64,000 nucleotides of DNA from contig CM055902.1 in assembly GCA_029582155.1 (NCBI GenBank), forward strand, positions 12,827,041-12,891,040, written 5' to 3'. The position numbers and the translations under genes were made by a program. Position 1 is the first letter of the stretch. Each line of letters begins with the position of its first letter. This document shows, in pieces, positions 1 to 64,000 of the stretch. The notes under the pieces were generated by a model. It was not told where the DNA came from. It made no database searches and saw only the letters and a list, made by a program, of their open reading frames with translations. This DNA is from Panopea generosa (lineage: Eukaryota; Mollusca; Bivalvia; Adapedonta; Hiatellidae).

Positions 1-258
1 ATTACTCAGTTGCCCAAACAGGCATACACTTACTATTCTGTTGTCTCAACAGGCATACAATTATTTTTCAGTTGCTCCAACAGGCATACACATATTATTC
101 AGTTGCCCCAACAGGCATACACTTCTTATTCAGTTACCCCTGCAGGCATACAATCAATTATTAGTTGCCCAAACAGGCATACAAATATTTTGCCCTAACA
201 GGCATACAGTTATTATTCAATGGCCCAAACAGGTCAACAATTATTCACATGCCCAAAC

Positions 259-260
<2 letters not shown>
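1..260. repeat. Minisatellite, ~31-bp unit
   Basis: About eight degenerate copies of a unit containing CAGGCATACA and TTATTCAGTTGCCC stand head to tail from the window edge to the CT tract. Open frames across it only reflect the repeat; units differ by indels that break the frame. The array probably continues left of the window. Confidence 0.9.

Positions 261-338
<78 letters not shown>
261..338. repeat. (CT)n microsatellite
   Basis: An uninterrupted CT dinucleotide run of about 78 bases directly abuts the 31-bp minisatellite. Confidence 0.98.
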
Positions 339-341
<3 letters not shown>

Positions 342-1140
342 TTTTGTGTTTAGTTAGGCGCACATGCCGTAGTCTGGTCTGTACATTTATGCCTGGTCTT
401 CATATATACATAATTATCTGAAAAGATCCCAAATATCGGAAATTCCGTTGTTGATTTTAATCAGCTCCCATTGTGTATATATATATATATATATACAGAT
501 AAATATTTGTGAATAACCAAGACATTAATGAACAGACAAGACTACGGCGAGCGCGCCTAGCTACATTGCAAACCATAGACAAAATATAAAGTCCTCTGCC
601 AAACCAATACATTTGGAGTCGACCATGACAACACATCTTGACTGGACGGACAATTTACATACTTGAACTGATAGCTTTATATGAGAAGGATCCAATTACG
701 GATTCATTACTACTCACATGCTATATAAATGACAGATTTTTAAACCTGTTAGATCATAGAGATACAGTGAATTCGTTTTTTTTTCATAAAGGGAGGTAAT
801 TAAATTGACAACAACGTAATTTACGATATTTAGGATCTTTTCAGATGCTCATTCACAATGTATGATATATATATATATATTAAAATGTCATTTTAGTAGC
901 AATGGTTGATGATGTGGAGTTTAGAAATACATATATTATATATTCAGATCAGCCTTATATACCCAGATATATATGTACCCATATTTACACGTATTGCTTC
1001 AACGACTTTACACCAAACTATCATTGTTGTGCTAAATTACTGAATCAAATGCTTTAATAGAAAATAGATTGGAAATTTATTTTACACCAAAAATAATAAT
1101 TTTAATTTTGCATACAAATAAGATTAATTTTCAGAGAAAA
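339..1140. other. AT-rich spacer, no gene seen
   Basis: No open frame, splice-bounded exon or RNA gene could be supported. It holds short (TA)n runs near 473-494 and 870-880. Confidence 0.6.
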
Positions 1141-2430
1141 AATATAGGAAGTTGGTGGTCACTTTACTAAATATTATAATGACTATCGTGTAGAATCACA
1201 ACAGCTAGAACAAATAATGATCACATAACACAATTGTAATGTGATTGTCACTTAACATGAAGAGATGATAGGGGGTGAATATACAATGGCCATGGTAAAG
1301 TGACCCTACCCCAAAATTTATGTTTTTTTTTCAATTTAATTGTTATAATGAATTTCTTGTAGATAAATGAATTCTAAAACAAACTATGATCACATAATTA
1401 ATTTATAGTGTGATAATCCCAAAACATGAAAATATGATGTTGGGTTGGAATCGGGGGAGTCGATATACAATAGCCACGGTAAACCGAAACCCCTCCCTGA
1501 AAATGTTTTTTTTTAAATTTACTGTAATGGTGAATGTCTTGTAGATTCACGAATGCTAAAACAAATTATAATCATATAACACATTGATAACAATAATAAT
1601 CACTGATGATGTGGGGAGTCGGGTCAATATACAATGACCATGGTAAAGTAAATCCCTCTCCAAAAATTTATGTTTTTTTTTAAAAATACCATTAATGACG
1701 AATCTTTTGTAGAATCACAAATTATGATCACATAACTAAATTATAACGTGATATGATGAATGTCTTGTAGATTCATGATTACTAAAACAAATTATGATCA
1801 CACAACACATGTATAATGTAATAATCACTGAACATAAAGAGATGAGGAGAAGAGGGGAGTAAATGTACAATGACCATGGTAAAGTGGCCCCATACCCATA
1901 CAAAAAAATGATATATTTTAGATTTATCTGTTATAATGAATGTCTTGCAGAATCACACATACTAGAAACAATTTCTGATCACACAATACAATTAAAATGT
2001 GAAATTCACTAAACATGAAGAGATGAAGTGTGTGTGCGTGTGAGGGGTGGGGTGTAAGGGGTTCAGTATGCAATGGCTATTGTCGAGTTTTTTTTTTTAA
2101 TTTAACTGTTATAATGAATACCTTGTTGAATCACAAATGCTAGACCATATTATGATCACGTAACATAATTCTCATGTGATAAGTACTAAACATAAAGTGA
2201 TGAGTGGGATGTCAATATACAATAGACAGTCATGACCCCCTCCCCCAAATTAATGTTTTTTTTTAAATTTAACTGACTGTTATGATTATTGTCTTTTAGA
2301 ATCACAAATGCTAGAACAAATTATGATCACATAACACAATTGTAATGTGGTAGTCTCTATACATGAGTAGATGAGAGGGGTCAATATGTAAAGGTAATAG
2401 TAAATTGATCCCCACGTCTCACCATACTAA
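1141..2430. repeat. Satellite-like tandem array, ~156-182-bp units
   Basis: Eight recognisable units (one truncated) follow each other. Anchors such as ATTATGATCACATAAC fall near 1219, 1388, 1570, 1726, 1796, 1976, 2153 and 2323. Each unit also carries an AATCACAAATGCTAGAAC-like block, a CAATGGCCATGGTAAAGTG-like block and a poly-T tract. Divergence between units is clear, so the array is old. No coding frame runs through it. Confidence 0.9.
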
Positions 2431-3621
2431 TCATTCTTTAATGAAATAACGATGTTGATGAAAAATTTATCTTTCCCAATAAAGGGATATAGAGATACCC
2501 AAACAGTCACAATTGCTATAGACATCTAGACAATACAATGGTTAAGTTTTACACATATGGGTGTAATTTGTCTGTGGTATCTTTAAAAAAAATCATCAAG
2601 AGATTTAGCCATAAACATTTATTTGTCCTTAAACTGAGATGAAAGTAACTTTATTGGTGATAAATCGAGGGGTCAATGTATTTTAAAGGGGGCGTTTTAC
2701 CGCTGTAGTAAAACGCTTTACTATATAGTATTTTGACTCCGGGGTCATTTCACAAAGGGGTCAAAGTACACACTCACTGTACATGTCTAATCTGAAATAA
2801 GTATTTTTCACAGGTGAATAGGCAAGTTAACAAAATGATAATACAGCGCGTTTAAAGGGAAAAGGAAAGAAAAGGGTTACATGTAAAACAACAGATAAAA
2901 CCTGTATAAAACCTATAAAATATGACAGGAAGATTGACATCGAACCTATATGTCTTTGCTGGCTAAGGAATGGTCTTGATTGTCGATACCCAGATCACTG
3001 GATATATGGGTATTTTTGTGGGCCGATATGTATGACCTTTATATTGAGTGTCTAGCTAAACCCCTCACAAAATTTAAACAGAAACTGTATCAGCCAATTT
3101 ACTAACAGGAATCCACATAGAAAAATAAAGTTATTCGTAACATTTGGATTAAATATCGAACAGAAACCTACGGATTTTAGCATAACTTTGAGGTAGATAT
3201 CACATATTGTCTGTCCTCCGAGGTGGTTATGCTAGGTAATGAAATGCTTGTATGTTTTTAAAAGCTGACAGTAATTTATTGAAACATATGTTTTAATAAT
3301 TAATAGTTTAAAAAATACACTTGAACAACAAATATGTTAAACACAGGACGAGTGTCAAAATTTTCTACACTATTAAAAAACACTGGCTTTAATAAAGATT
3401 TTACCGTAATCAAATGAAATGTCACAAAATATGATGTGCGCCTTAAGAACGTTTTCACAATTTTATTAATTTTTTTTGTGATTTTTCCACACTTCCATGT
3501 TTTTATCATCGTAATCGTAACATTATCATCATTCATATTTTCATTTTCGTCCTCTGAAGAAGGAATAATATACATTTAAAGGATTCAGTATTGTTTGAGT
3601 GCATTAATTAATTCTTAATGA
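2431..3621. other. Spacer, no gene supported
   Basis: AT-rich DNA. A 91-codon minus-strand open frame at 3300-3575 has no recognisable domain and looks like chance. Confidence 0.5.
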
Positions 3622-3764
3622 TTAAGGAGGAATATACCTTTTAAATTATTTTCGAAATCAGTGGAATATTTGGAAATTAATGAAACTAGAAGTAATTTCC
3701 AATTTGAATATGCTTTTTTTTTCTGCGGTAAATATAACACTTCTTTACCTATGACGTCGTAAAC

Positions 3765-3998
3765 ATGGCCATGTTTGGTCTTTTTGACGTCCCGATTTAT
3801 AGCAGCAATATCGCGTATTTGTCGACCTCAGTCAAGTTATACCGAATCTACAGAATCGAAACACATATTACCACGTACACATTCAACGGATATATGAATT
3901 TACATATGCAAAAATTACGACGAACGCCAAATTTTGAAAATATTAGCGAAAAACAGAAATTATTATTTTCTCGATTTTTTCGAAAAAAATGCTTCTAA
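3765..3998 (+). CDS. Short ORF inside the TIR arm (77 codons)
   Basis: This frame begins MAMFGLFDVP inside the left arm. A frame with the same beginning lies in the inverted right arm (4350-4577, minus strand) and a weaker version at 28992. The copies differ at many amino acid positions, so there is no sign of purifying selection. It has no known domain. Most likely it is a by-product of the repeat, not a translated gene. Confidence 0.2.
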   Translation: MAMFGLFDVPIYSSNIAYLSTSVKLYRIYRIETHITTYTFNGYMNLHMQKLRRTPNFENISEKQKLLFSRFFRKKCF

Positions 3999-4349
3999 TC
4001 AAAATTACCAAAAAAACAAACCGAGCGATTTTGGAATAATTTTTATTTGATTTCTAACAATATGCTTCACAGTGATTATGAGATTTTTAGAACAATTGAC
4101 AAACTAGATTTTTTTTTACTTTTAATTATTTAATCCCACCCTACGTTAAAAAAGACGTCAACATATTGCATAATTCTACGCGTTTTCCATAATATTTTTG
4201 GCGGTTGATTAAGGTTAAAAATATTTTCTAAATCAGTGGTTCAATTAGTATATTATGAAACTAGAAGTAATTTCCAATGTGAATATGTATTTTTTTGCAG
4301 CGGTTAATAGAATATATATTTATATGTGACGTCGTAAAAATGGCCATGA

Positions 4350-4577
4350 TCAGCCGTTTTTACGAAAAATCGAGAAAAAATAGTTTCCTTTTTTCGCTAT
4401 ATTTTCAAAATATGGGGTTCGTCGTAATTTTTGCATCTGTAAATGCATACATCCGTCAAATGTGTACATGGTGATATATGTTTCTATTCTGTGTATTAGG
4501 AATAACTCAACTGAAGTCGAAAAATATGCGATTTGGCTGCTATACATTGGGACGTCAAAAAGACCAAACATGGCCAT
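4350..4577 (-). CDS. Inverted copy of the TIR-arm ORF (75 codons)
   Basis: Minus-strand counterpart of the 3765 frame, again opening MAMFGLFDVP and sharing the MQKLRRTP stretch near its end. Differences from the first copy are largely replacement changes. No domain is recognised. Confidence 0.2.
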   Translation of the reverse strand: MAMFGLFDVPMYSSQIAYFSTSVELFLIHRIETYITMYTFDGCMHLQMQKLRRTPYFENIAKKGNYFFSIFRKNG

Positions 4578-4823
4578 GTTTACGACGTCATAGGTAAAGA
4601 AGTGTTATATTTACCGCAGAAAAAAAAGCATATTCAAATTGGAAATTACTTCTAGTTTCATTACATACCAAATATTCCCTTGATTTCGAAAATAATTTAA
4701 AAGGTATATTCCTCCTTAATCTCCTTAATCTATTATCTCTCCCATACTATTACCTTCACACCCTTGTATAACTCCCTGATCCAATACTATTGAAAGGATC
4801 TTGTTAGGTGTATTTCTATTCTC

Positions 4824-4825
<2 letters not shown>

Positions 4826-4864
<39 letters not shown>
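4826..4864. repeat. (TA)n microsatellite
   Basis: A run of about 19 TA dinucleotides. Confidence 0.97.
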
Positions 4865-4868
<4 letters not shown>

Positions 4869-4909
4869 AATGTAAAGAGTATTAAATACATAATTCCAAT
4901 TATGTCATT

Positions 4910-7310
4910 TTCTATTAAATGCTATATAACACATGATGTCTCATATTACGCATACATTTTATCACAGCAATATTTTCAACGGCACTACAGTAACTATGAT
5001 ACGTTAAATTTAGTGTTTTGCATTTAATACTCAATTTTATGTTGTAAATAGTATTACCATTACAAATTTATGCATATAATACAATAGCGTTTAGATATCC
5101 AAGTATATTTTATTATTTACTTCTTTATAATAATAAGATTACGAATCTCTACTTATGCACAAATATATAATTACGAACCGACCAACGTGAAATATACATG
5201 TATAGTCTTTTTGACGAAAAAAAACACAGGTTATAAACAAACAACCAAAAAAATCCATTTTAAATAGTAAAGCAAGTTTTCTATACCCTCGGCGGTTCCA
5301 CCAGCTATAGAGATGTTACAATATGCGTTTAGGTGGCTATTTAATCTAGCTGACCACCATATTGATTGACCTTGAATAGCTGCGTAATTCCTTTATTTTC
5401 ATGCATTTTTTTCAATTATGGTTTTAATACTATATATGATATGAAATACAGTTTAATTCATTAATCAACGATGAGTTTGTGTTGAGTGTTACCTTAATGT
5501 AGATGTAGATGTCTAAATGTTAAAATGTTTCTCGTGATATATTTCGCGTTTGAAACCTTAGGAAGGAATCCCAATCATGAAATCCCCAGTGCTCCAGATC
5601 GTTCTTCAATTAAAAATGAAATAGCACAGCCCATACCTGTAAATGGATTAACCTCTAACCACAGGGCAGTTTTCTTTAATAATTCGACTCAGTTACTATA
5701 GTGTTGTAAATGCATTTATTATGCACTTTGTACATAGTTATGAATTTATCTAAGTGCCCAGGTAGCATAAAGAATCACCCGTATACAAACATACGTGCAC
5801 TCAGTCACACGTGCTGATGGCGTCTTCCAAATAATTGTTAAAACATTGATGATTAAACTATACGTATAAATAGTTAAATTGAACGTAAATAGAACAATAT
5901 AAAATAAGTGTTTTAAATTATTTCCATTTGACAGTGTAATAATACATCTTTTTCGTATTTTAGATATTGATAAATGTGCCTCGAATCCGTGTAAGAATGG
6001 TGGTTCCTGTGCTAATGGAGCGAATGCATACACGTGTACCTGTGCTGCAGGCTGGACAGGGACGACTTGTGAAACAGGTAATACTGTTTTGTTCTTGATT
6101 ATGAAATACAATTCAAGTTAATGCTATATAACACATGGTGTCTCAAATTACGCATACATTTCATCACAGCGAAATTTTCAACGGTATTGTTATAAATATG
6201 GTACATTAAAAGTAGTGTATTTGCATTTTGCTCTCAATTTGATGTTGTAAACAGTATTGCCATTACAATTATATGCATATATTATATATAGCGTTTACAT
6301 ATCCAATTATATATATAATCATTTCCCGCTTTATAATGATAAGTTTCCGTATCTTTACTAATGCAGAAATATATAATTGAGAACCGTACACCGTGAAATA
6401 TACATGTATTGTCTTTATGAACGAAATACACAGGTTATAAATAAACAACGAGAAAATCCGTTTTAAAGAATTCAGCAAGTTTTCTATACCCTCAGTTACA
6501 CCAACTATAGAGATGTTACAACATACGTGTAGGTGGTTATTTCATCTAGTTGAACGCAATTTGGATTGGCCTTGAATAGCTGCGTAATTCCTTTATTTTC
6601 ATGCATTTCTTTCAATTATAGGTTTAATACTATCTATGATAAGATCATCAATCAATGATGAGTCTGTTTTGAGAGTTACTTCAATGTATATATATATATC
6701 TAAAAGTTAAAATGCTTCTCGTATAGTTTTCAGTTTAAAACCTTTGGAGGGATTTCCAATCATGTAATCCCAAGTACATCAGATCGTTCTACAATTATAA
6801 AGGAAATTGAAACTCTAAATGCTGCACATTGCTAAAAATTAGGATTTGAAGTAATTTGAATGTCCTTTAAAGTGTTTTAAAACAGATGCTATGAAATAAG
6901 AACTTTTTTGGGAAATACCGTACATTAAAATTTTATTAAATTCGACCACAGGGCAGCTTTCTGTAATTAATCGAGTAAGTTGCTAATGTTTTGTATATAC
7001 ATTTATCATGAACATTTTACATGGTAATGTATGTATTTATATGTATAGTGCTAATGTCGTCTTACAAATAGTTGTAAAACATTGATGATTAAACTATACG
7101 TATAAATAAATAAAGTAATTGTGAGTAGAATTGTGTATATATTTTATCCAAATAGACAACGGGAACATATATTGTAATGAATTTGGCAAGTTGTCTATAC
7201 CCTCGTTATCAACAATTAAACTATAGAGACGTTACAACATACGTATATGTAACTATTGATCTTGCTGGCCACCATATTAATTGACCTTGAAAAGCTGCGT
7301 AATTCCATTC
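4910..7310 (+). repeat. Degenerate tandem duplication around a gene 1 exon (three copies)
   Basis: Copy 1 (about 4910-6080) contains the EGF exon 5964-6077. Copy 2 (about 6118-7125) repeats the upstream intron blocks, starting AATGCTATATAACACATG and including GCTGCGTAATTCC and GATGATTAAACTATACGTAT, but stops where the exon should be. Copy 3 (about 7180-7310) repeats only CTATACCCTCG through GCTGCGTAATTCC. Exon-bearing DNA was duplicated at least twice and the exon was then lost from the later copies. Confidence 0.85.
5964..6077 (+). CDS. Gene 1 exon: EGF module
   Basis: 114 nt, phase 1 to phase 1, 38 residues. It opens DIDKC and shows the six-cysteine pattern with CKNGGSC and CTCAAGWTGTTC. 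The start motif suggests calcium binding, although the consensus Asn/Asp-Glu is changed to Asp-Lys. Acceptor TTTTAG and donor GTAATA are clear. Confidence 0.9.
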
Positions 7311-10300
7311 ATAATACTTTATTGACAATCAGTACTTCTTGATTATCTATTTGTGCAGACAAAACCATTTCCATTTAGTAACAAATAGGAACAACACATA
7401 TACTAAGGTGCTATGTTTTCTCTTATTTGTGTAATATTATCACTGCCAAAAGTCTCTGACACAGACACCGGACTCAATCCGCCCATTTATTCCACAGAAT
7501 CGTCGTTCGTTTATTTAGTTACGTATGTGTATGTTTAACGAATATACATCCCAACAATATACTCAATGCTTTGGAATGATGTGTTTTTATTAATCAGTAA
7601 TATTTCAATAGTAGATTGCTACAGGTAGTTCCGTATGCTCTTGTGAAAGAGCCTTTGTTTAAGGTTGCATACATCATCTTTCAAGAACGGTTAAAGCCAA
7701 AATATGTGATATACTGAAAGCTAACTAAAACTTAAGACACCTTGCCGGTTGTTGAAAACAGTTTGCGGCTACGACATTTATTGTTTACCTATGGAACGAC
7801 GTGAACATTAACCGAACCATTCAACCACCATGTCGTCCAATATTTTGTTGATCGACTTTACAACAAGTCCACTTGCTCAGAGTGCTTAAATGAATGGTTT
7901 ATTTTGGAAATCATGCTCAACTAAGTAAATGCCAATAGTTGAGTTTGGTATAATTGATAACTTATTAGATCTTCCAACTCAAGGTCATATAATTTGACCT
8001 GTAAGTTACCCAGTGGAAATGATCTGTTAAAATTACACTGAAAGAAGGTGAAGCAGCATGAAACACATTTCAGCAATAGATCAACTAATTCTATATTTAC
8101 CGGTTTGCTCATGATTTTGTGATGTTTAACGCACGACGTCGTCGGAAAAGCGAAGATGCTAATGTTTCTTCGGGGAGGATGATCGCCCCCGTTAAAATTC
8201 TGTTGACCGATATTTTCTCTATTCCAGAAACCTAAATTATGTAATACAGCATGTTAATATATCTCATCTCTTCACACCGATCCCACCTATGGTTGTATCA
8301 ATGACCACTACACACTACATTGTGTAATAATAATATCAAATCTGCTATCATAGTTTGTTACATAGGTCTTGACACTTACCGTTGTCTTGCGTGTCTTACG
8401 AGGTCGTTGTTTTGAAGACATGACAAGATAACAACTATATATATGTTTGTCATTAAGTATATACAATTCGTAAACTCTTACATTCCAAGGAAATTCTTAC
8501 ATTTTCAAATATGAATTTATAATCATTATGGTTTAATTTCAACATTCTCAAATTGAGATATAGATTGATATCTGCACATGATGAAACTGTCACATCATGT
8601 AACATTGTAGGATGAAAAATCTTCATATCAGGTCGAATAATTTATACAAAACAGACGTAATTAGATACATAAACATCATAAGATATATTTTACTTACTTA
8701 TACAACTAAATTGCGTAAAGTTGTGCACTTTATTATGTATAACTGCACATAAAATGAATAACATAGTTACACATGCATGTTGCAGCATATTAACATTTTG
8801 ATGAATCACTCAGTGTCAAAACCGATCTACAAAACTACAGCTTTATCTATATAACATGGATTCCAGGCCAGACAAAGCCAAAATTTGTTACATGTCTATC
8901 CGTACGTAAAATTATTTAGAATACAATCAAAATTGTCAAATTATGTAAACAAATAGTATAACAATAACGTTGTTGATATACTCACCGATATCACAATTCC
9001 CAAAAGGTGATAAACTACTCAGGCAAAAGGGTTTGAAAGGAAATGGTGTGTTAACTGAAAAGATATATAAAAATATTTTTGTAAGATTGATGTGACTGTG
9101 TACGTTTGATTTATATCGTTTTATATTAATTTTGTTATCATATTAAGCAAAGTAAGTTCGGTTAGGTTAAGGTAACCAACATTGTTTGTCCAATCCATGA
9201 CTCAATAAAGCAATTACATGTCTCATGTAGTAAATGTTTTATCAGATATTAACGAGTGTACCGCTGGTACAGACGATTGCGACGACACAAATGCTGAGTG
9301 TGGCAATACGGATGGTTCATTCACGTGTACCTGTAACTCCGGATTTGCTGGAGATGGCAAAACCTGTACAGGTTAGTGTTGAGGACTTATTTACGCAAAC
9401 AGCGTTTTCAGTATTTTATTTTTATTTTTGCTTTCGAACTGTCAATTATTTCTTTATTATAACGTTTAATTTATTAATCGGGACTTGACCTTCAAGACAA
9501 CATTTAATGGAATATATTTGTATAATTATACTTTACTTATAATAGTAATACGGTATAATATTGTGTGGAGTGTCTTACAATAATACAACATGCTATACAG
9601 TTCATTACATGAAATAAATCTAACGTAACATAAGCGGATTAATTTTTTTATTAAATCATCTAAAATGTAATATATCCTTTAACAGCGTTTGATTGCAATA
9701 ACGGCGGTACTTGTAAGAACGGTGGTACGTGTGACGCGGCTCCAGCAACAGCATGTTCTTGTGTAACGGGATGGACGGGAGATGATTGTGAAAGAGGTTA
9801 GTGATAAATATTGAATATTCGGCCATCTTAATAGTTATATGAAACAAACAAATCATGTTTGAATTGTATAGTATTTGTAAGCTGATCTCTTGTGTATGCA
9901 TATTTATATTCTGTACACTGAATCAAATTCTGACATGTTTGCAGTTGCGGCAGTTTTTTCTGCATGCCTAATCAGAGTATCATCACAACACCAAAAATAT
10001 GCCATTTTGTTCGCTGGGATGTTAACGGCACCAGAATTCATCCAAATATGCTCAAAATCAACAAAACCTTATCTGTGTAATTTGATCCCGGTGGCGTTGA
10101 ACGTTTATTCATGTTCCCATCGTCAACGAGTGTAAAAGCCGCACTTTAACTGAATCCGTCGGCGTTTACGAAAACTTTTATCTCTGTTGGACATACATAG
10201 ATTGCAGAATATTGAAGCAATGAATGATACGCCAAATTAAGCTACATTGAAGATTTGCTAAACTCGAGTTTATACAGGACGATGCGGTTGCGAGAGACCG

Positions 10301-11344
10301 AAACGACCCGCATGAATTTACAAACGCCAAACATTATAAACTAACCGAATTAATGCAAACAAATACACATGAATTATCTGCCAAATAAGAATGATTGTTT
10401 TAATTTATTAAAATTAATCCGTATTATTTATATCTCATTTTATGGTGTTCCAATGAAGGAAAATCGTGAAACGCCCAGTTATGATTATTTACCAACGACA
10501 CATTTTATACAAGAATATCAATTTAAAAGTTTACAAATATGAATTAATTGATTTTATTCATAAAGTAACTTAATTATGTTGATGAGAAGAAAGATCATCT
10601 GTATCCCAATTGTGAAATGTATCAGCTATCAAAGCATGTACGAATGCTTGAAGTGATATTAATATAATTTCATATAGTAATAATATCATCGTGGTGGTCG
10701 TATTTATAATTTTTAGCAACTCTGGGTGCCGACTGTTCTGGCGATGCAACTTTTTGTAGTGAAAGTGATGCAAATTCTGAATGTGATGCAGATACAAAGA
10801 AATGCGTTTGTAAATCCGGCTTCATTGATGGTGGGGCTGGAGCCTGTTCCAAAGGTTGGTGTCATGTCATCATTATTGACGAGTGTTAAGTAAACTATGT
10901 AATACTCTGCTCGTCAAGTATTTGCTACATTAGAATGCAGGTTTATGATGGTGTTTGGGAAAAGGGAAAATGAAAAGAAGAAGTGTGCTGTACATTTACG
11001 AGTATCGCATACAGATCTGCTAGAAATTAAAGTATTTTATTTTCAAACAAATGGATAGTACCATTGAGTCAGTGTTAAGAAATTAAAATAAAGAAATATT
11101 TTTTATCAAATTGAAACCTTATGTTTATGTTTCTCACCACTTGTGGGTAAATACATCACTATCTATTTTGCTGTAGTTTTTTTCTCTCTCTGTTGTCCTT
11201 TATCGGTATTTCTGTGCCTGATGAACCTGTCCAGTAATCCATTTGTTACATTATATTTCAGCTGCGGACAACTCTGCCGGCAGGATAGTGATGGCTGTGT
11301 TAACTGTCATCGTGACGATCATAACAACCACCAACCTGTTTTAA
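5964..11344 (+). CDS. Gene 1: EGF/EB-like GPI-anchored surface protein (5' incomplete)
   Basis: Five exons join in one frame: 5964-6077, 9246-9371, 9686-9796, 10717-10854 and 11262-11344. All internal borders are AG/GT with phase-1 introns. The product has four small disulfide modules (EGF, calcium-binding EGF, EGF, EB-like), then a C-terminal exon with a small-residue site (DNSAG), a hydrophobic stretch and an immediate stop. That tail is the pattern of a GPI-attachment signal, so the protein is inferred to sit on the outer cell surface. No signal-peptide exon like those of genes 2-4 was found upstream; it may lie left of the window. Introns are about 0.3-3.2 kb. The partner and function are unknown. 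The paralogue is gene 4, which shares module order at the 3' end and 3' flanking DNA. Confidence 0.8.
7921..8421 (-). CDS. Possible two-exon minus-strand gene fragment
   Basis: A frame opens MSSKQRPRKTRKTT (ATG at 8419-8421) and meets a consensus donor ACG|GTAAGTGT after 8380. Downstream, a frame of about 110 codons open between a stop near 8250 and 7921 includes NISIFAFPTTSC and HHKIMSKP. An acceptor CAACAG near 8206 would keep phase 0, but it lacks a pyrimidine tract. The basic start and the composition are unlike the surrounding intron. I recognise no family. It lies antisense within a gene 1 intron and could be a transposon-gene remnant. Confidence 0.25.
9246..9371 (+). CDS. Gene 1 exon: calcium-binding EGF module
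   Basis: 126 nt, phase 1-1, 42 residues. The start DINEC and the CGNTDGSFTCTC stretch match the EGF_CA family (D-x-D/N-E/Q-C at the N-terminus, aromatic residue before the CxC). Six cysteines are present. Borders are CAG and GTTAGT. Confidence 0.93.
9686..9796 (+). CDS. Gene 1 exon: EGF module
   Basis: 111 nt, phase 1-1, 37 residues. It starts AFDC and contains CKNGGTC and CVTGWTGDDC. It is a close relative of the gene 4 exons at 52716, 55716 and 56345, which share the AF[DN]C start and the GDDC ending. Borders are AACAG and GTTAGT. Confidence 0.93.
10717..10854 (+). CDS. Gene 1 exon: EB-like cysteine module
   Basis: 138 nt, phase 1-1, 46 residues. It starts ATLGADC and ends with CVCKSGF and a final cysteine (six in all). 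The spacing fits the EB module (LGxxC ... C ... C ... CxCxxGF ... C) known from nematode and other invertebrate secreted proteins. Gene 4 exons at 51623 and 53722 are its nearest relatives. Borders are TTTTAG and GTTGGT. Confidence 0.85.
11262..11344 (+). CDS. Gene 1 terminal exon: GPI-attachment signal
   Basis: It encodes AADNSAGR followed by a hydrophobic run (IVMAVLTVIVTII) and stops five residues after TT. There is no basic cytoplasmic tail. The small residues in DNSAG are a plausible omega site. Terminal exons of genes 2 and 4 also carry PDNSA before a hydrophobic C-terminus. TAA stop at 11342-11344. Confidence 0.85.
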
Positions 11345-11409
11345 TATAAAGATTTGACAGTGCATAGCTTAGAAGAAAATTATTAAAAATATTAGGCTAC
11401 ATATGGACA

Positions 11410-11415
11410 AATAAA
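11410..11415 (+). terminator. Candidate polyadenylation signal of gene 1
   Basis: AATAAA lies 66 bases after the gene 1 stop codon, a normal distance for a short 3' UTR. Confidence 0.5.
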
Positions 11416-14345
11416 CACATTCCGCTTTCACAACATATAATTAAAAATGCTCTGGATACCAGCAAACATGCATTCGAAGAAGATTGACAATACTTCATTA
11501 TTTTACATATATACTGCATGGTATTTCCCTTTTCTTTCGAAAATACCATGTCTTTGTTCTTATACAAATACATTTACATTCATCATGTTGCAATATAGCT
11601 GTCGATCACAAATCTAAGTTTAGCTGTCAAACTTAAATCCAAATAAGCGTTGACCATGTGATATGACTTATGAGCTATAGTTATAAAAGAGTTGTGAATT
11701 ATATTCAATAGCTTGAGGTCTGGTGAGTATGCGGTCGAGTGTAAAGCTAACCAGCTGAAATGATACATCATAACTTTCATATATATGTATATATCGATGA
11801 TTGGTCTAACTTGGCATTGTTAGTAGTGTGCATTCACAATATATCAAACATAAATGATTGTTTTGTTTAAATTATATTGTTATGGGCATTTTTGATATGC
11901 CCTGTTTTGAAAAATTGAATTTGTCGTTTAATATGTTTTATATTCCTGCAGAAAACCAAATGAGCATTGGTAAACGCGTGATACAGCTATCCAAATTTAA
12001 TAATACATTACAGTTATGTATAACTACACTATCAAATTTGTCACATAACAACTAATTATAAAATATACATTACATTAAATTAATTTTTGTTTATTCAATA
12101 ATTGCACCCGACCATTATCAGTTGTCAATAGATTTGACAAGAATATTAGTCTTTATCCGTTGATTAGGTTCGGCTCCATTGTGAAGAAAGCAAAAAGCTT
12201 TAAATATGAATTGATCACGAGTCCATTTCCTTGGAAGGACAAGTACTTAGATTTTTTTAAAGGAAATCGGGTTGAACATATGATCGAATCCGTGACCTTT
12301 AGCGTAAGCGATTTAAACTCTATCCACTTCACAACCGACTCTCTTATTGTATGGAATAACTGTCGTTTATTAGCAATTTTGATTTCATGCATTTTGCTGT
12401 ATTCATTTGATTGTGTTTTATGTTATTATTATTAACTTAATTAAATAACAAAATTCTATAAAATAACATTTTGATTATTCTTTTTCACTCCATAACAAGG
12501 AGGTCTTTGTTTGCGCCAGTTTACAACTAATGTCCGGAGTATGCAATTATTGTCAATGGAAATATCCTGTAGGTGATACAACACACTTGGCATGTATACA
12601 AAGTGATGCAGTTATAGGTTCTATATAAATGCAAATACAGGTTATTCACACTAATACAGTAACTATTGAAATATAAATAACCAATTCTTAATAGATGTCG
12701 TCCGAAAAGAAGAAAAGAAACTATGACAACCATGTATTAACTGAAGTCATGAATCAAATGCATACTTCAATGTACAAAATTTAAAATCAAACAAATATCG
12801 TAGATATCTGACAAAACATATGAAGATCAAAAAAAGAAAAGTACCTTTTTACTCGATGTGTAATTAAGACAATTACGATCGTTTAAAGATTGAAAATATG
12901 TTTAAACTTTGCGATATCAAAAGTAAAAACAAGGTAAGTATATATTTTAAACGAATCTTAAATAAGTATAAAATTGTTATAGATTTAAAATAAAAAATAT
13001 AGTAAAAAGGCACATACATAATTTATAAGTAAATTATTCAGATTTTTCACCAAATCAGTTGCAAACAAACTATTTAGTAAATGATGGGTGAAGATACTGA
13101 AAATCTTACGTGGATTTGAGGTGCAGATAGAAATGTTTTTCATTTGATAACTGGGATAACGGACTAAAAAGCAATAATGAGTGACAAAATTGTCAATCTT
13201 AACAAAATATGCAATTAATGATTTTATGTCGAGCATACTAAAAACATCAAATATTTGTTTTAATTTGAATCATCATTATATTATGCCACGATTGTTTTAA
13301 GACGCCAGTTTACGTCATTATCTGTACGTCACAACTTAGACAGTTTTAAAGCCAAGAATGCCCTTGGGTGAGATCGAAATATCTTTATCCGGTATACAAT
13401 AACATTTTTATCTTGACCCAACATTTATATCTATTATTTTATATATATTATATTAATGTTCGCAATGATGGACATGTTATGAAAAAATAAGAATAATGCA
13501 AACTGTTCAATTATAAAAGATAGCTAAAATGTTTGGTCATAAAAGCAATTCAGCACTGAAATACAAAGTAAAAATTGCAATTATTTCGCAGTTAAAAACC
13601 GGAGGATGTATTTAAAAAATAAAGTTTTTTAAGTATGTATTTATTGATATATAATTATCCGTCGTGAAAATAATCATAATAATAAACACTTTATTAAACA
13701 TGAGAATTCTTCAAATCGTTATTTGAAATAAAAAAAAACATCGAAAAGACAAATCGACGGTAGCATTAGGAACATACTTCTCTTTACCACAGTGCTTATA
13801 TTTTTTCATTGCCTGAATTCTGCAATGAGGCACACTACTGGTAAATCGTTTAATTACTGATGTTATTTTATTTTATTTTGTCGGGTTTTATGTCAAAGGC
13901 ACAGTAGTGCTCGTGTCGTCGTGATCAAGATGTGCAGTGTTGATCACTGACTGAGTGATTATACGTGACATGCACTACGTTTTATTCCTCGAAAAATCAG
14001 TAACAAAGCAAGCAATAACAATATATTATGGACATTGTATTATATCACTTTTAAATAATGTTCCATAAAATAAATCAAACGCTAAAATAATATCAATCAA
14101 ATTAGGAATGGTATGAATATTTATTAAAGATTTGCTATCAGTACTTTCAACACTTAAACTTGACATTAGTCTAAGAAAATATAAAAGTAAAGAGTTTGTT
14201 AATTACATGTAAAGTGTCATCCCCATTGAAAGGGCCATCCGAAGTTGGTTTATAAGAAACCTTCATGTTGTTCACAGTTAATGCACAAAAGCTATGCTTG
14301 CTAGGCGTCAGGGTGTAAGAGATTCGGATCCTATTTCACTAGCTG
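11416..14345. other. Spacer downstream of gene 1; no gene supported
   Basis: The first part (about 11690-11975) is homologous to the 3' flank of gene 4 (about 61590-61995): both carry a TATGCGGTCGAGT-like block and TTATATTCCTGCAGAAA. Near 12153-12435 both strands are open for 79-91 codons, but neither product shows a domain. The rest is AT-rich and featureless. Confidence 0.55.
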
Positions 14346-14418
14346 CTGGTTTCCACCAGTATTCGAACTATCGACCAACTACTTCCGAGGCGGGAGTCTT
14401 AACCACTAGGCTATGGAT
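14346..14418 (-). mobile_element. tRNA-derived SINE head
   Basis: The minus strand reads like a decayed tRNA gene: a box A-like TAGCCTAGTGGTTAAGACTC and a box B-like GATAGTTCGAATAC. The stem pairing is imperfect, so it is not a functional tRNA. Confidence 0.6.
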
Positions 14419-15365
14419 GTATGGTGTATATTGTCCAACAGGAGATGTTGCATTTAAAAGAAACAATAGCCACACCAGTGCATATTAATTTATAATAATC
14501 ATATTCAGTACACATAGACGAGATAACAACAGGAATGATCGCCGTGGAATTGTCAATAAAAACGAGACACTGACGGGCTGAAATCTGGTTTTTGGTGGGT
14601 TCATTCTCGCTATTCCCCTGTCGTCAAGTCATTAAACGAGTCATTGTTAATAAAAGTCCTTCTGCCAAACTATGTTTTCAAACGGGGCGACGTAAACTTA
14701 CACACTTAGGTGGGATAAAAGTTAGTGAATGCTGTTTTATGGAAATGAAAAAGTAATTTCTTGTTAGGATTTATTGACCTTCTAGCTGTTCACATGGTCA
14801 GACATACTACAATAATGCCAATCTCACTTTAAAATATGTATTTAAAGCCATTGTCAATTTTTTAAGATTTTTATTTCTCAAAACAAACACTTGAGCCGGA
14901 CTATATTTTATGTTCCTAGCTGTTATGGATTACTACGTGTATACTATGCAGCGGGTGGTTTTTACTTTCATTCATATATTTTTTTGAGAGGCGCCATGAA
15001 CAAAATAAAATTTCTTTATAATTAAAAGGATTAAATTCATTTCTTTTGAACTTTATTCAATTTGTGTGTGATTTGTCATTTTTTTTGCATAAAAACTGAA
15101 ACAAACTAATTAAGGTTTAAACTCCTTTTATTCGAACTTGATTCAATTTGTGCGTGTTTTGCCATTCTTGGCTAAAATATCGAAAACAAGAAAATAATCT
15201 TATAAAAAAGTAACCTGACAATATTGTTTGTACGAAATTATACCTTACTACAGTTTATTTGCTGTAAAACAAATGTGTAATTTGGTGCTCGTTTTCTATG
15301 TTAATTCATAAAACAACCCAGCATAGATAGTTATACCTTATGAACATTATTAATTGTATTGCATA

Positions 15366-15575
15366 ACATCCGGTTAGCTCATTCGGTAGCGAGTTTGGCA
15401 ATAAATCCAGAGATTGAATCACATGTCCGGCCACTTCTAACTGCTCATTTAAATGGACAAGTTGTCAATAACTTGCGGAGAAGGGTGTGCTCGTGTACTG
15501 GCTAACCTTCCTGATCCCAGGAAATAGTGGTTAGGTGACCATCCGTTAGCTCCAAATGGCATAAATATGACGCTT
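15366..15575 (+). mobile_element. tRNA-derived SINE with conserved tail
   Basis: The head has box A TTAGCTCATTCGGTAGCGAG and a box B-like AGATTGAATC. The tail has ACTTGCGGAGAAGGGTGTGC and CTGATCCCAGGAAATAGTGG. The same tail recurs at 20120-20260 (minus) and 30265-30470 (plus), which defines an interspersed family. Confidence 0.8.
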
Positions 15576-15881
15576 AGTATTCAAACAAACTGGTTGAACA
15601 CTACATTTTGATTCACGAGTTATTTCTATTTTAGATTAAAAATTTCCGTAATTATCATGTTAAAATTCACTATTCTATTACTTATGATAAAAACATTGCA
15701 CTCATTTATACATTGATTTCATTTCCTTGTCTAGTAAGTGGCGAGAGAAGTAGTGCATTCGCGGGTATTCGAGCTGTTACGGTAACACGTACATGTACAA
15801 TAAAAAACAAAAAAAAATACATATACTGCTGTTAAATCCCGGAACCGGTAATCTCCACGGATGAATCGGAATACTCGGTTA

Positions 15882-16133
15882 CTAGGGCTCTATTAGTTTG
15901 ATTACATAACATACAAGATTTTTTAAATGTTGAATCATAGATAGCATTGCTGATGATATAGCTTTGGTATTAGCTTGAAATTGGTGGCGTCTGTATGGAA
16001 TGGGGGTGGCGACGGAAATGTGTCGACGACCAGGAGCATAAACTAAAATACGTGCAGCTTGAGCGAAATACAGAGGCAAACGATGACACGGTGTAACAAG
16101 GGGAACAACTCGTACAACTTTCAATTTACTCAA
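15882..16133 (-). CDS. Unrecognised open frame, 83 codons
   Basis: The frame contains VRVVPLVTPCHRLPLYF and is rich in Pro, Arg and His, which is unusual in this AT-rich setting. About 50 bases of it recur near 42180-42230, just after the duplicated gene 4 start exon, where the frame is closed. No family is recognised. It may be a fragment of a repeated element. Confidence 0.2.
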   Translation of the reverse strand: MSKLKVVRVVPLVTPCHRLPLYFAQAARILVYAPGRRHISVATPIPYRRHQFQANTKAISSAMLSMIQHLKNLVCYVIKLIEP

Positions 16134-16873
16134 ATCAGAGATAATGTTTAACTTTCATCAGCGGTGATAGACGAATGGTAATGAGGCACAAAAGTTTATT
16201 TTAAAGAGATTATATTTGCAAGTAACACAAACACGCTGTTAATTCAGACTTTTCCTGTATGCAGTGTGCACAAAAGAATGCTTATGTATTGACGTATAAC
16301 CTTTATTTACTTGAAAGTTATCAAATTAACTAAATTGAATTGAAAATTGGCCAAAACTTTTATACGTCCCGTAAAAAAGCATTGTGCAATGTTTACATTA
16401 AACTCCGTAGTCTTCCCGAACAAATCCTCGAAAACGAGATCGGGAACGAGTCTTCACGATGTTATCCGATGATTGATCGGAAATCCGAAAGCGGTTCGTT
16501 GAAAATGGTAAATGTAAACAAAAACAAAAACGTGGCTTCCGAAACCCGATGTTTGTTATAAAGAGGTTATGCAATTGGACACTATAGACGCGTATATCTC
16601 TTAGTTATAAGTGTATCTTCATGCTGGGCGTGTGTATTTAGGACAGGGAATTGACGGTAATATGCCAATATAATCCTTTAAAGAAACAACAATGATTTTG
16701 TTTTGTATGTTTATTTTATGAATATGTACCAACAGAGAATGGCCGTTTAGTGTAAAATGTTTTAAGTGACAAAACAATCATTTTGAACATGTAAGGCTAG
16801 CTTGATCTAGGTAAAATAAATAAGATGTAGTAAAACCAAAGATATAAAAAGATAAACGAGTTTTGTCGATTAA

Positions 16874-17212
16874 CTAGAGTACAAAAATAGAAAAAGTCAC
16901 CACATTCAAGGATTGTGTGGTATTGGTACCTTTTCTCAAACAGGAATAACAAGTTAAACACGCATTACAAGTCATTTCCAAAGCCAAATTTATTACAGAA
17001 ATATTTGTCGAACGGAGAACTTTAACCCGATTTGGATATATAAACCGGTTGCATAAATGACAAAAGCTGCTGGTTTTCTTCCGTATCCTATGTTCATGAT
17101 CATGCACATGGTTTTGGTCACTTGTATAATTGATGAAATTGAGATCATTGGATGTGAGTACATCATAGACTAAACCAGCATCGAACATGGTTTCATTAGT
17201 CATCTTATTCAT
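16874..17212 (-). CDS. Hypothetical zinc-ribbon-like ORF, 112 aa
   Basis: A single open frame from ATG to stop. The N-terminal half is acidic and polar. The second half has CHLC (Cys51, Cys54) followed 27 residues later by a cluster of four cysteines at 82, 85, 88 and 91. Paired CxxC knuckles suggest zinc binding. The spacing and the Pro-x-Arg-Val after the first pair loosely recall Rpr2/Rpp21-type ribbons, but this is only a resemblance. No promoter or splice partner was identified. It could be an exon of a longer gene, a transposon fragment or chance. Confidence 0.35.
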   Translation of the reverse strand: MNKMTNETMFDAGLVYDVLTSNDLNFINYTSDQNHVHDHEHRIRKKTSSFCHLCNRFIYPNRVKVLRSTNISVINLALEMTCNACLTCYSCLRKGTNTTQSLNVVTFSIFVL

Positions 17213-17248
17213 TGTTGCATGTGAACTTGTTTAAATTCTTTCTAATTG

Positions 17249-17395
17249 GGAGCTGTAGTCTTAAGGATATAATGTTGACCGCTCACGCCAGAGGTTGCAG
17301 CTTCGATCCGCAGCTCGACCCGATATCTCTCATAAAGCAACACTCAGTACTGGTTCTACCCAGGAAGCGGACGCGAGAGCGGTTTATATAAGTTC
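17249..17395 (+). mobile_element. tRNA-derived SINE
   Basis: The sequence resembles a tRNA start (GGAGCTGTAGTCTTAAGG) with a box B-like GGTTGCAGCTTCGATCC 60 bases on, then a short unrelated tail. Confidence 0.6.
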
Positions 17396-18774
17396 TTATC
17401 TTTCATCGCAATCGAGCTCAAATAAACTAGTATAAACTAACTTTCATCTGGTGACTCGATAGCACATGACAATGCAGAAAACTTACTTCTACGTGCACCT
17501 TTTTGCGTTTTTTAGTTTGTCAAAAGTAAGTATGATTTGGATGTGCAGCTTTATATCGACCAGTTGCTCCACTAGCAACATTTTCATGAAAACATGTTTA
17601 TCACCAATTTCAGTCCCATTTTACGGTAAAATCACATTCCTGTGTCCTTGACCACTCACTTTATTCATTACGCAAAAGTACGGCTAAATCTGTCTATATT
17701 GAATAGCGCATCTGCTATATCGACATTACCGATCTGGAAAAAGGCAAGCAACGCAATTAACGACATAGTTGAACATTGCATACCATTAAAAGGAGAAAAT
17801 ATTTCAGAAGCTTGGTGGAAAAAGCCTAAAGCCATCTGCTTTCTTTTCCACGCGTCTTTCTGATAGCGTGTATTGTAGAAACCGCATGCAAATGATGTAA
17901 CCCTCACGTGACAAGATTAGCACATTCGACTGGCTGATTGACATATCGCTTTGTGTTGTGTAGTCTGGTACACTGTCCAAATTCATTTTGTAACTATCCA
18001 TTACAACGGAATGATGTAGGGCAAGGTACCAGACTATGGAACCCGTATGAATAAATATAAACATCATGTGACGAGGTCAGAAACTTTGATTAGTTGCTTG
18101 AAATTTCGTGCAAAATTTGTTGGAACTAGTTAGTGTAATGGCTTTTTCAGATATTTGGACTTGCGTTGTAACTTGTTTTAATACAACTATATGTAGTTAG
18201 AATTAACGTTTTATGTTCTATCCTGTAATTATGGCGAATAAATAAGTTTTTCAAGCCCTAATTTTATTTTTTGAATTCTTGATTATTCAATTTTCAATCG
18301 CTTGCTTTGGCTAAAGGACTAATCATTACAAAAAAAAGTTCTACATCAAAATAAAAAAAAAAATAAGGTTTCCTTTTTTGTACAACTGAAAATACAAAGT
18401 ATGTAGTTAAGGTATTTGGACATTTTCCACAATATTTATACCACTGCATTTTGTATATCCGAGATAATAAATTCCTACAAATGCCTTTCCAATACGGTTA
18501 CGCAACCCCATGTTCAAATTCTAGAAGCATTCCTACTGGGCCCCGCCTCTCACAACTGTGGATATTTTAAACATAGTTTTAAGACTCGCCGAATGTGTTT
18601 AAACGATACGTTTTTTTTCAGCAGAGACGCCGCGATATTAAATAATATACATGATTGTTGCTTACTGTTTAACAATATTCCATTGTATTTTAATATGGTT
18701 AACGCAGTATCACACGTTAATTCTTATTATGATTTTCGGTTTTATTCATGTTGGAAGACCTCAGAATAAATCTT
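17396..18774. other. Several short overlapping open frames, none assigned
   Basis: Both strands are open for 60-117 codons between 17460 and 18770. The minus frame at 17668-17907 (basic YQKDAWKRKQ) and the plus frame at 18416-18769 are the longest. None has a domain, repeat or splice signals strong enough to call. Confidence 0.4.
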
Positions 18775-18945
18775 ATCAGTGCGGTCCGTCTTCCACACAA
18801 GTAACAGAGAAGATTTCTCACAAACATGCTTTTTCTAGGCTCGAACCCATAACTAACCGATTCGAGGAACATGATCTTAAGACAACGTGTACGTATAATG
18901 TAACTAGTTGGAGAACCATAACATGCGTCTGTGTTATGATACTCC
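18775..18945 (-). mobile_element. tRNA-derived SINE
   Basis: On the minus strand TTATGGGTTCGAGCC is a good box B, and the DNA before it has the length of a tRNA head. Stems are degenerate. Confidence 0.5.
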
Positions 18946-20119
18946 ATGAATAATGTCTCAAGCAAACACCGTCGTGATAGAACTGGAAACTTGACACCGT
19001 ACAAAACAATTGGTTTTAAACCGTTCTTCTTTCCTTTCGTAACTGTTAACTTTCTTTTTTACGAGTGATAAAATTGGAAGTATCGAAGGAGTCGTTTCCC
19101 TTGTGTGCACAATTCGTCTTTACTGAATACGTATATATATAAATTTTCAAACGAGTCATAAGTAAAATAATCATCGTAAAATGTTCAAATACGTAGATAT
19201 TAATATATAGTTTATTGATTTATCAATTAACATTAATTCCTAGACTCATCAATTAAAGAAACCACACTGTATAACAGAGAACTGAAGTTAGACTCAGGTA
19301 CACGTATCCACGATTATGTGGTGTATGAAAGTGCAACTTTTCAAATTTGTCCAAGCTTCAATTATCTCACTTATAATGTTTTATAATGAAAATAAAGGTG
19401 CTATATATTGCCAAATTATGAGGTTGGACGCGCAAATGATGTTTTCATATATACATGAATAGTGTGAACAAATTTGTTCAAAATGTTTCAGATTAAAATG
19501 ATTTAAAACTTAATGTATGAAAGACAAAGTCGCCATAATCAATTCGTTGTTTTATTTATAAGATACATGGATACAAACAAAACAATAACAAAATAATATT
19601 TTTGATTGATCGTTTTATTTTTAATGGAACAATAAAAATTCATTTTCTAACAAAATAAAATACTTTCTTAGAATATTGATTGTACATATATGGTCTGAAT
19701 GGCCAACAGGATTGTTTAAACAGATAACATATGTACTTAATTTAACTATGCTTTAGTTTATCAGTCCGTTTGTGGAAGCTGAATGTACAGATATGTTTTA
19801 ATTTTTTTTAATTATTTTAATCAATCTTCAATAGCGGCATGACCAGATTGTTTGTCGATTCAGAAGAAAAATCAATGTGTTGAATAGTAATTATATATAA
19901 AAATGCATACTTATAAAATACTGATTAATATAGAAAATAAATAAAGCAATAACGAAGTTTAACTTTTATTCGGTCTTTGTCATCTGGTCTAATGTTTACC
20001 AATGTTCATATGGCTTTCTGCGGGAATGTAAAACCAAGATAAAGTTTGAAATTTCATTTCTTAATTGTACAATCAATATTTTAACCCATATTATTTAATA
20101 ATAGATTAATTGACGATGT
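18946..20119. other. AT-rich spacer, nothing supported
   Basis: No open frame with coding character, RNA gene or clear repeat was seen. Confidence 0.6.
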
Positions 20120-20260
20120 ACCGTCCTTAAATGCCATCGAAGGCTAACAGACGACCAATTAACCTAACCACTGTTTCCTGGGATCCTGAGAGATTAACCA
20201 TGCTCGAGCAGTACTGCAGCACACACCATCTCGGGAAGTAACTGATAACTTTCCCACTTG
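20120..20260 (-). mobile_element. SINE tail copy
   Basis: Read on the minus strand it carries GGATCCCAGGAAACAGTGG and GGTGTGTGCTGCAGTACTG, the same conserved tail as the SINE at 15366. Confidence 0.75.
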
Positions 20261-20859
20261 AATCACATATTAATTAATAAACCAATTATAAGGATACTAA
20301 TAAGTGAAGTATATTTGTAATACCATTGCCCCTCTCATGAACTGACTCAATAAAATCAAGTATTAGAGTTTGTGATTTTCTTTTTCTTGAGCGACTTCTG
20401 TGCATCTAATGGATCATTTTATCAGATATTATTGAATAGCACAGCACCAAAGAGCTCTTCTAACATACTACATGACAGTCGAAAACGGTGTTGTTATTAT
20501 TTCCTATTCTTTGAAATAATTCAGCGTTTTTCGAAAGTAAAACATTGGATAAATGATATATATTAGATGACATCGTGTGCGTTACATATCTCATTAACAT
20601 TCAAGAAGAAACTCAAATAAAGCGAGTCTATTTTATTTTTCTTCGTTGCGTTCTGTGCTTCTAATGTATCTGTTTAATGTATCATTAACTTCGCTCGTCA
20701 TTATCAAAGCCCTTATAAATAAGTTATGAAAATATGGCATGACATCATAGATTGTTCTTAACATTAACGTATATCTTATACGTTGTTTAATAATTAGGTA
20801 AAAATATCACTTAAACGAATACATGATGCAAATAGGGAAGAATGTTTAAGTTGTATTTG

Positions 20860-21010
20860 TTTTAAAAAGCATTTTGAACTTGTCCTTTTGGTGAGCAGAA
20901 AAAGGTGAAGTATCAAATTGAAACTGAACATGACTATGTTTTATTGCGGTGTGAAGTTTTACACTCTAACCACATACACACCAAGTCTCCAGGCAGATAT
21001 TGATATGGTT
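20860..21010 (+). pseudogene. Possible LINE C-terminal fragment
   Basis: A short frame reads IETEHDYVLLRCEVLHSN. This resembles the E-Y-H-F-L-L-x-C zinc-knuckle region at the end of the LINE protein remnant at 34933. It is short, and the match is from pattern only. Confidence 0.3.
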
Positions 21011-21277
21011 AAGCAACTTTATTCATAGGTATATGATTCACCTATAATTAAGAAATTGCCGTCAAGCAATTTACATACAGAGGCAAGGTCACACGGTAAA
21101 CATTAGTGATCGGGATTCATATTTGATTGTCGATTCTCAAGACAGGTTTTTCAAAATGGTCCGTTAATAATTATACACAGGTTAAATGACTCAATCCCCA
21201 TCTAGATGTCAAACTATTTTCTTAAGGACACAACGCATTTTAATTTAAATTAGTGACACTTTACGGCTTCAATATGC

Positions 21278-21283
21278 TTTATT
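21278..21283 (-). terminator. Candidate polyadenylation signal of gene 2
   Basis: AATAAA on the minus strand, about 157 bases after the gene 2 stop codon. Confidence 0.4.
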
Positions 21284-21439
21284 TTGAAAATTATCCAAAT
21301 ACATTTTATTTATATATTGTTAAAGCCATCTGTAAGACAGTCTGTTGATTAATTTCATTTTTTAGAAAGGTAATAGGCAGCATTCGCTTCAAGCAATTCA
21401 TATAGCAACTTTGAAAATTATGATTTTAAGCTTTCGTTA

Positions 21440-21525
21440 TCACAATTTTCCAAACAAAGCAATGGACAACAAAAATATCACAACAGGTACTGTCATGCCA
21501 GTCACATCAGCAGAATTATCGGGAA
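21440..21525 (-). CDS. Gene 2 terminal exon: GPI-attachment signal
   Basis: Acceptor TTTCAG, then VPDNSADVTG, a hydrophobic run (VPVVIFLLSIALF) and stop after GKL. The PDNSA motif is shared with gene 4 (PDNSAGK) and nearly with gene 1 (ADNSAGR). No cytoplasmic tail is encoded, which is typical of a GPI signal. Confidence 0.85.
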
Positions 21526-24500
21526 CTGAAATAAATAAATACACACTATGAGTAAATAGGTCACATGCTCTAATAATTTTAATCTCACATTGCTCTCGTC
21601 GATTTGTATATCACAACTTCTATTTTAATGTTATATAGTCTACAGAAATATAAGTTTAGACAAAATTAGAAATCTTTAAATAGTTCGAGGTACTGGCAGA
21701 GAAACATATTCATGGCATTACAGTGATTCCATATTAATTCATAGGAATAGATACTCTTGCATACCAGATAAAGATATCTGCATTTTTACCAGAGTTAGAT
21801 ATTTCTATCTCACCCCAGGGCAGAGATCAAATTCTCGCGATGTAACGTTAAAACAATCCAGATGACGTAACGTATCAATATATAAACGTAAATCATATAA
21901 TAAAACGTCTTAAAAGCGACCGTTGTAAATTCTATAATGATGAATTAAGTTATAATAATTATTCAATCTGTCTGGTATACAAGAAAAGTAATAGTTCATG
22001 AATTTTTGGTTCGGATGGAAATTACATTCCTTTGGATCACAGTTTTCGCGGGAGCTTCGTTCCCGCTAAAACTGTTATCCCTCGAGACGGAATTGTCAAT
22101 CCGAGCCTCAACCCCATGTACGATTCTTATAACAACATATGACTTTGTTCATTTCGTTCCATGTATTTCATTTGAAATTAAGTATACAGATTGTAATTAG
22201 GTATTGTGTCACGTGCTGCATGTTTATGAAGATTGGACAGTTAGGTATTATTGCAATATATCAAATATGATGAGAATCCAGTGAGAATTATTCAACAAAA
22301 TATTTTTATATATAAACATGTACATAATGATATCAAAAGTCAAAATGTAAGATACACGTATATCCAAATCAGCGTACAATAAAATATGGTGTTGTGCCGA
22401 ATGGACCTTAATAAATAAGCTGTTTTCAAAAAGTATAAGTTTGAACTTTCACTTTCAATACATGATGAAAAGTGTTGCACAATTGAAGCCGTATATCACT
22501 ATGTTGCATATTTCTGTGCAGTTATAATTTTTGGTTTCTTGGAATTATAGTTGTTGGAAATAGAATAGCACTAAAATCTATGATACGGAATGTATATTCC
22601 GTATAACATATGAACTTATTCTATAAAAGTCTTATATAATTTACTGCCTGTGCATTGTCCTTCCAATTAATACTTTTATCTATAATATAAAAACTATTTA
22701 GGAACTTTATTCCTAACCAAAAATGAATATGTTGGTGTTGTCTTTAGAAAATAGCTTATTTATCTGTCCCTTCCTCATTTTGTTAGGTGTATCTCACGGT
22801 GTACAACTACGTATTATATTTCTGTGCTTTTATGTGTTCTATTACTTCTATAATTTTTTATAAATCTTTGATAAAATTCTTTTATAACCAATATTGGATA
22901 TTTTGATGTTGGCTTTGCAAAAAAACTTCAAAGTTATCGGTTTATGTCAAATGAACAACAGTTTACATTTATTACCTTTTATACAGTTTGCACCGTCCTG
23001 TGAATATCCATCTTTGCATGCACACATATCAGGATCTTTGCTTGTATCACACTTTAGATTTAGTCCAGTACAGTCTGCGTCTGCTGTTCATGCATCACCA
23101 TGTCCTGAATGAAATCAAATGTGATACAGTATACTTTTTATACTATATACTTTATTTTCAAATTCGTCTGATGATGTAAAGAAATATTGTACCAACATGT
23201 ACATGTAGATCGATAACGATGAACAAACATCCCTTTGGGTTTCCGTGCAAAACGTATGTATATACTTTAGTTTCCATGTATATAGTTTCTATCTTGTTTA
23301 TGGGTGTGGTTACAAATATGCATGCAGTAAGAATGGAGAGTTATTCAGGTAATTCATAAAACTAATAAATTATATATGTACAAGCTCGAAAATCTTAATC
23401 ATCAAGAACTGGCTCAATTTAACCAAACTATTTAACTAACTTATACTATATTGACAAAACAAATTACTCGTATTACCTACTACACATTTAGTGCCATTGT
23501 AGGAATGTTCAGAAATGCAGGTACACACTTTGGAAGAACCATCACTGCACTCTTGAGATTGACCAATGCATTCTGTGTCCGCTGAACAAGGATCGCCATG
23601 TTCTGGAGAGTATATAATTTTATTAAAACATCCGATGGTTGAAAATAGGTTGGAAAATAACCCGATATCGAGGCGAAGTTGAATATAACATGACATGTTA
23701 TCCACTTTAAAATCAAGGAATGTAACTGTTCTTCGTTTATGTTATAAAATTAACTCATTTTAAACAACGTAAGCATTATACTCGTGCAATGTAAATGTAG
23801 GCTTTAGATTTTCCGGTTAAATACAAAAGTAGCAAACGCCTTCATCGAGTAATTTTATATACTTTTTTCTGATTGTTAAACGTACAGGCATATACGATTA
23901 TATTTTTATTGATCCAATCCTAATGTACAATTATACAGGGTGCTGTGTGAAACTTCAGCTATAACATCTGTAAGAGCGGTACCGTATGCATATTCAACGT
24001 AAACATGTCCAAAATCGAAACAATGAAATACCTCTATTACATTTGAGATTGCATTTCTATTTCACTAATCATATTCTAATTCACACAGGAAAGTCAGACA
24101 AGTTTTGAAATTCAAAAAACAACAACAAAGTATGCCTTATTTGACAAATATTTCTTTAAATTCACGACAACCTATTCTTTTCTTTACAAATTCTTAAAGG
24201 GCTGATATTAAACCAAAGGAAACATAAATATAGAAACGTCTAATTATTAAAACATATATTTTTTTATTTGTTTTGGTTAAATAAAAACATGGCTAGGGTA
24301 AACTCGATATTTTTTTCTTAAGCAAAAATATACAAATGAAACATATTTAAGTATTTATTATCCATTTTTTATTACGATGCACATTTAAAATTTAGTTTCA
24401 TATGTACATGTGTAATAGAATCCTATCTTTATGACCACATTTTTGACACAAATTATTAAATTGTGACGTATATATCATTTTAAAAATGAAATAGCGCAAA

Positions 24501-26166
24501 AACGAGCACGGCAACATATCTATTTTTACGATCAATTTCAACTAAGATAATACTAAAGATGTTTTAACTTAATTAAAAAAATCTAATTACTTTTATTTTG
24601 ACGAGTCAACATCCTTAACTTAACTTATAAAGTTTATGGAGAAATGTCAATTAATGATCAACTATACAATTGGTTTCTCATAGTGATAGAAATATATTAC
24701 TAACCTTTAGGAACGCATGTACCACTTCCGTCATCCTTGTGAGTACTTTTACAAATGCAGGCACCATTCCCACCCGCAGTTGAACATACTGCATTGTCAT
24801 CACCACCAGTTACTTTACATTCACCGTCATTATTACATGATGCAATAAGAGCTATAATAATTCATGGATTTATCATTTAAATCGCCATTTTGTAAAAGTA
24901 TTAAAAAATATAGAGATTTGGAACTTTTTTAAGTATTATATTGTTATATACAAGTAAAACAGCTTCATACATTATCTTCACATTGAAAGGTAAGTAACAG
25001 TTTCTTAGACCACTCAGTTACAAAGAATCCTTGTCAAATAACAGAGAAGTTGTTCAAAATGTATTTCTGCCATAGAAAAGTTATGGCTGCATGTAGGCTA
25101 AAAGATAACAATGAACATAGTTATGAACTGGTGAAATGTAATGAAAATATAATTTAACAAGAGTCTCCTGCAATATATATTAATATGTATAATATCAAAT
25201 ATGCAATATATAATTGATACATTCATGACCGTCGCAAATGAAGTGCGAAATATTATTTACGACATTTATTTGTATTCTGCTGATGTTTGTGTCTTTACCA
25301 AAACAGTTTTTACAGGGTCAATAATTAGAAAAAAATGTTTCTTTCAGATTATTACTGAAACAGAATTCAACGTTTAATTTTTTAATCGGTTTCATTCCAT
25401 CACTAAATAAAATTCTCTTTATTTCATTTTATCACAAGGAGACACATAATCCAAAGGTTCTAAGAACACACCAAACGAATAGCATAAAAACTATTTATAT
25501 TGACCAGCAGTACTATAGATACAACTTAGGAGATGTGACAACTGGATTTACTGCATTTGAAAGATCTGTAGCGAATCAGTCACCGAGAAACTTAAAAGTT
25601 GATTCTTCTCAGTCGCCACGTCTAATATTAAAACGGTGTAAATAAAAATAAAAAAGTACGTCCCCCCAGGCTATTACCTTACAAATGCAGTAGTATGCTA
25701 ATGCCTATGTTACTATATGTATCAACAGGCAATATAATATATAGCGAAACAAGTGATGTTTGGCACAGATGTTTTAAAGTGCATTAAGAATAACTTTTCA
25801 GATTCCCTTCCACAAAATGGTAATTGTACTTATTGTTATACAATCTTGTGATCAATGTTTTAATATATAATCTATGTGCTGTTTTCTGTCCAGATATATT
25901 GTTTAATATATATTTTAGTCGTTATATGTTATTTTCTGGGAATTCATATTTGTCTTAATGTGTAAAAGTCATCAATATATTAATGAACATTACATGGTTA
26001 TGTTTTAGAAGAAATTGAACAAAAGCACGACCTTTAATAATTAAGTTTGCACATTTCACAGTCAGATCTATATGATTCTATAAGCCAAACAAAACCTACC
26101 TGCTGACGAATATCTGTAAACACCGCTCATGCAAATTAACATCCACAAGGCAGTAGATAGTTGCTC
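21440..26166 (-). CDS. Gene 2: EB-module GPI-anchored surface protein
   Basis: Five minus-strand exons join in frame: 26166-26100 (signal peptide), 24851-24705, 23602-23477 and 23083/23104-22976 (three EB-like modules), and 21525-21440 (GPI signal). Introns after the signal exon are phase 1 with GT/AG ends. The predicted protein is about 180 residues, secreted and membrane-tethered. The start codon should be in a further upstream exon, since the signal exon opens in phase 0 as in gene 4, where a two-codon start exon precedes it; I could not locate it here. The third EB exon carries TGA where the first conserved cysteine should be, so this copy may be damaged or spliced at an internal acceptor. 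It is divergently paired with gene 3, about 1.5 kb away. Confidence 0.75.
22976..23104 (-). pseudogene. Gene 2 EB exon with TGA at a conserved cysteine
   Basis: From acceptor ATTCAG (before 23104) to donor GTAATA (after 22976) the exon is 129 nt, phase 1-1. It aligns with the neighbouring EB exon: GHGDA-[TGA]-TADADC here against EHGDPCSADTEC there. The TGA codon (23088-23090) stands exactly where the first cysteine should be; the other five are present. A second acceptor, GAACAG just before 23083, would give a 108-nt, same-phase exon starting ADADC that avoids the stop but has five cysteines. Confidence 0.75.
23477..23602 (-). CDS. Gene 2 exon: EB-like module
   Basis: 126 nt, phase 1-1, 42 residues starting EHGDPC, with cysteines at 6, 12, 19, 27, 29 and 40. 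Borders are CTCCAG and GTAATA. It is an intact sister of the exon at 22976-23104. Confidence 0.88.
24705..24851 (-). CDS. Gene 2 exon: EB-like module
   Basis: 147 nt, phase 1-1, 49 residues. It starts ALIASC, with cysteines at 6, 12, 23, 32, 34 and 46 and the CIC pair before the last loop. Borders are TTATAG and GTTAGT. It is the first module after the signal peptide. Confidence 0.88.
24852..26099. other. Gene 2 first intron, nothing else supported
   Basis: AT-rich intron between the signal-peptide exon and the first EB module; no repeat or open frame of note. Confidence 0.6.
26100..26166 (-). CDS. Gene 2 exon: signal peptide
   Basis: 67 nt, phase 0 to 1, acceptor TTTACAG and donor GTAGGT. 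It encodes EQLSTALWMLICMSGV and then YRYSSA, a hydrophobic core with a small-residue cleavage site. It is near-identical to the gene 3 exon at 27714 (ERLSTALCALLCMSCVYRYS). The methionines inside the exon start too late to give a full signal, so translation should begin upstream. Confidence 0.85.
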
Positions 26167-27713
26167 CTGTAAAACGTAAGCCTTTATTACAAATAGGTTA
26201 TATTGTATTAGTTGATGATATCTAAGGCATTGCAATAGGATAGGGTGGGCAGCCTACTTCTTTTTTTTTCGGTTGTCACTTCCTCCGTATTTTTGTTGTG
26301 CAATGCGTCTATATTGTACTTATTCAAGGTATTGTGTATAGTTTAATTGTTTTAAATATGTGTTAAATGTTCTATCGGACATTGTACAATAGATACTACG
26401 AGGGCGGGATTCACCAGAAGACGACATTCGCAGCTGTGACCAGCAAACAAATGTTCGTTCATTTAAATTTGCAATATTTTTTCTGACAATCATCCATAAA
26501 TAACTATCCTAAAAAACTTGATTCCCAAAAATGCACATACCTAGCAATCATTCTTAATTGTTTTGAACAGTAGTTAACTCGGAGATTGATTTTAAAAAAA
26601 ACAACAATATATACATATTTCGAAAAGAGGATGGCTTTTTTAATAGCAAAATATACAAAAAGTGTGCAAATATCTATATATCGACTCTGAACTAACGATG
26701 CTCTGAGCGTTAAACATTTATTTTGAAAACATAATTCAAATTAGAGAATGAATTTTTCTTGGTGATTAATTCTATATCAAATATATTATAATTCAACTGG
26801 ATTATTCAATGTTTTATTTAAAATTTATATGTCAGCTCGGATAATGGTTTTACCTTTTTATTGAGACATTGTAGATTATCTTGGAGATTGGACATTCTTT
26901 GAAATACATTAATATTCATCTTTGAGATTTGACTTTTCTCACATACGATATATTAACGCGGATGTTTAAAATTGTTTAAATATATAATTTAAGTTTGGGG
27001 TTGAACATTTTGCAGATATATACATCTAGGTCATCATAGAACAATGATGTTTTTAAGTTTATTGAATTCCGCATGGATATTGCACTTTCTTTGAAATACA
27101 TACTATAACTTGGAGGTGAATTTGAAGATTTACTTTTTAAAAATATTTAGATCAATTTAAAGCTAGAACTATTTCTTTTTAAATGTACACATTAATATTA
27201 TTTTGGGATTTTCTTTAAAACTAAACAATAATGTAAACGTTGGTATTGATTTATATGTGTACCTATGCAGATCGTCGGGGAGATGTTCAACTGTCTTAGA
27301 AATATAACATTTTACTTAATGATTGAACTTTCTTTGATTATATATGAAAAAATGTATAATTTTGGAGACTGAACTGTGAAATATTGTTTTACAGTTAAAC
27401 ATTCTAGACAAATATAATTAAATAATATCCTGTTACCACTTCTCCGTATATGCTTATTACTGATTATACTAAAACAGATTTATAGCGTGGTTTGTATAAG
27501 TTTGTAATAACTTGATTCACAATCGAAGTAAAAAAAGAGTAAATATTAAGTTTAAACCAAACAATAAATCCATTATAATTATAACAATACACACATGCGG
27601 AAGAAGTAACCACAAATACTACATCCTTGGAACGGTCAGTGACTAATGGGGTACGTCAACCTGATTTGTTGACTTATCATCGACTAAAACAATATAATCT
27701 TTACCTATTTCAG
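26167..27713. promoter_or_regulatory. Head-to-head intergenic region of genes 2 and 3
   Basis: The two signal-peptide exons face away from each other across about 1.5 kb. The 50 bases before each acceptor are similar as inverted copies (ATCATCAACTAATACAATAT against ATCATCGACTAAAACAATAT), which shows an inverted duplication. Start exons and promoters probably lie here or beyond, but no TATA box or start exon could be fixed. Confidence 0.5.
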
Positions 27714-27780
27714 GAGCGACTTTCTACTGCCTTGTGTGCTTTACTTTGCATGAGTTGTGTTTACAGATATTCGTTCGCAG
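27714..27780 (+). CDS. Gene 3 exon: signal peptide, GC donor
   Basis: 67 nt, phase 0 to 1. It encodes ERLSTALCALLCMSCVYRYS and FA. The acceptor is TATTTCAG. The donor is CAG|GCAAGT, the consensus of the minor GC-AG intron class, where the gene 2 twin has GTAGGT. The frame stays open upstream to an ATG at 27627, but the twin shows that an acceptor lies at this point. Confidence 0.85.
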
Positions 27781-28765
27781 GCAAGTATTGTTTGAATTAT
27801 AGAATCAGAATATATTATTATTAGACGAAATTGATTAATAATATTTAGCATGCATATTTATTAATTTCTCTCATATCTAATTGATACCAATACTAGTCGT
27901 AAACGTAAATTTTACCTGCACTCAATAAGTAAACGGTCTCCTGTTTATTTTATGATATCGTACGACACAATATATATACAGCGGCAGATCATAATAATGT
28001 AAAAAATCATCAACCTCTGAAACGGTCTGGAATCTGAGTTGAGTAAATATCTTAGTTATATAGGACAAACCTTAAAAGTTACGCTCGTCCCTTTTTTCCA
28101 GTTTTCCTTTCCTAACTGTTATGGCTTAATTCACTAGATTTCCTCGCTGCAAACACAGTTTAACCACTGCAAATACAATTACCTATTAATATCAAGGGCC
28201 CCTGCGATCTGGCAATTTCTTTATTTGTTTTACCCTTCTCATACTGACGATAGATTTTGACAGACGTTGTAAAAAGTTTGGATTTCCCCATGGTTTGTTT
28301 ATCATATGGTTTGATAACAATAATAAAGAAATTATATCAATTCTTGAAAAAAGCAATTTGATATGCTTTTAAACTTGACTCACTTGTTAATAGATAATTG
28401 TGACAACCAATTTATCTATAATAATATGATCCATCGTTGTAGAAGATAGACGGTTTTAGTATCACTTGCTTCAAGCTTTTGCAGGAGATATACATTATAC
28501 ATATATAGTTAAACTATGGTATGAGAAGAAAGTTACTTCAATGTATTAAAACACCGTATTTAAGATTACTATGCAATTTTTATTACAGTCTGTGATGATT
28601 TAAAAAGTGTCGCTGTAACTAATGGAGTAGTTTCCACTGACGGAACAGCAATCGGCAATACCGCTACGTATTCTTGTGATAGGGGATATATTCTCAGTGA
28701 TACCGCTACAAGAACATGTGAAGATGGAGGAAAATGGAGTGGTGCTGCACCGCTTTGCAATAAAG
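27714..28765 (+). CDS. Gene 3: signal peptide plus CCP/sushi module (3' part not found)
   Basis: Two exons are clear: 27714-27780 (signal peptide) and 28589-28765 (CCP module). They join in phase 1 to give ...YRYSFA-VCDDLK. No module or GPI exon of this gene was found before 50 kb. A TTAA-flanked element begins 88 bases after the CCP exon, followed by SINE and LINE debris. Gene 3 may be truncated, may use the weak exon candidate at 33524, or its 5' exons may splice onto gene 4 modules since the phases agree. CCP modules are common in complement-like and cell-adhesion proteins; the function here is unknown. Confidence 0.65.
28589..28765 (+). CDS. Gene 3 exon: CCP/sushi domain
   Basis: 177 nt, phase 1-1, 59 residues. 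Cysteines at 2, 30, 44 and 57, tryptophan at 50, YSCDRGY around residue 30 and KWSG before the last cysteine give the full complement control protein signature. Borders are ATTACAG and GTAGTG. Confidence 0.95.
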
Positions 28766-29519
28766 GTAGTGTGTAAATTAGTCTTGTATAATGGCATTTT
28801 ATTTTCACAACTTTCTTACCCTTTTAATTGAATTTGAACTATTTCTTCATTTAGGAGGAATATAACTTTTAAATCATTTTCGAAATTAGTCGTATATTTG
28901 GTATAAAATGAACTAAAAAATAATTTCAAAAGTAAACATGTATTTTTTTCTGCGATAACTTCTGCATATATCTATATATAACATCGTAAACATGGCCATG
29001 TTTGGTCTTTTCGAGGTCCATATTTCAATTAGCAAATTTGCGTACTTTTCTACCTTATTTGAGTTAACCAAATGTACAAAATCGAAACATATAACACCAG
29101 GTACACATTCGAAGAATGTATGGATTTACAAAAGTAAAGTTAAAATTACGACGAACGCCGACTTCTTAAAATACTAGCGAAAAACGGGAACTATTTTCTC
29201 CCTTGATTTTTCTAAAAAAACGGCTTCAAATCAAAACTACCATAAAACAAACCAAGCGTTTTTTTTTAAATAATTTCATATGGTTTCATACAGTACACTG
29301 TACAATGATTGTAAAAAATTTAGAAAAATTGATATACTAGATTTTTCACAATTTTCAATTATTCAATTATTATTATATATCAACCATACTCGACGATTTA
29401 TTTCTACTATTACATCACTATTTAGTGGCATATTATTTTGAGCCAGTCGACCCACGTTCCGCATAAAGGAGTTCCGTTACTAGATCATGACCAACATCAT
29501 CTTAATAAAAAAGCAAAAT

Positions 29520-29562
<43 letters not shown>

Positions 29563-29574
29563 CTATCATCATTG
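29520..29574. repeat. (CAT)n microsatellite
   Basis: A near-perfect CAT trinucleotide tract. It produces a poly-His or poly-Ile open frame with no other coding sign. Confidence 0.95.
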
Positions 29575-30264
29575 TTATCATCGTCATTATCATTATCGTC
29601 ATTTGCTTACACGTTCTTAACATCCCTTGCTTGTTTTTGTTAATTTACATAAAGATAATTCTAGATCCAATACTACGTCTTTCCTTCAACCAACAACGTT
29701 TTTATTAATGCATTACCTTGTAACTTACTCATAATTATATTCTCTATGTTTTCTCTCCCGAGGACTAATAATGTTCAGAACAAACAGATCATCGGTTGTA
29801 GTTTTATTTTAACCAAGTTCTATTATTGAGACAGGTACATAAATATTTACCTACCGTTCTGAATAACAATAATAACCATTTTTCGGGGCAGTATTCTCTG
29901 TCTGTCTGGGCGGCCATGTTGGATATCGTTTAGCACACACATTAGAGTATTCAAAATACACATTTTAATAGGTATATTGAAGTGGCTGTGTAACAGAAAT
30001 GATTCAAATAAAAAAAATACAATAAGAAAAAAGAGTTTTTGATTTAATTTTTAGTTTGGGGGAAAATAGGGTCGGTAGTAAGAAATAAGGACGGCCAGCC
30101 AACCAGAAACAAATGTTTTATTGGCCTTTTCAAATATGAGACTAAATACCTCAGTATAAATAAAACAAATCAATATAAATATCATATTTATTTTTAAGCA
30201 TTTTCAATTTCACATTCAAAACTAACCAGATTTCATTAGTAAACCGTTAAAATTATAATCTTCG

Positions 30265-30470
30265 AAACCCGCCCGGCCGCAATTTCTGTGACGATTTACC
30301 TACGACATCGTGTCTCATTGTCATGCTGATTCGTAGTAAAAATTTATCGGTTACTTGCATAGATGATTGTGCTCGAGTATTAATTTACCGTCTACGATCC
30401 CAGGAAAGAGTGGTTTGGTTAACTGATCGTCTATAAGCCCTCGGTGGCAAAAATGACTCATTATATTCTA
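30265..30470 (+). mobile_element. tRNA-derived SINE
   Basis: A GTCTCATTGTCATGCTGATT middle block (also at 41130) and the tail CGATCCCAGGAAAGAGTGG identify a copy of the same family as 15366. It lies inside the TTAA element. Confidence 0.75.
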
Positions 30471-31538
30471 TTGAACAAGCAAAGTCGTTTTATAGTTGTC
30501 TCTGTAACTTATTTGTTATCATTTTTATTGATGTTTCGAAACCGCATAAAATGCATTTCCTTCATACTTTCTTTCAAACATTGAATTTAAAGTTTTGGAA
30601 AACAAATGATCTGCCAAAGGGTGATTTGACCAAAAGCGCTTTCAAGTGTATTTAATCGGAGGTAGTAACACCTGACTACGTCCACTTGTGTGATTCTGCA
30701 GATGAAACATTTTTTAGAAACAATAGTAATAATATTCAAAGGGGCTGGGTGGAGGGGTGCTCCGCCGTACGTTTAATGACGATGTACCTGAATCGTAACC
30801 ATAGTGGGTATTGTTTCAAACTCATTTTATGAATGTTTAACAGTTTGCTCCGAACTTAAGAAAAGCCAGATCCGTTGTTCTAATAGTTGACAACCAAAAC
30901 GTCTTAATTCCACTACCAGTTGTGGAGGTAATCAGAATGAATATATTGTTTTGGAATCCATTCCTGTTTAAGTGAAAGAAATGATGGTTCTGTACATGTG
31001 ACAAACAGATACGCTTTTATTAATACTTTAGATAAATTAGTTGCCATTAAACAGCGGTGCAATAGTATATATAACTAGTGCGCATAAAATACTAGTATAA
31101 AGTTGTTGTTTAATTACCACAAACCGTATATTTAATGCGCTATACCGACGTTGACATTTGCTTTAAAGCGTTTTTAACATAGGATAGGGTTAAATAAGAG
31201 AATATTTAAAAAAATCGAAAGAGAAAATAGTTTTTATCTAGTATTTTCAGAATTAGGCTTTTGTCGTAATTTTTCGCATTTGCAAATTTATACATCCCGT
31301 CAAATATGTACTTGGTGATATATGTTTTGATTCTGTACATGAGTTAAAACTCAACTGCGGTCAAAAAATACGCGATTCTGTTGCACAATAAATCGGGACG
31401 GCAAAAAACGATCGAACATGGCCATGTTTACGACATCATATATAAATAAATGTTATGTTTACCGCAGAAAAAATGCTTATTTTCACATTTGAAATTACTT
31501 TTAGTTTCATTTTATACTGAATATACGGTATATTCTTC

Positions 31539-32261
31539 ATTAAAAAGTAGATTATTGAATCATCATTAACGATAATTATGTATCATTGCAATTATGCCAT
31601 TATGTATACGTAATGGTAATGGAAGCTTGTTTTTTTTCCAAAACTAGTTTGTACCAAATTATATATCGATGCGAGTTGTGTATCGATATATAAAAGTCCA
31701 TTCAATTTGAACAGCAAACTACAGCCTAGTGCATCATTTAAATAACATCAACAATAAAAATACTTATTATACAATTCCATTTTATAATAAATATAGCATA
31801 GAAAAATATATATATATGGAAACTAAATATAATTTTATCAAAAACAACAGATTAGTCAAGTGTGCATGTATCATATTTTAATAGGTCAAAATTGAAGTGA
31901 TTTTGAGGACCTTTGATTTTTTTACTTTTCAATCTCATAAGCTACAGTCCCCAAATGTTTTATTGCTTAGTGTTTTTGTCTTACGAAAGAGTCTTTTGTA
32001 AACAGCTTGAAGTATACAGTGTCTTTAAACCAATGTTTTGTCTTAAAGTTTAAAGTCATTTTTATATAAGACGTTTGTGTCGGATCAAACACCTATATAT
32101 TCCAGAGTATATTTTATGGTAGCGACATGTTTATTTAGCACACAATGCTCGAAGTTTATCCAGCCCGAGGTATCGCGAGCTTTTTTGTACAGTTAATATT
32201 ATATATCAAGGCACTCTGATACTTTTATGACAAATAAAAATGCAAATAAAAATTCAACATA
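31539..32261. other. Spacer, nothing supported
   Basis: AT-rich with no coding signal. Confidence 0.55.
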
Positions 32262-32335
32262 GGTACGTCTCGAATTCGCGACATTTGGGTTGACATTTCA
32301 AACCATTACCACTACGCTATCGTAACAGACAGTAG
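32262..32335 (-). mobile_element. tRNA-derived SINE head
   Basis: The minus strand reads AGCGTAGTGGTAATGG (box A-like) and GCGAATTCGAGAC (box B-like). It is too divergent for a functional tRNA. Confidence 0.55.
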
Positions 32336-33523
32336 TACAACACACTTAATATTAATATCTAGTTTATTTTATAGTTTATGTTACAGATAAACCGGCTATC
32401 ATACTACAAACACCCCTAATACAGAAGGTTCCATCTTAAAATAGAATGACGTAGTTTCAAAATAGCTGAATCGGTTTATAGGATGTATTTTCAAGTCCAA
32501 GGTTCTGTAACATATTTGTAATTGTTCGATTTTTTTAGTTTCTTGCTGCGAAATGTTTATACAGAAATTATAGTATTTGTATTCTGGATACTTTGATATT
32601 CTAAAAACTATAACCCATTGTCGTTTCCATTGTACAATTATATTGTTTGAAAGGGCAAAATCGACAAGAAAAAGAAAAATTCGTTTTATTGCCACTGCAC
32701 ATAAGGGATAATATCAAATATAAAACTCTTATACCTCCAAGTAGTATTCTATTTTTAAGTTACATTAAATGTTCTTCATTATTCTAAAAGATTAGAAATA
32801 ATAACAGTAACTGAAATACAAGTTCATGTGTTTATCAAAACATATGGCAATATTGGTTATCTGTAAACAGAACATTTTCGTTAATTCCTTTTTGATGATA
32901 TTTATTAAAATAATACCTGTCTTTTCAATAGGTTCAAATTGCATTCATCTGTCGTAGGGATAAGTGTGAATGATGGTGTTTCAATAGAAACTATCACGTT
33001 CAATGAACGCCATCATAGTATGTGTTTGCTTAACAAACTTTCATGCATATCATCTTGTCTTTAATGTTTGTTTCAATTTATATTGTTGTTACTGATATGG
33101 TGATTTTGCATATTCACTAAAATATCTTTAGCAATCATCAACCATGTTTATATGGACATCTTAAATGTAAAATAGTATCGCTTGCTTTTGAAAACATCAA
33201 AGCCAGATCTTGTTAGAGTTTAAGTGGAGTAAAACGTTTAATCTCCTGATGATGACAGATAGTGCATGCAAATCACTCATATTCTTTTTTTTTTCATTTG
33301 TTTAAGCGAAAGTATCCCCTGCCATGCACATTAACTTGAAAAAAACACACACACACACAAATACATCTGTATTGAGTATCAGAAAAAACACACAGCAGTT
33401 GCAATAACTATTTAATAGTCAAGTATTTAATTGCTTAAAAAAAAGCAAAATTATAATAGCGAGTATCATAACTTCACAACAGACAACTATCGCAGTAGGA
33501 GATATTTATTTTTCACCCTTTAG
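32336..33523. other. Spacer, nothing supported
   Basis: A minus frame at 32399-32695 (98 codons) shows no domain. A short CA run lies near 33343. Confidence 0.5.
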
Positions 33524-33612
33524 ATCTCCCAAACAATGTTATATATACTGGTGTGCTTGGAGCGCCGCACAGCACACACTTTAAGGAAAAAGAGATAAAC
33601 ACAATGACTATG
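33524..33612 (+). CDS. Weak exon candidate, possibly gene 3
   Basis: 89 nt between CCCTTTAG and GTGAGT, open in phase 1 to 0, encoding LPNNVIYTGVLGAPHS and a Lys/Glu-rich remainder. Borders and base composition are exon-like, and phase 1 would accept the CCP exon. It has no cysteine and no known domain, so the link to gene 3 is a guess. Confidence 0.25.
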
Positions 33613-34932
33613 GTGAGTTATCATTTATGTAAAATGCTTATATGTTTTAAAACGATTTATGTAGACAAAAAACATTATTATAGTTAAATGTCATTGGTAC
33701 ACATTTATATCTGTTTTAGAGGAGCAAGAGACATGATGAAAAAAAATATCAAAATATTTTAAGATCTTCATATGTTACAATTTTCAAATACTAGTACGTG
33801 TATAAGGATATAATTGCTGTCTATTTAAAAGCATTACATCGATTCAAAATCTATCTTGTATTCCAAGTATGCGTAATCAACAGGGCGTAATCATGGATAA
33901 ATTATTATATGTAAATTTTGATTCTGGTAGGTTTATTCTAAGATATGTAGTTTGGAATTAATATATAAATGTGCATAGATATTACAGACAATATAATGAT
34001 ATTCTTAACTGAATTAGTTTCTCATACTTTGCAGTATTTAGTCTTTGAAATGTATCATTAAAAACTCAACACTACTAAAACGTTTGCCAACTTTCTTGAA
34101 CTATTTTCTAGCGTTTGATTATTTATAGAGATGTATGTTACAACGTTAAAAATAAAGCTACCTGAAAATAAATATGGCATATCGAGTTTTATTGTTTGTA
34201 AAATATTTCAAAGTTAATCTGAGTAAAACCATCTTCCTGCTGCGAATAAAGTCTTGAAACTGTCTTGGAAACGAACCATTAAACCTTAACGATGAGAGGT
34301 AAATGGTCTTTGGGGTGTGTTATATTACTTGTCCAATGATTACCTTTAACTTTATTAAAACTACAATACAATATGTTCATAATATTTAAAAAAGTATTGC
34401 GAGGACATTAATTTAATCATCACTTTGTATTTATAGATAGACATAGAAATACAATGACATATTTTATTGAGTAATAAAAGCCGCAGACAAAAATAAAGCA
34501 TGAACATTACAAAAAGAATGGCATTATGCAATTACAAGTATTATGCACACATTGGTTACTTCTATGAGTTTAGTTAAGATATTTATACATAATCGTGTCT
34601 TTGATTTTATTTTAAAGTATTACATATATTAAATTGCATATTGTTATTTCTGTAATTTCATTTTAAAACATTATTTACATCAAAAGTCAATTCTATGATT
34701 TCATTTAATTATTTCTAAAATGATAGAAATTGTAATACAATAAGTTATTAACATAATTTCAATATAATTTCTAATATGTTTATGAACTATTTTTGTATGT
34801 TCTCGGTCAAATACATCTGCATTATTTGTTGTAAAAAATTACCAAAATATTGCACAAAATATTCATTATTACTTTCCTAAACTTATTTTCTTCGTTAAAA
34901 TGCATGTACATTTTTTCTAACAGTGAAAGACA

Positions 34933-36065
34933 CTACATTATAGAACATGTTAAGTGATCTGTTTCCCAACCAGTAATGTTTGAAATATTATAATACGTTT
35001 GTCTCAGTATTTCGTATTCTTGACATTCTAATAAGAAATGGTATTCATCTTCCACAACGGTTATTGTATTTAGTAAACAACTCGGACATAGTGTTATATA
35101 TCTATCAATTGCAGCATGTCTTTCTTTTACAATCATTAATTCATGACTTGAACTTGAGTACTGAAAATGTGATAATATTTTTCTTAAGATATATAACACA
35201 TTAACATTAAGAAACGTTCAGTATTGAGTCATGATTTAAACTGTTTAATATATAGTAATGATTTAGATGATATATTCACATCACTACAATAAGTTGGTAT
35301 GTAACATTCTTCAATATATGTTTTGATCAATTGTATTATATTTTTTTCTTTGCAAACATCTTGCGAAATCCACACATATCCAAATAATGTGTTTATTGAG
35401 GTAGCCCATGGTATTCTATTGGCTGAAGTCTAATCGTATTAGTATATTTTATCACTTTTTGTGATATATATGATTTGAAATACGAACAAATATTACTCAA
35501 TATGAAATTCAATTATGCATATACATGTACATGTGCGTTATAAATAAATGCAATTTACCTCATTCTCCCAACGCTAGGATATCAGCTGTTTTTTTTAGAT
35601 AAATTGCTAAATTGCTTCCACAATTGGAGAGAACTTTCTCTATCGTTTCAACGTATTTATAACCCCAAATTTCTCTGAACCGTTACATAAAAAATGTTTA
35701 ACCATCGAATCAATTTTTTTAAAAACTATTTGTTTTTAACTGACCAAATTTTCTCTGAAATCTTAAAATACATGAAGAAAATGTGATACCTTGTTATGAT
35801 AATGCTTTCTTGAGATTCGATAATACTTGTTTCGATGTAAAGTATACACCCAGAAATTCATAATAAAATAAATAAGTTCATTACTATCACAACAATAATG
35901 CCATATTTCATTTTGCTTGACAATGCCTCCATTGTCGAAAATTAATATTTTTTGTTTTATCCATATTATTTACATGCAACCAGATAAACAAGACAGATTT
36001 ATACAATTTATATGCCGCTACAGCTGGACTGTAGTGTCAGAAAAAACTGGAGCGTCTGAAAACAT
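34933..36065 (-). pseudogene. LINE reverse transcriptase, decayed 3' part
   Basis: Fragments of one non-LTR retrotransposon protein appear in order on the minus strand despite many stops. They are a degraded catalytic box (FSDAPVFSDT in place of the usual A-D-D), then MDKTKNINFRQWR, REIWGYKYVETIEKV and ECYIPTYCSD. Last comes an intact 88-codon C-terminal frame with CPSCL and VEDEYHFLLEC. The order and motifs match the RT-to-C-terminus stretch of LINE families abundant in molluscs. It is not functional. Confidence 0.8.
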
Positions 36066-36853
36066 GGTAACCATTAACTAATTAATATCTTCGGACTATA
36101 CTTAAAATATTTTTGTAAATTGGTCACATATCTTACACATGCTTTAAATTCAGTACACATTGAATATATAATGTTTAAAACATTGCACTTAACACCTTTT
36201 CATGCGAAAGCATTCCATAGATTCTGATGTCGTATGCTATAGAACAATAATTTGAGAAACGCAAAGAACATTAAACAAATCACACAATATAGTTGGTATA
36301 CTTCCTCAAACATGAGTAAAAACTTTAAATAATAAAATTAATTAATGATATACAACGGTCATTGTTTGGATCTGTCCTTGAACCCTTATTATGCAAAGGT
36401 ATTGCTATACTCTCGCTTTCATTTTCTCGAAAATCACCGTCGAGTCGAGAATGTCATTAAAATGGAGGTTTATTAATGGAAGTACATGACCAAGTGTACA
36501 TTTAAACATCTCCAAGCAGACCCGATCTGGGCCTGCTGAAAGATTTGTGCGTAAATGACGAATACTTTCACTTTCAGTGTTAGTAAATTGTGTTTAAACA
36601 ACTACATGTACCGTCATATTCATGTCTCACATTTTTAAGAATATCATTACTTTTTTGTCATTTTAAGTTTCTAAAGTAAGAAAATTATTGAAATATGTGA
36701 ATTACGTATAAGGTGCAATACAAGCGTTACTTTTCAATTATTATTACTTTTAATATTTTCCAAAATTTATATGCGTCCTTCCTGAAAATAAATCAACTCG
36801 GTCTTTTTTTCTTAGCTAGAGTAGATATTTTTTAAAAACTTAAGGATTTAAGT
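36066..36853. other. Spacer, nothing supported
   Basis: AT-rich; no exon or repeat recognised. Confidence 0.55.
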
Positions 36854-37054
36854 ATGTTTATTTATGTTTTATGCATGTATAAATCACGGCTATTATTTGT
36901 TTTTGTTGTTTTTGGAATTCCTTTAACATGTCCAGTTCTTTGGCAACACTACACTCACGAACCCGCCACCACAAAGGCTGAGAGGTATTACGTGATTAAG
37001 AAGAACTTTAGCTCATGCTCTCTCCTGATTTCTGGAATAAATGATATGACATAA
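36854..37054 (+). CDS. Possible small secreted peptide ORF
   Basis: From the second methionine the frame reads MYKSRLLFVFVVFGIPLTC, a fair signal peptide, followed by about 47 polar residues with two cysteines, then stop. Codon use around HEPATTKAERYY is less AT-biased than the surroundings. No homologue is recognised and no promoter was identified. It could be chance. Confidence 0.25.
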   Translation: MFIYVLCMYKSRLLFVFVVFGIPLTCPVLWQHYTHEPATTKAERYYVIKKNFSSCSLLISGINDMT

Positions 37055-38310
<1,256 letters not shown>

Positions 38311-40384
38311 CAAGTTTTGTACTGAAATAAGATTAAAAATTGCAACTTTTTTTCAATTAACTTATTTTTAGTATATTATTATTTTTTCTTTTTCTTTCAG
38401 TGTTCAGATGATAATAAAATAATGATAGCTAATTTATATAGATGCTTATGTTATTATTTATCAAAAATAAAAAGTAAGCAAACTGAATACTTAGAGTCCT
38501 ATTCAATGCATGAGTATATAAAGTAAATAAATGTATCTGGTGTTGTGAATTGATTTTGTTTATTTCACTCTTAGTTACATATCTTGCTATGGAAATGCAC
38601 ACAACATACATGCAATCTGCATTAATACATGTATATAGCTAAACTGGTAACAGTGGGAGGGGGAGTTAAATACTTCGGAATAAGTAAGTGTGTAAACGAT
38701 GCTTTCACTTTCAATATATTTTAGTAAAAATAATATTTTTTTTATATGAATGTGTAAAGTTTGGATTTTTAGATCAAATAATAAACACTTCAACCGTGAT
38801 ACTGTACTGATTTAAATAGAAAAAAATAGATACTTATAACAATGACCGATTGATATTTGCTGAAGCGTACGTGTTTCGTTATTCTTTCACTTTTCGATTG
38901 ATGTTTACAGTAAGTTGTCAGTTCCCTTTCATCATTGCAATCTTGCCAGATACGATGTTCACGTAACTCGCTGAGCAAAGCAAAACTTCATTATGACGCT
39001 CATACGGGTCAAACTAAATGTCACCAAGGCACTTTTAAGGACATTATCATTTAGTGCTGCTTGTACAACGATGGAGTGAGAGACTCGTGTGTTTTTAAAA
39101 ATTAAAAAACATCGAGTAGAAATTTTAAAATAAGAACGACATAACTCTCTACGAGATGATTATATAACCTCCAACGTCGAATTTGTTATACAACAGATTC
39201 GTGTTTAGTTCTCCAAATACTACCGTAATTTGTGCGATTTGCACACAAATAACACTTAGTCTGATTTAAAGTGGTATAACGGGTATCGGGATATATTATT
39301 TTAATAAAGAAAGAAACAACTTGTTTATAAATGGCGAAAATGTTCGTGAATTCTCATGACATTCGATTAATTTTTAACTGCTGATATCTCTCTTAAACCT
39401 GAGTAATTTTTTAACATAAATTAACTGATCAGCAATTCTAATATGGTCACTTTTAACGTCTTATAAACCTTAGTTTTGATTTTTTGCCAACCTAAAACAA
39501 TGTATACGTTTTTTGCAAATAAAAGTCTCTTTACGATGATATTTAAATATGAAAATTATTTTAATTGCATTTGAAAATGCGATAAAATAGTATTCTGATT
39601 TATTTTCCGTGTAACCAATACAGTGTACTAGTGTACTTAATACAGCATTCTATATGCAGATGTTTGTCACACATAGTGATATTGCATGTTATGTATAGTT
39701 TAAATGTATTTTTTTCATTTCAGTATTTTACTTATATTCTTATGCATAGATTTATGTTTATTTCATTTTTAAACTAAAACACTTTTAAAACATTTCAAAT
39801 TCAAGTACATTTTTTTTGTAATTAAAAACATTATTTGATGGTTTATTTTTCGCACAAATTTATGTTTCTTTGTCTTTGTTATAAGAGAATTCAGTGGACA
39901 TCAAAAGGAAATTTGTTAAAGAGTATTTATAATTTGGATACTAAATGTATATCACCTGGTTCTTAAAGACCAAAACCAGTGACTTAATAACAATAGTTAA
40001 ATAATGTAACTGGTTGCTACTTATGTTAATACAGAATAATTAACATATCATTGTTTTGAATAACTCAATTTAAAAATCAGTCTCCACACATATGAAATGA
40101 ATGGTGTTTAATGGCATGAAAATTTAATTATTTAAAGACATATAATAGTACTGAGATTACTCCCTTAAGTTTAATAATCCGTTCTGAATAAATATTTTAA
40201 CTAAAAACATGTTTTATTTTGTGCATTTTTATAGTCAAGGCATTCGTATTGTTCAATTAACTTAATACAAGTTAGTTATGATAGACCATTACCAATTGTT
40301 TATAATATTACAGCATATTGATTTTTAACGTTTTTTTTTTCAGATCAGTAAAATAATATGTAAATCTAATAATCATTGTACAAG

Positions 40385-40560
40385 CAAGGTCAGTGACGCA
40401 CGTCAGTCTAGGTCCCCAGCAGGGGTTTTATTAAATGGTAGGCAGGTAGAACCACAGAGCCTAGCCCGCCTGTCTGTGTTTCAAGTCTCAAACACTATGG
40501 GATATTTAATGCGAGTATTATTTATGACCTTAATTACCCCCTACACCTGCCCGGAGATAA
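40385..40560. other. GC-richer block of unknown nature
   Basis: This block (GGTCCCCAGCAGGGG, TAGCCCGCCTGTCTGTG) stands out from the AT-rich background. It has no open frame. It may be an unidentified repeat and belongs to the part missing from duplication copy B. Confidence 0.3.
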
Positions 40561-41034
40561 ATCTTAATTTTATTTGAAGTAATGATATAGTCTGCTGGGA
40601 AATATAATCTGCTAGAATTTAATTGAGTTATTATATTTCAACACAAGTTTGTTGTTCATATTTTTAAAATTAGCTATTTCATTGAACATCGATATTTAGA
40701 TAAGCTGATAATGAATTTTACAAACAGATAATTGAGCGGTTTTCCCCAAATTTGTGTTTCTTCAATTATGCGATTTTGTTATTAATTAGATGTGTTGGTA
40801 ATAATTATTTAAACAAATATCTTTGACTTATGTTCAATTTTAAGTTGTTTTTTTAAAAAAATATAGCTTTCTCGTATATTACATGCGACAAATATTAATC
40901 TTTTGTGACAACACAATCTTATGGTATCATAACTCAAAGTACTTTTAAAAGAAGTTGTTAAAAATTAATTAAGTTCAAAGACCGTTTTAGGCTTTATTAA
41001 AAAACAACAACATAATATCATTTGAATACCAGTG

Positions 41035-41310
41035 CACTTGTCCCATTAACTCAGACAGTAATGCGTCCAAGTATCCTGTAAATTTGAATCCCCGCCCGAC
41101 ACCTGTCTCTGTGATGATTGATTTACGACATTGTGTCTCATTGTCATTCCGTTTATTTTAGATATAAGTTTATATCATTAAATAACTGTAATAATTTGGT
41201 CTAAAGAAAAAAACGTTAAGTTTGAAATATCATTTGAATATCAGTGCACTTGTCCTGTTAGCTCAGACATCACTCATTGTCATTCTGTTGTCTTTCAAAT
41301 ATAAGTTTAT
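41035..41310 (+). mobile_element. Two tandem SINE fragments
   Basis: ATCATTTGAATACCAGTGCACTTGTCC at 41020 recurs almost exactly at 41227. Both are followed by a tRNA box A-like TTAACTCAGACA/TTAGCTCAGACA and the CTCATTGTCATTC block, but the second lacks about 70 bases between them. This looks like a local duplication with an internal deletion. Confidence 0.7.
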
Positions 41311-41654
41311 ATAATTAACCGTAATAATTTTATTTATTTATAGTAACACAAAATAATCATTTGTATCTGTTAATTGATGATAAAATAAACTTTATGAAAG
41401 TATATTTAAATTTGTAATTAAAATCAATTAATTTATTTTATGTTTTTACACATTACATTTAATCAAACGATTTAAGTGTTTAAGTAAAATGCATAATTTT
41501 CATTTTTATACTGAACATCAAAAACACCAAGATAACGTGTTTATCAACCCAAATACTTATATACGTCCTTGTCGAAACTAATATATATATAGTACACCCG
41601 AGGTGTTTATGGAGCATTGTAGGAAAAAACAAGTGTTGGTAGAGAAATAAACAA

Positions 41655-41730
41655 AAACAATTTCTTGACACTGGATTAGAACCAAGATCGCTTGAATCAT
41701 AATCCATAAATATGACCACTACGTCATGTA
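41655..41730 (-). mobile_element. tRNA-derived SINE head (duplicate of 49613)
   Basis: The minus strand reads GACGTAGTGGTCATAT with a box B-like TTGGTTCTAATCC. It occupies the same place in duplication copy A as the element at 49613 in copy B, so it was inserted before the duplication. Confidence 0.65.
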
Positions 41731-42100
41731 GAAATATCTCAAGATCGGACGTTTAAATCAAGGAAGTGTCGGAATGTTTACAGTTAATAACTGAGATTAT
41801 GATGATTTTCTAAGGATTATGTCTAATTTAAATATCAGCGATAATATGGAGTCTAATTACATGATACAAAAAGCCACACATCATGCTAAATATAACAACT
41901 ATACCAGATATTTATTGAATTAAAAGGGTAGAAGATACAGGTTATGCCGCTTTAAGATTTGTGTCTTGAGTGACTGGTTTACAACGGCAAACACTTTAAA
42001 ATTACGTGGGACCAATTCTTTTCGCTGTCATCATTAGCCCTCACCTGTGTGTTGCCGTATTTGTAAATGCAGAATTGAACGGCTCAAACATGATTATGAT

Positions 42101-42672
42101 GGTAAGCCGTTTATGAAATGAGGATTATTTTCATTTTATCTTATAAGCTTGAATATATTAAGCTATAAATATATTAAATACGATGACGAAATGTAACAAG
42201 GGGAACAACTTGTACAACGTTTCATTTACTCAATGCTGATATATGGTTCATTGATGGAAATGTACGGTTAAAAATGTAATATTTTACCTACCAAATATGT
42301 ATTAGACGGATATTTAGTCTGTATTTCTAAAAACTATCAAATGAATACTTTATATCGCACGTAAGATACAACGGAAATTATATGCAGACTTAACAATGGA
42401 AATGCATGTATTAAATAGTTTGAATCATTGCATTTCCTAGATCGCGATGAATACGGCAGTATTGTTTATCTTCATAGTAACCTACTTTTTTAAATCTGAC
42501 GAAATATGAAGTTCAACCAATGAAGAACTTTACGATGTATTTCAGTTTACTTCCCGTCCACGAGACTTACAGAGAGCTTTCGCTAGAGCTGTTAACAGTC
42601 GTATACAAAGACAACGACGTATTGCAAGAGTATCACTAGGTAAATTAATAAATAGGCACAGTAGAATTCTTT
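42101..42672 (+). pseudogene. Remnant or variant gene start in duplication copy A
   Basis: ATGATTATGATG|GTAAGC at about 42101 matches the gene 4 start exon plus donor. Further on, a frame from 42447 reads MNTAVLFIFIVTYFFKSDE, a signal-like segment, interrupted by TGA at 42507-42509. It continues in the same frame as a basic segment (SRPRDLQRAFARAVNSR, then IQRQRRIARVSL). A candidate 94-nt exon (42546-42639, TTTCAG to GTAAAT) covers the basic part in phase 0 to 1. The TATA box of gene 4 is not kept here. It may be a dead or diverged family member. Confidence 0.35.
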
Positions 42673-42795
42673 AAACAGTTTGTTTTTTTCTTCGTTGCCT
42701 TATTTTATAAACTTACTAAAACACAGCTAACTCATTTCAAATGTTATGGGAAAAAATGCATCAACATGTTAATTAAATAGATAATTTAAACTTTG

Positions 42796-44405
42796 TTGGA
42801 TGATTATGATGGTTATACATTGTAAGATGATTATGATGGTTATACATTGTTAAATGATTATGAAGGTTGTACTTTGTTAGATGATTATGATGGGTATACA
42901 TTGTAAGATGAATATGATGGTTATACATTGTTAGATGATTATGATTGTTATGCATTGTCAGATGATTATGATGGTTATACTTTGTTAGATGATTATGATG
43001 GTTGTACATTGTTATACTTTGTTAGATGATTATGATGGTTGTACATTGTTAGATGATTCTGATGGTTATTCATTGTTAGATGATTATGACGGTTATACTT
43101 TGTTAGATGATTATGATGGTTAAACATTGTTAGATGATTATGATAGTTATACATTGTTAGATGATTATGATGGTTTTACATTGTTATATATTGTTAGATA
43201 ATATGATGGTTATACATTATTATACAGTGTTAGATGATTATGATGATTATACAGTGTTTGATGATTATGATGGTTATACAGTGTTAGATGATTATGATGG
43301 TTATACATTGTTACATAGTTATGATGGTTATACACTGTTATATATTGTTAGATAATTATGATGGTTATACATTGTTAGATGATTATGATGGTTATACTTT
43401 GTTAGATGATTATGATGGTTAAACATTGTTAGATGATTATGATGGTTATACATTGTTATACTTTGTTAGATGATTATGATGGTTATACAGTGTTAGATGA
43501 TTATGATGGTTATACATTGTTACATAGTTATGATGGTTATATATTGTTAGATGATTATGATGGTTAAACATTGTTAGATGATTATGATGGTTATACATTG
43601 TTATACTTTGTTAGATGATTATAATGGTTAAACATTGTTAGATGATTATAATGGTTATACATTGTTAGATGATTATGATGGTTGTACATTGTTATACATT
43701 GTTAGATGATTATGATGGGTTTACATTGTTATATATTGTTAGATAATTATGATGGTTATACATTGTTATACAGTGTTAGATGATTATGATGGTTATACAT
43801 TGTTTGATGATTATGATGGTTGTACATTGTTATACAGTGTTTGATGATTATGATGTTTATACAGTGTTAGATGATTATGATGGTTATACATTGTTACATA
43901 GTTATGAGGGTTATACATTGTTAGATGATTATGATGGTTATACTTTGTTAGATGATTATGATGGTTATACATTGTTAGATGATTAAACATTGTTTGATGA
44001 TTGTGATGGTTGTACTTTGTTAGATGATTATGATTGTTATGCATTGTCAGATGATTATGATGGTTATACCTTGTTAGATGATTATGATGGTTATACATTG
44101 TTATACATTGTTAGATGGTTATGATGGTTATACATTGTTAGATGATTATGATGGTTATACTTTGTTAGATGATTATGATGGTTATACATTGTTAGATGAT
44201 TATGATGGTTATACTTTGTTAGATGGTTCTGATTGTTATATATTGTTATACATTGTTAGATAGTTATGATGGTTATACATTGTTAGATGATTATGATGGT
44301 TATACGTTGTTAGATGGTTATGATGGTTATAAATTGTTATGCATTGTTAGATGGTTATGATTGTTATACATTGTTAGATGATTACGGTGGTTATACATTG
44401 CTAGA
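42796..44405. repeat. 27-bp minisatellite array
   Basis: About 55-60 copies of TTAGATGATTATGATGGTTATACATTG and variants. The 27-bp length keeps reading frames open on both strands (YDGYTLLDD on plus, MYNHHNHLT on minus), but inserted TTGTTATACA-type half units and stop variants break them, so it is not called coding. Each unit contains ATGATGGT, which resembles the nearby start-exon/donor motif. Confidence 0.95.
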
Positions 44406-45335
44406 GCGTAATCGTTGTGATGAGATGTGTCATTTGATTCTTCAACGGTATTGAGAGTAAAGTCATTATATCTGTTATGAAATGCTGCTTAACTATTGCA
44501 AACTTTAAGTTGCATCAAACACAGTCTTTACTAGTTTTGTCTATGTGACGCATAATATATAATGAATTGCACTTCTATCATAGGATGTTTGTTAAAACCT
44601 TTCTTGTTAAACATATCAGTAGACTATTTTACAGTTCTACTCAATGCTACCCGTTCCGATTACAACTGGTCATCAGATTTTCCTGCTTGATTTTGACTGT
44701 ATTCATCTTCATTTTGTCGTATAATACAGTACTGTACAAGATTTTCAAGTGCCAATCCATATTACCGCTTGTTGCGATGTTAAAATACAGGTAAAAATCC
44801 CTACAATGTCATAAAACAATCGAACTTTTGATGTGTTTATAAGTACTCTACGTTGTTCCAAAAAATATAGGATATCTCATCTTTGGGGTATAGTCAATAA
44901 ATGTCATTTTCTATTAAGTAATTGTTTTAAAAATACTGAGATACCGATATGCAGACTTTATTTCTAGCCCAACTAAACCAAATTGAAAATATATCGGTAA
45001 AAAACTATCAAACACGTTAACATGGGCTACCCGTGTTTCACACAAACTAACGACATTAAAATTAGAACATAACAAAACAATTCGTTTTCATAATATTTCA
45101 TTAAACCTTCGATATTCCAGCGACATGATATTCTTATTTTCATCGTTTGAATTAGTATTTTTATTGTGACTACTGTTATTTATTGGTATGATATAACAGT
45201 CAGACTGCGGCTGACTAATGATATATTTTCAAAGCTTATTTCACTCTCAAGACAAATCATTGAGCATTTGCCAATATCTTATCTTCGTACTGGAACATGA
45301 CGCTGCTTGTGTTTGTATATGTCTACAAATAGTCA
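44406..45335. other. Spacer, nothing supported
   Basis: A plus frame at 44567-44794 is hydrophobic but has no family or splice context. Confidence 0.5.
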
Positions 45336-46660
45336 TTAAGGTTTACGGACCCTAAAACTCATGTTTGGAAATGGTCACATACTTGACGATTTCTTGTTAA
45401 GCATCCATTAAGACGCCCAAATATAAACTTTAATTAAAATTTACCGATCAAAACTTGAGAAATGTGCATTTGAAGTCGACACCCCCACTTTTCCGAGAAG
45501 ACCCTCAATGAGCAAATACCTAGCTACACTAAATCTTGTGTCATTTTACCAAATTGAGGAATAAATTGGTGTAATATACCTTGTTGAGTTTATATGACTT
45601 TACTTTTTATCTTGCATTACTCATTTTTGACAATTTTTCACACACAAAAAAAATTCAATGCAATATGTGAGAATATTGACCCTGCAGTTTGTGCCTTTTT
45701 TATGTAAAGTCCAAATATACAATGTTTTTGACTGAATTTTCTACCCTTTCTATACATTTTCACAATATAAAATCCAAATACAAATTTTCTACCATTGTTA
45801 AAGGATAAAATATGAAAAAAAGAAAAACTTTTACCGTCTACTTTGTTCACAACACACTGTTTAATGACTTTGGTACCAAATTTCAAGGGAGACAATTTCA
45901 TGTAAAAATTCAGCTTTTATCTTGCATTTGTATCAGAATATCAAATAATGCTTCAGCCTCTACTTAGAAACAATATGAGACATACAATACAATAAAACAA
46001 CTTACTTTAATAAGAAAAGACATTCTTTTCAGTATAAAATCATGTGTTTTATTCAATATCTATAACAACAAATAAACGCCTTTTTCTGTATGCCATCCCA
46101 AGTCTTACCAAGTTATGAAAGTTGTACATGAGACAATTTCCACTGTTTATTGAAATAAGGTGAGCACATTAGGGCTGAAATTAGATTCCATTGTTCATGA
46201 GCAATATAATTTCAACCATCACAGAAGAAATTAACAAAAACTATTTGGTAGAAAGAAAATGGTTTCAAGTAAAATAGGTTGAGATTTCGAAGTTCAACTG
46301 CACAAAACACTTAATGTTCACAAGGACAAAACTTATAAGGCAAAAACAAATATTACCTATTGTATGTTTCATGGTATCTGCAGATACAAGAAAATCATAA
46401 TCTGACAGTTTGTTTAACAAAAGGTAATGTATTGACAACATGACTACAAAATGCAATGTATTGACAACGTGACCTTGTCTTTGAGATTATTTGAATTTTG
46501 TGACTAATGTCAAATGTAAGAATCTTTCAAAGAGTAAAATTGAATCTCCTTGATCCAGTAACACTATTAGAAATATACTGCCTTCCTGTAATGGAAAGTT
46601 GTTGAAACTCATCTAATATAACAAATAAAACGAAGATCCGTATAAAGACGCACGTTTTAA

Positions 46661-47113
46661 CTATGCACTGTTTTTTTGCAAGAAATCAGCAAGTTTAGGA
46701 AGAACAGTCTCAAGTGTTCGTTTTGTGTTGGTTACACGTGGTTGTTCTTCACTATTTTTCATTGTGAATGTACTTTGCAGTCCATCTTCACCATCACGCA
46801 TATAAATTTTCCTCAGATGCTCCAGGTTTAGACCAGATGATGCGATATTTTCAGCTGTAGGAAGTTTACAAACACTATTCGCAACCAGACATGTCAATGA
46901 TGGTAAATGTTTCGCCTTTTCTTTTGAAGATTGACACTGGTGAAACACTGCTTTTAGAGGAAAAGTGAACTTCATAATATCAGTTACTAATGTACAACAA
47001 TGTTGGAACAGTTTCATCAAAGCGCGTACATCTTCAAGAGCATCATGGGCATTATAATGTATGCTGAGAATGTCTTGAACAAGATCTCCCTGCTTGTAAC
47101 TACTTCTCCCACA
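46661..47113 (-). pseudogene. Transposon C-terminal exon with DEDDh exonuclease-like tail
   Basis: 151 codons including the stop, after acceptor TTAACAG. Early residues read YKQGDLVQDILSIHYNAHDA and then LEDVRALMKLF. The H-D-A-x-x-D-V pattern is the ExoIII motif of DEDDh (DnaQ-like) exonucleases, as seen in the PML-like exonuclease proteins of animals. The upstream ExoI and ExoII motifs are absent, presumably in the deleted part. The remaining ~115 residues have no known domain. It lies in the same TIR element as the transposase N-terminus. Confidence 0.7.
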
Positions 47114-47668
47114 CTGTTAATCATGGCTGAAAATACACAGCAACATCTAGTTAACAGTAGGCCTATACTGCGATGAATTCCATCCATAGTAATTAAATGT
47201 GTATGAATTATGCTGGCTGATATTTTTACATAAATTTCAAACTGTGGTAAATTAACACAAATTTTATAGCTAATGCATAAAACACAATATTAATGTGAAA
47301 TGGTTGGAGTACTGAATGCATTTGTAACAGTATGATATTCCACTTTGAGCTTTTGAGTGATTTTTTATCAGTAACTACATAAACGGTTGGTGGAATTTCT
47401 ATAAAAATTCACGTATGTTTTATACAAAAATCAACACAAACATTACTAAGGCATTAGACTTGAGATTTGGGTATGAAATGTCCCCAAATTCGGGTACGAA
47501 CTGACCTATTTTTGCTGGGTACGAAATGACTTGTGTACGAAGATGTAAGTAAAAGTTTGCGTGAAATCACAATAATTCGCTAATTAAACCAATATAAATC
47601 AATAGTGGAGATTCAGTTTCAATTCAATAATTTATATATTCGAGAGAATTACATTTAAAACCAGTTAC

Positions 47669-48095
47669 CTGTTCCAAGCTTTGTGTTGACAGCAAAACTC
47701 GACGCACCCTGTTTACTTCCTTTCACCAATTTACCATACGCAACACAGTTCACATGACCGCAATCAGTGTTCAAGCATTTCACATACAAATATCCTCCTA
47801 ATCCTTTCTTTAGTTCACCAATAACATTCTCCATGGATTAGGGAATAGGCCCAAGTCGACACAATTTACAAAATTTCAGCCCCTCCAACAACACGGCGAA
47901 CTCCACAACACGCCTGCCTTCTTTCGAGCTGTCATTTACAGTCCTATATTGGGTAGAACTCTCTACCTCCACAAAATCATTTGTAACGTGGCTGTGCTCT
48001 ACTCTCACGTCGTATGATGTTTCACTTTTATGAGGAGTCGTCTCTTTTTTGCAAGATGCAAAGCGGCCTCGTCGATCGCGCGTTTGTTCAGCCAT
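47669..48095 (-). pseudogene. Transposase N-terminal exon with one in-frame stop
   Basis: From ATG at 48095 the frame reads MAEQTRDRRGRFASCKKE and continues through RRVVEFAVLLEGLKFCKLC. After one TAA (47838-47840) it goes on with VIGELKKGLGGYLYVKC, DCGHVNC and FAVNTKLGT to a donor at 47669 (GTAACT). The RGRF start, the RR[VI]V block, the CxxC pair and the glycine-rich GLGGYLYVKC block resemble the N-terminal region of Mutator-like/Kolobok transposases in cnidarians and molluscs (from memory, not searched). The single stop makes this copy a pseudogene. Confidence 0.75.
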
Positions 48096-49612
48096 CTTTA
48101 AATCAGCTCAAAATCAAGATCACGTGGTCATTTATCATGGTCACATGGTCGGTAACGTGACCTTCCGAAATGTACCGATATAACCCGGAAAATACCGATT
48201 TTTCAGGGTCCGTAAACCTTAACAGCTAGTTTGTCAAATTGCAAACGCTTCTCTACTATTCGCAATAGTCTGTTATAAAAACGGTATTATAGAATACCTA
48301 GCTTTCTGCGTTCTTTTCAGAATCTCGTATTGACTGTTGTACGACGTTTTCCGGACCGTTAATATACTTTCCGTGTCTCATCACTTGCAGTCTTGCTTTT
48401 CTCTTGACACCATTTTAAGATGCGTTATTTGTCATTATAAAAAGCTAAACAAGGCTATCAAGGATTTATTTTTTTCATGTTCGATAGTGATGTCTGAAAC
48501 ACTGATGTTAATATCCTACGTAATGAAATTTCCAATAGAATATACTTTATGTATAGTATGGTGATACATGTAGGTATTGATTTTGTTTTTGTTTCACTTT
48601 CATTTACACATAATGCAATGGAGATGTACAAAATGCAGCTCATACACCTGCAGTAATATTTTTAATCTGGGAAGAGTAGGTAGGGAAAAGAAATGGTTTA
48701 ATACTTAATAGCAAGTTTACTTAGTGCTTAACAGATGCGTTCACTTTAAACATAGCGTACCAACAGTAATATTTATATCCTACGTATGATTAAGCTTTGG
48801 ATCTTCAGACCAAGTATTATGCACCGTAACCAGGAAACCTCACTGATAGAGTATATTTCACATGAAAAAGATTACAGAGACCGATTAATATTTTTTGAAG
48901 TGCACGTGTTTTCTGGTTCGTTATATTGACACTTGTTGATTGATGTTTACATAAACTTTTTATCATTGCAATATTGCCAGACAAGAAGTTTTACGTAACT
49001 CACTGAAAAAAAAAGCAATACTTCATGTGATGTTCATAGATGTCAAACTAAATGTCACCAATATCATTTAAAGGACATTGCCGTTTAGAGCTGCTTGTAC
49101 AATGATGAATTAGTGTGTTTGATTTTTTGAAACATTGAACAAACATCGAACAAACAAATTTAAAATTTGAAAACGAGAAACGACATTATTGTTACGACTA
49201 TTACTATATAAACCCATTCGTCTGATTAAGCAACTGTGTGTTTGCTTCGCTCAATACTACCGTATTTGTTATCTAATTTGCAGCAAAGATAACACTTCGA
49301 TGCATTTATATCGACCGATAACTCTCTTAAGCGTAAATAAATCTTATTTTAAACAGAAATTTAGTGGTCAGTAATTCTCATATATGTAGCTGTTCCGCTG
49401 ACAAATATTATTGTAAAACTTCCAATTCAATCATATTTGCTCGACCAATTCCGTTATATTTTAGTATAAGAGAGGTCGCTAGACATGCACAAGGATATAA
49501 ATGCATATATGGGCTAATATATTTGTCAGTTGTGTTGGATATGAGAAGCCGATTATGAACCACTGTAGGAAAAAAACTAATCGTACTAAGGAAATAAACA
49601 AATAGAATTATT

Positions 49613-49685
49613 TTACGCGGGATTCGAACTGGGATCGCTCGGATCATAATCTATAGATATGACTACTACGCGATGAAGGTATATC
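49613..49685 (-). mobile_element. tRNA-derived SINE head
   Basis: Minus strand: CGCGTAGTAGTCATATC (box A-like) and CCCAGTTCGAATCCCGCG (good box B). Partner of the copy at 41655. Confidence 0.65.
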
Positions 49686-50085
49686 TCAACATCGGCCGTT
49701 TAAATCTAAGCTTAAACGTAACCCAGGTTTAATCGTAATTTCCGAAATGATAACTGGGATTATAAACTGAGTCAATTACGTTATTCCAAGGATGTCTAAT
49801 TCAAATATCAGCGATAATCTCGATTCGTTTACATGTTTTCGGCGTTAAACAAACAGAAGGTATTTTGTACCAGACACGATCCAGATGGCCGCAATTCATT
49901 CTAAATATTACAATTATACCAGTAAGTTTTTTAGTTGAAAACGTAAAATACGGATTCTGCCGCTTTAAGAATTATGTCTAATGTGACTGATCTACAACTG
50001 CCGAAATAAGATAACACACACTTAAAGATAAACGGGTTCAATCGTTTCGCTGTCATTAACCCTCCCCCGAGCGTTACCTTATTTG

Positions 50086-50093
50086 TATATAAG
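50086..50093 (+). promoter_or_regulatory. TATA box of gene 4
   Basis: TATATAAG stands 65 bases before the first ATG of gene 4. A start site 25-30 bases downstream would leave a 5' UTR of about 40 bases. The equivalent site in duplication copy A reads TTGTAAATGCAG, so the box is lost there. Confidence 0.6.
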
Positions 50094-50157
50094 ACATACA
50101 TTTATAGAATTGATAAAAAGTTTGTCGAATCGCGGATTACATTACTAGAACGTGGTT

Positions 50158-50163
50158 ATGATG
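50158..50163 (+). CDS. Gene 4 exon 1: start codon only
   Basis: ATGATG is followed at once by donor GTAAAC. Splicing to the 67-nt exon in phase 0 gives MMERLIYTVILCYCVSS, a good signal peptide with no alternative upstream ATG in frame needed. The motif is kept in duplication copy A (ATGATG|GTAAGC). Confidence 0.65.
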
Positions 50164-52964
50164 GTAAACATTTTTAGAACTGCTGATTATCATTATTTTA
50201 TTTGATAAACCTTGAAGTAGTAGGCAGCAAGAAGTTAGTTTGATATTCGTGTTTCGATATTAAATACATAATTCTCAACTTTTTGGGGATTATAAAGGCA
50301 AGGCTACGTTTCATGTCGAATATCGAAAAACAGACATGAATATCAAACTTACTTCAGACTGAAAGAAGTAAATATAGATATTTTCTGGAAAAAAATGATG
50401 AAATTTATTTGGGAGTTTTTAAGCATATGTATCGATTGTATTGTTACTAAATAAAGTACTTCTCGTAATTGTTATTGAATTGTATCTCATGATATGTCAT
50501 ATGATGTAAACATCCTGCATTCTGATTGTTCAAGTACTAATAATAAGGTGATTTTATTCTTCTCAAACTGTCGTACTTAATTCCAGGAGCGGTTGATCTA
50601 CACCGTGATTTTGTGCTATTGTGTCAGCAGTGTGCTAATTACACAGTCATCAGGTATGGCATTTCTATAAATAGTAATATAATTATAAAACTTAAGCTGA
50701 CAATTATCACTTATCTATCTGGACCTCCGCATTTTTATCATAATGTATTCTTTTAAAAAGTGTTATCTATCTATGTTTAATTTTTTATTCTTATAACCCT
50801 TTATGAACAAACTTAATAAACCTGTATTTGCTATTGTTCTTGCTCTATTTGTTCACTTCTGTTTCTTATATTTAGTTTAAAACAACAATGGTACTTCAAA
50901 CAAGAACATCGCTGAATTTTTCGAAATATTGCTTTATTTAACATACTGTATAGCCGTAATGGTTATTCTTGAAATCGTCTTAAACTGTATCATTTTGACT
51001 GCACCACAAATACATTTGTATCTTACAACGACAGCACATGTTATGTTTAAAAAAAATAATAAAAGAAATAGGGTCACCATCTTGCACACTTGAACCAATG
51101 TTTGATATTGATATTGGGTCAAAATGTCATTGTTTATCTCGTAAGCACTCTCGACTGTCTAAAACACATTTAATGTGTTGTTCAATATTAGATGGGTCAA
51201 AATGTAATTATGACCGAGACAGTCGAACAAAACTCCATATAAAATTTTATACCATTTGAGAAAGAAAAAAATTTCGAAAATGTCATTTTAGAAATACAAA
51301 CTTTAAGAAAATAGATGCTTGCAAAAAAAGCGACAAATTCTATTTGAAGAAAATCTACAGTTTGAAAAACAAAATTAAAATTAAAACTTCAAATAGAATT
51401 TTGTGATTTGTTTAAGAAAACGCAATTAAATTGAAAAGTATCTTTGATTGTACCTAACAAATATACAATTTAAAATTAGAACTTTGGCATATTGATCAAT
51501 ATTTAAAATCAGTGAAAATTTCTTTAGAAATTTCTTGAAATACATTTAATTATTTCTGTTATTCACTTGGCGTGTATATCGTGCATGCATTATGTTAACA
51601 TATTAATATTTCTTCATCGCAGCTGCCGTTGGTGCTGACTGTACTACTAACCCTACTACGGTTTGTGTTGATGCTAGCCAAGAAATGTGTGAAACCAATG
51701 TCTGTGTTTGTAAAACAGGCTTTGTTAACAATGCCGGAACATGTACAGGTAATGGTTTGTTTACAATTGAAGATTAGTGTTAGTTATAAAAAACATACGT
51801 TAATGATACGTGTTGGAGGATGAAATATCTTATAATGAATTATTTTAAGTAGTGAATTAATATTCAAGCCATGGTGTATTATCCTAATATATTCATTGTT
51901 GCTAGTTTTTAAAATATACTGCATACAATGCGGACATTATTTTTGTTGTGAATATTTTACAAACCAAATAACGGTTTTAAATAAAAAAAAACTATTGACA
52001 ATATACAAAACTAAGCGAAAAACAATATCAATTATAAATAAAGACAAATGCAGTTTTAGAATGAAAATATACCGTTAATATCAGATTAAAATCATTATTA
52101 AAGTGATTTTAACTTTATATTGAAATTGTATATGTCATTGTTTAGTATGCAACACCATTTTATTGTTAACAGAGCGATCCTCATATAAATACAGCGTTTT
52201 TCCCTGTCGACTCATAACTATAATTATTGTTGTTAAGGTTTAAGAAAATAGATTAACATTTATAGTCTACAATCATATATTGATATTTATATCTACTATT
52301 TGATTTGATTTATTTATTATAGATCTATAAACTATCATGAACATATAATTTAGTTTTAAAAAAATAACCTTCAAAACAGTATTGAAATAATAACAAATGT
52401 AGAAAAATCATTTAAATTCATAGAATATATATACAGGAGAAAGTGAAAATCTGTTAGTATACAACAATGTGTCACAGATCAAAACTCCATGTAAATTAAA
52501 TATATTCAATATTTAAGTGTGACATGAAACGGTAAGTTTATAGTGTTAATAAAATAATCAAGTATATTATATGTGTACACATTTATGCCTTCGACCTGAA
52601 AACAAAAAAAGCTTCACATTTTCAAAACTTACATGTTAACGTCCTGACATACACTTAACATATTGTAGGACATGTATTCTGAAAAAGGGTATTGATAAGA
52701 AAAACTCTGTTTCAGCATTTGATTGCAGTAGCGGTGGTACCTGTAAGAACGGTGGTACGTGTGGCTCCTCCAATGCAAAAACGTGTACTTGTGTAACGGG
52801 GTGGAAGGGAGATGACTGTGGAAGAGGTAAGAGACAAATATCAAACTATCATCAGCTAATGTTATGTTTCTCTAATTTTAATGATACTGTATTTTTTTCA
52901 ATATACACAATATCTGCACAATTTCTTAATACGATAAATGTCGGCTGCTGAAAGAGGAAGTACT

Positions 52965-53009
<45 letters not shown>

Positions 53010-56000
53010 TTTTGATCTTTTGCAAACAGCGTTGTTTGTCTGTACGCATATATTTTGTACCGGACCATTTCCATTCTATTCACAGAGAACATATTATGAA
53101 TTTATATTCACAAGCTACAATTTAAATCAAAAGCAAACGGACGTAGAATTAACCATTCTTATAGAATTGGTGTCATGCAATAAAATAACTAGCATTCACT
53201 GTTCCTTCATTATCAAAGAGGTTTCTATGTCTGTCCTATAAGGTTTTACTTACCATTTACCTCCCCTTAGTGACGGTAGCAAGATTACTGTGCCTAAAAA
53301 ATTATAGTTGTGTAAATCGGTTGGACATTATATGTGTTGAAAATACTTAAAATGGTCATATTACTTAGTACATATGCGAACAATGGAACATTTTCATGAT
53401 TTCTGGCAAGTTTGGATGTTATTAGGCACTGTTGGATTAAGATATATAACAGTTTAAAGATGCGTAGTGATACACTGCAACAAATGGGCAGAATTGTCAA
53501 AAATGAAGGGTGTCCTCAAGCATCGAAATTGTGAAAAAACAACCTGGTCAACCCCATGTTTTTTCTGCATAATTGGACGAACAGAGGACTATCTATGGCA
53601 ACAAGGCACTTTTATAATCATTGGTAATGATACAGTGTTCCAGAAGTGCGTGTTTCTATATATAGAACAGTATAAAATAAATTGTTTGGCGAGACATTAG
53701 CATAATATTTCTTCAACGCAGCTACTCTTGGTGTTGGCTGTTCTAGTGCTAGTATTTGTACTGCTACGAACAATGAAGCGTGTGATAAAGGTGGAAAATG
53801 TGCTTGTAAACCAGGCTTTGTAGACAATTCTGGAACATGTAAAGGTAGTATTTCTTTTACATTTGAAGATGTTTATATCTTTAAAATAATGTATTTATGC
53901 GTAATATGGGATAAAATTCAGTATTTATTAAACATTTAGATAGTGGTGTTTTACCGACAAACTGCCAGGTTTTGCTCATTGTATTGAACTTGATGAAATA
54001 TAATATGTGAAATAAATAGTGTATCAAATCAAATAGAATTCTTATCAATAAAATAAACAAAGTTAAAAGTAAAAATGACATTTATTCTAAGCAGAGTTAC
54101 AATTATACATTTAGTCAGGAAGGTTACTATAATTGGTATCAGACAAACCTCATGAAGCGATTGAAACATTATGTTGTTATACTATATGATAAATCAATAT
54201 GTAGGATGAAATATTATGCTGTCATAACAAACACATTTAGCATGTAAAGAAAACGTTCTTTATTGTGGAGTTATAGTTAAAATATTATCATTACTGTTGA
54301 AGAAATATGAATTAACATTTATCATTTTTATGAATTCTATATATTACATCTTACTCGAATTATACACATTATTGAATTGTTTATGTTTGTTTTAATCTGA
54401 CGATTGAATAGTACATACATGCTTAGTCATTTGGTATTTTAAGTAATCTCAATATTTATAGAAATTGAAATATTTTGTTTTAAAGTTTAGTTGCTTTTAT
54501 TTTTTTCGTTCGGTATTTACATTTTTTGCTACTTACTCTGCGTATGTGTATTGTACTCATTATGATTAATCTGTATATTGATTGTGTTTGTCCTGTTGTG
54601 ATGGCTGTTTGATTTTAATAAAACATTATATTTTGGGCATATATTAATATCTAATGTGTGGTATGGTCATATGTTTCAAAACCAATGTTTTTCTTTACTT
54701 TAGACATAAATGAATGTCTGTCGAATCCTTGTTTGAATGGCGCTTCCTGTACCAATAGTGACGGTTCATGTTGGAGAACTATCATAAGAACCGCACCTTT
54801 GCGATGTTTATGATCGTTTCATATTTATTACCTTATCAAGAATGAATTAATGAAAGGGGTTCACTCTACATGTACAAAAACAACAAATTAAGATACAGAT
54901 AAAAAAATACATCAACAAATGAATATGCAGAATGAATCTAGAACCTTGATACCTGCAGAACTGCAGAGTTTCAACAAATTCTATCGTATTATTCGCTTCT
55001 TACGACATGCATAAGCTACAGTGATCCTATTCTTGCCATCACTCATGGCTCCCTGGAACCACACAGGGGTTGATAATTTAACCATAATAGTGAACATAAC
55101 AAAAAATGATAAAATTGACATGACACCCATTCGAAGTATTCCTTCCCCTCTGCAGAGATCGACAGTGATTCTATTCTTAGCCGGAACCGCACGGGCTACT
55201 TTATCAAGAGACCAAACCACTATTTTAAAATAAAATTTACATACAATAAATGATTATTGTCACCTGCAGCTAGATATGTATCGATTATACAGTAAACTGC
55301 ATAACATCATAATGATTATAAAATTAATAAGAAGCAAAATAATTTTTAATTCATATCATATTAGTAAGAGTTTAAATGTCAACTTGTAGAAACATACAAA
55401 AAGGATAGACTTTTGGTGTCATGGATCATATGTATTAGATCTATTAAAAATAATGTTTGTTTTTACCTCTGTATGCCACTGGTGTTTAATTTTGATGTAT
55501 GCATATAACGGTCACATCAATCATGACTTAAAACAGAAACGTGTACGATGATCTTTACGTTACTACAATACTGAAATATACTGAAATTTTATATTTGACT
55601 TAAGATATGCTTGAATTTTTTAAAATTCTTTACATTTAAACGACGTCATATACACGTAACATACTGTTAGACATACAGATTAAAAGAACTCTTGATGAAA
55701 TAAACTCTGTTACAGCATTTGATTGTACCGGTGTCACTAATGCCTGTAAGAACGGTGGTACCTGCGAGGCCGGGAAAACAACGTGTACTTGTGTAGCGGG
55801 ATATACGGGAGATGATTGTGGAAAAGGTCAGTGACAAATATCTGCAGACTACCATTAGAGTAATGACAGGTGTTGATAGTATGGTAATGTTAAAGGTTTT
55901 TGATCACTTAAAAATCGCCGTTAAATATTAAGATACAAAACGGATGTTGATACTAAATGTGTGTATATAACATTTATGTATATTGGCTTTACAGTCCAGA

Positions 56001-59000
56001 TGTGTTACATGTACGTGTTAAACCTTGATAAATAATCGATGGTTGAAACAAATTCATTTGAGTTGGTTGATTTTATTGTAGGGTGTTCTTTGTTTGCATT
56101 GTCGCTAGGCGCACTCACCGTAATATTTGATGTACATGTATGACTGGTTTGTTCACAAATAATTATCTATATGTACATTTAATAAGATCCCAAAATGGTG
56201 TGATTAAAGTATTGTCTCTCTCATATACAGTAGAGAGAATCACTATTTTAAAGTGATATGTATATATCATAAAGAGAATTATACATCTAACAAATCAGGA
56301 ACATACAGATTAAAAGGATGTTGATGAAATAAACTCTATTACAGCATTTAATTGCAAAGGTGGCACTGATGCCTGTAAGAACGGTGGTACGTGCCCCGCC
56401 GGTGAAACAGCGTGTTCTTGTGTAGCGGGATATACGGGAGATGATTGTGGAACAGGTCTGTGACAAATATCTGCAGACTACCATTAGAGTAATGACAGGT
56501 GTTGATAGTATGGTAGTGTTAAAGGTTTTTGATCACTTAAAAATCGCCGTTAAATATTAAGATACAAAACGGATGTTGATACTAAATGTTTGTATATAAC
56601 ATTTATGTATATTGGCTTTACAGTCCAGATGTGTTACATGTACGTGTTGAAACCAATTACTTAAAGTTGGTTGATTTTATTGTATTGTGTACTTGGTTTG
56701 CATTGTCGGTAGGCGCGCTCACCGTAATATTTGCTGTACATGTATAACTCGTTTGTTCGCAAATAATTATCTATATGTACATTTAATAAGATCCCAAAAT
56801 TGTATGATTAAAGTATTGTCTCTCTCATATACAGTAGAGAGAATCACTATTTTAAAGTGATATGTATATATCATAGGGAGAATTATACATCTAACAAATC
56901 AGGAACACTGGATCCACGAAGGATTCATATATGATAAAAATAGAAAATACAGGAGAGATCATTACCATCTTACAGCGCTATTTTTATACGATTTAGTACT
57001 TTACAGTGGTAATTGTCTCTACTGTACTCATGAATATACAATATCTACGAATACGTGGTCGAGCTTTGATAGATTAAAATGGGATAATGCTACAAAGAAC
57101 AACTTTGTTTACAGACTAAGGTCATCTTTTGTTGAACTTAAATGTATATGAATTTAGAAATGCCATGAAAATCAAATCAAAAGAGTGCTTATGAAGGTCT
57201 AGTTGTTCAAAGTAATATTAGGTTTACTCCAGGTTAAGATGAATGTTTGAATCATTGTATTTTGAGATGTAATACATTGAAGGTTACACTGTTCTGGTAA
57301 TCGTAACAAAATGTCATTTTATTCCTATAACCCACTCTAATAATATATAAAAAGCGTTGAATTTCAAAGAAATTGAAAATACACTAATTTACCTAATATT
57401 TCATCTAAAACAGCTTTGAACAAACAAGCACGGATCGTTGAATGAGCCATACCATTACCGTAACATTTTAATAGATATATCAAGCAGACTCTTAACAGGA
57501 ATGGTGTTTGATAGAATTGAATACTGGGTCGATATGTATATCAACATAGATGAAGCGCGTTCGGAATTCAAGACCGATTACTCAACTGTAGACAATTTAT
57601 ACATGCAAATATTTATAAAATCTAAGTAAACAATGACGCGGAATATTTATTTGTCGAATTTCCCAAATCTTTCGACAACTTTGAACTGTTTAATAGTTTG
57701 ATCAGGAAAACATCTGCAACTATTTTTTTCAGCAATGTATAATTGTCTTTATCAGTAAGTACGTACAGATAGAACAAACTATACACAGATCTTCATAAAA
57801 CAATGTAATAGTGGTTACCGATCAGATTGTAAATTAAGTACAGTACCTATAATAAAATTTAGTCTTTATATACATGACTTAATATATTAATTTAAAAAGG
57901 TGCTTTCGTTAAATTCATGTCACTAATGAGGTTAGTATAATATTTGCTCGTATGTTAGCAGACCGTTTGACCTGTACTGAGTTAGACAATTTCCTATGCA
58001 ATTAAATGTGATTTCAAATCTTTGTTATAGAACTGTTATGTCTATTAATCTTCAGAAAACAAAGATTATTATTTTATGAAATGGTGGTAACCTCAGAGGT
58101 AATGTAACATAGACATTCAGTAGTAAAATTATATAGAAACTTCTTTTTTTTGTGATAAGTATATGTCTCATTATGACACCAAAACTAATTTGGTCTAACA
58201 CTTGATAAACATTAATAATATAAAAGCTATTTTGTCAGTTTCTAAACTTAAGCAATATGTTGGAACATTTGAGTACCTTTTGATACGACGGTCTTACCAA
58301 TTCTTACGTATGTATCAGAAACATGGGCTATGCATATTCTAAAGATATAGAAAAATGTTGATAGGTATCCAATTTTGTATAAGCTATCTAAAAACTTTCC
58401 AAAAATATGTTTCATGCTTTGTTCTTTTGGAAAAAGCAGAAGATACCCGTTATCATTTATTTTTATTGTAAATGTGTAAAATACTGGTTAAGACTAACAC
58501 ATTTAAACTATAATAGAAAACCTAGACAATATTATATTATGTTTACGAAAACTTGATGCTGTTTGTGAAATATATTTAAAAAGCAAGCTCTTTTGGATTA
58601 AATTATTCATTCTCCAGGGTATGAAAATAAAAAATAAAATGGGAATGTTTACGAGATGTAAATAAAAGATTATTGTGATATAAACATGGAACTATGATAC
58701 ACTCAAAATGAATATCAATTGTATGGTGCAAATCTTCAAAACTTAGACCTATGATATGCGCGTTCAGGCACGCATAAACTAAACAAAAGTATAAAACAAG
58801 TTATCAATCAATTTATATGATTTATATTGTGTTTTGCGTAAAATAATTGTACTAAAATTAAAATTATATACGTAAATTATGTAACGTAAAGTTGTTATTA
58901 AAAAAATGTTTCTCTGAAGTGACGTCATTGCAAGTCGTGTATTGTTTGGGGCCATGCCGTCATTTGCAATTAATACGACATTTAATTTAACGTATAGTTT

Positions 59001-61023
59001 AGTCAAACATATTACAGATATGATGAATAATCGCTTTTGTTTAAATCCAATAGAAAATTGGTATTGAATCATCTGATTCAATAGGTCCAAAGATCTTTGC
59101 GATGCTTATTAGTCCAACTTGAATCATGATCAATGCGATGAAACATTACATGTACATCGGCAAACCAATGCCCATCACTATTGTTATGTACAGAGACGGG
59201 CGAGTGAATAAATATTAGTAGTTTCCAATCTGATCTATGCAGATTTGCACCCTCAATGTCAGCAGCACATGGATAGGTGTTTACATTGTATAGCATACAA
59301 ATGTAATACCAATAAATGATCAAATAAGTAATATTGGTATTTTCATATTTCGAGTTTGTAATGCATGTTTTGTCTTTGTTAGATGTGGATGAGTGTGAAC
59401 CAGCTCCTTGTTTGAATGGCGCCACCTGTGTCGATGGGGTGAATTCTTACACTTGTACCTGTGTCACAGGGTGGATAGGCACAAAATGTGAGAGAGGTAA
59501 TACTGTTTCCATTATGAGTGTCGCCATACATTTATATATTTGATATGGAAGAATACATAATAAAAGGAATTTAACATATTTAACAAAATTCAATTTTGAT
59601 TTTTTTTTCTTATACTGTTCATGTGGTTTACAACTTCAGTTATGGATATATTTTTTCATTCAATAATTACGCTTAAATAATCTACTTAATAAAGAACAAG
59701 ATTATTGAATTTTGACAAAAACCGTTTCACTCATAATATATATTTCAACAGTAATGTTAAATGGCAAATAATGACAATTTGACATATTTTATGCATTCTT
59801 AATTGTTAGTCAGCTATACATTTTTAAACTATCTTAGCAACACAAATAACAGATAAATTATGACATGCCAGTATGATGTAAGAATATCAGCTGACAAATA
59901 TACGTTTGAAAGGGGATAGGATTTGTCGAACAATTAAGACAACATATTTTACATGTCATGTGAAAATAACGTTACCACCAATCCAATTGCAAAAAACGAA
60001 CAATAACGAATTACCACGTGATATAAAAGATCAGCACTGATATGTCAATTTTATAGTGGTCTTATATTTCACTCTCTACTAAGACTTCCAAACTCTGTTT
60101 ATTGATCAGTGTACATTTTAGCTATTGTTGTTGCCTGTGCTGGTTCACCTCTGTCATGTCCTGCAACTGTAGATAATGGTGAATGTTTTGGCAAGGATTG
60201 TGTCTGCAAGGAAGGTTATCAGAAAGAAAAAGATAACTGCGTTTTCGGTAAATATAATAATTGTTTACGGTTAATGTTAAATACATTCAATACAACAATA
60301 CACACTCTAACTTGAATCAATAACATTGTTTAATAACTTATATTTTTAATATTATATTTAAAAAAATCTAAATAAACAATGAACTATCTTTATTTATCTA
60401 CCACATCGGTTTATGGTGAAGCGCCCAGTGGTACAACACCAAATCCAAGATCGGGGGTCGTTTGTTCAATCCTCTGACACTGCAATGTGTGGTGACAGGG
60501 AGTTAGACACCTTATATTTATATTCTTAATAGAGGTTCTTCACAGGAAGTCTTATACCGTGATTTGACACACATGTAAAACGTTGTTCTTTGAGAAAATG
60601 ATGAAGATACCCGTTATATTTTATTCTTATTGTAAATGTGTTAAGTACTGGTAAGAACTGACACGTTTAAACCATAATAGAAAACCAAGACAATATTATA
60701 TTACAACTAAAGTTTCAGATATCTTATTATAACAATGGATTGCATCTATAAAGTTTACTTATTTCACCAAAATGACAAGAATTTGCCAAAAGTAAGAACT
60801 GTTTAGAAAAATGGTGTCTATTATGATATAATAATCATACAAGTATTTAGTCTTTATAATATTTAAATAATAGTTTACATTGTTGGTATTTCTTAAATAT
60901 GTATTGATATATCTATATATATAATTTCCTTCAGTTCCAGACAACTCTGCTGGCAAGATAGCGATGACTGCAGTAACGATGTTGATGGCAGTCCTGACAA
61001 ACATCATAATACAGATGTTTTGA
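50158..61023 (+). CDS. Gene 4: EB/EGF modular GPI-anchored surface protein
   Basis: Exons: 50158-50163, 50587-50653, 51623-51748, 52716-52826, 53722-53844, 55716-55826, 56345-56455, 59383-59496, 60122-60247 and 60935-61023 (a dead exon at 54704 is left out). The predicted protein of about 327 residues has a signal peptide, then EB, EGF, EB, EGF, EGF, EGF, EB and a GPI signal. Intron 1 is phase 0; all others are phase 1 with GT/AG ends. The frame is open throughout. It should be extracellular and membrane-tethered, held by roughly 21 disulfides. The role is unknown; surface recognition or adhesion is a fair guess for the fold types. A TATA box precedes it. LINE debris fills the intron between 56455 and 59383. 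Confidence 0.85.
50587..50653 (+). CDS. Gene 4 exon 2: signal peptide
   Basis: 67 nt, phase 0 to 1, same length and phases as the signal exons of genes 2 and 3, beginning with the same ER/QL. It encodes ERLIYTVILCYCVSSVLITQ and SS. Borders are TTCCAG and GTATGG. Confidence 0.85.
51623..51748 (+). CDS. Gene 4 exon: EB-like module
   Basis: 126 nt, phase 1-1, 42 residues. AAVGADC at the start, cysteines at 7, 15, 23, 28, 30 and 41, and CVCKTGF. Borders are ATCGCAG and GTAATG. Confidence 0.9.
52716..52826 (+). CDS. Gene 4 exon: EGF module
   Basis: 111 nt, phase 1-1, 37 residues: AFDC start, CKNGGTC, CVTGWKGDDC. It is the counterpart of gene 1 exon 9686. Borders are TTTCAG and GTAAGA. Confidence 0.93.
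52968..53006. repeat. (CT)n microsatellite
   Basis: An uninterrupted CT tract inside a gene 4 intron. Confidence 0.97.
53722..53844 (+). CDS. Gene 4 exon: EB-like module
   Basis: 123 nt, phase 1-1, 41 residues: ATLGVGC start, cysteines at 7, 13, 21, 27, 29 and 40, CACKPGFVDNSGTC at the end. Borders are ACGCAG and GTAGTA. It is the counterpart of gene 1 exon 10717. Confidence 0.9.
54704..54813 (+). pseudogene. Truncated EGF exon in gene 4
   Basis: Acceptor TTTAG, then DINECLSNPCLNGASC and TNSDGS, the first half of a calcium-binding EGF module. After about 54768 the sequence is foreign and the frame closes at TGA 54811-54813, with three cysteines and no donor. The missing half is not found before the next exon. 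Because neighbours are phase 1-1, skipping this exon keeps the gene open. Confidence 0.8.
54769..55240. other. Inserted DNA of unknown origin in gene 4
   Basis: This stretch begins inside the broken EGF exon. It contains a 79-codon minus frame (54981-55220) in which KNRITV occurs twice about 44 residues apart, matching the DNA repeat ACAGTGATCCTATTCTTGCC near 55018 and its variant near 55163. The frame also has a hydrophobic stretch (MSILSFFVMFTIMV). I do not recognise it; a mobile element is likely. Confidence 0.4.
55716..55826 (+). CDS. Gene 4 exon: EGF module (duplicate 1)
   Basis: 111 nt, phase 1-1, 37 residues: AFDCTGVTNACKNGGTC, CVAGYTGDDC. Borders are GTTACAG and GTCAGT. Confidence 0.93.
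56345..56455 (+). CDS. Gene 4 exon: EGF module (duplicate 2)
   Basis: 111 nt, phase 1-1, 37 residues: AFNCKGGTDACKNGGTC, CVAGYTGDDC. Borders are ATTACAG and GTCTGT; the donor is weaker than that of its twin. Coding changes cluster between the cysteines while flanking intron sequence is nearly unchanged. Confidence 0.92.
56908..58700 (+). pseudogene. LINE remnant inside a gene 4 intron
   Basis: An open stretch of about 80 codons ends with SSFDRLKWDNATKNNFVYRL, possibly the endonuclease-RT linker. Then a 63-codon frame (57438-57629) has FDRIEYWVDMYINIDEAR and DYSTVDNLYM, resembling the N-terminal RT block (Q-x-G-F-R-x-x-x-S-T-x-D). Further down come QKTKIIIL-NGGNLRG, AYSKDIEK and KYWLRLTHLNYNRKPRQYY. 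The order is that of a LINE ORF2 with frameshifts and stops throughout. Confidence 0.75.
59383..59496 (+). CDS. Gene 4 exon: calcium-binding EGF module
   Basis: 114 nt, phase 1-1, 38 residues: DVDECEPAPCLNGATC and SYTCTCVTGWIGTKC give a textbook EGF_CA module. Borders are TTGTTAG and GTAATA. It resembles the broken exon at 54704 in the CLNGA block. Confidence 0.95.
60122..60247 (+). CDS. Gene 4 exon: EB-like module
   Basis: 126 nt, phase 1-1, 42 residues: AIVVAC start, cysteines at 6, 13, 22, 27, 29 and 40, CVCKEGY. Borders are TTTTAG and GTAAAT. Confidence 0.88.
60413..60530 (+). mobile_element. tRNA-derived SINE
   Basis: GCGCCCAGTGGTACAAC (box A-like) and CGTTTGTTCAATCC (box B-like) lie about 45 bases apart, within the last gene 4 intron. 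Confidence 0.6.
60590..60710 (+). pseudogene. Short LINE fragment
   Basis: It repeats 58430-58550 closely (GAAGATACCCGTTAT, CAAGACAATATTATATTA), i.e. the KYW...NRKPRQYY part of the LINE protein. It is a second copy from the same or a related element. Confidence 0.7.
60935..61023 (+). CDS. Gene 4 terminal exon: GPI-attachment signal
   Basis: Acceptor CTTCAG, then VPDNSAGKIAMTAVTMLMAV and a hydrophobic end with TGA at 61021-61023. It shares DNSAG with gene 1, and no basic tail follows. Confidence 0.87.
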
Positions 61024-63520
61024 TATGATTCAATTTGACAAATACATTTTTTGTTGTTGTGCTACTTTTTTTAAAGTATTTTATATATTGCTGTTGCTAG
61101 CTATTGTCAATGTTAATACTTAAACATTTTAAATTCTCTATTTGAGTTTTCAATGTGAATGCCAAAACATGCCAAAATACAAATAGCATCTATTCGGTTA
61201 AAGTATCGTATTTACATTACATCTGCCGAAATAATTAGCTACTATTAATGTTTAAATCAGAACTTCGTTGTTTTTCCTTTATGTTTCTCGTAGTCGTTCG
61301 TTGGTAAGTCACATTGGAAGAGGACTGTAAATGAAAGACTTTTATAGAAAGAAAGGCGTTCAAATTAGTATCAACGGCTATATTATAATCGCCTATTTCA
61401 CTGTTTGCTGTTAATTGTAAATACTTACAAATGTGTGTTCAAACATTATGACTGAGTTAACTGTATATACACCATCTGTGTTTACCATGCGACATGGATC
61501 TTCAAGTTTATGTAATTTTAATCAAATAAGCCAGCATTGCTCGTGGTTTATTATCGTGTTGTTGTTGTTGAAATGTACATAAAACGAGAGATCTGGCAAG
61601 TATGCAGTCGAGTATGAAACTGAAAATTGCAATGATAAACAGGTCATGTAATTATATGGTTATGTAAATTAATATTGCAAAGATGAAACGACCATATGTA
61701 ATTAAAGACAGGTTTTCTAAATTTGCATTGCGATGGTGAGTCGGTAGTCGCCATATAATGATATGGATAGCTACATTTACATTGCAATGACGAGTAGTAA
61801 AAGTCATAAATGGATTCAGTTATCTAAAATGATTTTTTAAAGAGTAATATCGGACAATCTATGATAAATATACTGTTCAATCATAAAGGAAAGACACATA
61901 GCCTTTTATCAGTTTAGGTATCAGATAAGATAAAACCAAATTGCGTTTGCTGGTTTTATATTCCTGCAGAAAGCCATATGAACATGGAAAAATGCTCAGT
62001 TCGGACATACAGTCTTCTTAAAATCTAACATCAGACTGTTCTCGCAACACACAAAATCATTTCCTTGCAATTCGACATTGCTATGGAAGAATGTAATAAT
62101 GTAAACATAGCGTTTAAAGCGGCATAACCAGTATTTTTACTCTTTCAAATCAATAAACAAGCAGGTATCATTGCAATATTTATTATAAGTTGTGACAACC
62201 TGGACCATGTCTGGTGCAAAATAACTTTTACACATGTAAGAAAGATATCGACTGTTATAGATGAATAAAAGGCCAGAAGAACTCACGAAAATGATTGTCA
62301 TTCATAAACACATTTCTTTTGTTATCAAAGAAATACTGGTTATGCCGATTTAAATAAATTGGCTTCATATTTGTTATCGATTATGTCTCCATAACAAATA
62401 TTATTATGTACGTTTAATGTGTGCTTAAAAAATAAAAAAACAGTATATAAAATATTGCTTGTTCAATGTAATACCCAGAATGTGTAGATATATCAATATA
62501 TTGAAATAACATACTCATTCCACAAACGGGCCAACAAAAGATCGGACCTTGACTTTGATTTCACAGTTATTTTTTTTTAAACTGTAATTTTTTAACAAAG
62601 GAATATTCCCCGTAGTAGCTAAATGTGAAAATGTATGTCATATATATGACATAAATATGTCCGCTACAGTCAAGTACTGTAGTCAAAAATAAGAAATGCA
62701 TTACCTAATTATAACAAACATATTAAGCAATGGCAAAAAGGATAACTGAGTTGGAACGGTCAGTTGAAACCCGCCTACGAAAGAACTTAAACATGCTTTA
62801 GGAATGTTCCCAGTCTCCCTCCTTTATTCGACCTCTCATTATAAAAGGGTCCTTTGTTTCACCCTTTGACAATTTATTCGAAGCATACATTTATGCATAG
62901 TACGTACTTGCAAACAGTGTTCAAAGGATATCACAGGAAGTATAATTCAATATCAAAATAATTGAACTAACGTACGGTTCTACTAAACCGCTGTGGTAGT
63001 CTTGGGATAGAGCGGTAATGACATAACTTAAAAAGACAAAACATCTAAATAACCATTAGAAGAGGACAGTGGTTTTGTACACGGCAATAAAACTAGAGGC
63101 ACAATAAAGGGTTGAAGTATTGCATACCGTGTAAGGTAGTAAAAGCTATGTTAATTTCACAAATGTACTAGCTTTGCTCATTAAAAAATATTCTATAGGA
63201 GGTGTACTATTCAAAATAGATGGTCATCACAACATCACAATCACAAATAATGAATTAAATAATCATTATATGGTATGAGAAATATTCTTGGGTAATCACA
63301 CCAGAAAGACCTGTGAAATGGAATGTCACCGGACAGCTCAGTCTCGTTAAATCTAAATCTAGAAAACATATCGCTAGCACTTGTACCTTACAAACAAAAC
63401 CATTGTAGCAAAACATATTGACACTTTTTATAAAGAACTCTGAACCGATATGCAAAGTCAGTATAAACTAATGAATGGCACACAATATATGTAAAACACA
63501 AACAGGAATGAAAATCAAAC
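61024..63520. other. 3' flank of gene 4 and spacer
   Basis: About 61590-61995 is homologous to the flank of gene 1. The remainder is AT-rich; minus frame 63255-63455 and a TATAAAAG near 62840 have no gene attached. Confidence 0.55.
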
Positions 63521-63524
63521 TACA

Positions 63525-63640
63525 AATAAGTACGTATTGTAAGTTAGATCACCTTATTAAGTTATATATTAATATGAATGAAGCCAGAGAGCAACTGAAG
63601 GACCGATCTAAACACATTGTAATTTTGTCAATCAAGTTTC
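63525..63640 (+). pseudogene. LINE reverse-transcriptase fragment
   Basis: KLDHLIKLYINMNEAREQLK corresponds to the DRIEYWVDMYINIDEARSEF block of the 57438 remnant. Nothing else of the element is recognisable around it. Confidence 0.6.
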
Positions 63641-64000
63641 ATATTATGAAAATAATTCTTTTTTTGTTATTGAATGTTTTTTCTCGGGTTACTTTCTTGT
63701 TTAACACAATCGAGCCTGCACTATAATGACGCTGATTAAATAAGCAACCCATGTTTCGTGCTGTCATCACTGGTTGTTTATTTTAGTTATTTCTTCCTTA
63801 GAATGTAAGAGCCCTACCCCTCAGGGGGCTTATTCATAAATAATACGTGTACCTTGAACAAGAACATTTCTTCTTAATATACTTTCTGTCGTAACGTTTA
63901 AAAACAGATATATTAATACATACGATATAAAAAGTATTTAAATAATTTGGTTCCATAAGTTGTGTTAATGATATGGTTGTTGACACTTTTGGTAAACGAA
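63641..64000. other. Window end, nothing supported
   Basis: AT-rich DNA with no coding or RNA signal. Confidence 0.6.

Follow-up and report, generated by a model that had tools for sequence, protein, structure and literature searches.

Organization of the locus

The window, which is the whole 64,000 nt stretch of DNA analysed here (C9:12,827,041–12,891,040), is eukaryotic sequence with a mean GC content of 31 % by base counts, and four neighbouring genes, genes 1 to 4, lie wholly or partly within it. Window exons were located by six-frame and splice-border scans, which recovered the exons listed in an earlier note on this DNA. All 14 intact module exons (EGF, EB-like and CCP) are multiples of 3 in length, are bordered by AG and GT, and are of phase 1-1, bearing out what had been claimed for the one-module exons. 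Six-cysteine module patterns flanked by usable phase-1 borders number 13 in the window, against none in any of 60 dinucleotide shuffles. Three leader exons of 67 nt and phase 0-1 are present in the window (genes 2, 3 and 4); they are hydrophobic and encode a putative leader peptide. Likewise, three terminal exons with a DNSA motif (genes 1, 2 and 4) encode a small-residue site at the C-terminal end and, after it, a hydrophobic tail that runs to the stop, a putative GPI signal. The earlier note had both exon types common to the four genes; for the leader this stands within the window for three genes, that of gene 1 being outside it, and for the anchor it stands for all except gene 3, for which no anchor was found. 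No convincing start-codon exon, only weak candidates, was found in the stretches scanned upstream of the three leaders. One such candidate, MK|GT at 49673, was not trusted because it sits within a repeat shared with 41607–41759.

Gene 1 (plus strand) has four phase 1-1 exons in the window: an EGF module exon at 5964–6077 (114 nt; PF00008, 35.1 bits against a cut-off of 21.5), a calcium-binding EGF exon at 9246–9371 (126 nt; PF07645, 43.7 bits, cut-off 27), a further EGF exon at 9686–9796 (111 nt; PF00008, 26.8 bits) and an EB-like six-Cys exon, named from alignment, at 10717–10854 (138 nt). The terminal exon, with its putative GPI signal, is located at 11262–11344 and encodes ADNSAG, a hydrophobic tail and a stop. 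There is no gene 1 leader inside the window; a leader match was found at C9:12,812,604, 14 kb upstream of the window, and is followed by EB-EGF-EB exons before the window's five exons. A diverged tandem repeat (4910–5622, 6112–6807 and 7150–7309) surrounds the first EGF exon, and these repeat flanks do not contain a second one. An exon may have been lost from one copy, or this may merely be a repeat element.

Gene 2 (minus strand) starts with a leader exon at 26100–26166 (GT donor), followed by two phase 1-1 EB-like exons, at 24705–24851 (147 nt; no Pfam EB match at E≤1) and at 23477–23602 (126 nt; EB 17.3 bits, below the cut-off of 24.3). A third EB-like exon, at 22976–23104, is a pseudo-exon in which an in-frame TGA takes the place of the codon for the first Cys in its paralogues. 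The terminal exon at 21440–21525 encodes PDNSAD, a hydrophobic tail and a stop, again a putative GPI signal.

Genes 2 and 3 are arranged head to head, and their leader exons are 84 % identical. The gene 3 leader exon (27714–27780, plus strand) has a GC donor, gcaagt, and the single module exon of this gene, at 28589–28765 (177 nt, phase 1-1), encodes a CCP/Sushi module (PF00084, 46.2 bits, cut-off 20.7). The surrounding stretch, 26436–31699 (+), is 82–91 % like C9:14,608,853 down to 14,603,390, which belongs to a complete CCP gene (C9:14.598–14.608 Mb) with the order leader-CCPx4-EB-anchor and a DNSA motif in its anchor. Similarity to the complete gene stops at window position 31699, and gene 3 thus has no counterpart of CCP2–4, the EB module or the anchor. 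By this alignment, gene 3 is a 3′-truncated copy without an anchor. Upstream of the GC-class leader exons there is a conserved block, ACATCCTTGGAACGGTCA, at window 27621–27638 and in L018 and L020–L022 (with one difference in L021), which may represent a promoter or part of a first exon; it contains no conserved ATG paired with a phase-0 donor. A foldback-like dispersed repeat with inverted arms 90 % identical is present at 3620–3988/4357–4721, 28849–29367 and 31205–31527, and also in the CCP paralogue.

Gene 4 (plus strand) is the longest series in the window. Its leader exon, at 50587–50653 (GT donor), is followed by EB-like exon 1 (51623–51748, 126 nt; EB 21.3 bits), EGF exon a (52716–52826, 111 nt; PF00008, 25.1 bits), EB-like exon 2 (53722–53844, 123 nt; EB 21.4 bits), an EGF-exon remnant (54704–54769; PF00008, 20.0 bits against the cut-off of 21.5) of which the second half and the donor are missing, EGF exon b (55716–55826, 111 nt; 26.0 bits), its tandem copy, exon b′ (56345–56455; 25.9 bits), EGF exon c (59383–59496, 114 nt; 37.2 bits) and EB-like exon 3 (60122–60247, 126 nt; EB 12.3 bits), the intact module exons being phase 1-1 and all three EB scores below the cut-off. 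The terminal exon (60935–61023) encodes PDNSAG, a hydrophobic tail and a stop, also a putative GPI signal. The original description of four genes must be read with the stop in the third EB exon of gene 2, the truncation of the gene 4 exon at 54704 and the 3′ truncation of gene 3 in mind.

Identity of the modules

The module labels given previously were confirmed in Pfam for the 7 of 7 intact EGF exons in the window (PF00008 or PF07645) and for the CCP exon, and were not confirmed for the EB exons, none of the seven of which passes the cut-off for Pfam EB (PF01683, 24.3 bits). Five of these seven match below it, with a best score of 21.4, and two (10717 and 24705) have no Pfam EB match at E≤1. 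The seven exons align with one another on their cysteines, and five align to the last six-Cys part of PF01683. A profile of the seven compared with solved structures matched 4 sequences up to E 1, the best being the EGF domains of NELL2 (E 0.0047). An AlphaFold model of the EB-like module has a pLDDT of 86.6, and a Foldseek search of the PDB with this model returned nothing at E≤0.001. Since all of the exons fall below the PF01683 cut-off and the best profile match is to NELL2 EGF domains, the EB-like modules may be divergent EGF-like modules. Among the 50 genome matches listed over the Pfam EB cut-off (150 of 543 candidates scored), none is in the window. True Pfam EB module groups were seen elsewhere, at C5:31.90–32.64 Mb (with regularly repeated spacing), C14:49.79–49.87 Mb and C4:59.51–59.64 Mb.

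Distribution of the family in the genome

Leader, anchor, CCP and EGF exons were used as queries in DNA searches of the whole genome (1,474,161,289 bp, or 1.47 Gb, in 39 contigs), for which match counts can be lower bounds. The gene-2-type leader and the gene-4-type leader have 15 matches each, and the gene-4-type anchor 18, the gene-1-type anchor 6, the CCP exon 7 and EGF exon b 39, in every case all on C9. The gene-2-type anchor has 9 matches, 7 on C9 and 2 on C3 (at 20,326,716 and 20,450,506, 80 % and 77 % identical, respectively); the gene family is therefore not confined to one chromosome. All C9 matches are located within 12.71–15.77 Mb. The match lists of the leader types do not overlap, nor do those of the anchor types, so that counting members by these exons, the check proposed in the earlier note, gives 30 leader and 33 anchor matches, with 61 of the 63 on C9. 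A search for the myticin family found no match in this genome, and likewise none in the control genomes. No relatives were confirmed in viral contigs. A Cys-rich relative, 30 % identical, was noted in a metagenome-assembled bacterial genome (L001, 3001–4260).

All 15 gene-2-type leaders are open over 66 nt and 14 are directly preceded by AG. Their donors are GT in 8, GC (gcaagt, as in gene 3) in 6, and shifted by 3 nt in one (L021). Within 3-kb loci, a CCP exon follows five of the seven GC-class or shifted leaders (L018, L019, L021, L023 and L024), and an EB exon follows two of the eight GT-class leaders (L010 and L011). A gene-2-type anchor is located about 4.5–15 kb downstream on the same strand for 7/8 GT-class leaders, linking the two exons as parts of a single gene; for the remaining leader, at C9:13,871,749, this genome search found no gene-2-type anchor. 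Among the 18 gene-4-type anchors there are 8 with DNSA, 7 with DNAA and 3 with other motifs, and 17 end at the usual stop, one lacking it.

Several paralogues could be read as whole genes. P43 (C9:13.836–13.856 Mb) has the order leader-EB-EGF-EB-EGF-EGF-EB-anchor, and P44 (C9:14.197–14.234 Mb) has leader-[EGF-EGF-EB-EGFca]x2-EGF-EGF-EB-anchor. The frame is open from the leader to the anchor stop through the 8 exons of P43 and the 13 of P44, and the internal exons of both (6 and 11, respectively) are all multiples of 3 with AG/GT borders. P46 (minus strand, near C9:14.66 Mb) reads EB-EGF-EB-anchor, with a leader match just past the stretch read, while P57 is leader-EB-EB-EBc-EBc-EBc-anchor and P58 is leader-EB-EB-EB-EB-EB-anchor. 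The exons had been called fully interchangeable. Their phases are indeed compatible, but the module sets seen track the leader class: CCP modules go with GC-class leaders, EB-only sets with the GT-class genes read so far (gene 2, P57 and P58), and EGF/EB sets with gene-4-type leaders.

Exon turnover between paralogues

Exon duplication, exon loss and gene duplication, all of which had been proposed for the locus, are supported by comparisons of gene 4, of gene 2 with P57, and of gene 3 with the complete CCP gene. Within gene 4, a tandem duplication (55671–56907, plus strand) has doubled an EGF exon; its units, 55671–56303 and 56301–56907, are 89.6 % identical. Compared with P44, gene 4 has lost 392 nt between two GTTCAT repeats (6 nt), and with them half of the exon at 54704 and its donor. 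Additionally, the gene 4 segment 54350–60745, with five exons including the remnant, has no counterpart in P46. The EBc exon is present once in gene 2, where it carries the stop, versus three times intact in P57 in units of 319 nt, with aligned parts 85–93 % identical. Gene 4, P43 and P44 show a mosaic pattern that is no more than suggestive; very few sites bear on an exchange involving exons b, b′ and a and gene 1, and none is claimed.

In P44, a 17.2-kb self match at 99.6 % identity corresponds to an exon period of 15.53–15.54 kb, that is, a 15.5-kb block. The two copies are adjacent and their exons differ by 0–3 of 123 nt, as would be expected if part of the apparent turnover, above all this block and the close paralogue pairs, were uncollapsed haplotype or misassembly. 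The other events, however, are between copies 75–95 % alike and have clear breakpoints, and are poorly explained as artefacts; an assembly origin is considered improbable.

Selection on the exons

For EGF exon c, EB-like exon 3 and the anchor taken together, pN/pS is 0.39–0.62 in all six pairs among gene 4, L043, L044 and L045, and pN is below intron divergence at p<0.001 in three of these pairs and not significantly so in the other three. Pooling gives a pN/pS of 0.49 across 15 leaders and 0.54 across 18 anchors, and the EBc exons have values of 0.14–0.55 in 6/6 pairs. The comparison of gene 2 with P57 is mixed: the leader has 0 synonymous and 3 nonsynonymous changes, and the ratios are 1.0 for the anchor, 0.72 for EBa and 0.58 for EBb. 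Positive selection as the engine of diversification was considered on the basis of two exon pairs in gene 4 that looked promising. EB1/EB2 have an omega of 1.5–1.65 (interval 0.77–4.4), and exons b/b′ have 15/111 differences against 32/503 in their flanks (p=0.017), with an omega of 0.81 (0.24–3.65); pS is also high for the latter pair and the upstream flank alone has 10/54 differences. The wider comparisons show purifying selection, and this explanation was set aside. Most exons are coding and constrained, with the modules mostly under purifying selection. The family had been called fast-evolving, which is apt for its exon content, which turns over, but not for its coding sequence; because the modules are mostly under purifying selection, the term fits exon turnover rather than sequence.

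These values also bear on whether the cluster could consist mainly of dead duplicates, with few working genes among debris of exon shuffling that tandem duplication has spread. The truncated gene 3, the nonsense exon of gene 2, the truncated exon of gene 4, the anchor without the usual stop and the leader without AG at the expected border are all of the kind to be expected in that case. However, pN is lower than pS for leader, anchor and module exons in the pooled comparisons, and frames of 8 and 13 exons have stayed open in P43 and P44. Additionally, the nonsense exon of gene 2 is symmetric and could be skipped. Decay of most of the cluster is considered improbable.

Proposed mechanism and function

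We put the probability at about 80 % that the window is part of a gene cluster on C9 (12.71–15.77 Mb, with two further anchors on C3) encoding secreted, probably GPI-anchored modular surface proteins in which modules are gained and lost exon by exon. As read from the sequence, members have a 67-nt leader exon, a variable run of phase 1-1 one-module exons (EGF, EB-like or CCP) and a short terminal exon that combines a DNSA, DNAA or similar motif with a hydrophobic tail. The internal exons are symmetric (phase 1-1), so that whole modules are added or removed without a frameshift when introns undergo unequal exchange, tandem duplication or deletion; paralogues at different stages of the process coexist in the cluster. 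Provided that splicing is as modelled and that secretion, GPI anchoring and cell-surface binding follow, proteins with these similar leaders and anchors would display their small disulphide-rich modules as a rod at the cell surface, and a changed number and kind of modules may alter its reach or its partner.

The genes are likely to form a family of GPI-anchored proteins for recognition or adhesion. Among such roles, immune or other non-self recognition seems the most likely, and this is advanced tentatively. EGF, EB-like and CCP modules are also used in adhesion, gamete or self recognition, and extracellular matrix and mineral proteins, and a non-immune role of the same family somewhere in that range is given a little under an even chance. 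In sequence, the nearest solved structures are those of Delta-like 1, Notch and coagulation factors, which amounts to EGF modules at large; selection is as a rule purifying, and no sequence feature points to immunity in particular, all of which favours a non-immune role. Large numbers, clustering on one chromosome and frequent exon gain and loss would, however, be unusual for conserved developmental genes. Going further with the immune or non-self reading, the cluster could be an invertebrate receptor locus of the cassette type, with at least 30 genes on a single chromosome. Leader and anchor exons of similar sequence would then frame exchangeable EGF, EB-like and CCP exons, and continuing exon gain and loss would give each haplotype its own GPI-anchored recognition set; this is possible, if rather doubtful.

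Evidence for the shuffling of phase 1-1 module exons usually comes from inferences about ancient events. The present cluster offers recent cases in which exons were duplicated or deleted, a block was duplicated and a gene was truncated, with readable breakpoints, and the rates at which modules are gained and lost could be measured in it. If haplotypes differ, it could be asked whether an invertebrate builds individual-specific surface repertoires by exon turnover.

Relation to known systems

CD55/DAF and other vertebrate complement regulators carry four CCP modules between a signal and a GPI anchor. The complete CCP gene of the cluster has a similar layout (putative signal, CCPx4 and putative GPI anchor) as far as sequence can tell, but carries an EB-like module before the anchor, and its sister genes have EGF/EB in place of CCP modules. 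In bivalves, tandem expansion of CCP genes is described for clams, with ‘P-selectin’ expansions that carry CCP with or without CLECT and EGF (PMC9484242). The present genes resemble those described there in being a tandem expansion that uses CCP modules and, in some genes, EGF modules, and differ from them in that no C-type lectin domain was found in the window exons or ORFs scanned and that most cluster genes read are EGF/EB without CCP.

Phase 1-1 exons are reported to be strongly increased in metazoan genomes (PMC6547436) and are a hallmark of metazoan shuffled modules (PMC6547436, PMC2926785). The cluster is like other exon-shuffled extracellular proteins in having one module per symmetric phase 1-1 exon. 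It differs in that similar leader and anchor exons frame differing module classes (EGF/EB or CCP) and in that gain and loss are visible between close paralogues. In mussel, dispensable genes show presence-absence variation, belong to young expanded families and are affected by structural variation (PMC7653742); the likeness is in the young, expanded families affected by structural variation, whereas the comparison made here is between paralogues within one assembly and not between individuals. What sets the cluster apart is readable recent exon turnover combined with two kinds of ectodomain that share similar leaders and anchors. Among the papers listed by literature searches, none was recognised as describing this leader/module/anchor family, which is not proof of its being unpublished.

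Other features of the window

A Pfam scan for other genes in the window took in 100 ORFs, out of 134 recorded outside the spans of the four genes and 228 of at least 55 aa in the window as a whole. At 46664–47116 (−) there is an ORF whose product has a PML C-terminal domain (PF25244, 1.3e-18), and a weak Mutator-like transposase match (PF20700, 8e-4, below the cut-off) is nearby at 47658–47837 (−); both are probably mobile-element remains. A minisatellite with 27-nt spacing occupies 42668–44300, with a GC skew of 0.37 in the 42001–44000 bin. At the start of the window there is a 31-nt tandem repeat (1–217), followed at 1163–2411 by an array of diverged ~170-nt repeats.
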